In this document: positions 1 to 64,000 of the stretch, piece after piece
How positions within the stretch are numbered: position 1 is the first letter of the stretch
How the letters are laid out: the number at the start of each line of letters is the position of its first letter
Source of the DNA: a bacterium
GTDB taxonomy: Bacteria; Desulfobacterota; Binatia; DP-6
Length of the DNA: 64,000 nucleotides
Assembly (NCBI GenBank): GCA_026129405.1
Contig: JAHCID010000002.1
Location: 248,001-312,000 of the forward strand
Reading direction: 5' to 3'
The notes under the pieces: model-generated
The model's database searches: none
Told to the model about the DNA's origin: nothing
What the model saw: the letters and a program-made list of their open reading frames with translations, nothing else
Made by a program: the position numbers and the translations under genes

Positions 1-92
1 GACGCGAGGCACGACCGCATGCCTCTTAGGCAGGCGACCCGATACGGGTCAAGCGTCCGACACTGAGACGCATCCGAGTTGCAACGAACGCG

Positions 93-485
93 TCAGTGCG
101 GCGGACAGAGATCGAGCGCCAGTAGGAACAGGTCGGACGAGCCGGAACGGCGTTCCGCGAGGATGGTGACCGTCTGCTCCGGGCGCGCGTTGGCGAAGCG
201 GGAGAGCAGCTCGCGCGAGCCCTGGAGCACGACCTTCTGGCCGACGGTGTCGTCGTTCGTCTGCTCCGCGAAGCCGAACGTGCGCAGATCGGACACGGCG
301 AACGGGTGGTCGGTGCCGAGCGCCGAGACGACGAGCGCCGTCGCGCCGCCGGCGTCCGCGGCGGCGCCGGCGCTGCGATGGCCCTGGAGCCGGACGATCT
401 CACGGCTGGGCGTACGCTCGGGACCGTGGCCCACGAGCGCGACCCAGAGGACGGCCCACACGGCGGCGCGACGGAGACGCGTCAC
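93..485 (-). CDS. Small exported hypothetical protein
   Basis: A 130-residue protein of unknown function. The GTG start overlaps the stop of the upstream HEAT-repeat gene as GTGA, so the two are very likely co-translated. The N-terminus (MTRLRRAAVWAVLWVALVG) reads as a signal peptide or single membrane anchor: arginines, then a hydrophobic stretch. The remainder is a mixed polar domain with one cysteine near the C-terminus (DLCPPH). I recognise no catalytic motif. Its pairing with another exported protein suggests an envelope role. The existence of the gene is fairly secure; the function is unknown. Confidence 0.6.
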   Translation of the reverse strand: MTRLRRAAVWAVLWVALVGHGPERTPSREIVRLQGHRSAGAAADAGGATALVVSALGTDHPFAVSDLRTFGFAEQTNDDTVGQKVVLQGSRELLSRFANARPEQTVTILAERRSGSSDLFLLALDLCPPH

Positions 486-1741
486 TCGTGCACGTGCCCC
501 TTCGGAAGGCCGTCTTCCACCAGATGGCGCACCGCCTCGTCCGGATGCGTGGTGCGGATGCGGACCAGCATCGGATCGTCGGGCGCGATGCCCGTGAGCA
601 TCAGCAGGGTGACCGCGTAGGTCGGCACCTCGGGACGGCCCGACCACGCGAGCCGCTCGAAGGTCTCCTGCGCCGGCCGGCCCCCGATCGCGCTGATCGA
701 GCGGCCGGCGGCCTGTCGGACCGGCCAGTCGCCCTGAAGGAACGTCTTCTCGAGGAGCGCGAGCGTGCGCGGATCCGTGGCGTTCGCGAGCGCCTCCGCG
801 GCGGCGACGCGGACGTCGGCGTCCGGGTCGGCGAGCGCGAGCCGGGCGACCCGCTCGGCGCTGCCGGCCGCGTTCGTCGCCACCAGGGCGCGTGCGGCGG
901 CGGCACGGGCGCCCGGATCGGGTCCCGCGAGCGCGGCGTCGAGCTCGTCTGCCGTCGGCGGGGAGCCGAGTTCGCGCAGCGCCACCCACGACGCCTCGAG
1001 CGTCGCCGCATCCGGCGCCGGCAGCGTGCGCAGCACGGTCGCGAGCGTCGTCAGCTCCGCGGCGGCGACGCCGCGCACGAGGGCGACGCGGACCCAGCTC
1101 GGCAGATCGGTGCGCTGGAGCGCCGCCGTCAGTCGCTCGCGCTCCGCCTCGGACAGCGTGGCCGCGAGGTCCGGCACGCCGGGCAGTGCGAACGCGCCGT
1201 CGGCGACGACGCGCGGCAGGCGGGCGCCGATCTCGTCGAAGACGAGGGCCCGGCGGCGGGCCGCGCGCTCCGCCGGATCGGGTGCCGGCGCCGTCGTCGC
1301 CTCGGCGATACGGGACACGACGCCGGCCGCCTCGGCGACGTCGGTCGCGCCGCCGGCGAAGACGCCCTCGCGGCCCTGCACCGCCTCGACGTAGCGGCCA
1401 CCCGGCGGCAGCGCCGCCGCGAGCGAGGACGAGCGCGCGGCCGGCGCGAGGAAGAGCAGCACCGCGTCGCCGACGCGCAGCAGGTCGGGGGTGGACGAGA
1501 GGTCGCGCCGCTCGACCACCTGCACGTCGGCGGCGTCGCGCTCGCCCTTCAGCACGCGGTCGGCGCGGACGCGGGCCAGTGCGATGCGGCCCTCGTCGAA
1601 GGTACGGACCTCGGTGACGGCGCCGAGGACGACGAGCCGCGCGCGGGCGAGGAGCTGGGCCAGCGCCGGGGGCCGGTCCGTCGCCGCGTGGGCGACGGAC
1701 GCGGCCCCGAGCAGCAGGGCAGCGAGGAGACGTCGAATCAG
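482..1741 (-). CDS. Exported HEAT-repeat protein, non-canonical start
   Basis: About 419 residues. The N-terminus reads IRRLLAALLLGAASVAHA, a good signal peptide ending in an AxA-type site. A domain of about 110 residues with a small beta-rich look follows (VVLGAVTEVRTFDEGRIAL, then LRVGDAVLLFLAP). The C-terminal half carries HEAT-like helical repeats with the PDADVRVAAAEALA type of motif, usual for protein-protein interaction scaffolds. In frame there is no ATG, GTG or TTG upstream of the signal peptide. The likely start is CTG at 1741 or ATT at 1738, both overlapping the TGA of the upstream metallohydrolase gene. The first conventional start (GTG at 1555) would delete the signal peptide. 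Function unknown. Confidence 0.65.
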   Translation of the reverse strand: MIRRLLAALLLGAASVAHAATDRPPALAQLLARARLVVLGAVTEVRTFDEGRIALARVRADRVLKGERDAADVQVVERRDLSSTPDLLRVGDAVLLFLAPAARSSSLAAALPPGGRYVEAVQGREGVFAGGATDVAEAAGVVSRIAEATTAPAPDPAERAARRRALVFDEIGARLPRVVADGAFALPGVPDLAATLSEAERERLTAALQRTDLPSWVRVALVRGVAAAELTTLATVLRTLPAPDAATLEASWVALRELGSPPTADELDAALAGPDPGARAAAARALVATNAAGSAERVARLALADPDADVRVAAAEALANATDPRTLALLEKTFLQGDWPVRQAAGRSISAIGGRPAQETFERLAWSGRPEVPTYAVTLLMLTGIAPDDPMLVRIRTTHPDEAVRHLVEDGLPKGHVHE

Positions 1742-4700
1742 GGGTTGACCCGGAGGCCGGGTGCCGTCCAGCCCCCGCCGTCGACGTCCACGAAGAGCGG
1801 GTTGGTGAAGGCCAGCGTGGTCATGCCGAGCTCGCCGAGGTTGCCGTCGGTGAGGTTGGCGAGCGTCGTGTTGCCGGTGGTCCGCAGGCTGTTCGGCGAG
1901 ACGGGGAAGAGCGGCCGCGAGACGCCGTCGGTCCCCTTCACCATGGCGACGATCCAGACGTCCTCGGTGAGGCCGGTCAGGTTGAAGACCGCCGTCGCCT
2001 CGAGGCGGTCGGCACCCGGCACGGACGGATGCACGTTGACGAGGGTGGGGCTCACGTTCTGCGTGTAGTCCGGCGTGATCGCGTAGCGCTTCACGGACAC
2101 CGGGCCGTTGCCGGACTCCTTGGTGGTCGTGCTGCGGGTCGTGGTCGAGTTCACGTAGAGCTCGACCTTGTCGAACTCCGCCCAGGTCGGGCTCTGGACG
2201 TCGACCGTGACCGTGACGTTGCCGTCGGTGGTGCTGATGAGCGTCGGCAGCGCGAGGTCGAGGCCGGCGGTCTGCGCCGTCGAGGCGGCGTCGGCGGTGA
2301 TGCGGACGAACGGCCCGTTGGTGCCGACGCTGCGGCCGTCGTTGACGTTGGCCGACAGCGTCTCGGCGATCGCGCTCAGCGAGCCCGGATCGTCGGTGGG
2401 CGAGGCGACGTAGTTCCGCGGCGAGCCCACCTGGACGATCACCTTGCCGTGCGTGTCGGAGTCGGAGACGCCGGTGCGGACGATCCCCTGGTTCAGGAGA
2501 TTGAACCAGTCACCGGCGTTCTGCCCGAGGAAGTAGGTGTAGATGTGGCCGCGGTCGTCGCCGATCCACACCTCCATCGCGTCGTAGCTGGCGTCGAAGT
2601 AGTTCGGGATCGACGGATCGAGCCGGCGCGCCGGGCCGATGATCGACGACGACGGCGAGGCCGGCGGCGACACGCCGGTGTCGATGGCGAGACCGGAGTT
2701 GCCGTCGATGCCGAAGTGGCTGTGGATGTGGTTCAGCTGCACCGTGTTGGTGCCCGGATCGGCCTTCGCGGCCGCCACGATCTGTGCCGGCGTCAGGTTG
2801 AAATAGCCGTAGGCGGGGAAGTCGAAGCCCGCGGGCGCGGCGCCGCCGTGGTCGACGCTGCCGCCGTTCACCTGCAGCGGGTCGATCGTCATCGGCCAGG
2901 CGTTGAAGTGGCCGTAGTCGAAGGTCGTGATCTCGCCGCTCACTGCCGTGCCGACCAGCGCGGTGGCGCCCATGGCGTCGACGTCGGGCTGGAAGCTCGT
3001 GCGGATGTCGTGGTCGGACGGGGTGAAGAAGTCGAGACCCTCGGCGAGCACGGTCTTCACGCGGTCGCTGCGCGAGACCTCGCTGTCCGGGCTGTCGATC
3101 GAGTGGACGTGGAAGTCGGCCGTGACGAAGCCGGGCGAGTCGATGACGCGGGCGATCTTCGCGTTGACCGTGGTGGTGGCGCCCGCGGTGATCGTGACGT
3201 TGTGCTTGTCGACCGAGAACTCCTGGCCGCGCGAGACGACGACCTGGTAGCTGCCCGGCTCGAGCGCGACGGCGCCCGTGGTGCCGCTCTGGTTCATGAA
3301 GTGGGCTTGGGCCAGACCGAACGGCAGGGCGTCGGGGCCGCCGTCCATGAACAGCGACGTCGACACGTTGATGAGGCCGAAGATGCTCTGGGTGTTGCGC
3401 GGCGTCGGGCTCGGATCGAAGCCGACGACGGTGACCTTGCCGGGGATCGGGCTGCTCGTCTCGTCGACGAGATTGACGACCAGCGTGCCGGTCGCCGGGA
3501 TCGCCATGTTGCGCGTCACCGTGCCGTAGGCGGCGACCGACACCGTGTGCTCGGCGGGCGTGCTGCCGCCGCCCTCGAACGGCGAGCCTTCGACGTTGGC
3601 CATCACCTGATAGGTGCCGGGCGCGACGGACGCCGAGTAGCGGCCCGTCATGTCGGTGTAGGCGTGGGTGACGACGTTGCGCGTGAGGCCGGTTGGGCCG
3701 CCGCTGCCGGGGCCGAGGACCGTCACCTGGAGGCCCGGCACGCCGACGCCGCCGGCCGTGACGGTCCCCTCGATGCGCCCGGCAGGCAGCAGCAGGGCCC
3801 GGTTGCGGGCGTCGAGGACCGACGACACCGAGCCGTCGCCGACGATGAAGTAGCGGCGGAACGTGATCGAGTCGCCCGGCGAGCCGTTCGCCGTCATCGT
3901 CCACGGCGGGGTCGCGGCGCCGATGACGGCGAGGACGACCTCGGTGCCGATCAGCGGCACGGCGACGCCGGCGGTCGAGAACGCCGACGACTGCGGCACC
4001 TCGTTGGTGTAGCCGTACGACACGCCCATGCCCTCGCCGACGCCGGCGTAGACGATGGTGTTGCAGGGGTTCGGCACGCCCACCGGGCAGCGCAGCGTGA
4101 TCGTGGGCGAGCCGAAGCCGTAGGCGCCCTGGAACTGGCGCGAATGACCCGAGCCGTTCAGGTACTCGCCGAAGTAGATGCTGAGCGGCGACGCGCCGGT
4201 GTTGTGCACCGTGGTCTCGACGCGCACCCAGTTGCGGCCGGGCTCGAGCACGTAGTCGGTGACGATCTCGACGGGCAGGTCCGTGTCGTTGGCGGCGGCC
4301 GGGAACGGGAAGCCGAAGTCGGCGACCACTGTGCTCGGGTTGATGAAGTCGAGGAGGTCGTCGACGCCGGTGGCGCGCAGGATGGCGGCCTGGCCGTCGC
4401 TGCCGTCGTTGACGATCGTCAGGTTCGTGTAGTGCGCGGTGTTCTCGATGTTGAGCGACGTCGACCACTCCTCGAAGTTGTCGCGGTCGGGATCGAGGCC
4501 GGTGCGGACGAGGTCGGCGTCGATGATCTGGCCGCCGTACTGGCCGACGCCGAACAGGTTGCGCTGCACGCTCTGCACGACGACGCGGATGCGGTCGTTC
4601 GAGATCAGGTAGTCGCCGTTGCGGCAGCGGCTGAGCGGACCCTTCACGCACTCGCTCGCGGCGTCGGTGATCAGCTTCAGTGCCGACGTGGTGCCGGTGG

Positions 4701-5511
4701 GGCCGGCGCCGTACTCGACGGTGATGAGCGCATCGTCGCGCTGCGCGGTGACGCCGACGGCGCAGGCCGCGAGCCCGGTGCCCGTCGTCGCGCCGGTGCA
4801 CGGTGCGCCGAGGGGGAGCGCGGCGACGACGGCGTCGGCGCACTGCGTGGGGATCTTCGCGGCGCTCTTGGCCGCGGCGGCGTCGACCTTCGCCGCGGTG
4901 TACGCGGCGCAATCGGTGGTGCCCGGGAGCTTGCCGCCGTTCACCTTGTCCTTGCAGCCGGCGATCAGCTTGTGGCGCTTGCCGAGGTACTTCTGCGTCT
5001 CCTTCGAGACGGCGGCCTGGCACTTCTGCTGCGGAGCGGGCAGCGAGCCCGAGTTCGCGTAGACCGTGGCGGCCAGCGCGAACGCCTGCGCCTCGTGCGT
5101 GTCGATGAGGCAGCTGGCGAGGTCGGCGCCGGTCGTCGTGCCGTAGCAGTCGCCGCCGAAGACCAGACCCGCGACGACCGCGTCGCTACAGGTCGCGACG
5201 ATCTTCTGCGTGAGCTTCGCCTCGGCCTTCGTGATCGCCGCCGCGACGCCGGCGTCGAGCGCACAGTCGGTCATCGGCGGCAGCAGGCCCTTGCTCACCT
5301 TGTCCAGGCACTTGCCGAGCTGCTTCTGCACGTTCTTCAGCAGCACGCGGCCCTCGATCCCCGCCCGCTGCTTGCACTTCGTCTCGGCGACGGTGAGCGC
5401 GGCGCGGGCGGGGCCGGGCAGGGTCGAGATGGCAGCCGCCGTGACGAGCGCCACGGCGATCCCGACCCGGAGGCCGGGGACACGAGTACCTAGGGGCGAC
5501 TGGCTCCGCAT
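1738..5511 (-). CDS. Large secreted PHP-type metallohydrolase, CehA/McbA-like
   Basis: 1257 residues from the ATG at 5511, with a signal peptide (hydrophobic core then GPARA). Two Cys-containing helical repeats follow (about residues 40-240), each with KC..., GG.C and AAC/DC pairs. Next comes a long beta-rich region, then a carboxypeptidase-regulatory-like beta-sandwich (GRIEGTVTAGGVGVPGLQV ... DMTGRYSASVAPGTYQV). The C-terminal third holds a PHP domain: ADFHVHS, LDFFTPSDHD and EITTFDYGHFNAWP supply the metal-binding His/Asp residues, as in the CehA/McbA group of metallohydrolases. Substrate unknown; those names come from carbamate degradation loci, but most relatives are uncharacterised. The Cys repeats are shared with the protein at 7661-9199. 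The stop overlaps the next gene. Confidence 0.8.
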   Translation of the reverse strand: MRSQSPLGTRVPGLRVGIAVALVTAAAISTLPGPARAALTVAETKCKQRAGIEGRVLLKNVQKQLGKCLDKVSKGLLPPMTDCALDAGVAAAITKAEAKLTQKIVATCSDAVVAGLVFGGDCYGTTTGADLASCLIDTHEAQAFALAATVYANSGSLPAPQQKCQAAVSKETQKYLGKRHKLIAGCKDKVNGGKLPGTTDCAAYTAAKVDAAAAKSAAKIPTQCADAVVAALPLGAPCTGATTGTGLAACAVGVTAQRDDALITVEYGAGPTGTTSALKLITDAASECVKGPLSRCRNGDYLISNDRIRVVVQSVQRNLFGVGQYGGQIIDADLVRTGLDPDRDNFEEWSTSLNIENTAHYTNLTIVNDGSDGQAAILRATGVDDLLDFINPSTVVADFGFPFPAAANDTDLPVEIVTDYVLEPGRNWVRVETTVHNTGASPLSIYFGEYLNGSGHSRQFQGAYGFGSPTITLRCPVGVPNPCNTIVYAGVGEGMGVSYGYTNEVPQSSAFSTAGVAVPLIGTEVVLAVIGAATPPWTMTANGSPGDSITFRRYFIVGDGSVSSVLDARNRALLLPAGRIEGTVTAGGVGVPGLQVTVLGPGSGGPTGLTRNVVTHAYTDMTGRYSASVAPGTYQVMANVEGSPFEGGGSTPAEHTVSVAAYGTVTRNMAIPATGTLVVNLVDETSSPIPGKVTVVGFDPSPTPRNTQSIFGLINVSTSLFMDGGPDALPFGLAQAHFMNQSGTTGAVALEPGSYQVVVSRGQEFSVDKHNVTITAGATTTVNAKIARVIDSPGFVTADFHVHSIDSPDSEVSRSDRVKTVLAEGLDFFTPSDHDIRTSFQPDVDAMGATALVGTAVSGEITTFDYGHFNAWPMTIDPLQVNGGSVDHGGAAPAGFDFPAYGYFNLTPAQIVAAAKADPGTNTVQLNHIHSHFGIDGNSGLAIDTGVSPPASPSSSIIGPARRLDPSIPNYFDASYDAMEVWIGDDRGHIYTYFLGQNAGDWFNLLNQGIVRTGVSDSDTHGKVIVQVGSPRNYVASPTDDPGSLSAIAETLSANVNDGRSVGTNGPFVRITADAASTAQTAGLDLALPTLISTTDGNVTVTVDVQSPTWAEFDKVELYVNSTTTRSTTTKESGNGPVSVKRYAITPDYTQNVSPTLVNVHPSVPGADRLEATAVFNLTGLTEDVWIVAMVKGTDGVSRPLFPVSPNSLRTTGNTTLANLTDGNLGELGMTTLAFTNPLFVDVDGGGWTAPGLRVNP

Positions 5512-5523
5512 GCGCGGAGGTTC

Positions 5524-5547
5524 ACAGACCGGTAACCGGACTGTCAA
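5524..5547 (-). promoter_or_regulatory. Near-perfect palindrome next to a TTGACA box
   Basis: The arms ACAGTCCGGT and ACCGGTCTGT flank a single base (5524-5544, one mismatch). They directly follow a perfect TTGACA at 5547-5542 on the minus strand, upstream of the metallohydrolase. The hexamer 17 bases further on (TGAACC) is a poor -10 and would leave almost no leader before the ATG at 5511. I therefore read it as a possible repressor site; the promoter assignment is weak. Confidence 0.3.
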
Positions 5548-5610
5548 GGAAAACGCTTGCGAGACGGAGCCCGGTGCGCAGATGCGCGGGCGTCCGCAGG
5601 GCGACCGGGG

Positions 5611-6609
5611 TCAGGTGCCGGGCGCGGGAGCGTGTGCGAGGAGCCAGCGCACGTAGGCGCGGACCCCGTCCTCGAGTGCGACCGTCGGGTGCGCCCAGCC
5701 GGCGGCGGCGAGACGGTCCATCGTGGCCTCCGTGCGGTACTGATAGCGCGCACGCAGATCGATCGGGGTGTCCGTCCAGGTGATGCTCGGCGGCACGCCC
5801 AGGGCGGCGAAGGTCGCGTGCGCGAGGTCGAGGAACGTCCGCGCCGTCCCCGTGCCGAGGTTGTAGATGCCGCGGGGAAGCGGGCGGGCGAGCGCGAAGT
5901 GGAGCGCGTCGACCACGTCGTCGACGTGGATGAAGTCGCGCCGCTGGTGGCCGTCGGGGACGTCGGGGCGGTGGCTGCGGAACAGGCGCACCGTGCCGCT
6001 CGCACGGATCTGGTCGAAGGCGTGCAGGACGACGCTCGCCATACGGCCCTTGTGGCGTTCGCCGGGGCCGTAGACGTTGAAGAACTTGAAGCCGGACCAC
6101 GCCGGCGGGCTCTGGCCGGCGCGTTCGGCGTCCAGCACGAAGCAGTCGAAGCGCTGCTTCGAGTCGCCGTAGAAGTTGAGCGGCCGGAGCCGCGGGATGC
6201 GGGCCTCGTCGTCGTCGAAGCCTTCGCTGCCGTCGCCGTAGGTCGCCGCCGAGCTGGCGTAGACCATCGGCACGCGCTCCGCGACGGCGAACTGCCACAG
6301 GCGCTCGGAGTAGCGGACGTTGACGCGGTCGAGGTACGCGATGTCCGTCTCGGTCGTGTCGGTGCAGGCGCCGAGATGGACGATGCCCGCGAGCGGCGGG
6401 CGGTCGCGCTCGAGCCAGGGCAGGAGATCGTCGCGGTCGACGATGGCGCCGAAGTCGACGTCGCGATGCTCGGCCCGCGCGCCGAAGTGCGACGCCTTGT
6501 CGGCCGAGGTGCAGGCGATGCCGCGGCGCGTGCACGAATCGACGAAGCGTGCGCCGATGAAGCCGGCGGCACCCGTGACGAGGAGCGGCGCGGCCGTGTC
6601 CACGCTCAC
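5611..6609 (-). CDS. hldD: ADP-L-glycero-D-manno-heptose 6-epimerase
   Basis: 332 residues, an extended-SDR epimerase that converts ADP-D-glycero- to ADP-L-glycero-manno-heptose for the LPS inner core, in the cytoplasm. It has the nucleotide-binding GAAGFIG near the N-terminus, HLGACTDTTE (typical of HldD), ASSAATYGDG, and the catalytic Tyr-x3-Lys in NFYGDSKQRFD. FKFFNVYGPGE, KGRMASV and QRRDFIHVDDVV complete the family pattern. Length is normal for the family. The GTG start at 6609 overlaps the stop of the deoxyhypusine-synthase-like gene (GTGA); an alternative GTG lies two codons in. Its presence argues for an LPS-bearing outer membrane. Confidence 0.9.
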   Translation of the reverse strand: MSVDTAAPLLVTGAAGFIGARFVDSCTRRGIACTSADKASHFGARAEHRDVDFGAIVDRDDLLPWLERDRPPLAGIVHLGACTDTTETDIAYLDRVNVRYSERLWQFAVAERVPMVYASSAATYGDGSEGFDDDEARIPRLRPLNFYGDSKQRFDCFVLDAERAGQSPPAWSGFKFFNVYGPGERHKGRMASVVLHAFDQIRASGTVRLFRSHRPDVPDGHQRRDFIHVDDVVDALHFALARPLPRGIYNLGTGTARTFLDLAHATFAALGVPPSITWTDTPIDLRARYQYRTEATMDRLAAAGWAHPTVALEDGVRAYVRWLLAHAPAPGT

Positions 6610-7586
6610 TGTCCGAGCAGATACGCGAAGACGAGCGGCACGCAGATGGTCGCGTCGGACTGGATCATGAACTTCGGCGTGTCGACGTCGAGCTTGCCCC
6701 AGGTGATCTTCTCGTTCGGCACCGCGCCGGAGTAGCCGCCGTAGCTCGTGACCGCGTCGCTCACCTGGCAGAAGTAGCCCCAGAACGGGACGTCCTCGAT
6801 TTTCAGGTCCTGGATGATCGTCGGCACGGCGCAGATCGCGAAATCGCCGGCGATGCCGCCGCCCACCTGGAAGAAGCCGACGCTCGGCTCGTGGGTGCCG
6901 CGGTTGCAGTTGTCGAGATACCAGCGGATCAGGTGCTCCATCTGCTCGGTGCCGCTCTTCACGCACTGATGGTGCGCGAGCGTGCCGCGGTAGCAGGCGG
7001 CGGCGAACATGTTGCCGGTCGTGCTGTCCTCCCAGCCCGGCGCCCAGACCGGCAGGCCGGCCTCCTGGGCTGCGAGGAACCAGCTGTTCTCCTTGCCGAT
7101 GCGGTAGTGACGCTCCATCGAGCCGTCCTCGAACACGTCCCAGAGGAACTCCGATTCGAACTTGCGCTCGCCCGCGGCGCAGGCGGCCTGCCAGCGCTCG
7201 AGCAGCCGCGCCTCGAGGTGGCGCATGACCGTCTCGGGGATGCAGGTGTCGGTGACGCGGTTGAAACCGCGCTCGTAGAGGGCCTTCTCGTCCGCCGCCG
7301 ACAGCGCGCGCCAGTCGGGGATGATCTCGTAGTCGTCGTAGGCGAGGAGGTTGAACAGATCCTCCTCGAGGTTCGCGCCGGTGCAGCAGATCGCGTGCAC
7401 CTTGCCGGCGCGGATCATCTGCCCGAGCAGGTTGCCGATCTTGGCGGTGCTCATCGCGCCGGCGAGCGTGATCATCATCTTGCCGCCGGCGCCGAGGTGC
7501 GCTTCCCAGGCGCGCGCCGCCGCGACCAGCTCGCGGGCGTTGAAGTGCAGGAAGTGCTCCTCGAGGAACCGCCGGATCGTGCCCAT
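6606..7586 (-). CDS. Deoxyhypusine synthase family protein
   Basis: 326 residues homologous to deoxyhypusine synthase, an NAD-dependent enzyme that transfers the aminobutyl group of spermidine. Visible family features are GAMSTAKIGNLLGQMI, ICCTGANLEEDLFN, GGGIAGDFAICAVPTI, SYGGYSGAVPNEKITWGK and SDATICVPLVFAYL. The WGK lysine (Lys298) aligns with the lysine that carries the aminobutyl intermediate in the eukaryotic enzyme. Bacteria lack eIF5A, so the target is not the usual one. Bacterial members may act on polyamines or be uncharacterised. It is translationally coupled to hldD. Family assignment is strong, reaction unknown. Confidence 0.85.
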   Translation of the reverse strand: MGTIRRFLEEHFLHFNARELVAAARAWEAHLGAGGKMMITLAGAMSTAKIGNLLGQMIRAGKVHAICCTGANLEEDLFNLLAYDDYEIIPDWRALSAADEKALYERGFNRVTDTCIPETVMRHLEARLLERWQAACAAGERKFESEFLWDVFEDGSMERHYRIGKENSWFLAAQEAGLPVWAPGWEDSTTGNMFAAACYRGTLAHHQCVKSGTEQMEHLIRWYLDNCNRGTHEPSVGFFQVGGGIAGDFAICAVPTIIQDLKIEDVPFWGYFCQVSDAVTSYGGYSGAVPNEKITWGKLDVDTPKFMIQSDATICVPLVFAYLLGQ

Positions 7587-7624
7587 CGAAAGCGTATAGC
7601 GAGCGGGTCCGCGTCGGGCTACCC

Positions 7625-7654
7625 GCAGCGGGGGCGGCGTGCCGCCCCCGCTGC
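7625..7654 (-). terminator. Strong GC hairpin after the Cys-rich gene
   Basis: A perfect 14-bp inverted repeat, GCAGCGGGGGCGGC with its complement, around a 2-base centre. It lies just after the stop of the gene at 7661-9199 and before the start of the next gene. There is no clear U-tract, so the terminator role is inferred from position. Confidence 0.55.
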
Positions 7655-7660
7655 ATCCGG

Positions 7661-9199
7661 TCAGGGCAGGACGGTGTTCGAGGAGATGGCGACGTTGGTC
7701 GCCGTCGCCAGCGAGGCGCTGCTCAGCTTGACGAAGTGATCGGCGGTGCCTACTGCCTCGGCGACCGCCCAATCGCTCTTCGAGTAGAGAGCGGTGGCCA
7801 GCGTCAGGCTGTCCTTGTCGCGGCAGTTCGCGCCGTTCTCGCCCGTGACCCAAAACGTGGTACGCGCCGGCACGCCGGCCGAGACGTCGACGCAGACCTC
7901 GGCCGCCGCGAGGTTGTAGCCGCCGAACACCGGGTTCGCGCAGAGCGACGCGCTGGGCGGATCCTGCACGCCGCTGTAGCGGAAGTAGGTCCAGCCGTTG
8001 GCGCAGGAGACGCTCTTCCCGCCCGTGAGGATGAAGCGGCCATCGCCCGCGCTCGTCGCCGGGTTGCCCGTCGGCGCGGCCGGGAAGCCGAGCGCCAGGT
8101 AGACGTACCCGTTGTTGCCGAGATTCTGCATGCCCTCGATGCGGAAATGACGGCCCGTGCCGGCCGTCGGCACGCAGAGCGGCTGGAAGTCGGCGGTCGC
8201 CGGGTTCACCGCCGTCTGGCAGAACGTGCCAGCCGCGCCGCCCAGGATCGGATCGACCGGCGGCGGGGCGCAGGTGCAATCGGCGTTGCAGGCGCCGGGG
8301 CAGATGCCCGTGTCGGCGCCGTCGCACGCCTCGGTGCCGGTGCGGACGCCGTCACCGCAGGTGCCGCACGGTGAGAGCGTGCCGTTCGGGCTGTTCGGAT
8401 CGGTGGCGTCCTCGCGGTTGAAGAGGCCGTCGGTGACCTCGTTCAGGACCGCCCCGACGACCGAGCTGACGCCCACGGCGGCGGGTATCGTCACCTTGGA
8501 CGCGGCTTTCGCGACGCAGGTCGCGACCACCGGATGGGCACCGGGGCCGACGAGACAGACGGGACCGTTCGTCGTGGCGCCGCCGCCCTTCGAGCCCTTG
8601 GCGTCGAGCTCGCACTTCTGCTGGCACTTGAAGACGCCCGACGCGTACTTCGCGAGCTGCGCGACGGCGTTCTTGACGCAGGCGATGCGGGCGGCGCTCG
8701 TGGAGGCGCCGAGGCTCGCGCAGCCGGCATCGACGACGGTGAGGAGCAAGCCGAGCTGGCCCTTCACGGCGCTCGCGTCGGGTGCCTCGACGAGGGCCTC
8801 GTAGGCCGGCAGGCCGCTGCACTGCTGGACGCCGGGTGCGCCTGGGTCGCAGTCGCCGGGACAGCCGATGCCGACGTAGTCGGTGCCCTTCTTGGCGAGC
8901 GTCTGCTTGAGATCGCACTTCGCGATCGCGGCCTGGAACTTCGCGGTTTCGGTGCCGGGCGTCGGCTCGTAGGCCACGGCGCCGGTCGTCAGGTCGCATT
9001 CGACGCCCGACACGACGCCGCGCGCCTCGCACTTGGTCGCGGCCTTCACCAGGCAGAGGGTGTATTTGGATTGCTGCTTCGCGACGTCCGCGCGCAGCTT
9101 GATGGCCGCCTTGTCGGCGACCGGATCGAGCACGTGGGCGAGCGCGCCCGTGCCCAGCGCCAGCACCAGCGCGCCGGCAGTGAGGATCCTCGTCGTCAT
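7661..9199 (-). CDS. Secreted Cys-rich protein with CGDG motif
   Basis: 512 residues from the ATG at 9199, which has GAAGGAG upstream. The signal peptide is TTRILTAGALVLALGTGALA. The N-terminal half holds Cys-bearing helical segments (KYTLCLVKAATKCEARG, AAIAKCDLKQTLAKKG, GVFKCQQKCELDAKG), the same style as the repeats of the metallohydrolase at 1738-5511. A central CGTCGDGVRTGTEACDG module with CPGACNADCTC resembles the Cys-rich CGDG repeats of myxobacterial and related surface proteins. The C-terminal 190 residues look like a beta-rich domain with paired cysteines (CANGWTYFRYSG, NPVFGGYNLAAAEVCVDV). No catalytic motif recognised; probably an extracellular structural or binding protein. Confidence 0.75.
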   Translation of the reverse strand: MTTRILTAGALVLALGTGALAHVLDPVADKAAIKLRADVAKQQSKYTLCLVKAATKCEARGVVSGVECDLTTGAVAYEPTPGTETAKFQAAIAKCDLKQTLAKKGTDYVGIGCPGDCDPGAPGVQQCSGLPAYEALVEAPDASAVKGQLGLLLTVVDAGCASLGASTSAARIACVKNAVAQLAKYASGVFKCQQKCELDAKGSKGGGATTNGPVCLVGPGAHPVVATCVAKAASKVTIPAAVGVSSVVGAVLNEVTDGLFNREDATDPNSPNGTLSPCGTCGDGVRTGTEACDGADTGICPGACNADCTCAPPPVDPILGGAAGTFCQTAVNPATADFQPLCVPTAGTGRHFRIEGMQNLGNNGYVYLALGFPAAPTGNPATSAGDGRFILTGGKSVSCANGWTYFRYSGVQDPPSASLCANPVFGGYNLAAAEVCVDVSAGVPARTTFWVTGENGANCRDKDSLTLATALYSKSDWAVAEAVGTADHFVKLSSASLATATNVAISSNTVLP

Positions 9200-9567
9200 T
9201 CGCGTCTCCTTCGTAGTGTGCATCATCGGCCGGGATTTCCGTGTCAGACGCGTTCGAGACGCTGAGCCGGGACTGGGACGACCTCAGTGACGACGGGAGC
9301 CGAGGCCCGTGCTCGTAGCGAAATTGAACTTCATTTTCAATAGGAATCGGCGCGGCGGCCGGCGGGGCGAAGCGATCGCTCGCCGGCTTCCGGTCTTCCC
9401 CGGGCCGGCGAGGTCGCTCTCGCCATGGAGGCGCCAGGGGCCAGACGAGGCCGTCCCGGGCGCCGCCGGGATCGTCGGGCACACCTGGGGCTCCGAGCTT
9501 TGCATCCCCAGGCGCCATCGGCTAGAAACCGGCGCCTTTTGCCATCCCCCCTCCAGGAGGAGTGAGA
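9200..9567. other. Divergent intergenic region
   Basis: About 370 bases between the divergent Cys-rich protein and pyrophosphatase genes. I see no convincing coding frame. It holds the dyad at 9323-9341 described separately, GC-rich sequence, and the AGGAGG ribosome site at 9555-9560 serving the pyrophosphatase ATG. Confidence 0.5.
9323..9341. promoter_or_regulatory. AT-rich dyad resembling a Fur-family box
   Basis: ATTGAACTTCATTTTCAAT carries perfect ATTGAA/TTCAAT ends. Its complement core TTGAAAATGAAGTTCAA is close to Fur/Mur-type operators of the TGAAAATGATTTTCA style. It is a striking AT island in GC-rich DNA, about 125 bases upstream of the Cys-rich protein gene. The assignment to Fur is inference from resemblance only. 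Confidence 0.35.
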
Positions 9568-11988
<2,421 letters not shown>

Positions 11989-12012
11989 GCCCCGCGGCTC
12001 GGTTGGGCAGGA

Positions 12013-12050
12013 CGAAGGCCCGGCGGCGCGGACGCGTCGCCGGGCCTTCG
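12013..12050. terminator. Hairpin between convergent genes
   Basis: A perfect 13-bp stem (CGAAGGCCCGGCG with its complement) and a 12-base loop lie between the pyrophosphatase stop and the convergent CorC-like gene. It could serve both strands. No T-tract is present. Confidence 0.6.
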
Positions 12051-12109
12051 CACGTCCGGGGCGGGGGCGCGGCGGCGCGGGTCGGGCCGAAAGGCCCCGG
12101 TACCCCGGG

Positions 12110-13378
12110 TCAGCCGCTCGCCTGCGACGACTCGGGCTCGGCGGGCACGGCGGTGACGAGCACCGACTCCACCCGGCGCCGCACGACCCGCTCGGCGCGG
12201 AACACCAGGTTCTCGCAGCGCACCTCCTGGCCCTCGCGCGGGATGGCGCCGAGGAGACCGAGGAGGAGCCCGCCGACCGTGTCCCACTCCTCGCTCGGCA
12301 GCTTCACGCCGAGCTTCTCGTTGAGGTCGTGGATCGGCATGGCGCCGTCGACGCGGAAGACGCCGTCGGCGAGCGCGACCATCTCGGGCTCGTCGGGGTC
12401 GTACTCGTCGGCGATGTCGCCGACCAGCTCCTCGAGGACGTCCTCGAGCGTCACGAGACCCGACACCGAGCCGTACTCGTCGGTGACCAGCGCCAGGTGG
12501 AACTTGTGCCGTTGCATCTCGCGCAGGAGGTCGGCGACGCGCTTCGACTCCGGGACGAAGTGCGCCGGCCGGATCACCTCGACGAGCGGGGTGTCGTCCT
12601 TGTCGAGGCCGAGGACCTTGAGCACGTCCTTCGCGTAGACCACGCCCTCCACGTGGTCGAGCTCGTTGCGGTAGACGGGGATGCGCGAGTAGCCGTGCTC
12701 GGTGACGGTCTCGAGCACGCGCGCGATGGGCTCGCTCACCTCGACGGCGACGATGTCCGGGCGCGGCACCATGACCTCGCGCACGAGGGTGTCGCCGAAC
12801 GTGAACACCGAGTGGATCAGCTCGCGCTCCTGGGCGTCGATGCTGCCCTCCTCGTGTCCGACCTCCGCCATGCTGCGGATGTCCTCTTCGGAGACGAACG
12901 GTCCCTGCTTCAGGCCCTTGCCGGGAAGCAGCACGTTCGCGAGGCCGATGAGGAGCCGCGTCGGCCCGCTCAGCGCGCGGCCGAGGAAGAAGACGACCGG
13001 GGCCAGGGCCAGGGCGGCGCGGTCGGAATGCAGGATGCCGAACGTCTTCGACATCGCCTCGACGACCACGAAGTAGATGATCGTGAACACCACCGAGGCG
13101 ACGGTGATGACGAGGGTGTCGTTCTGGAAGTACGTTTCGGCGATCAGCGCGACCAGGATGGCCGAGCCGTTCTGCACGAACATCACCGCCAGATAGACGG
13201 CGTTCAGGTAAGCGGGCGGATCGGACTCGATGCGCTCGAGCAGGCCGGCGTTGCGCCGCCCCTCCGACTTGAGGGCGAGGGCACGGACCTTGGTCATGCG
13301 GCTGATCGACGCTTCGGCGGCCGCGAGGATCGAGCCGAAGACGATCAGCAGGGCGACGACGAGGAGGAGCGGTGTCAT
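12110..13378 (-). CDS. CNNM/HlyC-CorC-type membrane protein, CBS pair
   Basis: 422 residues with the order DUF21 membrane domain (about four hydrophobic helices, residues 1-180), a CBS-domain pair (FTFGDTLVREVMVPRPDI, TEHGYSRIPVYRNELD, FHLALVTDEYGSVSGLVTLEDVLEELVGDI) and a C-terminal CorC_HlyC domain (FRVDGAMPIHDLNEKLGV, TVGGLLLGLLGAIP). The family is linked to Mg2+/Co2+ efflux and is often labelled haemolysin-related. The ATG at 13378 is preferred over the GTG five codons upstream because GGTGGAG precedes it. It is convergent with hppA and divergent from the DUF151-like gene. Confidence 0.88.
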   Translation of the reverse strand: MTPLLLVVALLIVFGSILAAAEASISRMTKVRALALKSEGRRNAGLLERIESDPPAYLNAVYLAVMFVQNGSAILVALIAETYFQNDTLVITVASVVFTIIYFVVVEAMSKTFGILHSDRAALALAPVVFFLGRALSGPTRLLIGLANVLLPGKGLKQGPFVSEEDIRSMAEVGHEEGSIDAQERELIHSVFTFGDTLVREVMVPRPDIVAVEVSEPIARVLETVTEHGYSRIPVYRNELDHVEGVVYAKDVLKVLGLDKDDTPLVEVIRPAHFVPESKRVADLLREMQRHKFHLALVTDEYGSVSGLVTLEDVLEELVGDIADEYDPDEPEMVALADGVFRVDGAMPIHDLNEKLGVKLPSEEWDTVGGLLLGLLGAIPREGQEVRCENLVFRAERVVRRRVESVLVTAVPAEPESSQASG

Positions 13379-13629
13379 GCCGGCGGGCTCCACCGGTGGA
13401 AGGGGCGTCCGGGGGGCTCGCTCATCGTCGCCCGAACCCCGCCGCCAGGATCCGACGGCCCGGTGGTTTCAATCTGCGGGCCGCTCCGGGGCCCCGGTCC
13501 GTGGCGAGAAGATGGTGGCCATGAGGACTGACGGGCGGAGCATACCAGAATCCGACCGGATGTCAGGAGCAGCCGCAAGCGCTCCGCGCGCGGGTTGACG
13601 GTCCCGCGGTCCGACGGTAGTGGCCGGGC

Positions 13630-14040
13630 GTGCGACGGCTCGAGCTGAAGCAGATCCACGTGTGCCAGCGCTGCGGCCGCGGCCGCGCAGACCTGGCGTC
13701 CGGATCGGCCGTCGTCATGCGGGTGTCCCTCGATCCGCTGCGCGCGCGGGAGCTGGCGGGCGAGGAGGATCCCTGCGTCCCGTGGCTGAGCGCCTTCCTC
13801 CTGGCGCAGCTGCGGCGCGAGGGCCGCGAGCCGCACGAGGTCGTCATCGACCTCGGCCCGGGCGGGCTGCGTTCGCTGCTCTCGTTCTCGCGGGCGGGTG
13901 AGCCCGAGGTGCTGGCCTGCACGGCGCAGGAGGGGCTCGGCGTGGCCGTGCGCGGCGCCCTGCCGCTCTACGCCACCGACGAGGCGCTGGCGCACGAGGC
14001 CAGCCAGAGCGACCCCGAGCCGTCGGACACCGTGCACTGA
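13630..14040 (+). CDS. Divergent DUF151-like (bifunctional nuclease-type) protein
   Basis: 136 residues from a GTG start. The N-terminus has a single CQRCG knuckle. The rest follows the DUF151 layout: a conserved-length stretch (DPCVPWLSAFLLAQLRREG), a beta strand with EVVIDLGPGGLRSLLSF, then the closing motif AQEGLGVAVRGALPLYATDEAL. The last resembles the SDAIALALRTGAPIFVAEEVL ending of that family. The acidic/Ser pair of the usual closing motif is altered (Q-E-G for S-D-A), so nuclease activity is doubtful. It ends 7 bases from the convergent exporter operon. Family assignment is tentative. Confidence 0.6.
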   Translation: MRRLELKQIHVCQRCGRGRADLASGSAVVMRVSLDPLRARELAGEEDPCVPWLSAFLLAQLRREGREPHEVVIDLGPGGLRSLLSFSRAGEPEVLACTAQEGLGVAVRGALPLYATDEALAHEASQSDPEPSDTVH

Positions 14041-14047
14041 CCGCCGG

Positions 14048-15193
14048 CTACGCCAGCCGCGGCTTCAGTCGCCAGCGGATCGCGGCCAGCAGGACGGCGA
14101 AGATCGCCAGCATCGCCAGCATCGGCACGACCACGTCGCCGAGGTCGCCGCCGCGCGCGAAGATGCGGCGGAGCGCGATCTGGTACCAGCGCAGCGGCAG
14201 CACCGTGCCGGCGACGCGGATGGCGGGCGGCATCAGCTCGTACGAGAACATGACGCCCGAGAGCACGAACGACGGCAGGATGAAGAACACGGTCAGGAAG
14301 ACCGCCTGCACCGAGCTGCGCGCGAACGCGGACACGAACACGCCGATCGCCAGCGACGCGAGCACGAACGGCAGGGTCACGATGCCGAGCGCGACCAGGC
14401 TGCCGCGCGGCCAGATGCCGAACGCCAGCCCGGCGCCGAGGATCGCGATCGCGAGCAGGACGTAGCTCACGACGACGAGCGGGACGAGCTTGCCGAGCAC
14501 GATCTCGAGCGGCGTCGTCGGCAGCGACAGGACCTGCTCGAAGGTCCCCGACTCGCGCTCGCCGACGATGCCGAGCGCCGTCACGCTGAGGCAGAGGTTC
14601 GTCAGCAGCACCCCGGCGAGGGTGGCGAGAAAGAAGTCCCGGTCGGCGAGCGTCGGGTTGTAACGGAAGCGCTGGCGGACGTCGATCGGCCCCGCCGGCG
14701 GCCGCGGCTCGGGCTCCCGCGCGCGCACCGGGGCGTCGCGCGCGGGGGCGAAGGCCTGCACCGCCTGCGCGACGTACGCGCCCACGCGCGCCGACGAGAG
14801 CGGGTCGCTGCCGTCGAGCAGCACCTGGACGGCGGCGTCGCCGCGCAGGAGCGCGCGCCGGAAGTCGCGCGGGATCACGACCACCGCCACGAGGTCGCCG
14901 CGCTCGAGCATGGCCCGGGCCCGCTCGTAGCCGTCGACCGGCGTCGGGGCGAGGAAATAGCCGGTCGTGCGGATCTCTTCGACCAGGCGGCGCGACGGCC
15001 CGCTCTGGCTGCGGTCGACCACCGCCCACGGCACGTTCGCCGGCGTATTGGAGAGCCCGAGCCCGAACAGCAGCAGCATCACGATCGGCTGCGCCAGCAC
15101 CGTGCTGAGGAAGCCGCGGTCGTGACGCAGCACGGTCGCCTCGCGGTAGGCGACGGCGCCCACGTTCGCCAGCATGCGCCGCAGGCGGATCAC
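14048..15193 (-). CDS. ABC-2 type exporter permease
   Basis: 381 residues with the YbhS/YbhR-type layout: one N-terminal helix (FLSTVLAQPIVMLLLFGLGLSN), a large periplasmic loop (about residues 45-190) and a C-terminal block of five to six helices containing GERESGTFEQVLSLPTTPLEIVLGKLVP. It is the last gene of the exporter operon. Its GTG start overlaps the stop of the other permease (GTGA). It should dimerise with that permease to form the transmembrane path for a substrate I cannot name, probably a hydrophobic compound or cation. Confidence 0.87.
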   Translation of the reverse strand: MIRLRRMLANVGAVAYREATVLRHDRGFLSTVLAQPIVMLLLFGLGLSNTPANVPWAVVDRSQSGPSRRLVEEIRTTGYFLAPTPVDGYERARAMLERGDLVAVVVIPRDFRRALLRGDAAVQVLLDGSDPLSSARVGAYVAQAVQAFAPARDAPVRAREPEPRPPAGPIDVRQRFRYNPTLADRDFFLATLAGVLLTNLCLSVTALGIVGERESGTFEQVLSLPTTPLEIVLGKLVPLVVVSYVLLAIAILGAGLAFGIWPRGSLVALGIVTLPFVLASLAIGVFVSAFARSSVQAVFLTVFFILPSFVLSGVMFSYELMPPAIRVAGTVLPLRWYQIALRRIFARGGDLGDVVVPMLAMLAIFAVLLAAIRWRLKPRLA

Positions 15194-16293
15194 GCCCGCG
15201 TCCCCAGCGTGCGCAGCGCCGCGCCGAGCAGCAGGACGCTGAAGACGGCGAGGATCGCGAGCTCCGGCAGCAGGTCGAGCGGCCCCTCGCCGCGCAGGTA
15301 GACGCCGCGGCTCACGCGGATGTAGTGCGTCGCCGGAAACAGCTCGGTCACCCACTGGAGCGGCACGGGCATGTTGCGGATGGGGAACGCGAAGCCCGAG
15401 AGCTGCACCAGCGGGATGCTGAAGAGCACGGTCTTCTGCACCGCCTCGGCCGGCGTCGCCGACGTCGCCGAGAAGATGAGCCCCAGCGCCAGCGACGTCA
15501 GCACGTAGAACGACGAGACGATCACGAAGAAGGCGACGCTGCCCGCCGGCCACACCCTGAGCAGCAGCCCCGCGACGACCACCATCAGCACCACGTCGAG
15601 CGCGAACACCGCGCCCATCGGCAGCAGCTTGCCGAGGAAGATCTCGAGCGACGTCGCCGGCGTCACCTGGAGCTGGTCGAACGTGCCTGCGAGACGCTCG
15701 TTGACGACGGCGACGGCGGTGATGAGCGTGGTCAGGAACGACAGGACGAAGCCGAACACGCCGGCGACCATGAACGGCGTGCCCGACAGCTTCGGGTTGA
15801 AGAAGACGCCGGTCGTGACGGCGATGCCGCTGCCGCCGCGGGTCCCGCCGAGGCGCGCGCCGGTCGAGGCGACGATGCCCTGGAGCGAGGCCTCGGCGTT
15901 GCCGGCGAGGACCGCCTCGGCGCCGTCGTAGATCACCTCGATCTCGGGCGTCGGCCCGCCCGCCAGCAGCCGGCGGCCGAAATCGGGGGGGATCACCAGG
16001 CCCGCGCTGGTGCGTCCCGAGCGCAGGCGGGCGTCGATCTCGGCGCGTGTGCGGACCAGCTCGGGCGTGAACGTGTCGCCGGCGGCGAGGTCGGCGAGGA
16101 GGCGCCGGCTCTGCGGGGAGTGGTCGCCGTCGAGCACCGCGAGGCGCAGGCCTGTCGCCTCGGTCGAGAGCACGAAGCTGAAGGCGAGCAGTGCGAGGAT
16201 GGGCACGAGGACGAGCGTCGTCATGGTGAACGGATCGCGCAGCGTGGCCCGGGTCTCGCGGCGCAGCAGCGTGCGCAGGCGACGCCAGCTCAT
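15190..16293 (-). CDS. ABC-2 type exporter permease
   Basis: 367 residues, paralogous in design to the downstream permease: helix 1 (FTMTTLVLVPILALLAFSFVLS), a periplasmic loop with DGAEAVLAGNAEASL, then a helical C-terminal half with NERLAGTFDQLQVTPATSLEIFLGKLLP and FAFPIRNMP. ATG at 16293 overlaps the upstream ATPase stop (ATGA). Two distinct permeases with two ATPases match the YbhGFSR / YhiI-RbbA-YhhJ class of tripartite ABC exporters. Confidence 0.88.
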   Translation of the reverse strand: MSWRRLRTLLRRETRATLRDPFTMTTLVLVPILALLAFSFVLSTEATGLRLAVLDGDHSPQSRRLLADLAAGDTFTPELVRTRAEIDARLRSGRTSAGLVIPPDFGRRLLAGGPTPEIEVIYDGAEAVLAGNAEASLQGIVASTGARLGGTRGGSGIAVTTGVFFNPKLSGTPFMVAGVFGFVLSFLTTLITAVAVVNERLAGTFDQLQVTPATSLEIFLGKLLPMGAVFALDVVLMVVVAGLLLRVWPAGSVAFFVIVSSFYVLTSLALGLIFSATSATPAEAVQKTVLFSIPLVQLSGFAFPIRNMPVPLQWVTELFPATHYIRVSRGVYLRGEGPLDLLPELAILAVFSVLLLGAALRTLGTRA

Positions 16294-17243
16294 GCGGCGC
16301 TCCCGCTGGGGGCGGCCGCGGCGGATTCCAGCACGCGGCGGAACACGTCGAGCATCGAGGGCTGCTCGATCCGCACGGCGCCGGGCGTCGCGTGCTGGAG
16401 CGCCGCGAGGACGGCGAGCCGCGCGTCGCCGAGCCCCGGGGCGTGCGCCACGAGGCCGTCCGCGTCGCCGGTGACCGTGAAGCCCGCGTCGCGCAGCCGC
16501 GCCGCGGCGGCGTCGCGATCCGGCGCCGGCAGCGTCACCGTCACGCGATAGCCGTCCGAGAACCGCTCGCGCAGCGCCTCGGGCGTGGCGTCGGCGACGA
16601 GGCGGCCGGCATCGATGAACGACACCCAGTCGCAGTACTCGACCTCCTCGAGGAAGTGGGTGGTGACGAAGACCGTGACCCCGCGCGACGCCTCCTCGTG
16701 GATCACCTCCCAGAAGAGCGCGCGGCTGCGGACGTCGACCCCCGCCGTCGGCTCGTCGAGGAAGAGCAGCCGCGGCGCGTGCAGCATGCTGACCGCGAGG
16801 CCCGCGCGCTGCCGGATGCCGGCGGGCAGGTTCTCGGGCCGCTCGTCCTCCGCCTCGGCGAGCGCGAAGCGCGCGCGCAGCGCGTCCCACCGCCGCGTCA
16901 GCCCGTCGCCCTCGAGGCCGAACAGGCCGGCGTAGAACTCGACGTTCTCGAGCAGCGTGAGCCCCTGATACAGGCTGACCTTCTGGCCCATGTAGCCGAT
17001 GCGATCGCGCACCGCGCGCGGATCACGGCGGACGTCGACGCCGTCGACCCGGATCGTGCCGGCCGTGGGGTGGAGCAGACCGATCAGCATGCGGATCGTC
17101 GTGCTCTTCCCCGAGCCGTTGCCGCCGAGGAACGCGAAGATCGCGCCGCGCTCGACGTGCAGGTCGAGCGCGTCCACCGCCGTGAAGTCGCCGAAGCGCT
17201 TCGTCAGCCCCTCGGTGCGGACGATGGCCGCGTCGTCGGTCAC
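16290..17243 (-). CDS. ABC exporter ATPase
   Basis: 317 residues with one nucleotide-binding domain. Walker A is GGNGSGKST, the Q-loop lies in GYMGQKVSLYQGLT, the signature is in the variant form LPAGIRQR (LPxG..QR is usual for this exporter class), Walker B is LLFLDEPTAGVD, and the switch His is in VTTHFLEE. A C-terminal extension of about 90 residues probably contacts the permease. GTG start overlaps the stop of the first ATPase (GTGA). Confidence 0.88.
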   Translation of the reverse strand: MTDDAAIVRTEGLTKRFGDFTAVDALDLHVERGAIFAFLGGNGSGKSTTIRMLIGLLHPTAGTIRVDGVDVRRDPRAVRDRIGYMGQKVSLYQGLTLLENVEFYAGLFGLEGDGLTRRWDALRARFALAEAEDERPENLPAGIRQRAGLAVSMLHAPRLLFLDEPTAGVDVRSRALFWEVIHEEASRGVTVFVTTHFLEEVEYCDWVSFIDAGRLVADATPEALRERFSDGYRVTVTLPAPDRDAAAARLRDAGFTVTGDADGLVAHAPGLGDARLAVLAALQHATPGAVRIEQPSMLDVFRRVLESAAAAPSGSAA

Positions 17244-18181
17244 GGCGGCGCTCCGGCGGAGTCGTTCGAGAGCGCGAGCAGCGTCGACTCCATGTCGATC
17301 GCGAGCGGCTCGACGAAGCGCACGCGTGCGCCGGGCAGGGCGGCGAGGTCGGCCAGGACGCGGGCCGCGCCGGGCGAGCGTGCGACCGGCACCTCGATGC
17401 GTGTCGCGCGGCCGGTCACGCGGGCGCCGCGCACGTAGGGCAGGGCGCGCGCCGCCGTCGCCGCGGCCCGGGCGTCGTCGGTCCACACGCGGTACAGCTC
17501 GAGGCCGATGTGGGCACGCAGCTCGGCGGGCGTGCCGGTCGCGATCGGGCGGCCGTCGTCGAGGTAGAGCAGGCGATCGCAGCCGGCAGCCTCGTCGAGG
17601 TAGCTCGTCGAGAGGACGACGAGGGCGTCGCGCCGCACCTCGGTGAGCAGCTCCCATATCTCGCCGCGCGCGACGACGTCGACGCCGGCGGTAGGCTCGT
17701 CGAGCACCAGCAGGTCGGGACGCGGCAGCAGCGCGTTCGCGACCGCGAGCTTCATCTTCATGCCGCCGGAGAGCGCCCCCGCCGCCCGGGCGCGAAACGG
17801 CTCCAGCGCCGTGCGCGTCAGGAGCTCGCGGCTGCGGGCCGCGAACTCGTCGGCGGAGAGGCGGTGCAGCGTCGCGGTGAAGCGCAGGTTCTCCTCGACG
17901 GAGAGGTCGCGGTGGAGGCTGAAGACCTGCGGCACGTAGCCGACGCGCGCCTTCAGCGCCTGCACGTCGCCGCGCAGGTCCTCGCCGAGCACGCAGGCGA
18001 CGTCGGCCTCCACCTCGAGGAGCCCCGCGAGGGCGCGCAGCAGCGTCGTCTTGCCGGCGCCGTCGGGGCCGACGACGCCCAGGATCTCCGGTGCCTCGAC
18101 CCGCAGATCGACGCCGGCCAGCGCGACGCGGGCGCCGAAGCGCTTGCGCAGCCGCACGAGATGCACGAGCGGCTCGCTCAT
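17240..18181 (-). CDS. ABC exporter ATPase
   Basis: 313 residues. Walker A is GPDGAGKTT, the Q-loop is in GYVPQVFSLHRDLSVEENL, the signature is LSGGMKMKL, Walker B is LLVLDEPTAGVD, and the position normally holding the H-loop histidine is Ser-Tyr in VLSTSYLDEA. Loss of that switch histidine suggests asymmetric ATP sites in a heterodimer with the next ATPase, which keeps TTHFLEE. ATG at 18181 overlaps the HlyD stop (ATGA). Confidence 0.87.
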   Translation of the reverse strand: MSEPLVHLVRLRKRFGARVALAGVDLRVEAPEILGVVGPDGAGKTTLLRALAGLLEVEADVACVLGEDLRGDVQALKARVGYVPQVFSLHRDLSVEENLRFTATLHRLSADEFAARSRELLTRTALEPFRARAAGALSGGMKMKLAVANALLPRPDLLVLDEPTAGVDVVARGEIWELLTEVRRDALVVLSTSYLDEAAGCDRLLYLDDGRPIATGTPAELRAHIGLELYRVWTDDARAAATAARALPYVRGARVTGRATRIEVPVARSPGAARVLADLAALPGARVRFVEPLAIDMESTLLALSNDSAGAPP

Positions 18182-19182
18182 TCCCCCACGAGGTAGACGT
18201 CGCCTTCCGTTCCGGGCTGGAGCCCCTGGGCGTCGGCGAGCGTGATCTTGGCGCGGTACACCTGGCCGAGGCGGTCGTCGCGCGTCTCGATCTTCTCCGG
18301 CGTGAAGTTGGCCTGGTCGGCGACGAACGACACCTCGCCCGCGAGCCGCTGTCCCGGCCGGCTGTCGAGCTCGACCTCGACCTTGCGCCCGAGCCGGAAC
18401 GCCGCGACGTCGGCGACGGGGACGTAGAGCTGCACGTAGGTGTCCTTCGGATCGAGCACCGCGGCGACCGGCGTTCCCGGTTGGGCCAGCTCGCCCGGCC
18501 ACACCAGCTGCGTCTGCGCGACGGTGGGCACGGCGGGGGCGTGGATGGTGAACTTGCTGCGCAGGACGACGAGCTCGTCGAGCTGCGCCGCCGTCACCGC
18601 GCGCTGCTCGCGCAGCACGTCGAGCTGATGGCGGGCCAGCGCGATCTCGCGCTCCTCCGCCTGTGCCCGCCCGAGCATCTCGCGGGCGCGCTGGAGCGCG
18701 CTGCGCGACTGGTCGCGGGCGCTGCGTTGGTCGTCGAGCAGCTGGCGCGTGCTGGCGCCGGTACGCGCCAGCTCCTCCTCGCGTGCGTAGGTGCGCTCGG
18801 CGAGCGCCGCCGCGGCCTCGGCCTGGCGGACGTCGGCGGCGGTCGCGTCGCGCTGGCGGACCCAGGTTTCCCCGACGAGCGTGACCTGCTCCCCCTGGCG
18901 CCGGATCTGCGCGTCGAGCATGTCGACCTCGGCTCGCTTCGCCGCCTCGCGCGCGGCCACGTCGCGGTCGTCGAGGCGCGCGAGCACCGCGCCCGCGGCC
19001 AGCGACGCGCCCTCGCGGAAGCCGACGTCGAGGACGCGGCCGGTGACCTCGCTGCGGATCACGCGCTCCTCGCCCTCGACGAAGCCGGTGTAGCGGTGCG
19101 GCCCGCCGTCGCGGCGGAGCCAGGCCACCGCGGCGACGGCGGCGAGGAGCAGGACGACGATGACGACGGCGCGCTTCGGCAT
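18178..19182 (-). CDS. HlyD-family periplasmic adaptor of the exporter
   Basis: 334 residues. One N-terminal signal anchor (AVVIVVLLLAAVAAVAWL) is followed by a split biotinyl-lipoyl domain (GRVLDVGFREGASLAAGAVLARLDDRD), a long helical hairpin with heptad character (about residues 75-215) and beta-barrel segments (YVQLYVPVADVAAFRLG, LGQVYRAKITLADAQGLQPG). It resembles YbhG/YhiI adaptors that bridge ABC permeases to TolC. Four bases separate its ATG from the TolC-type stop. Confidence 0.88.
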   Translation of the reverse strand: MPKRAVVIVVLLLAAVAAVAWLRRDGGPHRYTGFVEGEERVIRSEVTGRVLDVGFREGASLAAGAVLARLDDRDVAAREAAKRAEVDMLDAQIRRQGEQVTLVGETWVRQRDATAADVRQAEAAAALAERTYAREEELARTGASTRQLLDDQRSARDQSRSALQRAREMLGRAQAEEREIALARHQLDVLREQRAVTAAQLDELVVLRSKFTIHAPAVPTVAQTQLVWPGELAQPGTPVAAVLDPKDTYVQLYVPVADVAAFRLGRKVEVELDSRPGQRLAGEVSFVADQANFTPEKIETRDDRLGQVYRAKITLADAQGLQPGTEGDVYLVGE

Positions 19183-19186
19183 GACG

Positions 19187-20653
19187 CTACCTCGTGGTCG
19201 CGGCGAGCGCGGCGAGCGGCAGACCCAGCAGCTGCTGGAGCTCCGCGCGGCGCGTGTGCGCCTGGTAGAGCGCCGTCGCGAGCGTGGCGCGCTGGGCGGC
19301 GAGGCGGGTCTCGGCATCGAGGACGTCCTCGCTGGTGGCGCGGCCGGACTCGAACTGCTGCTGGCGGATGCGCAGGTTCTCGTCGGCCTGCGTGACCGCG
19401 GTGCGCGCGGCGGCCAGCGCCGCGAGCCGCTCCTCGACCGCCCGCCGCGTCTGCCGCACGGCGCTCTCGAGCCCGCGCAGCTCGCGCTCGATGGCGGTGC
19501 GGTTGCGGTCGGCCTCGATGCGCGCCTCGGCGAGGCGGGCCTCGCGGCGGCCGTCGGTGCCGAGGTCCCAGGAGAAGCCCACGTAGCCGCCGCCGATCGT
19601 GTCCGGCTGGACGATCTGCTCGCTCGTCCAGTCGATCGAGCCGCCGCCCTCGAAGCGCGGCAGGCGGCTGCGGGCGAGCGAGCGCGCCGCCTCCTCGAGC
19701 CGCTGCTGCTCCTCGAGCAGCGACGCCAGCACCGGGTTGTGGGCGAACGCGTCCGCGAGCGCGGCGTCGGCGGCCGGCAGCGCCGGCTCGCCGAGGACGT
19801 CCTGCACCTCGGTGGGCGCGTCGACCGGCCGGCCGGTGGCATCGTTCAGCGCCCAGCGCCACTGGTCGACGGCGAGCTCGCGCGCCACCAGCTCCTGCTG
19901 CACCTCGCTCAGCGCCACCTGCACGACGAGCAGCTCGTTGCGCGTGAGGCGGCCGGCGTCGTAGCGCGCCTGCGCCGTGCGCCGTTGCTCCTCCTGCGCG
20001 GCGATGCGGCCGCGCGTGACGAGCCGCAGGCGCTGCGCCTCGAGCAGGCCGAAGTACGCGCGGATGGCGACCAGCTGCTCCTGCAGCGTGGTCGCCCAGA
20101 GGCGCGCGGCTTCGCCGCGGTAGCCGGCCTGCGCCGAGCGCAGCGCCGTCCACAGCTCGCCGCTGAGGTCGAGCGGCACGGCGACGGTGCCGGACACGCG
20201 CCCGACCTCGGCCTCGCGGATCGCGACCACGGGCGGGATCGCCCCCGGCGGCAGCAGGCCGGGCGGCAGCTCGATCGCCGTCGTCAGCGGGTCCGTGTAC
20301 CAGGTGTAGCGGCCCGTGCCGGTGGTCGCGGGGAGCAGGCGGCCGCGCGCGTCGCGTACGCGCGCCCCGGCGGCGTCGAGCGCGTAGCGCGCCTCGAGGA
20401 TGCGCCGATTGCGCTGCGCGGCCAGCTCGACGACGTCGGGGAGCGCGAGCGGGCCAGCCGGCACGGGCGCCTCGTCGCCGGCGCCGCCGTCCAGCGGTAC
20501 GGCCGCGGCGGCGGCGCGGGCCGCCAGCTCCGCCTGGCGGCGCTGCACCGACCAGCCGCCGTCGCCCTCGGGCTTCGTCAGCACGGCGACGGGGCCGCAG
20601 GCGGCGAGCGCCAGCGCGGCGCTCGCGACGAGGACCAGCTCACCGCGGCGCAC
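19187..20653 (-). CDS. TolC-family outer-membrane lipoprotein
   Basis: 488 residues. The N-terminus has a lipobox (SAALALAACG, Cys19), so this is a lipidated outer-membrane factor of the NodT/OprM kind. Two long helical repeats (ALPDVVELAAQRNRRILEAR; ADAFAHNPVLASLLEEQQRL) alternate with strands (TGTGRYTWYTD, GYVGFSWDLGTDGRREARLAEA), the usual TolC duplication. The GTG start at 20653 overlaps the regulator gene by 14 bases. It completes the tripartite pump encoded downstream. Confidence 0.88.
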   Translation of the reverse strand: MRRGELVLVASAALALAACGPVAVLTKPEGDGGWSVQRRQAELAARAAAAAVPLDGGAGDEAPVPAGPLALPDVVELAAQRNRRILEARYALDAAGARVRDARGRLLPATTGTGRYTWYTDPLTTAIELPPGLLPPGAIPPVVAIREAEVGRVSGTVAVPLDLSGELWTALRSAQAGYRGEAARLWATTLQEQLVAIRAYFGLLEAQRLRLVTRGRIAAQEEQRRTAQARYDAGRLTRNELLVVQVALSEVQQELVARELAVDQWRWALNDATGRPVDAPTEVQDVLGEPALPAADAALADAFAHNPVLASLLEEQQRLEEAARSLARSRLPRFEGGGSIDWTSEQIVQPDTIGGGYVGFSWDLGTDGRREARLAEARIEADRNRTAIERELRGLESAVRQTRRAVEERLAALAAARTAVTQADENLRIRQQQFESGRATSEDVLDAETRLAAQRATLATALYQAHTRRAELQQLLGLPLAALAATTR

Positions 20654-21308
20654 GGAGCCTCCGTCGCGGGCGCACCGCCGCCAGGCCGCCGAGCGAGAAC
20701 GCGGTGATGTGCTCGGCCATGTCCCGTGCGAAGCCCTCGGGGTAGCGCTTCCAGCCGAGGATGCGCAGCGCCACCGGCATGCAGAAGCGGTAGAAGACGA
20801 CCTGCGCGACGATGCTGCGCGCGCAGCGGTCGACCGTCTCGGCGTCGAGCTGCGGCGCGAGGCAGCGGATCAGCCGGCAGAGCTCGTCCATCTGCGGCGC
20901 GACGAACTCGTCGACGATGACGGGCAGCGCCTCGCTCGGATCGGTCATCTCCCGCTGCATCAGCGTGCCGTGCAGCCCGATCGGCGGGCCGAGCAGGAGA
21001 TCGAGCATCACCTGCACGCGGTTGCGCAGCGTGGTGCGCGCCTCGGCGCGCGACAGCCGCTTCACGTCCGACGGCGGCAGCGCGCCGCGGGCCGCCATCG
21101 TCGCCTGGATGCGCGCGAACTGCGCCCGCAGCACCTCGAGGTAGAGGTCCTTCTTGGAGCCGAAGTGGTAGTGGCCCGCCGCCAGGTTCACGCCGCCGCG
21201 CTCCGCGATCTCGCGCGCCGTCGTGCCGTGGAACCCGTGCGCCGCGAACAGCTGCGCCGCCGCGTCGAGGAGCTTCTTGCGGGTGCGTCCGGGGTCGCGA
21301 CGGGTCAC
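20640..21308 (-). CDS. TetR-family regulator of the exporter operon
   Basis: 222 residues. The N-terminal helix-turn-helix is clear: KKLLDAAAQLFAAHGFHGTTAREIAERGGVNLAAGHYHFGSKKDLYLEVLR. The C-terminal half resembles the CerR-type domain (LMQREMTDPSEALPVIVDEF). As first gene of the exporter operon it probably represses its own transcription and is relieved by a pump substrate, as is common for this arrangement. GTG at 21308 gives the usual short N-terminus; an ATG at 21329 in frame is possible. Neither has a strong ribosome site. Confidence 0.85.
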   Translation of the reverse strand: MTRRDPGRTRKKLLDAAAQLFAAHGFHGTTAREIAERGGVNLAAGHYHFGSKKDLYLEVLRAQFARIQATMAARGALPPSDVKRLSRAEARTTLRNRVQVMLDLLLGPPIGLHGTLMQREMTDPSEALPVIVDEFVAPQMDELCRLIRCLAPQLDAETVDRCARSIVAQVVFYRFCMPVALRILGWKRYPEGFARDMAEHITAFSLGGLAAVRPRRRLRAPR

Positions 21309-21312
21309 GAAC

Positions 21313-21334
21313 GAACGTTTAAAACACATGTTTC
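21313..21334. promoter_or_regulatory. AT-rich dyad at the TetR start, candidate operator
   Basis: An inverted repeat AAACA-CA-TGTTT (21322-21333), next to AACGTT (21314-21319), sits in an AT-rich patch directly before the TetR gene. This is where an autoregulatory operator is expected. Another short palindrome, AACGCGCGTT at 23394-23403, lies upstream of the P450 gene and could be related. Operator function is inferred. Confidence 0.4.
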
Positions 21335-21390
21335 ACAAGAGGCAAGCACGCGGCGCCGGTGCATCGCTCGCGTGCGCGACGGGGGTGCGC

Positions 21391-22170
21391 TCAGCGGAAC
21401 ATCAGCGCGACGTCGGGGCCCATGCGCAGCGTGTGTCCGCCGTCGACGGACAGCACCTGGCCGGTGACCCAGCCGGCGTCGTCGCTGGCGAGATAGAGCG
21501 CCGCACGGCCGATGTCCCAGGCGCTGCCCAGGCGACGCAGGGGCATGAGATCGCGGTAGTTCTCGACGACCGCGGGGACGCTGGTGAGCGGCGTCGCGAG
21601 GTCGGTCGGAACCAGCCCCGGCCGGATCGCGTTCACACGCACGCCGTGCTCGCCGAGCTCGTCGGCGGCGCAGCGCGTGAGCATCTCGAGCCCGGCCTTC
21701 GAGACGCAGTAGGCGCTCATCAGCCGGTGGGTGAGGGCGCCCGCGATCGACGAGACGTTGACGATCGATCCGCCGCGACCGCCCGCCACCATCGCCGCGC
21801 CCTGGTGCTTCACGCAGTGGAACGTGCCGTCGAGGTTCGTACGCATGACGCGTGCCCACTCGTCGGCCGGGTGGGTGGTGACCGGCGCGAGCGAGCCGGT
21901 GCCGGCGGCGTTCAGCGCCACGTCGAGCCGCCCGAAGCGTGCGACGACCTCGCCGACGACCCGCTCGACATCGGCTTCGACGCCGACGTCGCCCGCGAAG
22001 GCGGCGGCGCGCTCGGCGCCGAGCGCGGCGACGGCGCCGGCCAGGCGGCCCTCGTCGCGGCCCATGAGGGCGACGCGGGCGCCGGCGTCGGCGAAGGCCT
22101 GCGCGCAGCCGAGGCCGATGCCGCTGCCGCCGCCGGTGACGAGGGCCACGCGGCCGGAGAGGTCAGGCAT
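21391..22170 (-). CDS. Short-chain dehydrogenase/reductase
   Basis: 259 residues, classical SDR. The cofactor motif is TGGGSGIG with GRDEGR after strand 2, the NAAG motif follows, and the catalytic Ser is in VNVSSIAG with Tyr-x3-Lys in AYCVSKAG. PG and T after the active site (IRPGLVPTDLA) and the closing VTGQVLSVDGG are normal. An arginine after strand 2 suggests NADP(H). It overlaps the P450 stop by 8 bases, so the pair probably acts in one oxidation pathway. Substrate unknown. Confidence 0.88.
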   Translation of the reverse strand: MPDLSGRVALVTGGGSGIGLGCAQAFADAGARVALMGRDEGRLAGAVAALGAERAAAFAGDVGVEADVERVVGEVVARFGRLDVALNAAGTGSLAPVTTHPADEWARVMRTNLDGTFHCVKHQGAAMVAGGRGGSIVNVSSIAGALTHRLMSAYCVSKAGLEMLTRCAADELGEHGVRVNAIRPGLVPTDLATPLTSVPAVVENYRDLMPLRRLGSAWDIGRAALYLASDDAGWVTGQVLSVDGGHTLRMGPDVALMFR

Positions 22171-23350
22171 GAGCACGCTCCTCGGGAGTGTACACGACCG
22201 GCATCGTCGACCAGCCGCGGATGAAGGTGGACGGATAGCGCTCGGCGCGCGCCGCCTCGGGCACGCGCATGTCCGGGAAGCGCCGCCGCAGCTCCTCGAA
22301 GAGCACGCGGATCTCGAGCCGGGCCAGGTTGGCACCGAGGCAGAAGTGCGTGCCGACGCCGAACGCGAGGTGGGGGTTCGGATCGCGCCGCACGTCGAAG
22401 ACGTCGGCGTCGGGGAAGACCGACTCGTCGCGGTTCGCCGAGCCGTGGAGCATCACCACCTGCTCGCCGGCGCGGATGCGGGCGCCGCCGAGCTCGAGGT
22501 CGCGGGTGGCGGTGCGCCGGAAGTTCATGATCGGCGTCACCCAGCGCAGGAACTCCTCGATCGCCGTCGGCAGCAGGGTCGGGTCGAGGGCGAGCGCGGC
22601 GCGCTGCGCGGGATGCCGGCTGAGCGCGAGCATCGCGCCCGACACCGTGTTGCGCGTGGTCTCGTTGCCGCCGACGAGGAGCAGCAGTGCGGTGCGCAGC
22701 ACGTCGTCGGCGTCGAGCCGGTGGCCGTCGACCTCGCCGGCGAGCAGCTTCGAGACGAGGTCCTCGCCCGGCCGGATCGCCTTCGCGGCGGCGACGGGCC
22801 GATGGTACTCGCAGAACTCCTGGTACGCCTGGATGACGCTCTCGAGCGGCTTCGACGCGTCGCCGACGTTCATCTCGTCGGACCAGTGCTGGAGGCGCCG
22901 CCAGTCCTCCTGCGGGTAGCCGAGCAGCTCGGCGATCACGAGCATCGGCAGCGGCATCGCGACCTCGGCGACGAAGTCGCACGTGCCGCTCGCGGGCAGC
23001 GCGTCGAGCGTACGCGCGACGATGTCGCGCACGTGCGGCCCCAGCTGCGCCACCATGCGCGGCGTGAAGCCCTTGTTGACGAGGCGCCGCGTCTCGGTGT
23101 GGCGCGGCGGGTCGAGCGAGATCAGCGACGGGTCAGGGCCGACGTTGGGCCGATAGCCCTGCGACGAGCAGAACAGCTCCGGGTGCGTCGACACGTAGGC
23201 GACGTCGGCGTGGCGGGCGACGACCCAGAAGCCGTTCGCCGCGTCCCACCAGACGGGCGCCTCGCGCCGCAGCCACGCGTACGCCTGCCACGGATCGGAC
23301 AGGTAGAAGTCCACGTCGAGGAAGTTCATCGGCGGCGGGGCCGCGGACAT
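22163..23350 (-). CDS. Cytochrome P450
   Basis: 395 residues, normal for a soluble bacterial class I P450. The I-helix has LLLVGGNETTRN (oxygen-binding Glu-Thr), the K-helix ExxR is in EEFLRW, and the haem loop is FGVGTHFCLGANLAR with the Cys thiolate. SLDPPRHTETRRLVNKGF is the C-helix region. Electrons probably come through the ferredoxin encoded at 25293. It is co-transcribed with the SDR. An ATG at 23350 starts the protein; a second Met is seven codons in. Substrate is not predictable from sequence. Confidence 0.93.
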   Translation of the reverse strand: MSAAPPPMNFLDVDFYLSDPWQAYAWLRREAPVWWDAANGFWVVARHADVAYVSTHPELFCSSQGYRPNVGPDPSLISLDPPRHTETRRLVNKGFTPRMVAQLGPHVRDIVARTLDALPASGTCDFVAEVAMPLPMLVIAELLGYPQEDWRRLQHWSDEMNVGDASKPLESVIQAYQEFCEYHRPVAAAKAIRPGEDLVSKLLAGEVDGHRLDADDVLRTALLLLVGGNETTRNTVSGAMLALSRHPAQRAALALDPTLLPTAIEEFLRWVTPIMNFRRTATRDLELGGARIRAGEQVVMLHGSANRDESVFPDADVFDVRRDPNPHLAFGVGTHFCLGANLARLEIRVLFEELRRRFPDMRVPEAARAERYPSTFIRGWSTMPVVYTPEERAHA

Positions 23351-23441
23351 GCGGCCCGCATAGGGTCCCCGTGCGCGTGGTGTCAAGGAAGCGAACGCGC
23401 GTTTCGTCCGGCGGGCGCGTGTGGCACGGTGGCCCGACCCG

Positions 23442-25259
23442 ATGAACGACGCCGACGCCGCCCGCGTCCTCCTGGTCCACGCCGTCGAGACCGAGGCGCC
23501 GGCCCTCACCGCCGACGTGCAGGCCGCCGCCTTCGCGCATGCGGGCCACGTCGACGACGAAGCCGCCTGGCTGGTCCGACGCGCGAGCTTCCTCGTCGGG
23601 CGCCTGCCGCCGGCGGTGCGCGCGCTGGAAGGGCTGGCGCGGGCGCCCGGGCGGGCGCTGTGGGTGCTCGTCGCCGCCGGGCTCGTGCTCGGCGCGGTCG
23701 CGAACTCGTTCGGGCCGTCGGGCGCGGTGTCGGTGCTGTGGAATCCGCTGCTCGTGCTGGTGGCGTGGAACGTGCTCGTGGTCGTGCTCGGACCGCTCGT
23801 GCGCGTCGCCTGGCGCCGCCGCCCGCGCGCCACGCCGCCGGCGATGCCGGCGCTGCGTGGCTCCCTGCCGCGCCTGCCCTGGCTCGTGCGACGCGTGCTG
23901 TCGCCGCTCTGGCCGGCGGCGTGGATGGCGCTGCAGCGCGAGCGCGCCGCGGCCGCCGGTCTCGCCGCGGCCGAGCTGCGCGCGATCGCGGAGCGCTTCT
24001 GGGCGTCGTGGCGGGACGCCGCGGCGCCGCTGCTCGGCGTACGCACGCGCCTCGTCCTGCACGCGGGCGCGCTGGCGCTCGTCGTCGGGGCGATCGCCGG
24101 CGTCTACGTGCGCGGCGTGTTCCTCCAATACGACGTCGTCTGGCGCAGCACCTTCGTGCGCGATCCGGAGGGCGCCGGCACCGTCGTGCGCCTCGTCCTC
24201 GGCCCCGCGGCCCTGCTCGCCGGGCGGACGTTCACCGGCCCGCTCGATCCGGCGCTGCTGCTGCGGTCCGAGGGTGCGCCGGCGGCGCCGTGGATCCATC
24301 TCTTCGCGCTGACCGCGCTCCTCTTCGCCGTCCTCCCGCGACTCGTGGCCGCCGCGCTCTCGGCGGCGTCGGCGCGGCGGCAGGCCGCGGCGATCGCCGT
24401 GCCGCTCGACGCCGACTGGGTGCGCGCGCTGGTGCAGGCCGCGCGCCGCCGCGAGCGCTGGCTGCGCGATCTCCGCGACGGGGTCGTCGGCTGCGTCGAC
24501 GAGGCCGCGCGCGCGACGGCGCGATCGCTCGCGCAGACGGCGTGCGAGGAGCTGTTCGACGGCCGCATCGCGCCGGCGCTGGCCGCGTTCCGCGTCCGCG
24601 GCGGCCGCATCGCCGACCTCGAGGCCGACGTGCATGCGCGCGCGGACGCCTACGGCGCGACGCTCGCCGCCCACGCCGAGGACGCGCACGACGACTTCGT
24701 GCGTGCCGTCCAGGCGTGCGTGGTCCGCCGCGGCGGCAGCCGTCTCGACGGCGAGGTGCGCTGGGACACGACGGCGCCGCAGGTCGCCGCCCCGGGCGTC
24801 GGTATGGCGCTGGCGACCGACGTCGCCGATCTCGCGGGCGCCGCCGCCAGCATCGCGGCGGCACCCCTCGGCGCCGCGCTCGGCGGCGGCGGCGGGCTCG
24901 CGCTGCTCGCGCACGTGCACCTGCTGGCCGGCGTCGCGGGCGGGCCGATCGGGCTCGTGCTCGGCGGCGTCGGCGGCCTCGTCGTCGCCGGCGCCGGGTG
25001 GTGGCTCGGGCGCGACTGGATCGGCGAGAAGAGCAAGAACCTGCATCTGCCGCCGGCGGCGCTGCGCGCGCTGCTGCCCTCGCGCCGGCTCGAGACGCTG
25101 CTCGGCGAAGCGCGCGAGCAGTACGCGGATGCGCTCGAGCGCACCGTCCGCGAACGGCTCGCCGCCGCTGGTCCGTCCGCGGCCGACGCGGTCGTGCGTC
25201 GGCTCGAGGGCCGTCTCGCTCCCGACGAGTGGCCCGATCCGGGACGTGTGTCGTCTTGA
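23442..25259 (+). CDS. DUF2868-like multi-pass membrane protein
   Basis: 605 residues. It begins ADAARVLLVHAVETEAPALT, like DUF2868 proteins, followed by paired helices (LWVLVAAGLVLGAVA, LWNPLLVLVAWNVLVVVLG), further helices near residues 215 and 290, and a cytosolic helical domain. The last 120 residues are glycine-rich hydrophobic segments (PIGLVLGGVGGLVVAGAGWWLG), similar to the end of DUF3482 GTPase partners. In proteobacteria DUF2868 is usually next to such a GTPase; none is seen here, so this may be a fused or reduced form. ATG at 23442 is the likely start. Function unknown. Confidence 0.7.
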   Translation: MNDADAARVLLVHAVETEAPALTADVQAAAFAHAGHVDDEAAWLVRRASFLVGRLPPAVRALEGLARAPGRALWVLVAAGLVLGAVANSFGPSGAVSVLWNPLLVLVAWNVLVVVLGPLVRVAWRRRPRATPPAMPALRGSLPRLPWLVRRVLSPLWPAAWMALQRERAAAAGLAAAELRAIAERFWASWRDAAAPLLGVRTRLVLHAGALALVVGAIAGVYVRGVFLQYDVVWRSTFVRDPEGAGTVVRLVLGPAALLAGRTFTGPLDPALLLRSEGAPAAPWIHLFALTALLFAVLPRLVAAALSAASARRQAAAIAVPLDADWVRALVQAARRRERWLRDLRDGVVGCVDEAARATARSLAQTACEELFDGRIAPALAAFRVRGGRIADLEADVHARADAYGATLAAHAEDAHDDFVRAVQACVVRRGGSRLDGEVRWDTTAPQVAAPGVGMALATDVADLAGAAASIAAAPLGAALGGGGGLALLAHVHLLAGVAGGPIGLVLGGVGGLVVAGAGWWLGRDWIGEKSKNLHLPPAALRALLPSRRLETLLGEAREQYADALERTVRERLAAAGPSAADAVVRRLEGRLAPDEWPDPGRVSS

Positions 25260-25292
25260 CCCGACGGCGGCGATGCCGGCACATGGCGCCCC

Positions 25293-25484
25293 ATGCGCGT
25301 GATCGTCGACCCCGGGCTCTGTGAGGGCAACGCCGTGTGTTCGCACGTCGCGCCCGAGGTCTTCGTCGTGGGTGACGACGATCTCGCCCGCGTGAAGACG
25401 GATCCCGTCGACGAGGCGCTGCGCGCGAAGGTCGATCTCGCCGTGCGCCGCTGTCCGCGGCAGGCGCTCACGCTCGTCGACTGA
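25293..25484 (+). CDS. 3Fe-4S/4Fe-4S-type ferredoxin, P450 partner
   Basis: 63 residues, acidic. Cysteine spacing is C-x5-C then a distant C-P (LCEGNAVCSHVAPEVF ... RRCPRQAL), typical of the 3Fe-4S ferredoxins that feed bacterial P450s. Of the CxxCxxC run, the middle cysteine is replaced (Asn/Ala region), consistent with a 3Fe cluster. It is the only ferredoxin in the window and lies about 2 kb from the P450, on the other strand. Confidence 0.9.
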   Translation: MRVIVDPGLCEGNAVCSHVAPEVFVVGDDDLARVKTDPVDEALRAKVDLAVRRCPRQALTLVD

Positions 25485-25491
25485 CGCGCCG

Positions 25492-25514
25492 GCGGCGCCT
25501 GGCCCCGGCGCCGC
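25492..25514 (+). terminator. Hairpin after the ferredoxin gene
   Basis: GCGGCGCC and GGCGCCGC form an 8-bp stem with a 7-base loop, 7 bases after the ferredoxin stop. No T-run follows. Confidence 0.5.
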
Positions 25515-25977
25515 GGGCGACCCGCTCCGGCCGGTTCCCGTTTCTGGGCACGAACGGCTCCGCCACGCCCCCGTCCACCGGACGAGCGTCTCGCAGGCCA
25601 GCCCGTCTGCTCACTTGCTAGTCGCGAGTCCGAGCTTCACCACCAGATCTCGGGCGGCCTCGCGCCGTCCGGCTGCGTCGCTCCTCCTCGCCATCGCGAC
25701 GGCCGGGGTCTTCGGCGGGCGCCGGCACCGGGGCACTTCGCCTCTGGCGAGGGGCGGCGCCCCGTAGCGATCTTCCGGCGCGGCGCCGCATCCTCGCGTC
25801 ACGTCGTCGTCCGCGTCGTGGCACGCCGAGTGCTCTTTGCCGCCCGCAGGTCGCGTGGCGCTGGCGTCGCCGCCTGGGCTGCGACGCCCGGCCGCGTGGC
25901 CATCGGAGGCACCGGCGCGGGACGTGCCTGCGGGCGCTCCCCGCCGAAGGGACCACCAACACAGAAAGGGAGGAGCG
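25515..25977. other. Intergenic region upstream of the secreted pair
   Basis: About 460 bases with no frame I can defend as a gene. It contains a -24/-12 promoter match at 25819-25834, implying an untranslated leader of roughly 130 bases, and the GGGAGG ribosome site just before the ATG at 25978. Confidence 0.45.
25819..25834 (+). promoter_or_regulatory. Sigma-54 (-24/-12) promoter
   Basis: TGGCACGCCGAGTGCT has GG and GC separated by exactly 10 bases and a full TGGCACG upstream block. Expected start is near 25845, 130 bases before the secreted-protein ATG. No TTGTA-type dyad was seen upstream, unlike the promoters at 48-62 kb, so it is less certain. Confidence 0.45.
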
Positions 25978-26634
25978 ATGACACACAAGACGATTGCGGC
26001 GATGGCGGCCGTGGCGCTCGCGCTCGGCCAGTGGACGGCACCCGCGGTGGCGCAGCAGACGGACGTGTTCAGCCTCAACTACTTCGATCACGCGTACGGG
26101 TGGGATCAGGCGAGCGCGGATCCGTCGGGCTCCAACTTCCAGGATGCGAGCGTACGCATCACGAACCCCGGCACGCAGGGTGCGCCGACGCTCGCGGATC
26201 CGACCAACGGCGACCTCTGCGCCATGATCTACGTGTTCCGGCCCGACCAGCAGCTCGCCGAGTGCTGCGGCTGTCCCGTGACGCCGAACGGTCTCGTCAC
26301 GCTGTCGGTGAACCGGCACCTCACCTCGAATCCGCTCACCGACGACCCCTTCCCGTCGGGCGTCGTCAAGATCCTCTCGTCCACCGGCACGGTGGAGACC
26401 GGCCGCAGCGGCCACAGCTACCTGCGCTGCAACGCCGCGGCGCCGACGCCGACGCCGACGCTGCTCGCCTGGGGAACCCACATCCAGGGCTCGGGCGCGT
26501 TGACCGAGACCGCGTTCACGCCGGCGGCGCTCAGTGCCGACGAGCTGGATTCCATGGTCGGTCGCTGCGGCGACATCCTCGGCAACGGCAGCGGCCACGG
26601 CGTCTGCGAGTGCCCGTCCGAGGGACACCCGTGA
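25978..26634 (+). CDS. Secreted protein of a two-module family
   Basis: 218 residues; ATG with GGGAGG upstream and signal peptide (IAAMAAVALALGQWTAPAVA). Module A: LCAMIYVFRPDQQLAECCGCPVTPNGL followed by LTSNPLTDDP. Module B: GTHIQGSGALTETAFTPAALSADELDSMVGRCGDILGNGSGHGVCEC. The next gene encodes the same two modules in the opposite order. Conserved cysteines suggest disulfides in an extracellular protein. A short Pro-Thr linker (PTPTPT) joins the modules. Function unknown. Confidence 0.72.
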   Translation: MTHKTIAAMAAVALALGQWTAPAVAQQTDVFSLNYFDHAYGWDQASADPSGSNFQDASVRITNPGTQGAPTLADPTNGDLCAMIYVFRPDQQLAECCGCPVTPNGLVTLSVNRHLTSNPLTDDPFPSGVVKILSSTGTVETGRSGHSYLRCNAAAPTPTPTLLAWGTHIQGSGALTETAFTPAALSADELDSMVGRCGDILGNGSGHGVCECPSEGHP

Positions 26635-26706
26635 GCGCGACGTCGGGGGTCTGCGCGGGCACGTCGCCCGCCGCGGCTCCGACCTCGGAGAAAGGAGGGC
26701 ACCGCC

Positions 26707-27804
26707 ATGTTCCGGATGCACCCTGAGTCCCGTGCGGCCGCCGTGGCCGCCGCGGCGCTCGCCGTCGTCTGCGCGAGCCCGCGCGCGCGCGCCCAGACGC
26801 TGCCGAGCGGTATCTTCGCCGTGGACCGCTTCGCGTGCGCCGGCTCGCCGACGGCGAAGAGCCTCGACGGCGACGTCCGCATCACCAACCCGGGCAGCAT
26901 CGGCCTGAAGGCGTGGGGCGCCCACGTCGAGATCACGCCGGACGGGTCGGCGAGCGCCGTCACCGAGACGCCGTTCCAGGAAACCACGCTGAGCCCGAGC
27001 GAGCTCGACGAGCTCACGGGTCGCTGTGCGGCGATCGTGGACAACGGCAGCGGCGCAGGTCGCTGCTACTGCCGGCCCGAGCGCGACGCCGCGGCGCGGC
27101 CCGGCGTCGTGGAGCCGGGCACGCTCTGTGCGAACCTCTACGTGTTCGCGGCGGACCAGCAGCTGGCCGAATGCTGCTCGTGCCCGCTCACACCCGACGG
27201 CCTCGTGACGGTGCCGGTGCGTGACCTGACGTCGAACCCGCTCACCGGCGACGTGCTCGATCGGGGCGTGGTGGCGATCCTCACGTCGCTGCCCTCGTCG
27301 AGCGGGGAGTGCGATCCCACGGTGCCGCAGCTGCCGGTCGTTCCCACCACGACCACGACGACCACCAGCACCAGCACGACGACCTCCACGACGGTCCCCG
27401 GCGCCTCCACCACGACCACGGTGACGACGCCGCTGCCGACGACCACCACGAGCACGACCGAGGCGACGACGGCGGCGTGCGACGGCCTCGCGGGCGTCGC
27501 GCTCGTCGACTGTACGCTCGGCGAGGCGGCTGCCGCGAGCGGCTGCGACTCCACGACGGCCAGCGCCGGCGTGCGAAAACAGCTGCGCAAGCGGATGCGT
27601 AGCCTCCAGCATCGGCTCGATGCCGCCGACGCCAGGGGCGGGACGGCGTGGACGAAGGCGATGCGCCGCGCCGGCAAGCAGATCGACGGCGTCGAGCACA
27701 TGCTCACGAAGGCGGCGAAGCGCCGCCACGTGTCGGCATCGTGCATGACGGCGGTCGAAGCGAATCTCGCCGCCGCCCAGGCGGCGATGGACACGCTCGA
27801 ATAG
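26707..27804 (+). CDS. Secreted two-module protein with Thr-rich linker
   Basis: 365 residues; signal peptide with RARA, start ATG at 26707 after GGAGGGC. Module B comes first (GAHVEITPDGSASAVTETPF, SPSELDELTGRCAAIVDNGSGAGRCYC), then module A (LCANLYVFAADQQLAECCSCPLTPDGL, LTSNPLTGDV). This is the reverse of the order in the preceding gene. A linker of about 45 residues is nearly all Thr/Ser/Pro/Val (coded by ACC/ACG repeats, 27336-27475). The C-terminus is helical with Cys pairs (DCTLGEAAAASGCDS ... VSASCMTAVEANLAAAQ), like the Cys repeats of other secreted proteins here. Function unknown; surface display with a flexible stalk is a reasonable guess. Confidence 0.72.
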   Translation: MFRMHPESRAAAVAAAALAVVCASPRARAQTLPSGIFAVDRFACAGSPTAKSLDGDVRITNPGSIGLKAWGAHVEITPDGSASAVTETPFQETTLSPSELDELTGRCAAIVDNGSGAGRCYCRPERDAAARPGVVEPGTLCANLYVFAADQQLAECCSCPLTPDGLVTVPVRDLTSNPLTGDVLDRGVVAILTSLPSSSGECDPTVPQLPVVPTTTTTTTSTSTTTSTTVPGASTTTTVTTPLPTTTTSTTEATTAACDGLAGVALVDCTLGEAAAASGCDSTTASAGVRKQLRKRMRSLQHRLDAADARGGTAWTKAMRRAGKQIDGVEHMLTKAAKRRHVSASCMTAVEANLAAAQAAMDTLE

Positions 27805-27817
27805 GGAGGGGCGCGAT

Positions 27818-27847
27818 GGGCGGCGGGACCGTGGCGTCCCGCCGCCC
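27818..27847 (+). terminator. Hairpin after the secreted pair
   Basis: GGGCGGCGGGAC and GTCCCGCCGCCC form a perfect 12-bp stem with a 6-base loop, 14 bases after the stop. No T-tract. Confidence 0.6.
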
Positions 27848-27965
27848 GGAGGGAGGACGTCCATGGAACCCCGCGCCGACCGCCGCGTCGCCGCGACCGT
27901 CCGACGCACTCGGGTTCCGCACTCGGGTTTCCTCCTGGCACCAGCCGTGCCAATAGACGCCCGTC

Positions 27966-28994
27966 ATGCACGATCAGCCGCTCACCATGGTCGGAATGCC
28001 CGGCTCGCCCTACAGCCGCAAGCTGCGCGCGGTGCTGCGCTATCGCCGCATCCCCCACGTGTGGGTGACGGCGCTGTCGCCCGAGGCGCGCGGCCTGCCG
28101 CGGCCGCGGGTCGAGCTGCTGCCGCAGCTGATCCTCCCCGGGGCGGACGGCACTCCGGCGGCGCACACCGACTCGACGCCGCTGATCCGCCACCTGGAGG
28201 CGACGCACACCGGCCGTCGCGTCGTGCCCGCGGATCCCGTGGTCGCGTTCGTCGACGCGTTGCTCGAGGACTACGCCGACGAGTGGCTGACGAAGGCGAT
28301 GTTCCACTACCGCTGGGCGTTCGCGCCCGACGTGGCGCACGCGCAGCGCCTGCTGCCTCGATGGGCGCATGGGCAGGCGCCCGAGGCCGACCTCGTCGCC
28401 ATGGGCGAGGCGTTCGGCGCGCGCCAGGTCGGGCGGCTCGGCGTCGTCGGCTCGAACCCCCGGACGGCGCCGGTGATCGAGGACTCGTACCGCCGCCTGC
28501 TCGCGCTGCTCGACGCGCGGCTCGCCGAGGCGCGCTTCGTGATGGGCGGCCGGCCCGGCGCCGGCGACTTCGCGCTCTACGGCCAGCTGACGCAGCTCGC
28601 CGGCTTCGACCCGACGTCGCGCGCGATCGCGCTCGACCTCGCGCCGCGCGTCGTCGCCTGGGTCGACGTCGTCGAGGATCTCTCCGGGCTCGCGCCGCAC
28701 GAGGACCAGTGGCTGCGGCGCGACGCCGTTGCGGACACGGTGCGCGCGCTCCTCGTCGAGGTCGGCCGCGTCTACGTGCCGTTCCTGCTCGCCAACGCCG
28801 ACGCCGTCGCGCGCGGCGCCGAGCGCGTGACCGCGACCATCGACGGCCGGCCGTGGACGCAGCCGCCGTTCCCCTACCAGAAGAAGTGCCTCGGCTGGCT
28901 GCGCGACGGCCGCGCCGCGCTCGCCGACGCCGACCGCCACGCGCTCGACGCCCTCCTCGCCGGCACCGGCTGCGAGGCGCTGTTCGCATCGTGA
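27966..28994 (+). CDS. Glutathione S-transferase family protein
   Basis: 342 residues. The N-terminal thioredoxin-like domain has the GST signature position GMPGSPYSRKLRAVLRYRRI, a cis-Pro in QLILPGADGTPAAHTDSTPLI and the helical C-terminal domain with MGGRPGAGDFALYGQLTQL (N-capping Asp region). It is about 120 residues longer than typical GSTs; the extra C-terminus (AERVTATIDGRPWTQPPFPYQKKCLGWL) is seen in some uncharacterised GST-like families. Substrate unknown; a detoxification role is presumed. Confidence 0.82.
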   Translation: MHDQPLTMVGMPGSPYSRKLRAVLRYRRIPHVWVTALSPEARGLPRPRVELLPQLILPGADGTPAAHTDSTPLIRHLEATHTGRRVVPADPVVAFVDALLEDYADEWLTKAMFHYRWAFAPDVAHAQRLLPRWAHGQAPEADLVAMGEAFGARQVGRLGVVGSNPRTAPVIEDSYRRLLALLDARLAEARFVMGGRPGAGDFALYGQLTQLAGFDPTSRAIALDLAPRVVAWVDVVEDLSGLAPHEDQWLRRDAVADTVRALLVEVGRVYVPFLLANADAVARGAERVTATIDGRPWTQPPFPYQKKCLGWLRDGRAALADADRHALDALLAGTGCEALFAS

Positions 28995-29064
28995 CCCGCC
29001 GCCCGGGGGCGCGATCTGCGCCGCCCCGCTTGCTCGCGCGGCGGCCGCCCCACACACTCGTCGC

Positions 29065-29346
29065 ATGGGCATCCCGGCCGCCTTCTGGAAGCGCTGCTCG
29101 ACCTGCAAGAAGGAGATTCCGTTCGTCGCGACCTACTGGGTCTGCAACGTGTCCACCTGCAACCGCCCGCGCGTCGCGCTGGCGTTCTGCTCCGTGTCCT
29201 GCTGGGACGCGCACGTGCCGATGCTGCGCCATCGCGACGCCTGGGCCGAGGAGCAGCGTGCGCCGACGCCGGCGGCGTGGGAGCGCGAGCAGCAGGCGGC
29301 GGCCGAGAAGGAGCGCCGCCGCACGACCCGCGCGCCCAGACGCTGA
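29065..29346 (+). CDS. Small zinc-finger-like protein
   Basis: 93 residues. Cysteines occur as C-x2-C (CSTCKKE), C-x4-C (VCNVSTCN) and C-x3-C (FCSVSCWDAH), followed by histidines. This is compatible with two zinc sites of a treble-clef/MYND-like type. The C-terminal 35 residues are charged and probably disordered. It sits just upstream of the AddB-like gene. I recognise it as a conserved-looking family but cannot name a function. Confidence 0.65.
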   Translation: MGIPAAFWKRCSTCKKEIPFVATYWVCNVSTCNRPRVALAFCSVSCWDAHVPMLRHRDAWAEEQRAPTPAAWEREQQAAAEKERRRTTRAPRR

Positions 29347-29406
29347 CGCCAGCCGCCGACGCCGTTCGCCCTTGCCGCTCCGCCGCTGCTGCGCGATGAA
29401 GGAGCG

Positions 29407-32400
29407 ATGGCGGGGCGCGGACGGCGGCGAGGAACGGGGACGCCGGCGCAGGGTGGTGGCGCCGACGTCGTTCCCGACACCGGCCTCGTCTGCGCGCCGT
29501 CGGCGGCCGCGCGCGTCGCCGCCGCCGGCACCTGGCTGCGTGCCCGCGGCGACGCGGCCGAGGTGCTCGTGGTCGCGCCCACCTGGGAGGCGTGCGACGA
29601 TCTCGTGCGCCAGCAGCTCGGTGCGGCGGGCGCGCGCTTCGGTGTCGTGCGCCTCACGCTCGACCGCCTGGCCGCGCGCCTCGCGGCGCCGGCGCTCGCC
29701 CGCGACGGCCTCGCGCCCGCGACCGAGCTCGGCATGGCCGCCGTCGCGGCGCGGGCCGTGCATCGCCTGCACGAGGCCGGGACGTTCCGCTTCTTCGCGC
29801 CGGTCGCCGACCGGCCGGGCTTCCCGCCCGCGGTGGCGCGCACGATCGCCGAGCTGCGCATGCACGACGTCGGGCCCGCGGCGCTCGCGGCGCTGCCGCA
29901 CGGCGGGGCCGATCTCGCCGCGCTGGCCACGGCGATCGCCGGCGAGCTGGCGGCGGCGCAGCTCGCCGATCGCGCCACGATGTTCGCGGCGGCCGTCGCT
30001 GCCGCCCGCGCGCTGCCCGCGCCGGCGCCGATCGGCCTGCCGGTCCTGCTCCTCGACCTGCCGATCGCGACGGCGCTCGAGGAGGCCCTCGTCGGCGCCC
30101 TCGCCGGCACCGGCGCGCCGGTGCTCGCCACCGTTCCGACCGGCGACGCCGATGCCGAGCGGCGGATCGCGCGCGCGCTCCGCCGTCCCGCGACGCAGCT
30201 ACCGGTGCGCGGCGCGGGCGCGCTCACCGCGCTCCAGCAGCACCTCTTCGCAGCGGGCATGCCGCCGCGCGGCCGCCTCGACGACGGCGTCCACCTGCGT
30301 GCCTGGCCGGGCGAGGCGCGCGAGTGCGTCGAGATCGTGCGCGCGATCCAGACCGAGGCGGCGGCCGGCACGCCGTTCGACCGCATGGCGGTCCTGCTGC
30401 ACGCGCCGACGCAGTACGCGTCGCACCTCGAGGAGGCCTTCGGCCGCGCCGAGATCCCCTTCTTCTTCGCGCGCGGCGCGCGCCGCCCGCACCCCGGCGG
30501 CCGCGCCCTGCTGACGCTGCTCGCGTGCGCCGGCGAGGGCTGCTCGGCGCGCCGCTTCGCCGAATACCTGTCGCTCGGCCAGGTGCCCGACCCGGACGCA
30601 CCGGCGCGCGCCGACTACGTGCCGCCCGAGAACGAGCTGCTCCCGGCCGCGCCGCCGCCGCCGCCGGACGACGACGACGGGCTGCTCGCCGATCCCGACG
30701 CCGCCGGCGCGGTCGCGGGCACGCTGCGGGCGCCGCCGCGCTGGGAGCGGCTCCTCGTCGACGCGGCGGTGATCGGCGGCGGCCTCGATCGCTGGCAGCG
30801 CCGCCTCGACGGCCTCGAAGCCGAGCTGCGCGCCCAGCGCGCCGAGCTCGAGGACGAAGACGAGGCCCGCGCCGCGCGTGTCGACAAGCAGCTCGCCGAC
30901 CTCGGCCATCTGCGCGCCTTCGCGATCCCGATCGTCGAGCGCCTCGGCACGCTGCCGCCCGCGGCGCGCTGGGGGGATTGGATCGAGCGGCTGTCGGCGC
31001 TCGCCGCCGCCGCCCTGCGCGATCCCGCGCCGGTGCTCGCGACGCTCGCCGAGCTGGCGCCGATGGCGCCGGTCGGACCCGTCGACCTCGACGAGGTGCG
31101 GCTCGTGCTCGGCCCTCGCCTGCGCGACCTCACCGAGCCGCCGCCGCGCCGCCGCTACGGCGCCGTCTTCGTCGGCACCACGCGCGCCGCGCGCGGCCTC
31201 GCCTTCGACGTCGTGCTCGTGCCGGGCCTCGCCGAGAACCTCTTTCCGTCGAAGCTGGTCGAGGATCCGATCCTGCTCGACGCCCAGCGCCGGGCGCTCG
31301 CGCGCGAGCTGCCCACCGAGCCCGAGCGCGTGGCGGGCGAGCGGCTCGCGCTGCGGCTCGCGGTGGGTGCGGCACGCCGGCGGGTCCACCTCTCGTACCC
31401 GCGCGTCGACGTCGAGCGCGCGCGGCCGCGGGTCGCGTCCTTCTACGCGCTGGAGGCGCTGCGGGCGGCCCTCGGCGAGCTGCCCGGCTTCGGCGAGCTG
31501 GCCGCGCAGGCCGAGCGCGAAGCCGCGGCGCGCCTCGGCTGGCCGGCGCCCGAGCGCCCCGACGACGCCATCGACGCCGCCGAGTACGACCTGACGCTGC
31601 TGGCGCCGCTGCTCGACGCCGACGAGGCGACCGTCGTCGGCACGGCCAACTATCTCCTCGCCGCCAATCCGCATCTCGCCCGCGCGCTGCGCGCCCGGGC
31701 GCGGCGCTGGATCAAGCGCTGGACGCCCGCCGACGGCCTCGTCGATCCCGACGACCTCGCGCGCGCCATGCTGGCGCCGCATCAGCTCGAGCGGCGCTCG
31801 TACTCGCCCACCGCGCTGCAGCACTACGCGGCCTGCCCGTACCGCTTCTTCCTCCAGGCCGTGCACCGGCTGGCGCCGCGCGAGGAGCCGGTGGCGCTCG
31901 ACGTGATGGACCCGCTCACGCGCGGCAGCCTCTTCCACGACGTGCAGTTCGGCGTGCTGACGCGGCTGCGCGACGCGGGCAGCCTGCCGCTGCGGCCCGA
32001 GGGTCTCGACGCCGCGTTCGCCGTCGGCGACGCGGTGCTGGGCGAGGAGGCCGGGCGCCGCCACGACGCGCTCAAGCCGGCGATCCCGCGCGTGTGGCAG
32101 GACGGCATCGACGCGCTGCGCGCCGACCTGCGCGAGTGGCTGCGACGCATGGCCGACGCCGAGGACGGCTGGGTGCCGCAGCGCTTCGAGCTGGCGTTCG
32201 GCCTGCCGCGCGGCGACCGCCGTCACGCCGATCCGGCGAGCGGCGGCGACCCGGTGCCCGTGCTCGCCGAGACGCTGCGCCTGCGCGGGGCCATCGACCT
32301 CGTCGAGCGCCATCCGCGCGGCCAGCTGCGCGTCACCGACCACAAGACCGGCAAGGTCGCCGCGCCGGCGGGCGTCGTCGTGGGCGGCGGACAGATCCTC

Positions 32401-32721
32401 CAGCCGCTGCTCTACGCGCTGGCGGCCGAGAAGGTGCTGGGCGAGCCCGTGACCTCGGGCCGGCTCTACTACTGCACGTCCACCGGCGAGTACACGATCC
32501 GTGAGGTGCGGCTCGACGCGCAGAGCCGCGACGTCGTCGGCACGGTGGTGTCGACCATCGGCGACGCCCTGCGCGACGGCTTCCTGCCCGCCGCCCCGGC
32601 CGAGCGCGCCTGCCGCTGGTGCGACTACCAGGCGGTGTGCGGCCCGTGGGAGGAGCAGCGCGTGCGTCTCAAGCCCGCGGAGCGGCTCGGCCCGCTGCTG
32701 CGGCTGCGGGCCCTGTCGTGA
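29407..32721 (+). CDS. addB: AddB/RexB-like nuclease subunit
   Basis: 1104 residues. The N-terminal helicase-like region lacks a Walker A lysine, as in AddB. GTTRAARGLAFDVVLVPGLAENLFPS resembles the helicase motif V/VI area. The C-terminus holds a PD-(D/E)XK nuclease: ALQHYAACPYRFFLQA, GSLFHDVQFGVL, LRGAIDLVER (catalytic Asp) and RVTDHKTGK (Asp-x-Lys). Cysteines in YAACPYRFF and CRWCDYQAVC are placed as the 4Fe-4S staple of AddB. With the next gene it should form a double-strand-break resection enzyme. ATG has GAAGGAG upstream. Confidence 0.85.
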   Translation: MAGRGRRRGTGTPAQGGGADVVPDTGLVCAPSAAARVAAAGTWLRARGDAAEVLVVAPTWEACDDLVRQQLGAAGARFGVVRLTLDRLAARLAAPALARDGLAPATELGMAAVAARAVHRLHEAGTFRFFAPVADRPGFPPAVARTIAELRMHDVGPAALAALPHGGADLAALATAIAGELAAAQLADRATMFAAAVAAARALPAPAPIGLPVLLLDLPIATALEEALVGALAGTGAPVLATVPTGDADAERRIARALRRPATQLPVRGAGALTALQQHLFAAGMPPRGRLDDGVHLRAWPGEARECVEIVRAIQTEAAAGTPFDRMAVLLHAPTQYASHLEEAFGRAEIPFFFARGARRPHPGGRALLTLLACAGEGCSARRFAEYLSLGQVPDPDAPARADYVPPENELLPAAPPPPPDDDDGLLADPDAAGAVAGTLRAPPRWERLLVDAAVIGGGLDRWQRRLDGLEAELRAQRAELEDEDEARAARVDKQLADLGHLRAFAIPIVERLGTLPPAARWGDWIERLSALAAAALRDPAPVLATLAELAPMAPVGPVDLDEVRLVLGPRLRDLTEPPPRRRYGAVFVGTTRAARGLAFDVVLVPGLAENLFPSKLVEDPILLDAQRRALARELPTEPERVAGERLALRLAVGAARRRVHLSYPRVDVERARPRVASFYALEALRAALGELPGFGELAAQAEREAAARLGWPAPERPDDAIDAAEYDLTLLAPLLDADEATVVGTANYLLAANPHLARALRARARRWIKRWTPADGLVDPDDLARAMLAPHQLERRSYSPTALQHYAACPYRFFLQAVHRLAPREEPVALDVMDPLTRGSLFHDVQFGVLTRLRDAGSLPLRPEGLDAAFAVGDAVLGEEAGRRHDALKPAIPRVWQDGIDALRADLREWLRRMADAEDGWVPQRFELAFGLPRGDRRHADPASGGDPVPVLAETLRLRGAIDLVERHPRGQLRVTDHKTGKVAAPAGVVVGGGQILQPLLYALAAEKVLGEPVTSGRLYYCTSTGEYTIREVRLDAQSRDVVGTVVSTIGDALRDGFLPAAPAERACRWCDYQAVCGPWEEQRVRLKPAERLGPLLRLRALS

Positions 32722-35700
32722 GCACGGAGCCGCTCGCCGACCAGGCCGCGCGCGACCGCATCCGCGACGAGCTCGACACCACGCTCGTGGTCGAGGCCGC
32801 CGCGGGCACGGGTAAGACGACGGCGCTGGTCGCGCGCATGGTCGCGGCGCTGTGCGCCGGGCGCACGCGCCTCGATCGCCTGGTCGCCGTGACCTTCACC
32901 GAGGCCGCCGCGGGCGAGCTGAAGCTGCGCCTGCGCACCGCCATCGAGCGCGCGCGCCAGGACACGGCGACGCCGCCGGCGGCGCGCGCCAACCTCGATC
33001 GCGCCCTCGCCCAGCTCGAGCTGGCACGGATCGCGACCATCCATTCGTTCTGCGCCGACCTGCTGCGCGAGCGGCCGGTCGCCGCGCGCGTCGACCCGAT
33101 GTTCCAGGTCGCGCCCGACGACACCGCCGAGACCCTCTTCGAGCAGGTCTTCGAGCGCTGGTTCGAGGGCCAGCTGGGCCGCCCGGGCGAGGGCGTGCGG
33201 CGCGTGCTGCGCCAGCGCGGGCGCAGCGACGACGGCCCGCGCCAGAAGCTGCGCAGCGCCGCCCGCGAGCTGTCGGCGTGGCGCGACTTCCGCGCCGCGT
33301 GGGCGCCGCACCCGTTCGCGCGCGACGCGGCGATCGACGAGCTGATGCGCGAGCTCGAAGCGCTCGGCGCCGGCGCCGCGCAGGGCGATCCCGAGGACTA
33401 CTTCGTGCGCTCGCTGCGCGAGGTCGCGCGCTTCGTCGACGACGTGCGCCGGCGCGAGGCGTCGTCGGGTCGCGACTGGGACGGGCTCGAGGCCGAGCTG
33501 GGCGGGCTCGCACGCCAGCGGCACTGGCGCTGGCGCGGGTGGCGGCCGCGTCCGGGCGACACCGCGAAGCAGCAGCTCGTCGCCCGCCGCGACGCCGTGA
33601 AGGCCGCGCTCGACGAGTTCGTGCGTGCGGCCGGCGCCGACCTCGCGCCGCGGCTGCGCGACGACCTCATGGCGGTCGTCGACGCGTACGAGAAGCGCAA
33701 GGAGCGCGCCGGCTGCCTCGACTTCCTCGACCTCCTGCTGCGCGCCCGCGACCTCGTACGCGACGACGCGGCCACGCGCGCGGAGCTCCAGGGGCGCTGG
33801 ACGCACCTCTTCGTCGACGAGTTCCAGGACACGGATCCGCTCCAGGCCGAGCTGCTGCTCCTGCTCGCCGCCGACGATCCCGCCGAGACCGACTGGCGGC
33901 GGGTGCGGCCGGTGCCGGGCAAGCTCTTCCTCGTCGGTGATCCGAAGCAGTCGATCTACCGCTTCCGGCGCGCCGACGTGCAGCTCTACGAGGGCGTGAA
34001 GGCCCGGCTGCTGGCCGCCGGCGCCGACGTCCTCCACCTCACGGTGAGCTTCCGCTCCGTGCCGGCCATCCAGGAGGCCGTGAACGCGGCGATGCGGCCG
34101 GCGATGGAGGCGGCGGCGGGCACGCAGGCGGCCTACGTGCCGCTGGCGCCGCACCGTGCGGACCATCCGACGCAGCCCGCGCTCGTCGTGCTGCCGGCGC
34201 CGCAGCCGTTCGGCGACTGGGGCAAGGCCGTGCAGTGGAAGATCGACGAGTCGCTCCCCGACGCGGTGGCGGCGTTCGTCGACTGGCTCGTGCGCGACAG
34301 CGGCTGGACGGTCACCGAGCGCGAGCAGCCCACGGTGGAGGTTCGGGTGCAGCCGCGCCACGTCTGTCTCCTCTTTCGCCGCCTGCGCTCGTGGGGCGCC
34401 GACGTGACGCGGCCCTACGTGCGCGCGCTCGAAGCGCGGCACCTGCGGCACGTGCTGGTCGGCGGCAGCTCGTTCCACGCCCGGGAGGAGGTGGCGGCGC
34501 TGCGCAGCGCGCTCGGCGCGATCGAGCGGCCCGACGACGAGCTGGCCCTGTTCGCCACCTTGCGCGGCCCGCTGTTCGCGCTCTCCGACGCGCAGCTTCT
34601 GGCCTGGCGCGCGGCGATGGGCTCGTTGCACCCGTTCCGCCGGCTGCCCGACGCGTTGCCGCCCGAGCTCGTCGAGGTGGCCGACGCGCTCGCCGTCCTG
34701 CGCGACCTGCACCGGCGGCGCAACCGCCGGCCGCTCGCCGACACCATCGCCCGCCTGCTCGCCGCGGTGCGCGCGCACGCCGGGCTGGCGATCTGGCCGA
34801 CGGGCGAGCAGGCGCTGGCGAACGTCACGCGCCTCATGGACATGGCGCGGCGCGCGGAGCGGCAGGGCGTCACCTCGTTCCGCGCCTTCGTCGAACGTCT
34901 CGAGCGCGACGCCGAGGACGGCGAGGCGGGCGAGGCGCCGATCGTCGAGGACGGCACCGAGGGCGTGCGCCTCATGACCGTGCACCGCGCGAAGGGCCTC
35001 GAGTTCCCGGTCGTGATGCTGGTCGATCCGACCGCCAGCATGACGCCGCTCGAGCCGCAGCGTCACGTCGACCCCGCGCGCAACCTCTGCGCGCTGCGCC
35101 TCGCGGGGGCGGCGCCGGCGGAGCTGGCCAGCGCGCGCGAGGAGGAGCAGGCACGCGAGCACGAGGAGGCGGTGCGTCTTCTCTACGTCGCCGCCACACG
35201 CGCGCGCGACCTGCTCGTCGTCGGCGCGCTCGGCGACGGCCCGGGCGACGTCCTCGCCGACAGCTGGCTGTCGCCGCTGTGGCCCGCCCTGTACCCGCCC
35301 GCCGACCGCAGCCGCGTGCCGGAGGAGACGCAGCCGCCGGGCTGTCCCGAGCTGCGCGGCGACTGCGTGGTGGAGCGCTCGGATCGGGTGCCGCGGCCCG
35401 AAGGCTCGGTCGCGCCGGGGCTGCACCGACCGGCGCTCGGCACCCACGCCGTCGTGTGGTGGGCGCCGTCGGCGCTGCGCCTCGGCGTCGAGGAGAAGGT
35501 GGGGCAGAAGCAGCAGGCGCTGCTGCGCGCCGACGAGTCCGGCGCGCGCTCCGACGCCGGCGTGGAGGCGCACGCCGCATGGCTGGCGACGCACGCGCGG
35601 GTGCGCGCCGCCGCCGGCACGCCGAGCCTCGTCGTCACCACCGCGACGGAGCGCGCCGCGGCCGATGCGCGCGGCGGCGAGGACGTCGGGCTCGAGGCCG

Positions 35701-36152
35701 TCGGGGCGCCCGGCGCGCGGCCGCACGGCACGCGCTTCGGGACGCTCGTCCACGCCGTGCTCGCGGCGGTCCCCCTCGACGCCGACGCGCCGACCGTCGA
35801 CGCGGTGGCGGTGCTCCAGGGTCGCATCCTCGGGGCCGCGGCCGACGAGGTCACGGCCGCCGCGCGCGTGGTGCTGGCGGCGCTCGCACATCCGTTGCTG
35901 CGCCGGGCCGCCGCGGCGACGGTGTGCCGGCGTGAGACGCCGGTGCTGCTGCGGCTCGACGACGGCACGCTGGTCGAGGGCGTGATCGACGCCGCCTTCG
36001 AGGAGCCGACGGGATGGACGGTGATCGACTGGAAGACGGATCTCGAGCTGGGCGAGCGCGTGGAGCAGTACCGCCGCCAGGTCGCGCTCTACGCCGCCGC
36101 GGTGGCGCGGGCGACGGGACGCCCGGCGCGCGGCGTGCTGCTGCGGGTGTGA
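32718..36152 (+). CDS. addA: AddA-like UvrD helicase-nuclease subunit
   Basis: 1144 residues from the GTG at 32718 that overlaps the addB stop (GTGA). Helicase motifs are all visible: Walker A AAAGTGKTT, TFTEAAAGELKLRLR, TIHSFCADLL, Walker B FVDEFQDTDPLQ, LFLVGDPKQSIYRFRRAD, VSFRS, VRLMTVHRAKGLEFPVV and LLYVAATRARDLLVV. The C-terminal nuclease domain has HGTRFGTLVHAVL, EGVIDAAFEE and TVIDWKTD, with the catalytic Asp and Asp-x-Lys. It is thus an ATP-driven helicase with its own nuclease, partner to AddB in recombinational repair and foreign-DNA degradation. Confidence 0.9.
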   Translation: MSTEPLADQAARDRIRDELDTTLVVEAAAGTGKTTALVARMVAALCAGRTRLDRLVAVTFTEAAAGELKLRLRTAIERARQDTATPPAARANLDRALAQLELARIATIHSFCADLLRERPVAARVDPMFQVAPDDTAETLFEQVFERWFEGQLGRPGEGVRRVLRQRGRSDDGPRQKLRSAARELSAWRDFRAAWAPHPFARDAAIDELMRELEALGAGAAQGDPEDYFVRSLREVARFVDDVRRREASSGRDWDGLEAELGGLARQRHWRWRGWRPRPGDTAKQQLVARRDAVKAALDEFVRAAGADLAPRLRDDLMAVVDAYEKRKERAGCLDFLDLLLRARDLVRDDAATRAELQGRWTHLFVDEFQDTDPLQAELLLLLAADDPAETDWRRVRPVPGKLFLVGDPKQSIYRFRRADVQLYEGVKARLLAAGADVLHLTVSFRSVPAIQEAVNAAMRPAMEAAAGTQAAYVPLAPHRADHPTQPALVVLPAPQPFGDWGKAVQWKIDESLPDAVAAFVDWLVRDSGWTVTEREQPTVEVRVQPRHVCLLFRRLRSWGADVTRPYVRALEARHLRHVLVGGSSFHAREEVAALRSALGAIERPDDELALFATLRGPLFALSDAQLLAWRAAMGSLHPFRRLPDALPPELVEVADALAVLRDLHRRRNRRPLADTIARLLAAVRAHAGLAIWPTGEQALANVTRLMDMARRAERQGVTSFRAFVERLERDAEDGEAGEAPIVEDGTEGVRLMTVHRAKGLEFPVVMLVDPTASMTPLEPQRHVDPARNLCALRLAGAAPAELASAREEEQAREHEEAVRLLYVAATRARDLLVVGALGDGPGDVLADSWLSPLWPALYPPADRSRVPEETQPPGCPELRGDCVVERSDRVPRPEGSVAPGLHRPALGTHAVVWWAPSALRLGVEEKVGQKQQALLRADESGARSDAGVEAHAAWLATHARVRAAAGTPSLVVTTATERAAADARGGEDVGLEAVGAPGARPHGTRFGTLVHAVLAAVPLDADAPTVDAVAVLQGRILGAAADEVTAAARVVLAALAHPLLRRAAAATVCRRETPVLLRLDDGTLVEGVIDAAFEEPTGWTVIDWKTDLELGERVEQYRRQVALYAAAVARATGRPARGVLLRV

Positions 36153-37360
36153 GGCGCCGCACGCGACGAGCCGCCGTCGTCGTCCTCGCGCTCGTGCTGG
36201 CCGCGTGCGCGCGCCCGGTGCCGCCGCCCGCTCCGTCCGCGCTGCCGCTGCGGGTCGGCAGCAGCGGCGACTATCCGCCGTTCTCGCTGCGCGCGCCCGG
36301 CGGCGAGCTCACCGGCTTCGACGTCGCCGTGGCCGAGGCGTTCACGCGGGCGCGCGGACGGCGGCTCGAGCTGGTGCCGTTCCGCTGGCCCGACCTGTCC
36401 GCGGCGCTCGCGCGCGGCGACTTCGCCGTCGCCATGAGCGGGGTCACGATCCGCCCCGAGCGGCTCTGGCAGGGACGCTTCACCGACGCCGTCGTGCGCA
36501 CCGCGGCCGTGCTGCTGCTCCGGCGCACCGCGCCGCGGACACCGGCGGTCGCCGTGAATCGCGGCGGTCATCTCGAGCGCGTCGCCCGCGCGACGCTGCC
36601 CGACGTGCGGCTCGTCGTGGTCGACGACAACCGCGCCCTCGGCATGCTGCTGCGCGACGGCCGCGTCGACGGCATCGTGACCGACGAGCTGGAGGCGGCG
36701 GCGCTCGCGCCCGAGCTCGCCGGCGTGCCGCTCGAGGCGCCGCGCGTGCTCGCCCGGGACCGCAAGGCGTACTGGCTGCCGCCCGACGCGGCGGCGCTCG
36801 CCGACGAGCTCGACACCTGGCTGCGCGCGGCGGAGCAGGGCGGCACCCTGCCGGCGCTGCGCGCACGCTTCGGGCTGCCGGACGACGCCGCCATGCCGGC
36901 CGCGACCGCGCACGCGTGCGATCTCGTCGGGCGGCGCATGATGCTGATGCCGGCGATCGCCGCCGCGAAGCAGGCGGCCGGGCGGCCGATCGTCGATCCC
37001 GCACGCGAGGCGGTCGTGCTCGCGCGTGCCGAGCAGGCGGCGGTGCGGCTCGGTCTCGCGCCTGCCCCGTACGTCGCGCTGACCCGCGCCCTCGTCGGCG
37101 CGGCCGTCGCCGCGCAGCAGGCCGTGGTGGTGCCCCGCGGCGCGGCCGCAACCGCTGCGCTCCCCGATCTCGAGACGCTGCGCCTCGCGCTCGATCGCAT
37201 CGACGCCGCTCTCGCTCCGGCGCTGGCCGAAGCGGTGCCGCTCGAAACCACCGTCGCCGTGCTGTCCGGCCGGCTGGTCGAGGACGCGGGCGGGACGCTC
37301 GACGCGTCCGCCGCGCGCGCGCTGGCGCGGGCGTTGCGCGCCCTTCGCAGGACGTCCTGA
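36149..37360 (+). CDS. PheC-AroQ fusion lipoprotein (cyclohexadienyl dehydratase + chorismate mutase)
   Basis: 403 residues; GTG start overlaps the addA stop (GTGA). Lipobox VLALVLAACA with Cys20. Residues 32-255 have the solute-binding-protein fold of periplasmic cyclohexadienyl dehydratase: LRVGSSGDYPPFSL, TGFDVAVAEAF, DFAVAMSGVTIRPER, NRGGHLERVARATL, GIVTDELEAAA (Glu position of PheC) and KAYWLPPD. Residues 260-340 are an AroQ-gamma chorismate mutase: CDLVGRRMMLMPAIAAAKQ, GRPIVDPAREAVVLARAEQAA, then TRALVGAAVAAQQA. Together they would take chorismate through prephenate to phenylpyruvate outside the cytoplasm. An ordinary amino-acid-binding protein is the alternative for the first domain, but the AroQ half makes that less likely. 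Confidence 0.75.
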   Translation: MRRRTRRAAVVVLALVLAACARPVPPPAPSALPLRVGSSGDYPPFSLRAPGGELTGFDVAVAEAFTRARGRRLELVPFRWPDLSAALARGDFAVAMSGVTIRPERLWQGRFTDAVVRTAAVLLLRRTAPRTPAVAVNRGGHLERVARATLPDVRLVVVDDNRALGMLLRDGRVDGIVTDELEAAALAPELAGVPLEAPRVLARDRKAYWLPPDAAALADELDTWLRAAEQGGTLPALRARFGLPDDAAMPAATAHACDLVGRRMMLMPAIAAAKQAAGRPIVDPAREAVVLARAEQAAVRLGLAPAPYVALTRALVGAAVAAQQAVVVPRGAAATAALPDLETLRLALDRIDAALAPALAEAVPLETTVAVLSGRLVEDAGGTLDASAARALARALRALRRTS

Positions 37361-37451
37361 GTGCGGCGATCGACGTCGCATCCTGCGTTGAATCGGCGCG
37401 CGCTGCGACCTCAAGAAGGACTCACCGGCGCCCGATACTATTCGTCGCACG

Positions 37452-39743
<2,292 letters not shown>

Positions 39744-39751
39744 CGCGGCGC

Positions 39752-39901
39752 CTAGGCGCCTTGCTTGCCGCCGTCGCAGCAGGTCTCGACGACCGCGCGG
39801 CAGCGCTCGCAGACGAGCTTGCCGCGCATCGCGACGACGCGCCCGTCGCATACCGGGCACGCCTCGCGGCATGTCGCCCCCGCCTCCACCGCCCGCTGCA
39901 T
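39752..39901 (-). CDS. 49-residue zinc-ribbon protein
   Basis: Tiny protein with [32 protein letters not shown]: two CxxC knuckles 13 residues apart plus a terminal Cys pair. This is a compact zinc ribbon also seen as a conserved small protein elsewhere. The ATG at 39901 is preferred because upstream sequence would overlap the DUF427 gene. It is convergent with the hybrid kinase. Function unknown. Confidence 0.6.
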
Positions 39902-39980
39902 CGGACGCGGGTAGCATCTCGGCGCACGGCTTGCCAGGACGCGCCGGTACGGCATGGTCGGCGCGAGGAGGAGCGGAGCC

Positions 39981-40265
39981 ATGGCGCGCGCGATCTGGAA
40001 GGACACGGTGCTGGCCGAGAGCGACCGCTGCGAGCTGGTCGAGGGCAACCACTACTTCCCGCCGGACGCGGTCCGGCGCGATCTGCTGCGCCCGAGCGCG
40101 ACGCACACCACCTGCGGCTGGAAGGGCGAGGCGAGCTACTACGACGTCGTGGTCGCCGGCGAGACGAACCCCGACGCCGCTTGGTACTATCCGGCGCCGA
40201 AGGCGGCGGCGGCGAACATCCGCGACTACGTCGCGTTCTGGCGCGGCGTGCGCGTCGAGCCCTGA
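39981..40265 (+). CDS. DUF427 protein
   Basis: 94 residues matching DUF427 throughout: [74 protein letters not shown]. This is a small beta-rich domain of unknown function, sometimes found in redox or nucleotidyltransferase contexts. ATG at 39981 has GAGGAG upstream. It stands alone between the zinc ribbon and the channel. Confidence 0.88.
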
Positions 40266-40344
40266 GCGCCGCCACGCGGCGGGCACGAAATGGCAAGATC
40301 GCCCGGGTGCCCGCTGCTATGCAGGGCCGGCCCGCCCGCGCCCG

Positions 40345-41070
40345 ATGCCCAGCCACCCGCACGACGACCACGAGACGAGCCGCTCGCGCCGCGCCCTGCA
40401 CGCGATGCGGTCGCAGATCCAGCCGGGGTCGTTCCCACTCCTGCTGGCCGCGATCGGCACGCTCTACGTCCTCAACGGCCTCGCCGCCTCCTCGGAGCTG
40501 GCCGAGGGGCTGCTGCTCGCCGCTCACGTCGCGGTGTTGGTCGCGAGCATCTACGCCCTCAGCGCGCGTCGCGAGACGCTGGCGGTGGCGGTCATGATGG
40601 GCGTCGTCGCGCTGGCGTTCGAGCTGCGCGTGCTGGGGGTGGGGTACGTGCCCCACCGCCTGGGAGAGGACGTCGTCTCGATCGCGTTCCTGCTCTGGAT
40701 CCTCGTCGTGGTCCTGCGCGAGGTCGTGCGCCCGACGACGGCGGAGCGCGACGCGGTGCTGGGGGCGCTGTGCGGATTCCTCATGATCCTCACGATCTTC
40801 ACGCGCGTGCACGCGCTGCTCGAGGTCCTCGTGCCGGGGTCGTATCAAGGCGTCGCGCTCGGCGGCGTCCCGGCGCGTCCGGGCGTCGTCCTGTCGACCT
40901 TCCAGTACTTCAGCACGGTGACGCTCACCACGACGGGCTTCGGCGACATCGTGCCGGTGAGCGTGCCGGCGCGGCTCGTGACCGGCCTCGAGGCCATCGT
41001 CGGGCAGCTCTATCTGGCGGTCGTGGTCGCGAGCCTGGTCGGACGCGCGGTGGGGCGGCGGGGCCAGTGA
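40345..41070 (+). CDS. Potassium channel-like protein
   Basis: 241 residues. About five hydrophobic helices precede a pore loop [19 protein letters not shown] with the K+ selectivity signature TTGFGD, then a last helix ([23 protein letters not shown]). This is the voltage-gated-like six-helix plan. The helix before the pore pair lacks a regular row of arginines, and no RCK/TrkA or cyclic-nucleotide domain follows, so gating is unclear. The ATG at 40345 gives a short His/Asp-rich cytosolic N-terminus. Confidence 0.85.
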
Positions 41071-41079
41071 GCGGCCGAT

Positions 41080-41100
41080 GCGCCGCGCGGGTCGCGGCGC
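41080..41100 (+). terminator. Hairpin after the channel gene
   Basis: GCGCCGCG and CGCGGCGC form an 8-bp stem with a 5-base loop, starting 10 bases after the channel stop. No T-run. Confidence 0.4.
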
Positions 41101-41151
41101 GCGGCCGGGCCGGTCTTGCGTTCCGTGCCGGAGCACGCTCGGCTGGCCTGC

Positions 41152-41607
41152 GTGAAGCGGCTCCTCATCGTGTTCCACTCGCAGGGCGGCAGCACGCAGG
41201 CGCTGGCCGAGGCCGCCCTCCGCGGCGCGCGCCGCGAGGAGGGCGTGGAGACGGTCCTGCGGCGCGCCTTCGACGCCGGCCTCGACGATCTCGTCGGCGC
41301 CGGCGCGATCCTCGTCGTGACCCCCGAGAACCTCGGCTACATGGCCGGGGCCATCAAGGACTTCTTCGACCGCACCTTCTACCCGGCCCAGGGACGGGTC
41401 GACGGCACGGCCTACGCCGTCCTCGTGAAGGCGGGCAACGACGGGAGCAACACCGCGGTGCAGGTCGCGCGCATCGCCCGCGGCTACAAGTGGCGCCAGG
41501 TCGCCGAGCCGCTCATCGTCCGCGGGGACGCCGGTCCGGCCGACGTGGCGGCGGCCGAGGACCTCGGCCACGCCCTCGCGGCGGGGCTGGCGCTCGGCAT
41601 CTACTGA
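41152..41607 (+). CDS. Flavodoxin / NADPH-dependent FMN reductase-like protein
   Basis: 151 residues from the GTG at 41152. The FMN phosphate loop is in LLIVFHSQGGSTQALAEA, a second loop in TPENLGYMAGAIKDFFDR, and a third in VKAGNDGSNTAVQ. It is shorter than WrbA and resembles the family of small single-domain flavoproteins. Probably a cytosolic redox carrier or reductase. It lies just ahead of the peroxiredoxin, but no partner can be named. Confidence 0.8.
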   Translation: MKRLLIVFHSQGGSTQALAEAALRGARREEGVETVLRRAFDAGLDDLVGAGAILVVTPENLGYMAGAIKDFFDRTFYPAQGRVDGTAYAVLVKAGNDGSNTAVQVARIARGYKWRQVAEPLIVRGDAGPADVAAAEDLGHALAAGLALGIY

Positions 41608-41655
41608 GGACGGCGCGGGTTTGCCCCGCGTCGCCTCCGTGCTAGGCGACGCCGC

Positions 41656-42141
41656 ATGGGACTCCTCGATTTGTTCGGCGGCGGCGAGCCGGGCATCAAG
41701 CCGGGCGACGCGGCGCCCGAGTTCGCGCTCCCCGACGGTGCGGGTGCGACGGTGCGGCTCTCCGACTTCCGCGGCCGCAAGCCCGTCGTCCTCTATTTCT
41801 ATCCGAAGGACGACACCCCGGGCTGCACGAAGGAGGCGTGCGCCTTCCGCGACCAGTACGAGGACTTCACCGCCGCGGGCGCCGAGGTGATCGGCGTCAG
41901 CTCCGACGACGCCAACGCGCACACCCGCTTCGCGGAGAAGTACAAGCTGCCGTTCCGGCTGCTCACCGACCGCGGCGGCCAGGTGCGCAAGGCGTACGGC
42001 GTGCCCGCGACGCTCGGCCTGCTGCCCGGCCGCGTCACCTTCGTCATCGATCGCGACGGCGTCGTGCGCCACGTCTTCAACTCGCAGCTGCGCGCCACCC
42101 AGCACGTCCCGGAAGCGCTCGCCGCGCTGAGGCGCCTGTGA
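41656..42141 (+). CDS. bcp: Peroxiredoxin, Bcp/PrxQ type
   Basis: 161 residues, thiol peroxidase that reduces H2O2 and organic peroxides. The active site is [18 protein letters not shown], with peroxidatic Cys57 and a resolving Cys62 five residues later, the PrxQ spacing. [21 protein letters not shown] and [15 protein letters not shown] complete the thioredoxin fold. The N-terminal [14 protein letters not shown] is a small addition. The stop overlaps the FAH-family gene start (GTGA). Confidence 0.92.
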
Positions 42142-43007
42142 AGCTCGCCACCTTCAGCCACGACGGGCGCACGCGTCTCGGCGTCGCCGTCGGCGAGGAG
42201 CTGGTCGACCTGGCGGCCGCCGCGCCCGCGCTGCCGCAGGAGATGTGCGCGTTCCTGGCGGCGGGGGCGCCGGCGCTCGACGCCGCCCGCGCCGCGGCCG
42301 AGCGCGCCGGCGCACGTCTGCCGCTCGCCGACGTCCACCTGCATGCGCCGGTGCTGCGCCCGCCGGAGTTCCTGGCGATCGGCCTCAACTACGCCGATCA
42401 CATCGCCGAGGCGGGGCTCGAGCGTCCGAAGTTCCCGCTCTTCTTCAACAAGCAGTCGTCCTGCGTCACCGGCCCGTACGCTCCGATCCACCTGCCGCGG
42501 GTCTCGTCGAAGCTCGACTTCGAGGCCGAGCTGGCGTTCGTCATCGGCCGCCGCTGCCGGCACGTGCCGGTCGAGCGGGCGCACGAGGTGATCGCGGGCT
42601 ACACCGTCGCCGACGACGTCAGCGTGCGCGACTGGCAGTTCAAGGCGCCGACGTGGACGCTCGGGAAGTCGTTCGACACCCACGGACTGCTCGGCCCGTT
42701 CCTGGTCACGCCCGACGAGGTCGGCGACCCGCACGCGCTCGAGATCACGACCTGGGTCAACGAGGAGCGCCGCCAGCACTCGAACACGCGCGAGTTCATC
42801 TTCACCTGCTTCGACATGGTGGCGACGCTCTCGACGGTCTGCACGCTCGAGCCCGGCACGGTGATCTCGACCGGCACGCCCGCGGGCGTGGGCGGGCCGC
42901 AGAAGCGTTATCTCGCGGCCGGCGACGTCGTGCGCATCGCCATCGAGAAGCTCGGTCACATCGAGAACCGCGTCATCGACGAGCCGGCCGACACCGCGAT
43001 CTGGTAG
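42138..43007 (+). CDS. Fumarylacetoacetate hydrolase family enzyme
   Basis: 289 residues from the overlapping GTG. The C-terminal FAH domain starts with [16 protein letters not shown] and has the metal-binding acidic motif [13 protein letters not shown], then [42 protein letters not shown] and [11 protein letters not shown]. The first 70 residues are the usual small N-terminal domain. Members hydrolyse or decarboxylate beta-diketo acids in catabolism of aromatics, or act on acylpyruvates. The exact substrate is not evident. Confidence 0.9.
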
Positions 43008-43061
43008 CGGGACGGCCGGCTGGTCGGCTATCCCGCGGGCGTGTAGACCGAGCGGTGCGCC

Positions 43062-44519
43062 ATGCGGCTCGCCGTCAAGGTCTTCTTCGCCGCGTCGGTC
43101 GCGGTCCTGCTGCTCGGCGGCGTGGCGACCTGGTGCCTCACCGTCGTGAATCGGCTGGTGATCGCGAACCAGGCCATCGCCACCCGCACGGTGCCGGCGA
43201 TGCGGCTCGAGTCGCGGCTCGAGGAGGGCGTGCAGAGCCTGATCCGCGCGCAGCGGCGCGCCGCCGTCCTCGACGATCCCGGATACACGACCCTGCGCGA
43301 TCGCCGGCTGGCCGACGTCGAGGCCGAGATCGATCGGCTCGGGCCCTTCCTGCTGACGGAGCGGGAGCGGCGTCTCCTGCGCAAGTCCGATCGCGGCGTG
43401 GCCCGGTTCCGCGAGGCGCTCGCCGCGCAGGCGTCGGCGGAGGTGGGACCGCCGCCCGCGCGGGCGGACCCGGCCGTCGACGCCGCGGCCGCGTGGGCCG
43501 TCCTGCGCCCGCTCCTCGCCGTCGAGCGCACCCTGCACGAGCTCTCCGTCGCGACCTTCGCCGCGGCCGACCGCTGGCGGCGGCGCACCGCCCGGCTCGA
43601 GAGCCGTACCTGGACGACGATCGCCGTCGCGCTCCCCGCGAGCCTCCTCGTGGCACTGCTCAGCGCGGCCATCCTCGCGCTGCGAATGGGCGCGGCCCTG
43701 CGCCGGATCGCGCGCGCCAGCGACGAGGTGGCGGCGGGGACGTTCACCGGCCGACTGGGCGTGCGCTCGCGCGACGAGATCGGCGACCTCGCCCGTGCCT
43801 TCGAGCAGATGGCGACGCGGCTCGGTGACCTCGACCGGCTGAAGCAGGAGCTGTTCGCGCACATCTCGCACGAGCTGCGCACCCCGCTCACCGCCGTGCG
43901 CGAGGCGGTGCAGCTCCTGCGCGAGCGTGTGCCCGGGCCGCTGACGCCGCGCCAGGAGCGTCTCGTCGACATCGTCGGGGCCGCCACCGAGCGCATGCTG
44001 CGGCTCGTGAACCGTATCCTCGACCTCTCGCGCCTGCGCGCGGGCCTCGCACCGTTCGATCGGCGTGCGGTCGACGTCGGGCGTCTCGTCGAGCGTGCGG
44101 CCGGGGAGCTCCAGCCGCAAGCGGACGCCGCGGGTGTGCGGGTCCTCGCGCGCAGCGACGCGGACCTCGTGCTATACGGCGATCCGGAACGATTGCTGGA
44201 GGTGGTGACGAACCTGCTCGCCAATGCCGTCAAGGCGACGTCCGAGGGCGGCCTCGTCGAGGTGCTCGCGCGCGTCGCCGGGCAGGGCAGCGTCGAGATC
44301 GCGGTGCGCGACACCGGGGTCGGGATCGACGCCGAGGCGCTGCCGCGCATCTTCGATCCCTACGTGCAGGCGCCCGGCGCGCAGGGCGGGACGGGCCTCG
44401 GGCTGGCGATCGCGAAGAGCGTGGTCGAGGCGCACGGCGGCGCGATCACGGCGGCGTCGGCGCCGGGCGCCGGCAGCTGCTTCACGGTCCGCCTGCCGCG
44501 CGACGGGAGGCCGGCGTGA
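43062..44519 (+). CDS. Membrane sensor histidine kinase
   Basis: 485 residues. Helix 1 (FFAASVAVLLLGGVATWCL) and helix 2 (ALPASLLVALLSAAILAL) flank a helical periplasmic domain of about 160 residues. HAMP: RIARASDEVAAGTFTGRLGVRSRDEIGDLARAFEQM. DHp: FAHISHELRTPLTAVREA. ATPase: [26 protein letters not shown]. The order kinase, small lipoprotein, receiver protein recalls qseE-qseG-qseF (glrK-yfhG-glrR). The receiver gene downstream has no DNA-binding domain, however. Confidence 0.9.
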   Translation: MRLAVKVFFAASVAVLLLGGVATWCLTVVNRLVIANQAIATRTVPAMRLESRLEEGVQSLIRAQRRAAVLDDPGYTTLRDRRLADVEAEIDRLGPFLLTERERRLLRKSDRGVARFREALAAQASAEVGPPPARADPAVDAAAAWAVLRPLLAVERTLHELSVATFAAADRWRRRTARLESRTWTTIAVALPASLLVALLSAAILALRMGAALRRIARASDEVAAGTFTGRLGVRSRDEIGDLARAFEQMATRLGDLDRLKQELFAHISHELRTPLTAVREAVQLLRERVPGPLTPRQERLVDIVGAATERMLRLVNRILDLSRLRAGLAPFDRRAVDVGRLVERAAGELQPQADAAGVRVLARSDADLVLYGDPERLLEVVTNLLANAVKATSEGGLVEVLARVAGQGSVEIAVRDTGVGIDAEALPRIFDPYVQAPGAQGGTGLGLAIAKSVVEAHGGAITAASAPGAGSCFTVRLPRDGRPA

Positions 44520-45004
44520 GACGGCTCGGCACGGTCCTCCTCGGCATCGCGCTCTTCGCCAGCGCATGCCCGCGGCCGCCGGCGGCGCCGCCCGCCCCGC
44601 CGAGCCCGCCCCCGCCGTCCGAGGCCGAGCGCGCGCTCGGTGCCGCCCGCGCCGCGCTCGCCTCCGACGACGACCGCCAGGCGCTGCGCAAGCTCGCCGC
44701 GGTCGTCGACGGATGGCCGGAGGCACCCGCAGCGGCCGAGGCGCTCTGGCTGATCGGCGTGCTGCGCGTCGACCCGCAGAGCCGGGTGCGCGACCTGCGC
44801 GCGGCGCGGGCGGTGTTCGCGCGGCTCGCGGCGGAGTATCCCGAGAGCCCCGAGGCGGCCGCGGCGCGCGGTTTCGTGGCCGTGCTGCGCGACCGCGAGC
44901 GCTGCGACGAGGACGTCGCCGCGCTGCGCGCGGAGACGGCGCGGCTGCGCGAGACGGTCGACGCCATGCGCCGCCTCGATCTCGAGCTGGAGCGACGGCC
45001 ATGA
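44516..45004 (+). CDS. Small Pro-rich lipoprotein between sensor genes
   Basis: 162 residues; GTG overlaps the kinase stop. Signal with a lipobox-like end (LGIALFASACPRPP, Cys18), a Pro-rich stretch, then helical segments resembling TPR-like repeats (AERALGAARAALASDDDRQALRKLAAV, AARAVFARLAAEYPESPEAAAARGF) and a terminal coiled coil. Size and position match YfhG/QseG, an outer-membrane lipoprotein that contacts the kinase periplasmic domain. That role is inferred from synteny. Confidence 0.7.
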   Translation: MRRLGTVLLGIALFASACPRPPAAPPAPPSPPPPSEAERALGAARAALASDDDRQALRKLAAVVDGWPEAPAAAEALWLIGVLRVDPQSRVRDLRAARAVFARLAAEYPESPEAAAARGFVAVLRDRERCDEDVAALRAETARLRETVDAMRRLDLELERRP

Positions 45005-46467
45005 GCGCGCGGCGCGTCCTCGTGGTCGACGACGATCCGCATATCCTCGAGGTGCTGGGGATGCGCCTCGAATCGATGGGCCTCGACGTCACCGCGGTCG
45101 GCGATCCCGCGGCGGCGGTGCCGCTCCTCGCTGCGGCGCCGTTCGACCTCGCGCTCTTCGACCTCCGCATGGATCCGATCGACGGCCTCGCCCTGATGCG
45201 CGAGGCGCACGGGCGCCAGCCGGGCCTGCCCGTCCTCATCATGACCGCGCACGCCACGATCGACGGCGCCGTACACGCGGTGAAGGAGGGGGCGTTCGAC
45301 TACCTGACGAAGCCGTTCGTCACCGACGAGCTGCGGCGCAAGGTCGCGCACGCGCTCCGGCAGCGTCGCTGGGCCCGGGATCGCTCGCTCTTGCGCCGGC
45401 TCGGCGAGTCGCTGGCCTCGGCGAACCGTCCCGAGACCGTGCTGGAGGTGGTGGTCCAGGCGACGCGCGAGGCGACGGAGACGTCGCGGGCCTGCGTGTT
45501 CCTCGATGCCGGCGGCACGCCGAGCCTGCACGCGAGCGCGGGCGCGGCGCCGGTCGCGGACGCGGATCTGTACGCCGCCGCCGAGGCCGTGCAGGCCGGA
45601 CGCGAGCCCGCCCCCGAGGCGGCGCACGCCGGCGTGGTCGCGGTCCCGCTGGTCGTCGACGGCAAGCGGCGAGGCGCGCTCGTGGTCGTGCGTCCGGCCG
45701 GGGTCGCGATGACGGGGGACGACCACGACGTGCTCGGGGTGTTCGCCGCCCAGGCCGCGGTGGCGATGAAGAGCGCCGACGAGCTGGCGCGCGCACGCAG
45801 CGGCGCCCTCACCGCGCTCGGCCGCGTGGCGACCCAGGTCGCGCACGAGATCAACAACCCGCTCGGCGGGATCAAGCTGTTCCTGGCCCTGCTCGGCAAG
45901 CGGCTCGGCGCCGCCGCCGACGAGCCGGGCCTCGATCTCGTCCGCAAGGCCGAGCGCGCCATCGACCGCCTGGCGCGCCTCGTGGTCGACATCACCGCCT
46001 TCGGTCGCTCGGCCGCCGTGCAGCGCGAGCCCACCCTCCCGAGCGAGCTCGTGCACGACTGCCTCGCCCTGGCGCACGACCGCGTGACGGAGCGCCAGGT
46101 GAACGTCGTCCTGGCGCTCGACGATGGGGCGGAGCGTTTCCCGCTCGACCCGCGCGACGTCCAGCGCGCACTGCTGAACCTCGTCCTCAACGCCCTCGAC
46201 GCGATGCAGCCCGGCGGCACGCTCACGCTGCGCAGTGCGCGCTGCGCCGACGGCGCCCTGATGCTGCTGGTCGAGGACACCGGCCACGGCTTCGAGCCCG
46301 AGACCCAGGCACGCGCCTTCGACCTCTTCTTCACGACGAAGAGCGAAGGTACCGGCCTCGGCATGTCCATCGTGCGCTCGGTCGCCGAGCGGCACGGCGG
46401 GCGCGTGGAGATCGACAGCGCCCCGGGGCGAGGGACGCGCGTGACGCTCGTCCTCGCCCCGGGCTGA
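45001..46467 (+). CDS. Receiver-GAF-histidine kinase protein
   Basis: 488 residues; ATG overlaps the lipoprotein stop (ATGA). Receiver domain first (VLVVDDDPHILEVLGMRL, LALFDLRMDPIDG, MTAHA, YLTKPF), then a GAF-like domain (about residues 140-255), then a cytosolic kinase core: ALGRVATQVAHEINNPLGGIKLF (phospho-His), LNLVLNALDAM, EDTGHGF, EGTGLGMSI. It has no DNA-binding output. It should receive phosphate from the upstream kinase at Asp and then signal through its own kinase core to an unlinked regulator. Confidence 0.88.
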   Translation: MSARRVLVVDDDPHILEVLGMRLESMGLDVTAVGDPAAAVPLLAAAPFDLALFDLRMDPIDGLALMREAHGRQPGLPVLIMTAHATIDGAVHAVKEGAFDYLTKPFVTDELRRKVAHALRQRRWARDRSLLRRLGESLASANRPETVLEVVVQATREATETSRACVFLDAGGTPSLHASAGAAPVADADLYAAAEAVQAGREPAPEAAHAGVVAVPLVVDGKRRGALVVVRPAGVAMTGDDHDVLGVFAAQAAVAMKSADELARARSGALTALGRVATQVAHEINNPLGGIKLFLALLGKRLGAAADEPGLDLVRKAERAIDRLARLVVDITAFGRSAAVQREPTLPSELVHDCLALAHDRVTERQVNVVLALDDGAERFPLDPRDVQRALLNLVLNALDAMQPGGTLTLRSARCADGALMLLVEDTGHGFEPETQARAFDLFFTTKSEGTGLGMSIVRSVAERHGGRVEIDSAPGRGTRVTLVLAPG

Positions 46468-46478
46468 CCGCCGCGCGT

Positions 46479-47102
46479 CTAGCGGCTCTGCGCCGTCTGG
46501 CGCTCGGCGGTGGTCGCGCCGCGCAGGTTCTCGGCGGCGAAGTCCCAGTTGAGCAGGTGGTCGATGGCCGCCTGCACGTAGCGGTCGCGCTCGTTCTGGT
46601 AGTCGAGGTAGTAGGCGTGCTCCCACACGTCGATGGTGAGGAGCGGGATCTGGTCGTGCGCGATCGGCGTGTCGGCGTCGTGCGTGGTGCTGACGGAGAG
46701 GCGTCCGCCGCGGTCGGCCACGAGCCAGGCCCAACCGGAGCCGAAGTGGCCGATGGCCGCCTCGCGCAGCTTCGTGCGGAAGCTCTCGACCGTGCCGAAG
46801 CCGGTCTCGATGGCCGCGCGCAGCTCGCCGCGCGGCGGCTCGGCCGGCGCGTTCGGCTGGAGGCTCTTCCAGTAGAACGCGTGGTTCCACGCCTGGGCCG
46901 CGTTGTTGAAGACGCCGTTCGAGCTGGTGCGAACGATCGTCTCGAGGTCCTGACGCGCCTTGGGCGTCTGTCCGATCGCCTTCTCGAGCTTGGTGAGGTA
47001 GCCGCGATGATGCTTGCCGTGGTGGAGCTTGATGGTGGTGGCCGAGATGTGCGGCTCGAGGGCGTCGGGGTTCCAGGGGAGCGGGGGAAGATCGAACGTC
47101 AT
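46479..47102 (-). CDS. sodB: Iron-type superoxide dismutase
   Basis: 207 residues. The start FDLPPLPWNPDALEPHIS is typical for the family. Metal ligands are His27 (KLHHGKHH), His74 (AQAWNHAFYW), and Asp158 and His162 (TIDVWEHAYYLDY). The Gln in NNAAQAWNH and the FGSGWAWL segment favour Fe over Mn. Cytosolic, converting superoxide to H2O2 and O2. It is convergent with the sensor operon. A sigma-54-like match just upstream (47116-47131) is too close to the ATG to be the obvious promoter. Confidence 0.95.
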   Translation of the reverse strand: MTFDLPPLPWNPDALEPHISATTIKLHHGKHHRGYLTKLEKAIGQTPKARQDLETIVRTSSNGVFNNAAQAWNHAFYWKSLQPNAPAEPPRGELRAAIETGFGTVESFRTKLREAAIGHFGSGWAWLVADRGGRLSVSTTHDADTPIAHDQIPLLTIDVWEHAYYLDYQNERDRYVQAAIDHLLNWDFAAENLRGATTAERQTAQSR

Positions 47103-47199
47103 GGCCTCACACTAGAGCAATCGACGTGCCCTTCGAAGACGTCTGCCGCGGGCGCGTTCGACGCCGCAGCGGGGCGAACGGCCACGGGGCACGACGGAG

Positions 47200-47544
47200 T
47201 CATTCGTCGGCGGGGTTGCCGCCGGTCGCCGAGCCGTCGGCACGCATGGCGCCGCGCAGCGCCGCGGAGACGACGTCGGTGACCACGAGCCGGCCTGCGG
47301 TGGCGAAGAGCACGCCCACGAGCCGCGGCGTCAGGCCGCCGCCGAGGAGCCAGCCGGCGGCGCCGACGACCCCGACCGTCTCCCAGGGGTTCGCGCGCAC
47401 CTGGCGTCGCAGCCAGGCGATGCCCTCGGCCGCGGCCGTCTCGATCTCCTCGACGGTGCGATCGCGGTCGACGCGGCCGCGGCGCGGGTGCGTCGCGACG
47501 GATGGGGGATGGCTGCCCGTCCCGGCACGGGACGCCGAGGCCAC
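47200..47544 (-). CDS. DUF883/YqjD-like small membrane protein
   Basis: 114 residues. A basic N-terminal tail, then a helical segment (VEEIETAAAEGIAWLRRQVRANPWETVGVVGAAGWLLGGGL) that resembles the C-terminal membrane anchor of YqjD/ElaB/DUF883 proteins, with RANPW before a single hydrophobic helix, then an additional hydrophobic stretch. Last gene of the small-protein operon; start one base after the preceding stop. YqjD-type proteins tether stationary-phase ribosomes to the inner membrane; that role is not shown here. Confidence 0.6.
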   Translation of the reverse strand: MASASRAGTGSHPPSVATHPRRGRVDRDRTVEEIETAAAEGIAWLRRQVRANPWETVGVVGAAGWLLGGGLTPRLVGVLFATAGRLVVTDVVSAALRGAMRADGSATGGNPADE

Positions 47545-47545
47545 G

Positions 47546-47743
47546 TCAGCGCCGCGGCGCCGCGAGGCGCGCCAGGACGTAGCCGCCGGCGAGCGCGGCG
47601 AGGAGGCAGGTGAGCGGCCGCTCCTGGATCAGCGAGCGCGCGCGGTCCTCGAAGGTCGTGAGCTCGCCGCGCAGGCGCTCGAGCTGCTCGGCCGCCTGGT
47701 CGAGGCCGTTCTGGAGGGTCTCGGTGGTGTCGTCGATGTTCAT
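47546..47743 (-). CDS. DUF883/YqjD-like tail-anchored small protein
   Basis: 65 residues: an amphipathic helix with heptads (TLQNGLDQAAEQLERLRGELTTFEDRARSL) followed by ERPLTCLLAALAGGYVLARL, a single C-terminal membrane helix. This is the layout of DUF883/YqjD proteins. ATG at 47743 with GGAAC upstream; part of the operon running from 48789. Confidence 0.65.
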   Translation of the reverse strand: MNIDDTTETLQNGLDQAAEQLERLRGELTTFEDRARSLIQERPLTCLLAALAGGYVLARLAAPRR

Positions 47744-47777
47744 GGGCGCGTTCCTTCTGGTTGCGAACGGGAAGGGA

Positions 47778-47975
47778 TCAACGGCGCGGGCGGCCGAGCC
47801 AGGCGCCGAGCAGCAGTGCCCCGACCAGCCAGGGCACCGGCCGCTCGCGAACGGCGTCGCGGACGTCGACACGGGCGCGTGCGGCGCGCTCGAGGTCGTG
47901 CAGCGCCGTGCGCAGCTCGTCGCGGTGCTCCGCGACCCGGTGCTCGAGGACGGCGCGTTCCTCCGGCGTGGCCAT
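47778..47975 (-). CDS. Small tail-anchored protein, YqjD/DUF3618-like
   Basis: 65 residues: charged helix (EERAVLEHRVAEHRDELRTALHDLERAARARVDVRDAVRERP) and one C-terminal hydrophobic helix (WLVGALLLGAWLGRPRR). It is a size and layout sibling of the next gene. Starts three bases after the holin-like gene ends, so it is translationally linked. Function unknown. Confidence 0.6.
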   Translation of the reverse strand: MATPEERAVLEHRVAEHRDELRTALHDLERAARARVDVRDAVRERPVPWLVGALLLGAWLGRPRR

Positions 47976-47978
47976 GGC

Positions 47979-48320
47979 TCAGCTTCCGAGCAGCCGGCGA
48001 CTACCGATCCAGGCGACCACGGCGCCGGCGGCGAGAGTGGTCGTCGCCAGCAGCCCCAGACTCGCGGCCGGGTGCATCCACTGGGAGAGGAGGATGTGCA
48101 GGCCGCAGAGCGCCGCCACCCACCCCGAGATCATGACCAGGAGCCCGAGCAGGACGAGGAGCGCGCCGGCGCTCAGCCGCACGAGCGTGGCCTCGATCTC
48201 CAGCCGGATCAGCCCGACCTGATCCGTGGCCAGACCCTGCGCGGCGTCGACGAGGCGGTCGAACGATTCCGCGACGCTCGGCGCCGGCTCCGACGTGCGC
48301 AGGGCCCGGGCGGTGGCCAT
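47979..48320 (-). CDS. Phage-holin-family (YqjE-type) membrane protein
   Basis: 113 residues. A helical N-terminal segment (VAESFDRLVDAAQGLATDQVGLIRLEIEATLVRLSAG) leads into two hydrophobic helices (LLVLLGLLVMISGWVAALCGL, ASLGLLATTTLAAGAVVAWIG). This is the holin 3_6 / YqjE family pattern, commonly encoded next to YqjD-like proteins, as here. The family is named for similarity, not because of lysis. ATG at 48320. Confidence 0.7.
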   Translation of the reverse strand: MATARALRTSEPAPSVAESFDRLVDAAQGLATDQVGLIRLEIEATLVRLSAGALLVLLGLLVMISGWVAALCGLHILLSQWMHPAASLGLLATTTLAAGAVVAWIGSRRLLGS

Positions 48321-48327
48321 CGAAGGA

Positions 48328-48789
48328 TCAGCCGACCGCGACGCGGCGCTCGCCCTCGGCCGCCATCGGCCCACGATCCGCGAAGCCGAATCCCGGGCGC
48401 CGCGACGGCGACGGCGGCAGGTGCACCGGCACCAGCGGCGACGGCATGCCCGTGATCGCCTCGCGGCGACGGCGCAGCCCGCGGCGGATCCAGGCCGGGT
48501 CGAGGTCGAGCATCTCGCAGATGCGCTCGAACGAGAAGACCCAGGTCTTGTCGCGGCTGCGCAGCCAGCGCTCCGTGTCGCGGAACAGACGGCGGCGCTT
48601 GGACGTCGTCGGCTCGCGGTGGCCGAGGTAGACCGCGACCGCGTCCTCGAGGATGGCGATCATCAGCCGCTTCTCACCATGGCGGGCCGCCCGTCGGCGA
48701 AGGGCCGTGAAGTACTGCACGGGCATGATGGTCAGGGGCTCGAAAAGCTGGTTCAGCTGCTCGTCGTGATCGGAATTCGGTCGCGCCAT
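48328..48789 (-). CDS. Conserved hypothetical leader gene of the small-protein operon
   Basis: 153 residues. The middle is distinctive: RRRLFRDTERWLRSRDKTWVFSFERICEMLDLDPAWIRRGLRRRRE, which looks like an N-terminal helix followed by a helix-turn-helix-like segment. I recognise this arrangement as recurrent in deltaproteobacterial proteins but cannot name a function; a DNA- or RNA-binding adaptor is possible. ATG at 48789 has a near-perfect GGAGGTGA ribosome site and a sigma-54 promoter at 48825-48840. First gene of a five-gene operon. Confidence 0.65.
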   Translation of the reverse strand: MARPNSDHDEQLNQLFEPLTIMPVQYFTALRRRAARHGEKRLMIAILEDAVAVYLGHREPTTSKRRRLFRDTERWLRSRDKTWVFSFERICEMLDLDPAWIRRGLRRRREAITGMPSPLVPVHLPPSPSRRPGFGFADRGPMAAEGERRVAVG

Positions 48790-48824
48790 GGTGTGGTCAC
48801 CTCCGTGCGGTTGCGAAGTGCTTG

Positions 48825-48840
48825 TGCAGACGGCGTGCCA
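48825..48840 (-). promoter_or_regulatory. Sigma-54 (-24/-12) promoter of the small-protein operon
   Basis: On the minus strand the sequence is TGGCACGCCGTCTGCA: consensus TGGCACG, four bases, then CTGCA, with GG and GC exactly 10 bases apart. Predicted start is near 48814, leaving about 25 bases with GGAGGTGA before the ATG at 48789. A dyad lies about 70 bases upstream (48906-48920). Confidence 0.75.
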
Positions 48841-48905
48841 GCTCGGGTGACGGCGTTTCCACGCGCAACCAGGTGAAATCCCGAAGGCATTGGCGGCGTG
48901 CCGAA

Positions 48906-48920
48906 TTGTCTTTTCTACAA
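48906..48920. promoter_or_regulatory. Candidate activator site (dyad TTGTCTTTTCTACAA)
   Basis: Imperfect palindrome in an AT island between divergent genes. Its core TGTCTTTTCTACA matches the dyad at 52452-52464 at 11 of 13 positions. Placed about 70 bases upstream of the sigma-54 -24 element at 48838, the usual distance for an enhancer-binding activator. It also lies upstream of the activator's own operon (48998), so it could serve autoregulation. Confidence 0.55.
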
Positions 48921-48997
48921 CTCGCCCCCCGCCACGGCCTTGCAGGATGTACAAGCGGTCTTCCGCCCGATGCCGGCTCGGCTATGCTCCGGGCGCC

Positions 48998-50431
48998 GTG
49001 ACGCGAACCTGCGACGTCGCCGTGATCGGTGCGGGCTCCGCCGGGATCGCGGCGCACCGCGCCGCCCGCCTGGCCGGAGCGCGGGCCGTGCTCATCGACG
49101 GAGGCCCGTCGGGCACGACCTGCGCCCGTGTCGGCTGCATGCCGTCGAAGCTGCTCGTGGCGGCGGGCGAGGCGGCGCATGCCGTGGCGCGTGCCGGGGA
49201 GTTCGGCATCCGCGTGCCGGACGGCGTACGGGTCGACGCGGCGGCCGTGCTCGGACGCGTGCGGCGCGAGCGCGACCGCTTCGTGGCCGGCGTCCTCGAG
49301 GCCCTCGGCGCCCTGGCGGCGGGCGAACGGGTGTGCGGCCGGGCGCGCTTCGTCGGCCCGACGGCGCTCGCGCTCGAGGACGGCACCCACCTCGACGCCC
49401 GCGCGGTCGTGATCGCCACCGGCTCGCGCTCGCAGGTCCCGGCCCTGCTCGAGCCCGTCCGTGAGCGCGTGCTGACGAGCGACGACGTGTTCGAGCTGAC
49501 CGCCCTGCCGTCGTCGGTGGCGGTGCTGGGCGCCGGTCCGATCGGCCTCGAGCTCGGCCAGGCGTTGGCGCGCCTCGGCGTCCGCGTGACGATCTGTGAT
49601 CGGCTGCGCGAGGTCGGCGGCCTCCGCGACCCCGCGGTGGCGGCCGCGGCGCGCGACGCCCTCGGGGCCGAGCTCGCGTTCGCGCTCGGCGTCACGGTCA
49701 CGGCGGAGCCCCGCGGCGACGGCGTCCGGCTCTGGCTCGACGGAGAGGGGGGACGCCGGCCGCTCGACGTCGAGCGCGTGCTGGCGGCGACGGGACGCGG
49801 GCCAAACGTCGATGCGCTCGGGCTCGCCGCGACCGGGCTCGCCTGCGACGACCGCGGCGTGCCGCTGCACGACGCGGGCACCGGCCAGTGCGGCACCAGC
49901 CCGGTGTTCGTCGCCGGTGACGCCGGCGGCGGGCGCGCCATCCTGCACGAAGCGGTCGACGACGGTCGCATCGCCGGCCGCAACGCGGCCCGCTTCCCCG
50001 ACCTCGAGCGCCCGCGCCGCCGCACGCCGCTCGCCATCGTCTTCACCGAGCCGCAGCTGGCGATGGTGGGCGAGCGCTTCGACGCCCTCGACCGCGACGC
50101 CGTCGCCTTCGGGGCCGCCGACTTCGCGACCCAGGGCCGGGCGCGGGTGATGGCGCGCAACCGCGGCCTCGTGCGCGTGTGGGCCCGCCGCGACGACACG
50201 CGCCTGGTCGGCGGCGAGCTCGCGGTGCCCGACGCCGAGCACCTGGCACATCTCCTCGCCTGGGCGATCCAGGCGGAGTGCACCGTCGAGGAGGCCCTCG
50301 CCATGCCCTGGTATCACCCGGTCGTCGAAGAGGGACTGCGCAGCGCGATCCGCGAGCTCGCCGCCGCGACCCACTCGCGCCCGCCGGAGCGGCCGCAGGA
50401 CCTCGAGTGCGGTCCGGGGGTGTGCGCGTGA
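48998..50431 (+). CDS. Dihydrolipoamide-dehydrogenase-like flavoprotein disulfide reductase
   Basis: 477 residues from the GTG at 48998. FAD motif VAVIGAGSAGIAAHRAARLAG, redox-active disulfide GTTCARVGCMPSK (C-x4-C), NAD(P) motif VAVLGAGPIGLELGQALARLG, second FAD motif PVFVAGDAGG, and a dimerisation domain (LAIVFTEPQLAMVG). The His-Glu pair is in WYHPVVEE. No 2-oxo-acid dehydrogenase genes are near, so it is unlikely to be a housekeeping lipoamide dehydrogenase. The C-terminus adds CGPGVC, a possible extra redox pair. Its stop overlaps the next gene (GTGA), in an operon with a sigma-54 activator. Confidence 0.85.
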   Translation: MTRTCDVAVIGAGSAGIAAHRAARLAGARAVLIDGGPSGTTCARVGCMPSKLLVAAGEAAHAVARAGEFGIRVPDGVRVDAAAVLGRVRRERDRFVAGVLEALGALAAGERVCGRARFVGPTALALEDGTHLDARAVVIATGSRSQVPALLEPVRERVLTSDDVFELTALPSSVAVLGAGPIGLELGQALARLGVRVTICDRLREVGGLRDPAVAAAARDALGAELAFALGVTVTAEPRGDGVRLWLDGEGGRRPLDVERVLAATGRGPNVDALGLAATGLACDDRGVPLHDAGTGQCGTSPVFVAGDAGGGRAILHEAVDDGRIAGRNAARFPDLERPRRRTPLAIVFTEPQLAMVGERFDALDRDAVAFGAADFATQGRARVMARNRGLVRVWARRDDTRLVGGELAVPDAEHLAHLLAWAIQAECTVEEALAMPWYHPVVEEGLRSAIRELAAATHSRPPERPQDLECGPGVCA

Positions 50432-51086
50432 GCGGCACGCCGTGGGACGAGGACGCGCTGGCGGCGGCGCGTCTGCGCAGTCTGGCGCGGATCGTACGCG
50501 CCGTCGGGCACGACGCGCGCGGCGCGCTCGGCACCGTCACGCTGCACGGAACGCTCCTCGTGAAGGCGCTCGAGGCGGACGCGGCGCCCCCCGGCGAGCG
50601 CACGCGGCGCTGGGCGTCGGGGATGCACGAGGGATGCGTGCGCCTCGAGCGCCTGCTCGACGCCGTGCTCGGCTTCCTCGCCGTTCCGCGCGGCGGCGAC
50701 GCGGTGCTGGCGCCGGTGACGGCGTCGCTCGTCACCCTCGTGCGGCCCTACGCGCTCGCGCAGCGCGTGGGGCTCATCGTGCACGACGGCGTCGCCCAGG
50801 GCCCGGCGGTGCCCGAGGTGGTGCGGCAGGTGCTCCTCGACGTTGTGCTCGCCGCCATCGAAGCGGCCGGCGAGGGCGGCGAGGTGACGGTCGCCACCGC
50901 GACCGCGGGCGGCAGGGGTAGCGTGACCGTCACCGGGCCGAGCCCGCCGGGCGACCTCGCGTCGCAGCTGCGGCCGTGGCGCGCGGCCCTCGCCGAGGCC
51001 GGTACGATGGTCGAGGTCGCCGCCGGCGGCGGGTTCGCGGTCACCGTTGACATTTCGCCTCGCGACACCCAGGAGACGCGCTGCTG

Positions 51087-51087
<1 letters not shown>
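50428..51087 (+). CDS. Degenerate histidine-kinase-like protein (ChpT-like or pseudokinase)
   Basis: 219 residues, no sensor domain. The DHp-like part has LARIVRAVGHDARGALGTVTLHGTLL, with a plausible phospho-His (GHDARG). The ATPase-like part keeps the fold outline (VVLAAIEAAGEGGEVTVATA) but the N-box Asn is Ala, and no DxGxG or GxGLG motif follows (VTVTGPSPPGD instead). It should not bind ATP normally. This resembles the ChpT class of phosphotransfer proteins or an allosteric pseudokinase. GTG overlaps the flavoprotein stop; the activator ATG overlaps its own stop by one base, so all three are co-expressed. Confidence 0.7.
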
Positions 51088-52442
<1,355 letters not shown>

Positions 52443-52451
52443 CCGCGGCCA

Positions 52452-52464
52452 TGTAGTTTCTACA
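52452..52464. promoter_or_regulatory. Candidate activator site (perfect dyad TGTAGTTTCTACA)
   Basis: Perfect 5-bp arms around TTT, ten bases after the activator stop and about 53 bases upstream of the -24 element at 52517. Matches the dyad at 48906-48920 at 11 of 13 core positions. Likely enhancer site for the PLD gene. Confidence 0.55.
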
Positions 52465-52515
52465 CGCCGCCCCGGCCGCGCAGCGCGGCGCCCTTCGGAA
52501 ACGCGGAGTTGCCGA

Positions 52516-52531
52516 TGGCATGCGACCTGCT
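52516..52531 (+). promoter_or_regulatory. Sigma-54 (-24/-12) promoter of the PLD-VTT gene
   Basis: TGGCATGCGACCTGCT: GG and GC 10 bases apart, TGGCATG and CTGCT blocks. Predicted start near 52542, right at the ATG at 52541, so translation may begin at a downstream GTG (52601 or 52628) or from a near-leaderless message. Confidence 0.6.
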
Positions 52532-52540
52532 GACCGGCGC

Positions 52541-54585
52541 ATGGCCGTGCAACCGCTCGCGCAGTCCCGCCACGCGACGCGCGCCGCAGACGACGCCATC
52601 GTGGCTGCCGGACGCAACGCCTGGTGCGTGGAGCGAGCCGACCGGGTCGCCTTCCTGGTCGACGCCGCCGACTACTTCGCCGCCTTCGCCGCCGCCGCGC
52701 GGCGGGCGCGCGAGAGCATCCTCGTCGTCGGCTGGGACGTGCAGGAGGGCACGCCGCTCTTCCCCGCCGCCGCCGAGCCCGAGCGCCGCAGCCTCGGGCA
52801 GTTCCTCGACGAGCTCTGCCGGGCGCGGCGCGACCTGCGCGTCCACGTCCTCGACTGGAACTTCTCGCTGGTGTTCGCGCTGGAGCGCGAGCTGCTCCCG
52901 ACCTGGCGCTCGGGCTGGCGCCGCCATCGCCGCGTGCGCTTCCGGCTCGACGCCGAGCATCCGCTCGGCGGCTGCCATCACCAGAAGATCGTCGTGATCG
53001 ACGACACCATGGCCTTCGTCGGCGGGCTCGATCTCACCACCTCGCGCTGGGACACCTCGGAGCATGCCGCCGCGGACCCGCGGCGCCGTGGGCCCGACGG
53101 GACGCCGTACGCTCCGTTCCACGACGTGCAGATCGCCGTCGGCGGCCCCCTGTGCAGCTGGAGCGCCTTCACACGCGGCGCTGCAGCGGGCGACCGGGCG
53201 GGAAGCGCCTGCGGGCGCCGCGTCGGCCCTCGGAGGCCTGGCCGCCGGCGCTGCGCGCCGATCTCACCGACGTCGACGTCGCGCTCGCGCGCACCGAGCC
53301 GGCCTACGCCGGCCGCCGCGAGGTGCGCGAGGTCGAGGCGCTGTTCGCCGATACGATCGCGGCCGCGCGCGAGGTGCTCTACGTGGAGAACCAGTACCTC
53401 ACGGCGATCGGTCTCGGCGAGGCGCTCGCGGCGGCGCTCGCGAAGCCGCACGGGCCCGAGGTGATCCTCGTCGTGCCGCAGACCTGCTCGGGATGGCTCG
53501 AGGAGGGCACGATGGGCGTGCTGCGGGCGCGTCTCGTGCGCCGCCTGCGGGCCGCCGATCGCTTCGGACGCCTCTACGCCTATGCCCCCTGCGTGCCGGG
53601 CTCCGACGGACCCGTCTTCGTCAACGTCCACGCGAAGGTGATGATGGCGGACGACGCGCTCCTGCGCATCGGCTCGGCGAACCTCAGCAACCGCTCGATG
53701 GGGATGGACACCGAGTGCGACCTCGCGCTCGAGTCGCACGGCGACCACCGGATCGGTGCGACGATCGTCGGCCTCCGCGACCGGCTCCTCGGCGAGCATC
53801 TCGGCGTGGCGCCGGCGGCGTTCGCCGACGCCGTGCGCGCCGCGGGCTCGGTCGGCCAGGCGATCGAGCGCCTGCGCGGCGGCCCGCGCACACTGGTGCC
53901 GCTCGCCGACGTCGATCCCGGCTGGCTCGACGAGACCCTGCCTCCCACCGTGTTCCCCGACCTCGAGCGCCCCGTCGCCGACGTCGCGCCCCTCGCCGAG
54001 ACGCTGCCGCCGGGCCTGCGCGAGCCGGTGCTGCGCACGGCGCTCCGCGGCCTCGGCGTGCTCGCCGTGCTGCTCGGTCTCGCGGCGCTGTGGAACGCCA
54101 CCGGCCTGCACGACGCGATCGTGCCGTCGACGCTGGCGGCGTCGCTGGCGCCGCTGCGCGAGAGCGCCGCCGGGCCGCTGGTCGCACTGGCCGGCTTCGT
54201 CGTCGCGGCGACGTTCCTCGTGCCCGTGACCGCGCTCATCGCCGCCACCGTGCTGCTCTTCGGGCCGGCGCTCGGCGCACCCCTGGCCCTGGTCGGGAGC
54301 CTGCTCGCCGCCGGGGCGGCGTATGCGATCGGCCGGCTCTTGTGGCGCGATACCGTGCGGCGGCTCACCGGCCCGGCGCTCGGGCGCGTCGCACGGCAGC
54401 TCGCGCGTGCCGGGACGACGGGGGTGGCCGCCGTGCGCCTCGTCCCCGTGGCGCCGTACACCGTCGTCGGCGTGGTCGCGGGGGCGCTCCAGGTGCGCTT
54501 CCTGCCGTATCTCGCCGGCACCGCGCTCGGCCTCCTGCCGGGGATCCTCGGGCTCTCGCTCTTCGCCGACCTGCTGATCGGCTGA
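52541..54585 (+). pseudogene. PLD-family phospholipase/cardiolipin-synthase-like with VTT domain, frame-disrupted
   Basis: Two HKD motifs are visible: HHQKIVVIDDTMAFVGGLDL in one frame and NVHAKVMMADDALLRIGSANL in another. After them come about 200 residues with VTT/DedA-like membrane helices (FVVAATFLVPVTALIAATVLLFGP, AVRLVPVAPYTVVGVVAGAL). The protein leaves the first frame near GGCCCCCTG (53150), is best read as HAALQRATGREAP in a second frame, and resumes in a third by WPPALRADL (53245). Two one-base changes within about 100 bases explain this. Either an assembly error or a real lesion is possible; both catalytic halves look intact. Likely role: phosphatidyl transfer or hydrolysis at the membrane. 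Confidence 0.75.
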
Positions 54586-54589
54586 CGGC

Positions 54590-55261
54590 ATGGTCGTGGC
54601 GACGTGGAACGTCCACGGCTGCCGCGGCGGTGACGGCCGCTGCGATCCGGAGCGCGTGGCCCGGGTGGTCGCGGAGCTCGACGCCGACGTCGTCGGCCTC
54701 CAGGAGATCGAGCCCGCGGTGGTCGACGTCATCGCCGCGCACACCGGACACACGGCCATCGCGGCTCCGACCCGCACGCATCATCCCGGCACGGGCGGCA
54801 ACGCGCTCCTCACGCGCCATCGCGTGGCCGCCGTGCGCCGTCACGATCTGTCGCGCGCCGGGCGCGAGCCGCGCGGCGCGCTCGACGTCGACCTGTCGCT
54901 CGTCGGGCGCCGCTGCCGCGCGCTCGTGACCCACCTCGGGCTCCAGGGCGCCGAGCGGCGCGCCCAGGTCCGCCAGCTCCTCGCGCTGCTGGGGGCCGAC
55001 CCCGCGCCGGGCGGGCTCACGGTGCTGCTCGGCGACCTCAACGAGTGGCTCGGCCCGGGCCGCGCGCTGCGTGCGCTGCGCCGCGGCTTCGCCTGCGGCG
55101 GAGCGCGCTCCTTTCCGGCCCGGCTGCCGCTCTTCGCGCTCGACCGCGTCGTCGTGCGGCCGGCCGTGGCGCTGCAATCCGTGCGCGCGCACGGCTCGCG
55201 TCTCGCGCGCATCGCGTCCGATCACCTGCCCGTGGTCGGCGTCATCCGGGGGTGGACATGA
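54590..55261 (+). CDS. Endonuclease/exonuclease/phosphatase family protein
   Basis: 223 residues, only 4 bases after the PLD gene. Catalytic motifs of the DNase I-like fold: ATWNVHG (Asn), VGLQEIE (Glu), HPGTGGNALLT, VTHLGLQG, LLGDLNEW (Asp/Asn) and SDHLPVVG (Asp-His). No signal peptide, so cytosolic. PLD-VTT genes are often paired with such hydrolases, which suggests a phospholipid or phosphodiester role; DNA repair is the other family option. Confidence 0.87.
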   Translation: MVVATWNVHGCRGGDGRCDPERVARVVAELDADVVGLQEIEPAVVDVIAAHTGHTAIAAPTRTHHPGTGGNALLTRHRVAAVRRHDLSRAGREPRGALDVDLSLVGRRCRALVTHLGLQGAERRAQVRQLLALLGADPAPGGLTVLLGDLNEWLGPGRALRALRRGFACGGARSFPARLPLFALDRVVVRPAVALQSVRAHGSRLARIASDHLPVVGVIRGWT

Positions 55262-55386
55262 ACGGGTGGACACGAACGCGGCGGTCGTGAGCGGCCTCGT
55301 CGATTCCGATCCGCAGCCGCCGCGGCTGCTGGCACACCTCGCCTGGCTCGAGTCGGACGCCGGGCCGGGGCCGCGATGGCGCGCGC

Positions 55387-56217
55387 TCATTCGACGACGA
55401 TGCGCTGCCCGGCGTAGTTGCGCGGTCCCACGTAGCGTACCATCGCGGGCGGCTCGCCGTCGTCGACGTAGAAGTGGGTGTCGGGGGCGAGCTTCCGGAT
55501 CAGCGGATCGATCAGCCAGAACACCGTCGGGCGCAGCGCGTAGCCGCGGGTGGTGAGGCGCACGCCGGGGCGGCGGACGCTGTCGCCGCCGTCGGCGACC
55601 AGCTCCATGTCGAGCGCGCGCGGCTTCGGCGTCGGCGCCACGGTGCGAAAGACGAGCCGGCCGTCCTCGGCGTTCTTCGCGAAGCTCTTCACGACCACGA
55701 AGACGAGGGGCCCGAAGTAGGTGCCGGGCGGGAGCGCCATGGCCTCGTCGATCTCCACGCGCTCGCCGTCGTCGGTGTAGAAGCCGCGGACGCGGTCGCC
55801 GGCCACGTCGATGCGCAGATCGACGGTGGGCTTGCCGCGCGTGTCCCGGATCGTGGTCCGCCCGTGCAGCGTCTCCAGCGTCGTTCCGACGCGCGCGACC
55901 GCGACGTCCTCGTCGCTCGAGCCGTCGGCGAAGTAGGCCACGCGCTTTGCGGTGATCACGTCGCCCGTGCGCGTCTGGTGGAAGACGACGGTACCGACGT
56001 GCGCCTTGCCGCCGGATGCGTAGATCGCCGAATAGCCCGACACCTCGCCCTCGCCCCAGGCGAGGCGGATCGGATCGCCGGCGTCGCGCGCCTGCGCGTG
56101 CGCCGCCGGCAGGACGAGAACGAGGACGTGGAGCAGAAGTGCGACGCGGCCCGGGCGGATGCGAGCGCCCGGGCCGCGCAGGGTCGGGTGGGGGCCGCGG
56201 GGGCAGCGCCGTGACAC
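55387..56217 (-). CDS. Exported hypothetical protein downstream of DUF1328
   Basis: 276 residues from a GTG at 56217, with a long basic leader then a hydrophobic core (VALLLHVLVLVLPAAHAQA). The mature part is beta-rich and resembles periplasmic DUF3108/DUF6134-like proteins: YSAIYASGGKAHVGTVVFHQ, RVRGFYTDDGERVEIDEAMALPPGTYFGPLVFVVVKSF. It lies 12 bases after the DUF1328 gene and is therefore under the same sigma-54 promoter. Function unknown. Confidence 0.7.
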   Translation of the reverse strand: MSRRCPRGPHPTLRGPGARIRPGRVALLLHVLVLVLPAAHAQARDAGDPIRLAWGEGEVSGYSAIYASGGKAHVGTVVFHQTRTGDVITAKRVAYFADGSSDEDVAVARVGTTLETLHGRTTIRDTRGKPTVDLRIDVAGDRVRGFYTDDGERVEIDEAMALPPGTYFGPLVFVVVKSFAKNAEDGRLVFRTVAPTPKPRALDMELVADGGDSVRRPGVRLTTRGYALRPTVFWLIDPLIRKLAPDTHFYVDDGEPPAMVRYVGPRNYAGQRIVVE

Positions 56218-56229
56218 GGGCAGCGGGCG

Positions 56230-56409
56230 CTACGGGAGTGGTGTCGATCGGCCGCCGATCGCACGCCCGAAGATACCGATGGCGAGGACGACGATCCCGA
56301 GCACCGCCAGGAGCCAGCCGATGTCGGCCGACATGCCGGCGACGCCGCCGAAGCCCAGCGCGGCGGCGACGAGCGCGATGATGAAGAACGTGATCGCCCA
56401 GCTCAGCAT
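56230..56409 (-). CDS. DUF1328 (YtjA-type) small membrane protein
   Basis: 59 residues: MLSWAITFFIIALVAAALGFGG then a second helix (IGWLLAVLGIVVLAIGIFG). This closely matches the DUF1328/YtjA family of tiny two-helix inner-membrane proteins induced by envelope or osmotic stress. AAAGGAG precedes the ATG at 56409. Served by the minus-strand sigma-54 promoter at 56449-56464. Confidence 0.88.
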   Translation of the reverse strand: MLSWAITFFIIALVAAALGFGGVAGMSADIGWLLAVLGIVVLAIGIFGRAIGGRSTPLP

Positions 56410-56448
56410 GGTGGGTTCTCCTTTCGCAGACGTCTCGTCGTGAGCAGG

Positions 56449-56464
56449 AGCAACGGCCATGCCA
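56449..56464 (-). promoter_or_regulatory. Sigma-54 promoter of the DUF1328 operon
   Basis: Minus-strand TGGCATGGCCGTTGCT: near-consensus TGGCATG, four bases, TTGCT, correct 10-base GG-GC spacing. Predicted start near 56438, giving a leader of about 29 bases that includes AAAGGAG. Confidence 0.75.
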
Positions 56465-56504
56465 CCATGGCCGCCACGCGCGTGCGGCGCGCGCCGCCCG
56501 CGGC

Positions 56505-56530
56505 GTTGTAACTCCTGGAAAGGTTGTAAG
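56505..56530. promoter_or_regulatory. Shared upstream element with two GTTGTAA repeats
   Basis: GTTGTAA occurs at 56505-56511 and again at 56523-56529, 18 bases apart, in an AT-rich patch between divergent sigma-54 promoters. The first copy followed by CTCCTGGA resembles the TGTAN..CT..A dyads elsewhere, but more weakly. Likely enhancer region for both directions. Confidence 0.45.
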
Positions 56531-56619
56531 GCGCTCGTCCCGCGGCCGGTGTCCCGCGGGCTCGGCCCAGCGCCGGGGATCCTTTGGAGACGCGGGCGTT
56601 GCGGCGGCGGCGCCGCGGT

Positions 56620-56635
56620 TGGCGCGGAACCTGCT
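56620..56635 (+). promoter_or_regulatory. Sigma-54 promoter of the BON/SGNH operon
   Basis: TGGCGCGGAACCTGCT: TGGC block, CTGCT block, GG-GC spacing 10. One position (G for A) departs from TGGCA. Predicted start near 56646, 48 bases before the ATG at 56694. Confidence 0.65.
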
Positions 56636-56693
56636 GAACCTTCGCAGACCCGCGGTAGGCCTGCGGGATCCCATCGGAGTGGAGGAGACTCGC

Positions 56694-57728
56694 ATGCACA
56701 AGTCGATCGCTCTCACGCTCGCGGCGTTCGCCGCGGGCGCGTGGTTCGTCATCACCCCCGACGTTCGCGCCGCGGCGCCGGCGGATGCGTGGATCACGAC
56801 GAAGGCGAAGATCGCCCTCGTCACCGCCGACGACGTCTCGGCGATGGCCGTGAACGTCGACACCATCGACGGCCGGGTCACGCTGCACGGAACCGTCGAC
56901 TCGGAGGCCGAGAAGGCGAAGGCCGAGGACGCCGTCGCGCAGATCGCCGGCGTGCGCGAAGTGCGCAACATGCTCCAGGTCGTCGCGCCGTCGCGCCAGG
57001 AGTCGATGCAGGTGCTCGACGAGAAGCTGCGCGAGAGCGTCGTCGAGACGCTGAAGCGCGACCGACAGCTCGCCGACGTCTCGGTCCAGTCGGTGAACGC
57101 CGGCGTGGTGCTGCTCGCCGGCACGGTGCCGACGCTGACGGCGCATCTCGACGCCCTCGAGACGGTGTCGGCGGTGCCGGGCGTCCGCCGCGTCGAGACC
57201 GAGATCAAGAGCCCCGACCGACTCGGGGACGCCGAGATCCAGAAGGAGCGCGGCGTCGCCGGCGCGACGACGGGCGGCGTCGGCGACATGTGGCTCACCT
57301 CGGCGGTGAAGCTGCGGCTGCTGGCCGACGAGCGCGTGCCGGGCATGGACATCAACGTCGACACCACGCGCGGCACGGTCACGCTCTTCGGCATCGTGGC
57401 GACGAACGAGGCCAAGGCGGCGGCCGAGCAGGACGCGAAGAAGGTCGAGGGCGTCCGCACGGTGAAGAACGCGCTCCAGGTGGTGCCCGAGGAGCGGCAG
57501 GAGCAGGTCGCCGCGAAGGACGAGGAGCTCCAGGAGCGCGTGGAGCAGAAGCTCGCGCAGAGCGAGGCGCTCGGCAAGGCGGGCGTCGACGTCGACGTGA
57601 AGAACGGCGTCGCGCGCCTCACCGGCACCGTGCCGTCGTCGGAGGACCGGCTGCGCGCGGCCGTCCTGGCGCGCACCACCCCGGGTGTCCGTGCCGTCAC
57701 CGAAGAGCTGCGCGTCGAGACCAATTGA
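56694..57728 (+). CDS. Exported protein with four BON domains
   Basis: 344 residues; ATG with GGAGGAG upstream; signal peptide (SIALTLAAFAAGAWFVITPDVRA). Four BON repeats follow: residues about 25-90 (VNVDTIDGRVTLHGTVDSEAE), 95-165 (VNAGVVLLAGTVPT), 195-260 (VDTTRGTVTLFGIVATN) and 265-340 (VDVKNGVARLTGTVPSSED). BON domains occur in OsmY-type periplasmic proteins and bind phospholipid or protein surfaces under osmotic stress. Followed 22 bases on by the SGNH gene. Confidence 0.85.
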   Translation: MHKSIALTLAAFAAGAWFVITPDVRAAAPADAWITTKAKIALVTADDVSAMAVNVDTIDGRVTLHGTVDSEAEKAKAEDAVAQIAGVREVRNMLQVVAPSRQESMQVLDEKLRESVVETLKRDRQLADVSVQSVNAGVVLLAGTVPTLTAHLDALETVSAVPGVRRVETEIKSPDRLGDAEIQKERGVAGATTGGVGDMWLTSAVKLRLLADERVPGMDINVDTTRGTVTLFGIVATNEAKAAAEQDAKKVEGVRTVKNALQVVPEERQEQVAAKDEELQERVEQKLAQSEALGKAGVDVDVKNGVARLTGTVPSSEDRLRAAVLARTTPGVRAVTEELRVETN

Positions 57729-57750
57729 GGGACGGGAAGGACGTCTCACC

Positions 57751-59145
57751 ATGAACGCACGACGTGTCTGCACCATCGCCCTGGCCGGCCTCGTGGCCGG
57801 CCCGGGCGTCGGCCTCGGCCTGCCGGACGCGGCGACCGCCGGCTCGGCGCTGCTGCGCCGGACCGTGGTGATCGGCGACAGCATCCTCGCCGGCTTCGGC
57901 GACGGCGGGCTGCGGCGCAACGGTCCGATGGGACAGCGCAACGCCGCACCGCGCCTGATCGCGCGGCGGGCGGGGGTGAAGCTGCAGCAGCCGGCCATGA
58001 CGGCGCCGGGCTTCCCGCCGCCGTTCCGCATCGTCGATCGCAATCGCAACGGCCGGCTCGACCCCGGCGAGATCGAGCGCCGGTCGAGCGGCATCGGCTT
58101 CCGCGCCAACGCCGGCGTCGCGGCGCGCAACCTCGCCGTACCCGGCGAGAGCGTCGCCACGGTGTTCGAGCAGGTCGACGCGGGGGACGTGGCCGGCCAG
58201 CTCTTCGGCGGCGACGCCGACGGCCGCGACCTCATGAAGTTCGCCATCCTCGGCCTGCCGCTGCGCGACGAAGGCGTGTCGCAGGTGCGCCGCGCCCGCG
58301 ACATCGGGCCGACCTTCCTGCTCGTGTGGCTCGGCAACAACGACGTCCTCGACATGGCGACGGCCACCAACCCGAACGCCGTCGACGAGACGCCGGAGGC
58401 GTTCGGCGTCATGTATCGCCGCCTGCTGAACGCGCTCGCCGACACGGGCGCGCCCATGGCGGTGGCGAACCTGCCCGACGTGACCCAGATCGCGGCGCTG
58501 CGCCCCGCCGCCGGCGAGGTGACGCAGTGCCGCCGCGGCGACGGCACGATCCTGCCCGTCGCCGCCGACGACCTCCTGCCGCTCGATCTCGACACCGCCA
58601 CCCTGCCGACGCCGTCGTGCGGCGACGTGCTCGACGCCGACGAGCGGGCGCGCATCCGCGCCACGATCCAGGCCTTCAACGCGGAGATCGCCGCCGCCCT
58701 CGACGAGATCGAGACGACGCGCGGCGTTCCCGTCGCCCGCGTCGACGTGTTCGCGCTCTTCGACGGGATCGCGACCACGGGCTACGACGTCCGCGGCGAC
58801 GGGACGCTCGTCCTCACCACGAAGTACCTGGGCGGCGTCTTCGGGCTCGACGGCGTCCATCCGACGCGCACGGCCCACGCCCTCATCGCCAATGCATTTC
58901 TCGACGCGATCGAAGCGCGCTTCGGCGAGGCCATCCCGCGCGTCAACGTGGCGGCGATCGCCAACGGCGATCCGCGCGTGCGCAACCGCTTCGCGCCCGC
59001 CGGCGAGGCGCCGTTCGGCCTCTTCGCGCCGGACGAGATCCAGAACCTGATGCCGTCGGTCTTCCAGGACATCGCCGACGACGGCGGCGACTTCCTCGAC
59101 GACCTCGAGAAGAAGGTCGGCGATTTCTTCGACGACCTGTTCTGA
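57751..59145 (+). CDS. Exported SGNH/GDSL hydrolase
   Basis: 464 residues; signal peptide (TIALAGLVAGPGVGLGLPDAATA). Catalytic blocks: VVIGDSILAGFGD (Ser), the Gly/Asn oxyanion block is represented by LVWLGNNDVLD, and DGVHPTRTAHALIANAF supplies the Asp-His. It is an ester hydrolase of lipids, acetyl groups or glycans in the periplasm or outside. An EF-hand-like DRNRNGRLDPGEIE loop lies near residue 100 and may bind calcium. The last 40 residues are acidic (FDDLF end). Second gene of the sigma-54 operon. Confidence 0.83.
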   Translation: MNARRVCTIALAGLVAGPGVGLGLPDAATAGSALLRRTVVIGDSILAGFGDGGLRRNGPMGQRNAAPRLIARRAGVKLQQPAMTAPGFPPPFRIVDRNRNGRLDPGEIERRSSGIGFRANAGVAARNLAVPGESVATVFEQVDAGDVAGQLFGGDADGRDLMKFAILGLPLRDEGVSQVRRARDIGPTFLLVWLGNNDVLDMATATNPNAVDETPEAFGVMYRRLLNALADTGAPMAVANLPDVTQIAALRPAAGEVTQCRRGDGTILPVAADDLLPLDLDTATLPTPSCGDVLDADERARIRATIQAFNAEIAAALDEIETTRGVPVARVDVFALFDGIATTGYDVRGDGTLVLTTKYLGGVFGLDGVHPTRTAHALIANAFLDAIEARFGEAIPRVNVAAIANGDPRVRNRFAPAGEAPFGLFAPDEIQNLMPSVFQDIADDGGDFLDDLEKKVGDFFDDLF

Positions 59146-59147
59146 CC

Positions 59148-60590
59148 TCAGGCCGTCGATGCGCCGTCGTCGAGCCGCCGCAGGACCGCCGCGGCGTGCT
59201 CGACGGCGGCGTGCACGCGCTCGGCGTGCCGTGGCGACGGCTCGGTGGCGGCGTCGAGCGGCGCCGTCGCCAGCTCGATCTCCCGCACCGCGGCGTCGAG
59301 CTCGTGGAGGATGCGCGCCGCCTCCGCCGACGGGGCGGCGCGCAGCGTCGCCTGGGCGGCGCCCAGACGACGCACGATGCGCTCGACGGCGGTCTCGAGG
59401 CGCTGATCCAGCTCGTCGCCGCGGTGGTCGGGCGAGGCCGGATCGATCCCCATGCGCGTCTCGCGCTGCCGCAACCGCTCGCGCAGCCGCGTCCGCAGGC
59501 TGCGCGCGCGGGCCCACAGGCCGCGCAGCGTCGCCGGCTCGCTCGCGGGCACGTCGAGCCCGTCGCCGAGGACCGAGCGCTCGACGAGCACCTGGAGCGC
59601 GACGGCGGCGGGGATGGCGGCGATCACGCCGAGGGGCCCGACCAGCGAGCCCAGGACGAGCAGGGCGAGCAGCGAAGCGAGAGCGCTGAGGCCGACGGCG
59701 TGGGCCATCACGCGCGGCATCAGCACGTGGCTTTCGACGAGCTGCACGAGCGACGCCCAGGCGGTCACCGCGAGCACCGTGCCGCTGCCGAGCGGCAGCG
59801 CGAGGAGGATCGCCGGCACCGCGGCGACCAGCGGGCCGACGACGGGAATGGCCTCGCAGACGCCGGCGATCAGGCCGAGCACGATGGCGTCCGGCAGACC
59901 GATCGCCGCGTAGCCGGCGGCAGCGGCGACGCCGACGGCGATCATCACCAGCACCTGGCCGCGGACGAAGGCGCCGAGACGCGCCTCCAGCTCGTGCCAT
60001 GCCGAGAGCGCCTCGGCGCGCCGCTCGACCGGGACCAGCGACAGCACGAGGCGCTCGACCCGCGGCACGTCGAGCGCCCAGTAGAGCGAGAGCGCGAAGG
60101 TCGCGACCGCCAGCGACACGGCGGCCAGGACGCCGGTCGTCAGACCGAAGACGCCGCGCAACGAGTCCATCGACAGCGCGCCGGTGATCGTCGCGGGGAC
60201 GGCGTCGAGCGCGGGGAGCCGCGACCCGAGCAACCGCAGCAGGCGCAACCGGCTCTCATGGAGCGCCGCAAGGACGGCGTCGTAGTGGCGCGGCAGCTCC
60301 ATGAGGAAGGCGACGACGCGGTCGACGACGATCGGGACGACGGCGACGGCGGCCACCAGCACGAGGAGCAGCACGGCGACGTAGACCGCGACGATCGCCG
60401 GCCCGCGCGGAACGCCGTGACGCGTCAGCAGGCCGTGCACCGGCTGGAGCGCACAGGCCAGCACGATGGCGAGGAAGGTGAGGAGGACGATGTCCGACAG
60501 CCACCACGTGAGCACCAGGCCGGCCAGGCCGAGCATCACGGGAACGGGACGCATCGGGCTCGTGCGGACGGCGCCGTCGGGAGCTGTCAT
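59148..60590 (-). CDS. AI-2E family transporter-like permease
   Basis: 480 residues. Typical AI-2E helices: VMLGLAGLVLTWWLSDIVLLTFLAIVLACALQP, GPAIVAVYVAVLLLVLVAAVAVVP, FALSLYWALDVPRVERLV, GLIAGVCEAIPVVGPLVAAVPAI, and the closing GVIAAIPAAVALQVLVER. A cytosolic C-terminal helical extension of about 120 residues is unusual for the family. Substrates vary (AI-2, Na+/H+ exchange, small solutes). It starts 227 bases from the YflT-like gene and runs in the same direction. Confidence 0.85.
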   Translation of the reverse strand: MTAPDGAVRTSPMRPVPVMLGLAGLVLTWWLSDIVLLTFLAIVLACALQPVHGLLTRHGVPRGPAIVAVYVAVLLLVLVAAVAVVPIVVDRVVAFLMELPRHYDAVLAALHESRLRLLRLLGSRLPALDAVPATITGALSMDSLRGVFGLTTGVLAAVSLAVATFALSLYWALDVPRVERLVLSLVPVERRAEALSAWHELEARLGAFVRGQVLVMIAVGVAAAAGYAAIGLPDAIVLGLIAGVCEAIPVVGPLVAAVPAILLALPLGSGTVLAVTAWASLVQLVESHVLMPRVMAHAVGLSALASLLALLVLGSLVGPLGVIAAIPAAVALQVLVERSVLGDGLDVPASEPATLRGLWARARSLRTRLRERLRQRETRMGIDPASPDHRGDELDQRLETAVERIVRRLGAAQATLRAAPSAEAARILHELDAAVREIELATAPLDAATEPSPRHAERVHAAVEHAAAVLRRLDDGASTA

Positions 60591-60816
60591 GTGCCGTCGC
60601 GCACTGTAGCGCGTGCGCGGCGGCGGGGAAGACGGGTCGTACGGTGTGCGGCTGCGCCCGCGCGGGGCGATGGCCGGTGCGGGCGTTTTCGTGATCGACG
60701 TCGTCGATCCCTTCGAGGTCGCCGGGGTGGAGGCGCCGTTCGCGCAGGCGCGGGCGGCGCGATCGGCCCCGCCGCGCTGCCGGGCGGCAGCGTCGGCGGG
60801 GCGACGACGAGGGACG

Positions 60817-61332
60817 TCAGACGCGGGCTTCGCTCGCCGACGCGACGTCCTCGGCGCCGGCGCGGTCGAAGATCTCCTTCGCGCGCGCCTTCTGCTTGCC
60901 GTCCTCGGTATGGACGGCGATCAGGATGTTGCCGTCCTGGATCTTACCCTCGTAGCGCTTCGCCTCGAACTCGGGGACGCCGAGCCCGACGAGCGCGCCC
61001 GTGAGCCCACCGACGGTGGCCCCGACGGCCGCACCGCTCAGCGCGGCCATGATCGGCCCGGCCGCGATGAACGGACCGAGGCCGGGGATGGAGAGCGCCC
61101 CGATCCCTGCGAGCCAGCCGAGGGCGCCGCCGAGGACGCCGCCGGTGCCGGCACCGGCCGCCGCTCCCTCGGGGGCCTTGGTGTTCTGCTCGTGCGCGAA
61201 GTCGCGCGTGGTGCTGGTGTCGGGGAAGAGGACGGAGATGTCGTTGCCCGAGAAGCCCGCGGCCTTGAGGTCCATCACGACGGCCTCGGCCTGGAGCTCG
61301 GTGCGGGCGATGCAGACGACGGAGCTTGCCAT
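60817..61332 (-). CDS. Stress protein of the YflT/GsiB-like glycine-rich family
   Basis: 171 residues. The N-terminus SVVCIARTELQAEAVVMDLKAAGFSGNDISVLFPD is a small ferredoxin-like domain, then a long Gly/Ala hydrophobic hairpin (AGTGGVLGGALGWLAGIGALSIPGLGPFIAAGP) likely to insert in the membrane, and the domain completes with KRYEGKIQDGNILIAVHTED. This is a widespread bacterial family often labelled general stress protein. Third gene of the CsbD-BON operon. Confidence 0.75.
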   Translation of the reverse strand: MASSVVCIARTELQAEAVVMDLKAAGFSGNDISVLFPDTSTTRDFAHEQNTKAPEGAAAGAGTGGVLGGALGWLAGIGALSIPGLGPFIAAGPIMAALSGAAVGATVGGLTGALVGLGVPEFEAKRYEGKIQDGNILIAVHTEDGKQKARAKEIFDRAGAEDVASASEARV

Positions 61333-61359
61333 GGATCTACCTCCTGGGCGGCGTGCGCC

Positions 61360-61746
61360 TCACGGCGCCGCCACCTCGAGCTGATCGACGACCTTGGCGG
61401 GACCCGCGACCTTCTGCGCGAGCGCGACCACGGTCGCCTTCTCCGCAGGGCTGTTCACGGGACCGCGCACGGTGACGGCACCTTCGACGGTGACGACCTT
61501 CACGTTCTTCGCGTTGGTCGACAGGGCGTCGTTCTCGACCAGCGCCTCGCGAATGCGGCGCGTCGTCTCGCGATCGGCGGCCGATTCGGATTGGTCGAGT
61601 GGGGTGACGGTGCCGCCGCCGGCGTCACGGGTGTTCCGGGCGGTGTCGGTGGCGGCGGTGGTGGTGGGCTCGCGGTCGCCGCAGCCGATCGCGACGAGCG
61701 CCACGATGCCGGCGACGGCGAGACGCGACAGCGATGACGAGCGCAT
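61360..61746 (-). CDS. BON-domain lipoprotein
   Basis: 128 residues. Lipobox in VALVAIGCGD (Cys22). A low-complexity linker precedes a BON domain: RETTRRIREALVENDALSTNAKNVKVVTVEGAVTVRGPVNSPAEKATVVALAQKVAG. It would sit in the periplasm tethered by lipid, similar to OsmY-like or DolP-like envelope stress proteins. Located between CsbD and the YflT-like gene in one operon. Confidence 0.82.
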   Translation of the reverse strand: MRSSSLSRLAVAGIVALVAIGCGDREPTTTAATDTARNTRDAGGGTVTPLDQSESAADRETTRRIREALVENDALSTNAKNVKVVTVEGAVTVRGPVNSPAEKATVVALAQKVAGPAKVVDQLEVAAP

Positions 61747-61760
61747 GCACGCCTCCTTTC

Positions 61761-61958
61761 TCACTGCGACTGGAGCCAGGAGTCGATCTCCTTGCGGGCC
61801 TCTTCCTTCGTCCGCCCGTAGCGCTCCTGGATCTTGCCGGCGAGGATGTCGGCCTCGCCCTCGGCCTGATCGAGGTCGTCGTTGGTGAGCTTGCCCCACT
61901 GCTTCTGGACGTGGCCGCGGAGCTGCTTCCACTGGCCCTTCAGGGTATCAGCGTTCAT
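61761..61958 (-). CDS. CsbD-family stress protein
   Basis: 65 residues: MNADTLKGQWKQLRGHVQKQWG, LTNDDLDQAEGEADILAGKIQERYGRTKEEARKEID. This is a full match to the CsbD/YjbJ family of small helical stress proteins controlled by general stress sigma factors elsewhere. GGGAGGA lies upstream of the ATG at 61958. First gene of an operon under the sigma-54 promoter at 62016-62031. Confidence 0.93.
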   Translation of the reverse strand: MNADTLKGQWKQLRGHVQKQWGKLTNDDLDQAEGEADILAGKIQERYGRTKEEARKEIDSWLQSQ

Positions 61959-62015
61959 TCGTGTGTCCTCCCTGGAGCCGGCCGCGTTGCGCGGCGGCGT
62001 TCCACGGGCGCTCCT

Positions 62016-62031
62016 TGCACGAGCGGTGCCG
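62016..62031 (-). promoter_or_regulatory. Sigma-54 promoter of the CsbD operon
   Basis: Minus-strand CGGCACCGCTCGTGCA: GGCAC block, TGCA block, 10-base spacing. Weaker in its first base (C for T) and at the G of ACG. Predicted start near 62005, 47 bases before the ATG. Confidence 0.6.
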
Positions 62032-62075
62032 GCCCGATTCTCCGCGCCGATTCGGACGGCCGGGCGGCGGAGCCC

Positions 62076-62090
62076 TTGTAAAGTGTAGAC
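62076..62090. promoter_or_regulatory. Shared candidate activator site between divergent promoters
   Basis: TTGTAAAGTGTAGAC combines TTGTAA and TGTAG half-sites. It lies 45-55 bases from the -24 elements of both the CsbD promoter and the oxidoreductase promoter. Agreement with the dyad at 52452 is 8 of 13. Confidence 0.45.
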
Positions 62091-62140
62091 GCGGCGCGAG
62101 TCCGCGTACGCGCACGCCGCAAGCGGCGCGGACGCCGGCT

Positions 62141-62156
62141 CGGCACGGATGCTGCT
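62141..62156 (+). promoter_or_regulatory. Sigma-54 promoter of the FAD/Rieske oxidoreductase
   Basis: CGGCACGGATGCTGCT: GGCACG, four bases, CTGCT, spacing correct. Predicted start near 62167, about 40 bases before the ATG at 62208, with GGGAGGAGGG as ribosome site. Confidence 0.65.
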
Positions 62157-62207
62157 CTGCGGGTGTGGCCATGCGCGCTGGTGCGGCGGGCCGGGAGGAG
62201 GGACCGC

Positions 62208-63758
62208 ATGAATCGCGTGCCGTGGATCGACCCGCTCGCCGAGGCCGCCGCGCGTCCGTTGCCGCTCACGGGTGACGTGCACGCCGACGTCTGCGTCGTC
62301 GGTGCCGGTGCTGCCGGGCTCGCGAGCGCGTATCTGCTCGCACGCGAGGGGCGGCGCGTCGTCGTGCTCGACGAGCGTGGCGTCGTCTGCGGCGACACGG
62401 CCCGCTCGACGGCGCACCTCACCACCTGGCTCGACGACGGATGGGCGCGCATCGTGCGCATCCACGGCCAGGAGCGGGCCTGGCTCGCGGCCCGCAGCCA
62501 CGCCGCCGCGATCGATCGCCTGGAGGCCATCGTGCTGCTCGAGGAGATCGACTGCGGCTTCGAGCGCGTCGACGGCTGGCTCTGCCCGCAGCCCGGCGAC
62601 GATCCCCGGCGGCTCGACGACGAGGCGGCGGCGGCGCGCCAGGTCGGTTTCGACGTCGAGGAGGCGACGCACCCGCCCGTGCGCGGTCTCGCCACCGGGC
62701 GTTGCCTGCGCATCGCGCACCAGGCCCAGTGCGATCCGGTGCGCCTGCTGCGCGGCCTCGCGGCCGCCGTGGAGCGCCACGGCGGCCACGTCTATCGCGC
62801 GCGCGCCGTCGAGCTCGGCGGCGACGGGCCGGTCCGCGTCGTCGTGGCGGGCGAGCGTACGGTGGAGGCCGATGCCGTCGTGCTGACGACCCATGCGCCG
62901 CTCACCGACGTCCACGGGCTCGAGGAGAAGCAGGTGGCGAATCGTACCTACGCCATCGCGGCCACGATCCCGGCGGGGACGGTGCCGGTGGCGCTGTACT
63001 GGGACACGGCGGAGCCGTTCCACTACGTGCGGGTGGTCCGGGGGCCAGACGGCGCCGCGGACCTGCTCGTCGTCGGCGGCGAGGACCATCGCACCGGCGA
63101 CGCCGGCGCGTCGCCGGGACGCTGGGATCGGCTCGAGACCTGGGCGCGGGAGCGCTTCCCGATGCTGGGCGACGTCACCCATCGCTGGTCGGGACAGGTG
63201 CTCGCGTCGCTCGACGGGCTCGGCTTCATCGGCCGCGTCGGCTCCCGCCCGCAGGTCTGGATCGCCACCGGCGATTCGGGCACCGGCCTCACGCACGGGA
63301 CGATCGCCGGCATGCTGGTCGCCGACGAGATCGCCGGCCGCGGCAATCCCTGGTCCGAGGTCTACGACCCGAGCCGGCTGCGGCTGCGCGCCGTCGGCGA
63401 CCTCTCACGCGGTGCGCTCGGGGTCGCCGCACGTCTCGGCAGCTGGCTGACGCCCGGCGACGTGGCCGAGGTCGAGGCGATTCGCCCGGGCCACGGCGCC
63501 GTCGTTCGCCGCGGCCTGCGCAAGGTCGCGGTGTACCGCGACGAGGACGGTCGCGTCGCCGAGCGCTCGGCGGTCTGCCCGCACCGCGGCTGCATCGTCG
63601 CCTGGAACGAGGCGGAGGCGACCTGGGACTGCCCCTGCCACGGCTCGCGCTTCGCCGCCGACGGTGCGCGGCTGGCCGGCCCGGCCATCCGCGGGCTCGC
63701 GCCGCTCGACGACGACGCGGCGGCGGTGCCTCAGCCGGGCGGCGGCTTGATCATATAG
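62208..63758 (+). CDS. FAD-dependent oxidoreductase with C-terminal Rieske domain
   Basis: 516 residues. Residues 1-400: DAO-type oxidoreductase with VCVVGAGAAGLASAYLLAREGRRVVVLDE and a family-typical CGDTARSTAHLTTWLDDGW, then WIATGDSGTGLTHGTIAGMLVADEI. Residues 420-510: Rieske 2Fe-2S domain with CPHRGCIVAWNEAEATWDCPCHGSRF (two Cys-His pairs; Cys-x-His in CPHRGC and CPCHGSRF). This fusion is known in bacteria and annotated as an oxidoreductase of unknown substrate. Its own sigma-54 promoter places it in the stress set. Its 3' end overlaps the convergent thioesterase gene by 28 bases. Confidence 0.9.
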   Translation: MNRVPWIDPLAEAAARPLPLTGDVHADVCVVGAGAAGLASAYLLAREGRRVVVLDERGVVCGDTARSTAHLTTWLDDGWARIVRIHGQERAWLAARSHAAAIDRLEAIVLLEEIDCGFERVDGWLCPQPGDDPRRLDDEAAAARQVGFDVEEATHPPVRGLATGRCLRIAHQAQCDPVRLLRGLAAAVERHGGHVYRARAVELGGDGPVRVVVAGERTVEADAVVLTTHAPLTDVHGLEEKQVANRTYAIAATIPAGTVPVALYWDTAEPFHYVRVVRGPDGAADLLVVGGEDHRTGDAGASPGRWDRLETWARERFPMLGDVTHRWSGQVLASLDGLGFIGRVGSRPQVWIATGDSGTGLTHGTIAGMLVADEIAGRGNPWSEVYDPSRLRLRAVGDLSRGALGVAARLGSWLTPGDVAEVEAIRPGHGAVVRRGLRKVAVYRDEDGRVAERSAVCPHRGCIVAWNEAEATWDCPCHGSRFAADGARLAGPAIRGLAPLDDDAAAVPQPGGGLII

Positions 63759-64000
63759 GTGGTGGTGGCGCGGGCGGCGAGCTTGCCGCCCGCGAGCACG
63801 TCGACCTCGGCGTAGGCGCTGCGCCGGCTCGCGCGCAGGACGCGCGCCTCGGCCGCGACGGTGCCGCCGGCGATGGGCTCGAGGTAGTTGATCTTCATCT
63901 CGATGGTGAGCAGCGCGTTGCCGGGCGGATAGATCGTCAGCAGCGCCGCGGCGACCGCCGAATCGGCGAGCCCGAAGCTGGCCCCGCCGTGCATGACGCC
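63731..64000 (-). CDS. PaaI-type hotdog thioesterase, truncated by the window edge
   Basis: At least 89 residues; the N-terminus lies beyond the window. MHGGASFGLADSAVAAAL is the hotdog signature with GG-x-FGLADSA, then INYLEPIAGGTVAAEARVL and AYAEVDVLAGGKLAARATTTYMI. Family members hydrolyse acyl-CoAs such as phenylacetyl-CoA. The Met at 63994 is probably internal (GVMHGGA is the usual sequence). Confidence 0.85.
   Translation of the reverse strand, partial: GVMHGGASFGLADSAVAAALLTIYPPGNALLTIEMKINYLEPIAGGTVAAEARVLRASRRSAYAEVDVLAGGKLAARATTTYMIKPPPG

What the first reader, a model, noticed from the sequence alone, without database searches (positions are those of the whole stretch)
47103..62207. 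A sigma-54 regulon of small stress and envelope genes around one activator
Six -24/-12 matches of the form GGCRYN-N4-NTGCW stand at sensible positions before stress-type operons: 48825-48840, 52516-52531, 56449-56464, 56620-56635, 62016-62031 and 62141-62156. The genes are YqjD/YqjE-like, PLD-VTT, DUF1328, BON/SGNH, CsbD/BON/YflT-like and FAD-Rieske. AT-rich TTGTA-type dyads lie about 50-105 bp upstream of each. In well-studied bacteria such genes depend on RpoS or sigma-B; here sigma-54 with a dedicated activator (51087-52442) appears to replace them. I know of no description of such a stress regulon.
Basis: partly seen in the sequence, partly recalled or inferred. Interest (0 to 1): 0.86.

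Follow-up and report, generated by a model that had tools for sequence, protein, structure and literature searches.

The report
A sigma-54-run envelope stress gene set

Summary
All six -24/-12 sites are present; five score well on a sigma-54 matrix and one (62016-62031) is weak on its own. rpoN is in the genome. Sigma-54-matrix hits of 16 bits or more are about 70 times denser between genes than inside them (43.9 vs 0.6 per Mb). The dyads refine to TGTAR-N3-YTACA. In the whole 5.6-Mb genome only two sites come within one mismatch of TTGTA-N5-TACAA, both before the 48825 promoter. Orthologous activators (55-71% identity, near-invariant recognition helix) in class relatives sit among the same genes, and 18 of 58 sigma-54 sites there carry an upstream dyad (1 downstream; permuted motifs mean 0.5). 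Dyad plus -24/-12 pairs also occur elsewhere in the own genome, before BON, SRPBCC and small secreted proteins and a DUF1328 operon. Best reading: an NtrC-type response regulator drives an envelope/general stress regulon. 'Replaces RpoS' is only partly supported: no RpoS or SigB equivalog passes its cut-off, but sigma-70 paralogues exist. No description was found in the held library, though sigma-54 stress regulons exist as a kind. Expression evidence is lacking.

The parts
51087..52442 (+). sigma-54 activator, NtrC-type response regulator (REC - AAA+ with GSFTGA loop - Fis-type HTH)
   Evidence: Pfam PF00158, PF00072, PF25601, PF02954; not an equivalog of any NCBIfam model; catalytic motifs and helix GISLKTLYNRL conserved in orthologs
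50428..51087 (+). truncated histidine-kinase-like protein (H-box GHDARGAL, degenerate ATPase part), overlaps the activator start
   Evidence: no Pfam hit; weak match to ZraS profile E 6e-6; 34% homolog next to the G003 activator
48998..50431 (+). dihydrolipoyl-dehydrogenase-type flavoprotein, first gene of the activator operon
   Evidence: Pfam; NCBIfam NF004939 above cut-off
48825..48840 (-). -24/-12 promoter TGGCACGCCGTCTGCA of the 48789-47200 operon
   Evidence: matrix 17.8 bits, rank 5
48906..48920 (.). dyad TTGTCTTTTCTACAA, 65 bp from the -24 box
   Evidence: one of only two sites with 1 mismatch or fewer in the genome
48940..48954 (.). dyad TTGCAGGATGTACAA, 99 bp from the -24 box; also about 44 bp before the divergent 48998 operon
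48328..48789 (-). unnamed protein family (all-helical core), first gene of the operon
   Evidence: no Pfam or NCBIfam hit; homologs next to sigma-54 sites in own genome and relatives; AF2 core confident, no PDB match
47979..48320 (-). YqjE/holin-X-type membrane protein
   Evidence: PF07332
47778..47975 (-). small membrane protein, operon member
   Evidence: gene call; homolog in L070
47546..47743 (-). YqjD/ElaB-like small protein
   Evidence: gene call; homolog in L070
47200..47544 (-). DUF883-type glycine-zipper protein
   Evidence: PF19029 just below cut-off
52451..52465 (.). dyad ATGTAGTTTCTACAC
   Evidence: 50 bp before the -24 box
52516..52531 (+). -24/-12 promoter TGGCATGCGACCTGCT
   Evidence: 16.9 bits, rank 16
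52541..54585 (+). PLD-VTT phospholipase-like gene, frameshifted near 53150
   Evidence: PF00614, PF13091, PF09335 in two frames
54590..55261 (+). endonuclease/exonuclease/phosphatase family protein, operon with PLD
   Evidence: PF03372; PLD+EEP pair also at Cupriavidus and G025 activator loci
56449..56464 (-). -24/-12 promoter TGGCATGGCCGTTGCT of DUF1328
   Evidence: 19.2 bits, rank 1
56230..56412 (-). DUF1328 small membrane protein
   Evidence: PF07043
56506..56520 (.). shared dyad TTGTAACTCCTGGAA (further half-site TTGTAAGG at 56524-56531) between two divergent promoters
   Evidence: TGTAAGGC half-site conserved before G003 BON4
56620..56635 (+). -24/-12 promoter TGGCGCGGAACCTGCT of the BON4-GDSL operon
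   Evidence: 12.3 bits
56694..57728 (+). four-BON-domain exported protein
   Evidence: PF04972 x4
57751..59145 (+). GDSL/SGNH hydrolase
   Evidence: PF00657
62016..62031 (-). -24/-12 promoter CGGCACCGCTCGTGCA of CsbD-BON-YflT (weak)
   Evidence: 8.5 bits, rank 677; strong orthologous site in G003
61761..61958 (-). CsbD-like protein
   Evidence: PF05532
61360..61746 (-). BON-domain lipoprotein-like
   Evidence: PF04972
60817..61332 (-). YflT-domain glycine-zipper protein
   Evidence: PF11181
62076..62090 (.). shared dyad TTGTAAAGTGTAGAC between divergent promoters
   Evidence: near-identical GTCTACATTTTACAC before G003 csbD
62141..62156 (+). -24/-12 promoter CGGCACGGATGCTGCT of the FAD-Rieske gene
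   Evidence: 12.3 bits
62208..63758 (+). FAD-dependent oxidoreductase with C-terminal Rieske domain
   Evidence: PF01266, PF00355
47116..47131 (-). additional sigma-54 site GGGCACGTCGATTGCT before SOD, 13 nt from ATG, no dyad (may belong to another sigma-54 group)
   Evidence: 14.7 bits

Best explanation
The region is the core of a sigma-54-dependent envelope/general stress regulon run by the response regulator at 51087-52442. Proposed steps: a stress signal alters phosphorylation of the receiver domain, perhaps through the adjacent truncated kinase and/or an unlinked kinase (inferred). The activator binds TGTAR-N3-YTACA dyads 40-100 bp upstream of each promoter (inferred from motif co-occurrence and the near-invariant recognition helix). 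Its AAA+ domain remodels sigma-54 RNA polymerase at the -24/-12 sites (established mechanism of the family). This co-induces small membrane, BON, CsbD, DUF1328, YqjD/E-like, PLD-VTT and FAD-Rieske proteins. Two of the divergent gene pairs share one dyad. The dyads at 48906-48954 also face the activator's own operon, so autoregulation is possible.
For: rpoN present. Sigma-54 matrix hits are 40-70 times enriched between genes. In the window 5 sites have an upstream dyad vs 0 downstream. Class relatives: 18 of 58 sigma-54 sites near the activator have an upstream dyad, 1 downstream, permuted motifs mean 0.46 and max 5. Word enumeration on activator loci excluding the window gives GTAA-N3-TTAC (p 3e-9) and TGTA-N5-TACA (p 2.5e-7) as the two top words in the genome contigs set. 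Orthologous DUF1328, CsbD, BON4, GDSL, PLD-VTT and 48331-family genes carry the same promoter plus dyad layout. Cluster gene families occur at 1.70 per 20 kb around class activators and 0.45 around more distant ones vs 0.09 elsewhere in the own genome. Exact composite pattern in 148 class genomes: 6 of 19 genomes with the activator vs 8 of 129 without, Fisher p 0.003. Dyad plus promoter pairs outside the cluster precede BON, SRPBCC, small secreted proteins and a DUF1328 operon. In Achromobacter, a genus carrying the activator, a CsbD/DUF1328/BON cluster is reported as up-regulated in the Sb(III)-resistant strain (PMC11719878).
Against: No expression or binding data for this organism. In 32 activator-bearing genomes reached through the distant loci (mostly Burkholderiales) the strict composite is not above control (2 vs 2), and dyad pairing in those loci is only moderate (10 vs 4 downstream). 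Outside the window the own-genome enrichment is modest (5 of 65 vs 6 of 501, p 0.005; 14 of 100 permuted motifs reach the observed count), and part of that sample was chosen because it held dyads. The 62016 site is weak. 'Stress' is inferred from gene families. Eight class genomes have a composite without the activator at the cut-off used.
Confidence: 0.82

Rival explanations
1. The -24/-12 sites are real sigma-54 promoters, but the activator for some or all is another of the genome's many enhancer-binding proteins; the dyads are sites of a different regulator and the linked activator is a neighbour only.
For: The own-genome first look gave 111-115 candidate loci for this activator family, and most sigma-54 promoters in the genome have no dyad. 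Some class genomes have composites without the activator.
Against: Dyads cluster with this activator across genomes and next to the same gene families; composite presence associates with the activator (p 0.003); the recognition helix is near-invariant as expected for one conserved operator.
Confidence: 0.12
2. The regulon belongs to a known envelope regulator type under another name (ZraR, PrsR or AtoC/NtrC equivalog), so it is an ordinary member.
For: The activator scores on all these profiles, the truncated partner resembles ZraS, and small exported proteins also follow composites in relatives.
Against: All scores are far below the equivalog cut-offs: NtrC 406/559, AtoC 388/714, PrsR 359/503, ZraR 323/760, GlrR 291/763. 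The gene content fits none of these regulons as generally known.
Confidence: 0.08
3. The matches are chance in a GC-rich genome and the genes use ordinary promoters.
Against: Strong intergenic enrichment, dyad pairing and conservation at orthologous genes.
Confidence: 0.03

Closest known systems
ZraSR (E. coli envelope stress, sigma-54)
   Same: Two-component response regulator of NtrC type activating sigma-54 promoters of envelope-stress genes; divergent promoters near the regulator (general knowledge).
   Different: ZraR profile score 323 vs cut-off 760; no zraP-like target seen; gene content is CsbD/BON/DUF1328/YqjD-E.
D. vulgaris sigma-54 stress regulators DVU3305, DVU1419 and DVU3381 (PMC3333781, PMC4641369)
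   Same: Sigma-54 response regulators assigned to general or envelope stress, with mapped or predicted binding sites.
   Different: DVU3305 targets are UspA-type and hypothetical genes with a Lon-type partner; no BON or CsbD mention in PMC4641369; orthology not tested.
PspF/Psp and GlrR-rpoE
   Same: Sigma-54 control of membrane or envelope stress (general knowledge; PspF membrane stress in PMC3162934).
   Different: PspF has no receiver domain (general knowledge); different targets; profile scores far below cut-offs.
PrsR and sigma-54 PEP-CTERM gene control (PMC1569441, PMC9850573)
   Same: Response-regulator activator plus sigma-54 promoters before exported proteins.
   Different: PrsR equivalog cut-off not met (359 vs 503); no PEP-CTERM gene noted in the cluster.
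Sigma-54 as controller of the bacterial exterior (Francke et al. 2011, PMC3162934)
   Same: Envelope theme of sigma-54 regulons.
   Different: The passages read do not name this activator group or this gene set.
RpoS / sigma-B general stress regulons
   Same: Overlapping target families (CsbD, YflT, YqjD, BON/OsmY; general knowledge).
   Different: Different sigma factor and activation mechanism.

Membership tests
sigma-54 (RpoN) regulon | rpoN gene in the genome | tested here: met
   PF04552 E 6e-63
sigma-54 (RpoN) regulon | -24/-12 promoters enriched upstream of genes | tested here: met
   43.9 vs 0.6 per Mb at 16 bits or more
sigma-54 (RpoN) regulon | expression depends on rpoN | not testable with these tools
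   needs a mutant
NtrC-type bacterial enhancer-binding protein | REC, AAA+ sigma-54 interaction domain with GAFTGA-type loop, Fis-type HTH | tested here: met
   Pfam; GSFTGA conserved
NtrC-type bacterial enhancer-binding protein | upstream activator sites paired with -24/-12 | tested here: met
   (sequence level only)
ZraR / NtrC / AtoC / PrsR / GlrR equivalogs | NCBIfam equivalog cut-off | tested here: not met
RpoS- or SigB-dependent general stress response | RpoS or SigB equivalog in the genome | tested here: not met
   best 297 vs 379 bits for RpoS, 139 vs 234 for SigBFG
envelope/general stress regulon | targets belong to stress or envelope families | tested here: met
   CsbD, YflT, BON, DUF1328, holin-X/YqjE, PLD-VTT
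envelope/general stress regulon | induced by stress | not testable with these tools
   only indirect: Achromobacter CsbD/DUF1328/BON cluster up in the Sb(III)-resistant strain (PMC11719878)

The most novel reading that the evidence does not exclude
A so far undescribed orthologous group of sigma-54 activators, found in several phyla, controls a general/envelope stress regulon through TGTAR-N3-YTACA operators, and in lineages without an RpoS or sigma-B equivalog it serves as the main general stress response.
Probability: 0.45. Interest if true: 0.78.

Novelty: new variant of a known kind. Interest (0 to 1): 0.64.

Why it matters
Small stress proteins such as CsbD, DUF1328, BON/OsmY and YqjD are abundant and poorly understood. 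Tying them to one sigma-54 activator with a defined operator would give a concrete handle on what induces them, and would show that a general-stress-like programme can be built on ATP-driven sigma-54 control instead of a competing sigma-70-type factor. The activator and several of the gene families also occur in culturable Burkholderiales, so the idea is testable at the bench.

Tried and rejected
First dyad pattern with the wrong spacer (TTGTAG-N5-TACAA) gave only noise and was dropped. A strict composite search of 32 activator-bearing genomes reached through distant loci was not above control, so the operator claim is limited to the class and to moderate evidence elsewhere. Structure of the 48328-48789 protein: confident helical core but no PDB match, so no function is assigned. 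The RpoN-dependence papers of P. phymatum showed none of these families in the passages read. PrsR, ZraR and NtrC identity rejected on cut-offs.
Full report
What was checked. The window lies at C2:248001-312000 of a 5.63-Mb, 100% complete genome with one rpoN gene.

Are they sigma-54 promoters? A sigma-54 matrix (weights written from general knowledge of the consensus) was run over 2.03 Mb of the genome with genes called by codon use. Hits of 16 bits or more: 43.9 per Mb between genes and 0.6 per Mb inside genes; 14-16 bits: 72.5 vs 1.9. In the cluster, 56449 is the best hit of the sample, 48825 is fifth, 52516 is sixteenth, 62141 and 56620 are good, and 62016 is weak. Of the genome's 22 exact matches to TGGCAYG-N4-YTGCW, three are in this 15 kb, and nearly all 22 lie shortly before a start codon. 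Sigma-54 is therefore widely used in this genome, and what sets the cluster apart is the dyads.

The dyads. They refine to TTGTA-N5-TACAA. In the whole genome only two sites have one mismatch or fewer, at 48906-48920 and 48940-48954, both before promoter 48825; 48 sites have two or fewer, five of them in the cluster. That pattern was derived from these sites, so independent tests were made. Enumerating all 4-mer dyads upstream of sigma-54 sites near activator genes of other organisms gave GTAA-N3-TTAC (p 3e-9) and TGTA-N5-TACA (p 2.5e-7) as the two best words in the genome contigs set; they describe one operator, TGTAR-N3-YTACA. In the smaller class set TGTA-N5-TACA tied with three other words for first place. 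Around class activators, 18 of 58 sigma-54 sites have an upstream dyad against 1 downstream; 100 permuted motifs averaged 0.46 with a maximum of 5. For the more distant loci (mostly Burkholderiales) the figures are 10 against 4, permuted mean 2.2. In the window they are 5 against 0.

Conservation. Activator orthologs with 55-71% identity occur in 19 of 148 class genomes, and similar ones in Burkholderiales, Acidobacteriota and other groups. The GSFTGA loop and the helix GISLKTLYNRL are near-invariant. Homologs of cluster proteins occur at 1.70 families per 20 kb around class activators, 0.45 around the more distant ones, and 0.09 elsewhere in the own genome. Orthologous genes keep the promoter layout. 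G003 DUF1328 has TGGCACGCACGTTGCT with a dyad 42 bp upstream. G003 csbD has TGGCATGTGTCCTGCA with GTCTACATTTTACAC 41 bp upstream, against GTCTACACTTTACAA 44 bp upstream here. G003 BON4 and GDSL, and the 48331-family genes of G002, G003 and G012, have it too. At the Cupriavidus respiraculi locus the same pair precedes PLD-VTT. An exact composite pattern in 148 class genomes was found in 6 of 19 genomes with the activator and 8 of 129 without (p 0.003; reversed-pattern control 4 sites against 19). In 32 genomes reached through distant loci the strict composite was not above control (2 vs 2), so the operator is well supported only within the class.

Beyond the cluster. Dyad plus -24/-12 pairs elsewhere in the genome precede a two-BON-domain gene and another BON gene (C2:472-474 kb), an SRPBCC protein (C4:217 kb), small secreted or membrane proteins (L175, L212, L218), a secreted TPR protein (C1:498 kb) and a small gene followed by DUF1328 (L019). 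The enrichment there is modest: 5 of 65 sigma-54 promoters vs 6 of 501 control intergenic windows, p 0.005, and the permuted-motif test outside the window is not significant (14 of 100 permutations reach the observed count). Part of the sample was chosen because it contains dyads, which weakens the figure.

The activator and its operon. The protein is a response regulator with AAA+ and Fis-type domains. It falls well below every NCBIfam equivalog cut-off. It is preceded by a flavoprotein of dihydrolipoyl-dehydrogenase type and a short histidine-kinase-like protein with an H-box but no recognisable ATPase domain. The two best dyads lie between this operon and the divergent 48331 operon, so autoregulation is possible (inference).

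RpoS and sigma-B. The best matches to the RpoS and SigBFG models are below cut-off (297 vs 379 and 139 vs 234 bits), so neither equivalog is present. Sigma-70 paralogues exist and could still have a stress role, so 'replaces' remains unproven.

Literature. Eight searches of the held open-access library found no account of a sigma-54 regulon of CsbD, BON and DUF1328 genes. Known sigma-54 stress or envelope systems show the kind is not new: DVU3305, DVU1419 and DVU3381 in D. vulgaris (PMC3333781, PMC4641369), and the general link to the bacterial exterior (PMC3162934). In Achromobacter a CsbD/DUF1328/BON cluster is reported as up-regulated in an antimonite-resistant strain (PMC11719878), which fits co-regulation but does not show sigma-54 control.

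Verdict. A real, conserved sigma-54 regulon of envelope and stress-type genes with a dedicated activator and a definable operator. The mechanism is inferred from sequence. The arrangement is a new variant of a known kind.

Noticed in passing
own genome sample, e.g. L238:12398, L236:17907, L214:4414, window 47116-47131: A second class of strong sigma-54 sites lies 12-14 nt before the start codon (15 of 62 scored sites), so their transcripts would be leaderless or nearly so; mostly without the dyad.
   Followed up: partly
window 48328-48789 and L164, L169, L172, L191, L194, L235, L017: The unnamed 48331 protein family has about seven homologous loci in 36% of the genome; several are preceded by strong sigma-54 sites. 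All-helical core with possible HTH, no Pfam or PDB match.
   Followed up: partly
window near 53150: The PLD-VTT gene is split over two frames; either an assembly error or a broken gene.
   Followed up: no
L209:8000-10600 (C2:472-474.6 kb): Neighbouring sigma-54 sites before a DksA/TraR-type protein, a two-BON protein and a BON protein, and a divergent small gene.
   Followed up: partly
L093:3825 (-): In a Burkholderiales MAG a composite promoter near the activator precedes a protein that looks like a second RpoN (judged by eye from its N-terminus).
   Followed up: no
L305, L073:8369: In Caballeronia and Cupriavidus, composite sites precede genes that look like glycogen/trehalose enzymes, hinting that compatible-solute genes belong to the regulon there.
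   Followed up: no
L258:14341 (-), L263:9924 (+): Composite promoters before small exported proteins of one shared family in G003 and G002, possibly exosortase-associated (from memory, not tested).
   Followed up: no
class genomes G050, G052, G054, G067, G068, G071, G093, G138: Composite sites in genomes without the activator at the cut-off; one (G093) precedes a 48331-family-like gene, so a divergent activator may exist there.
   Followed up: partly
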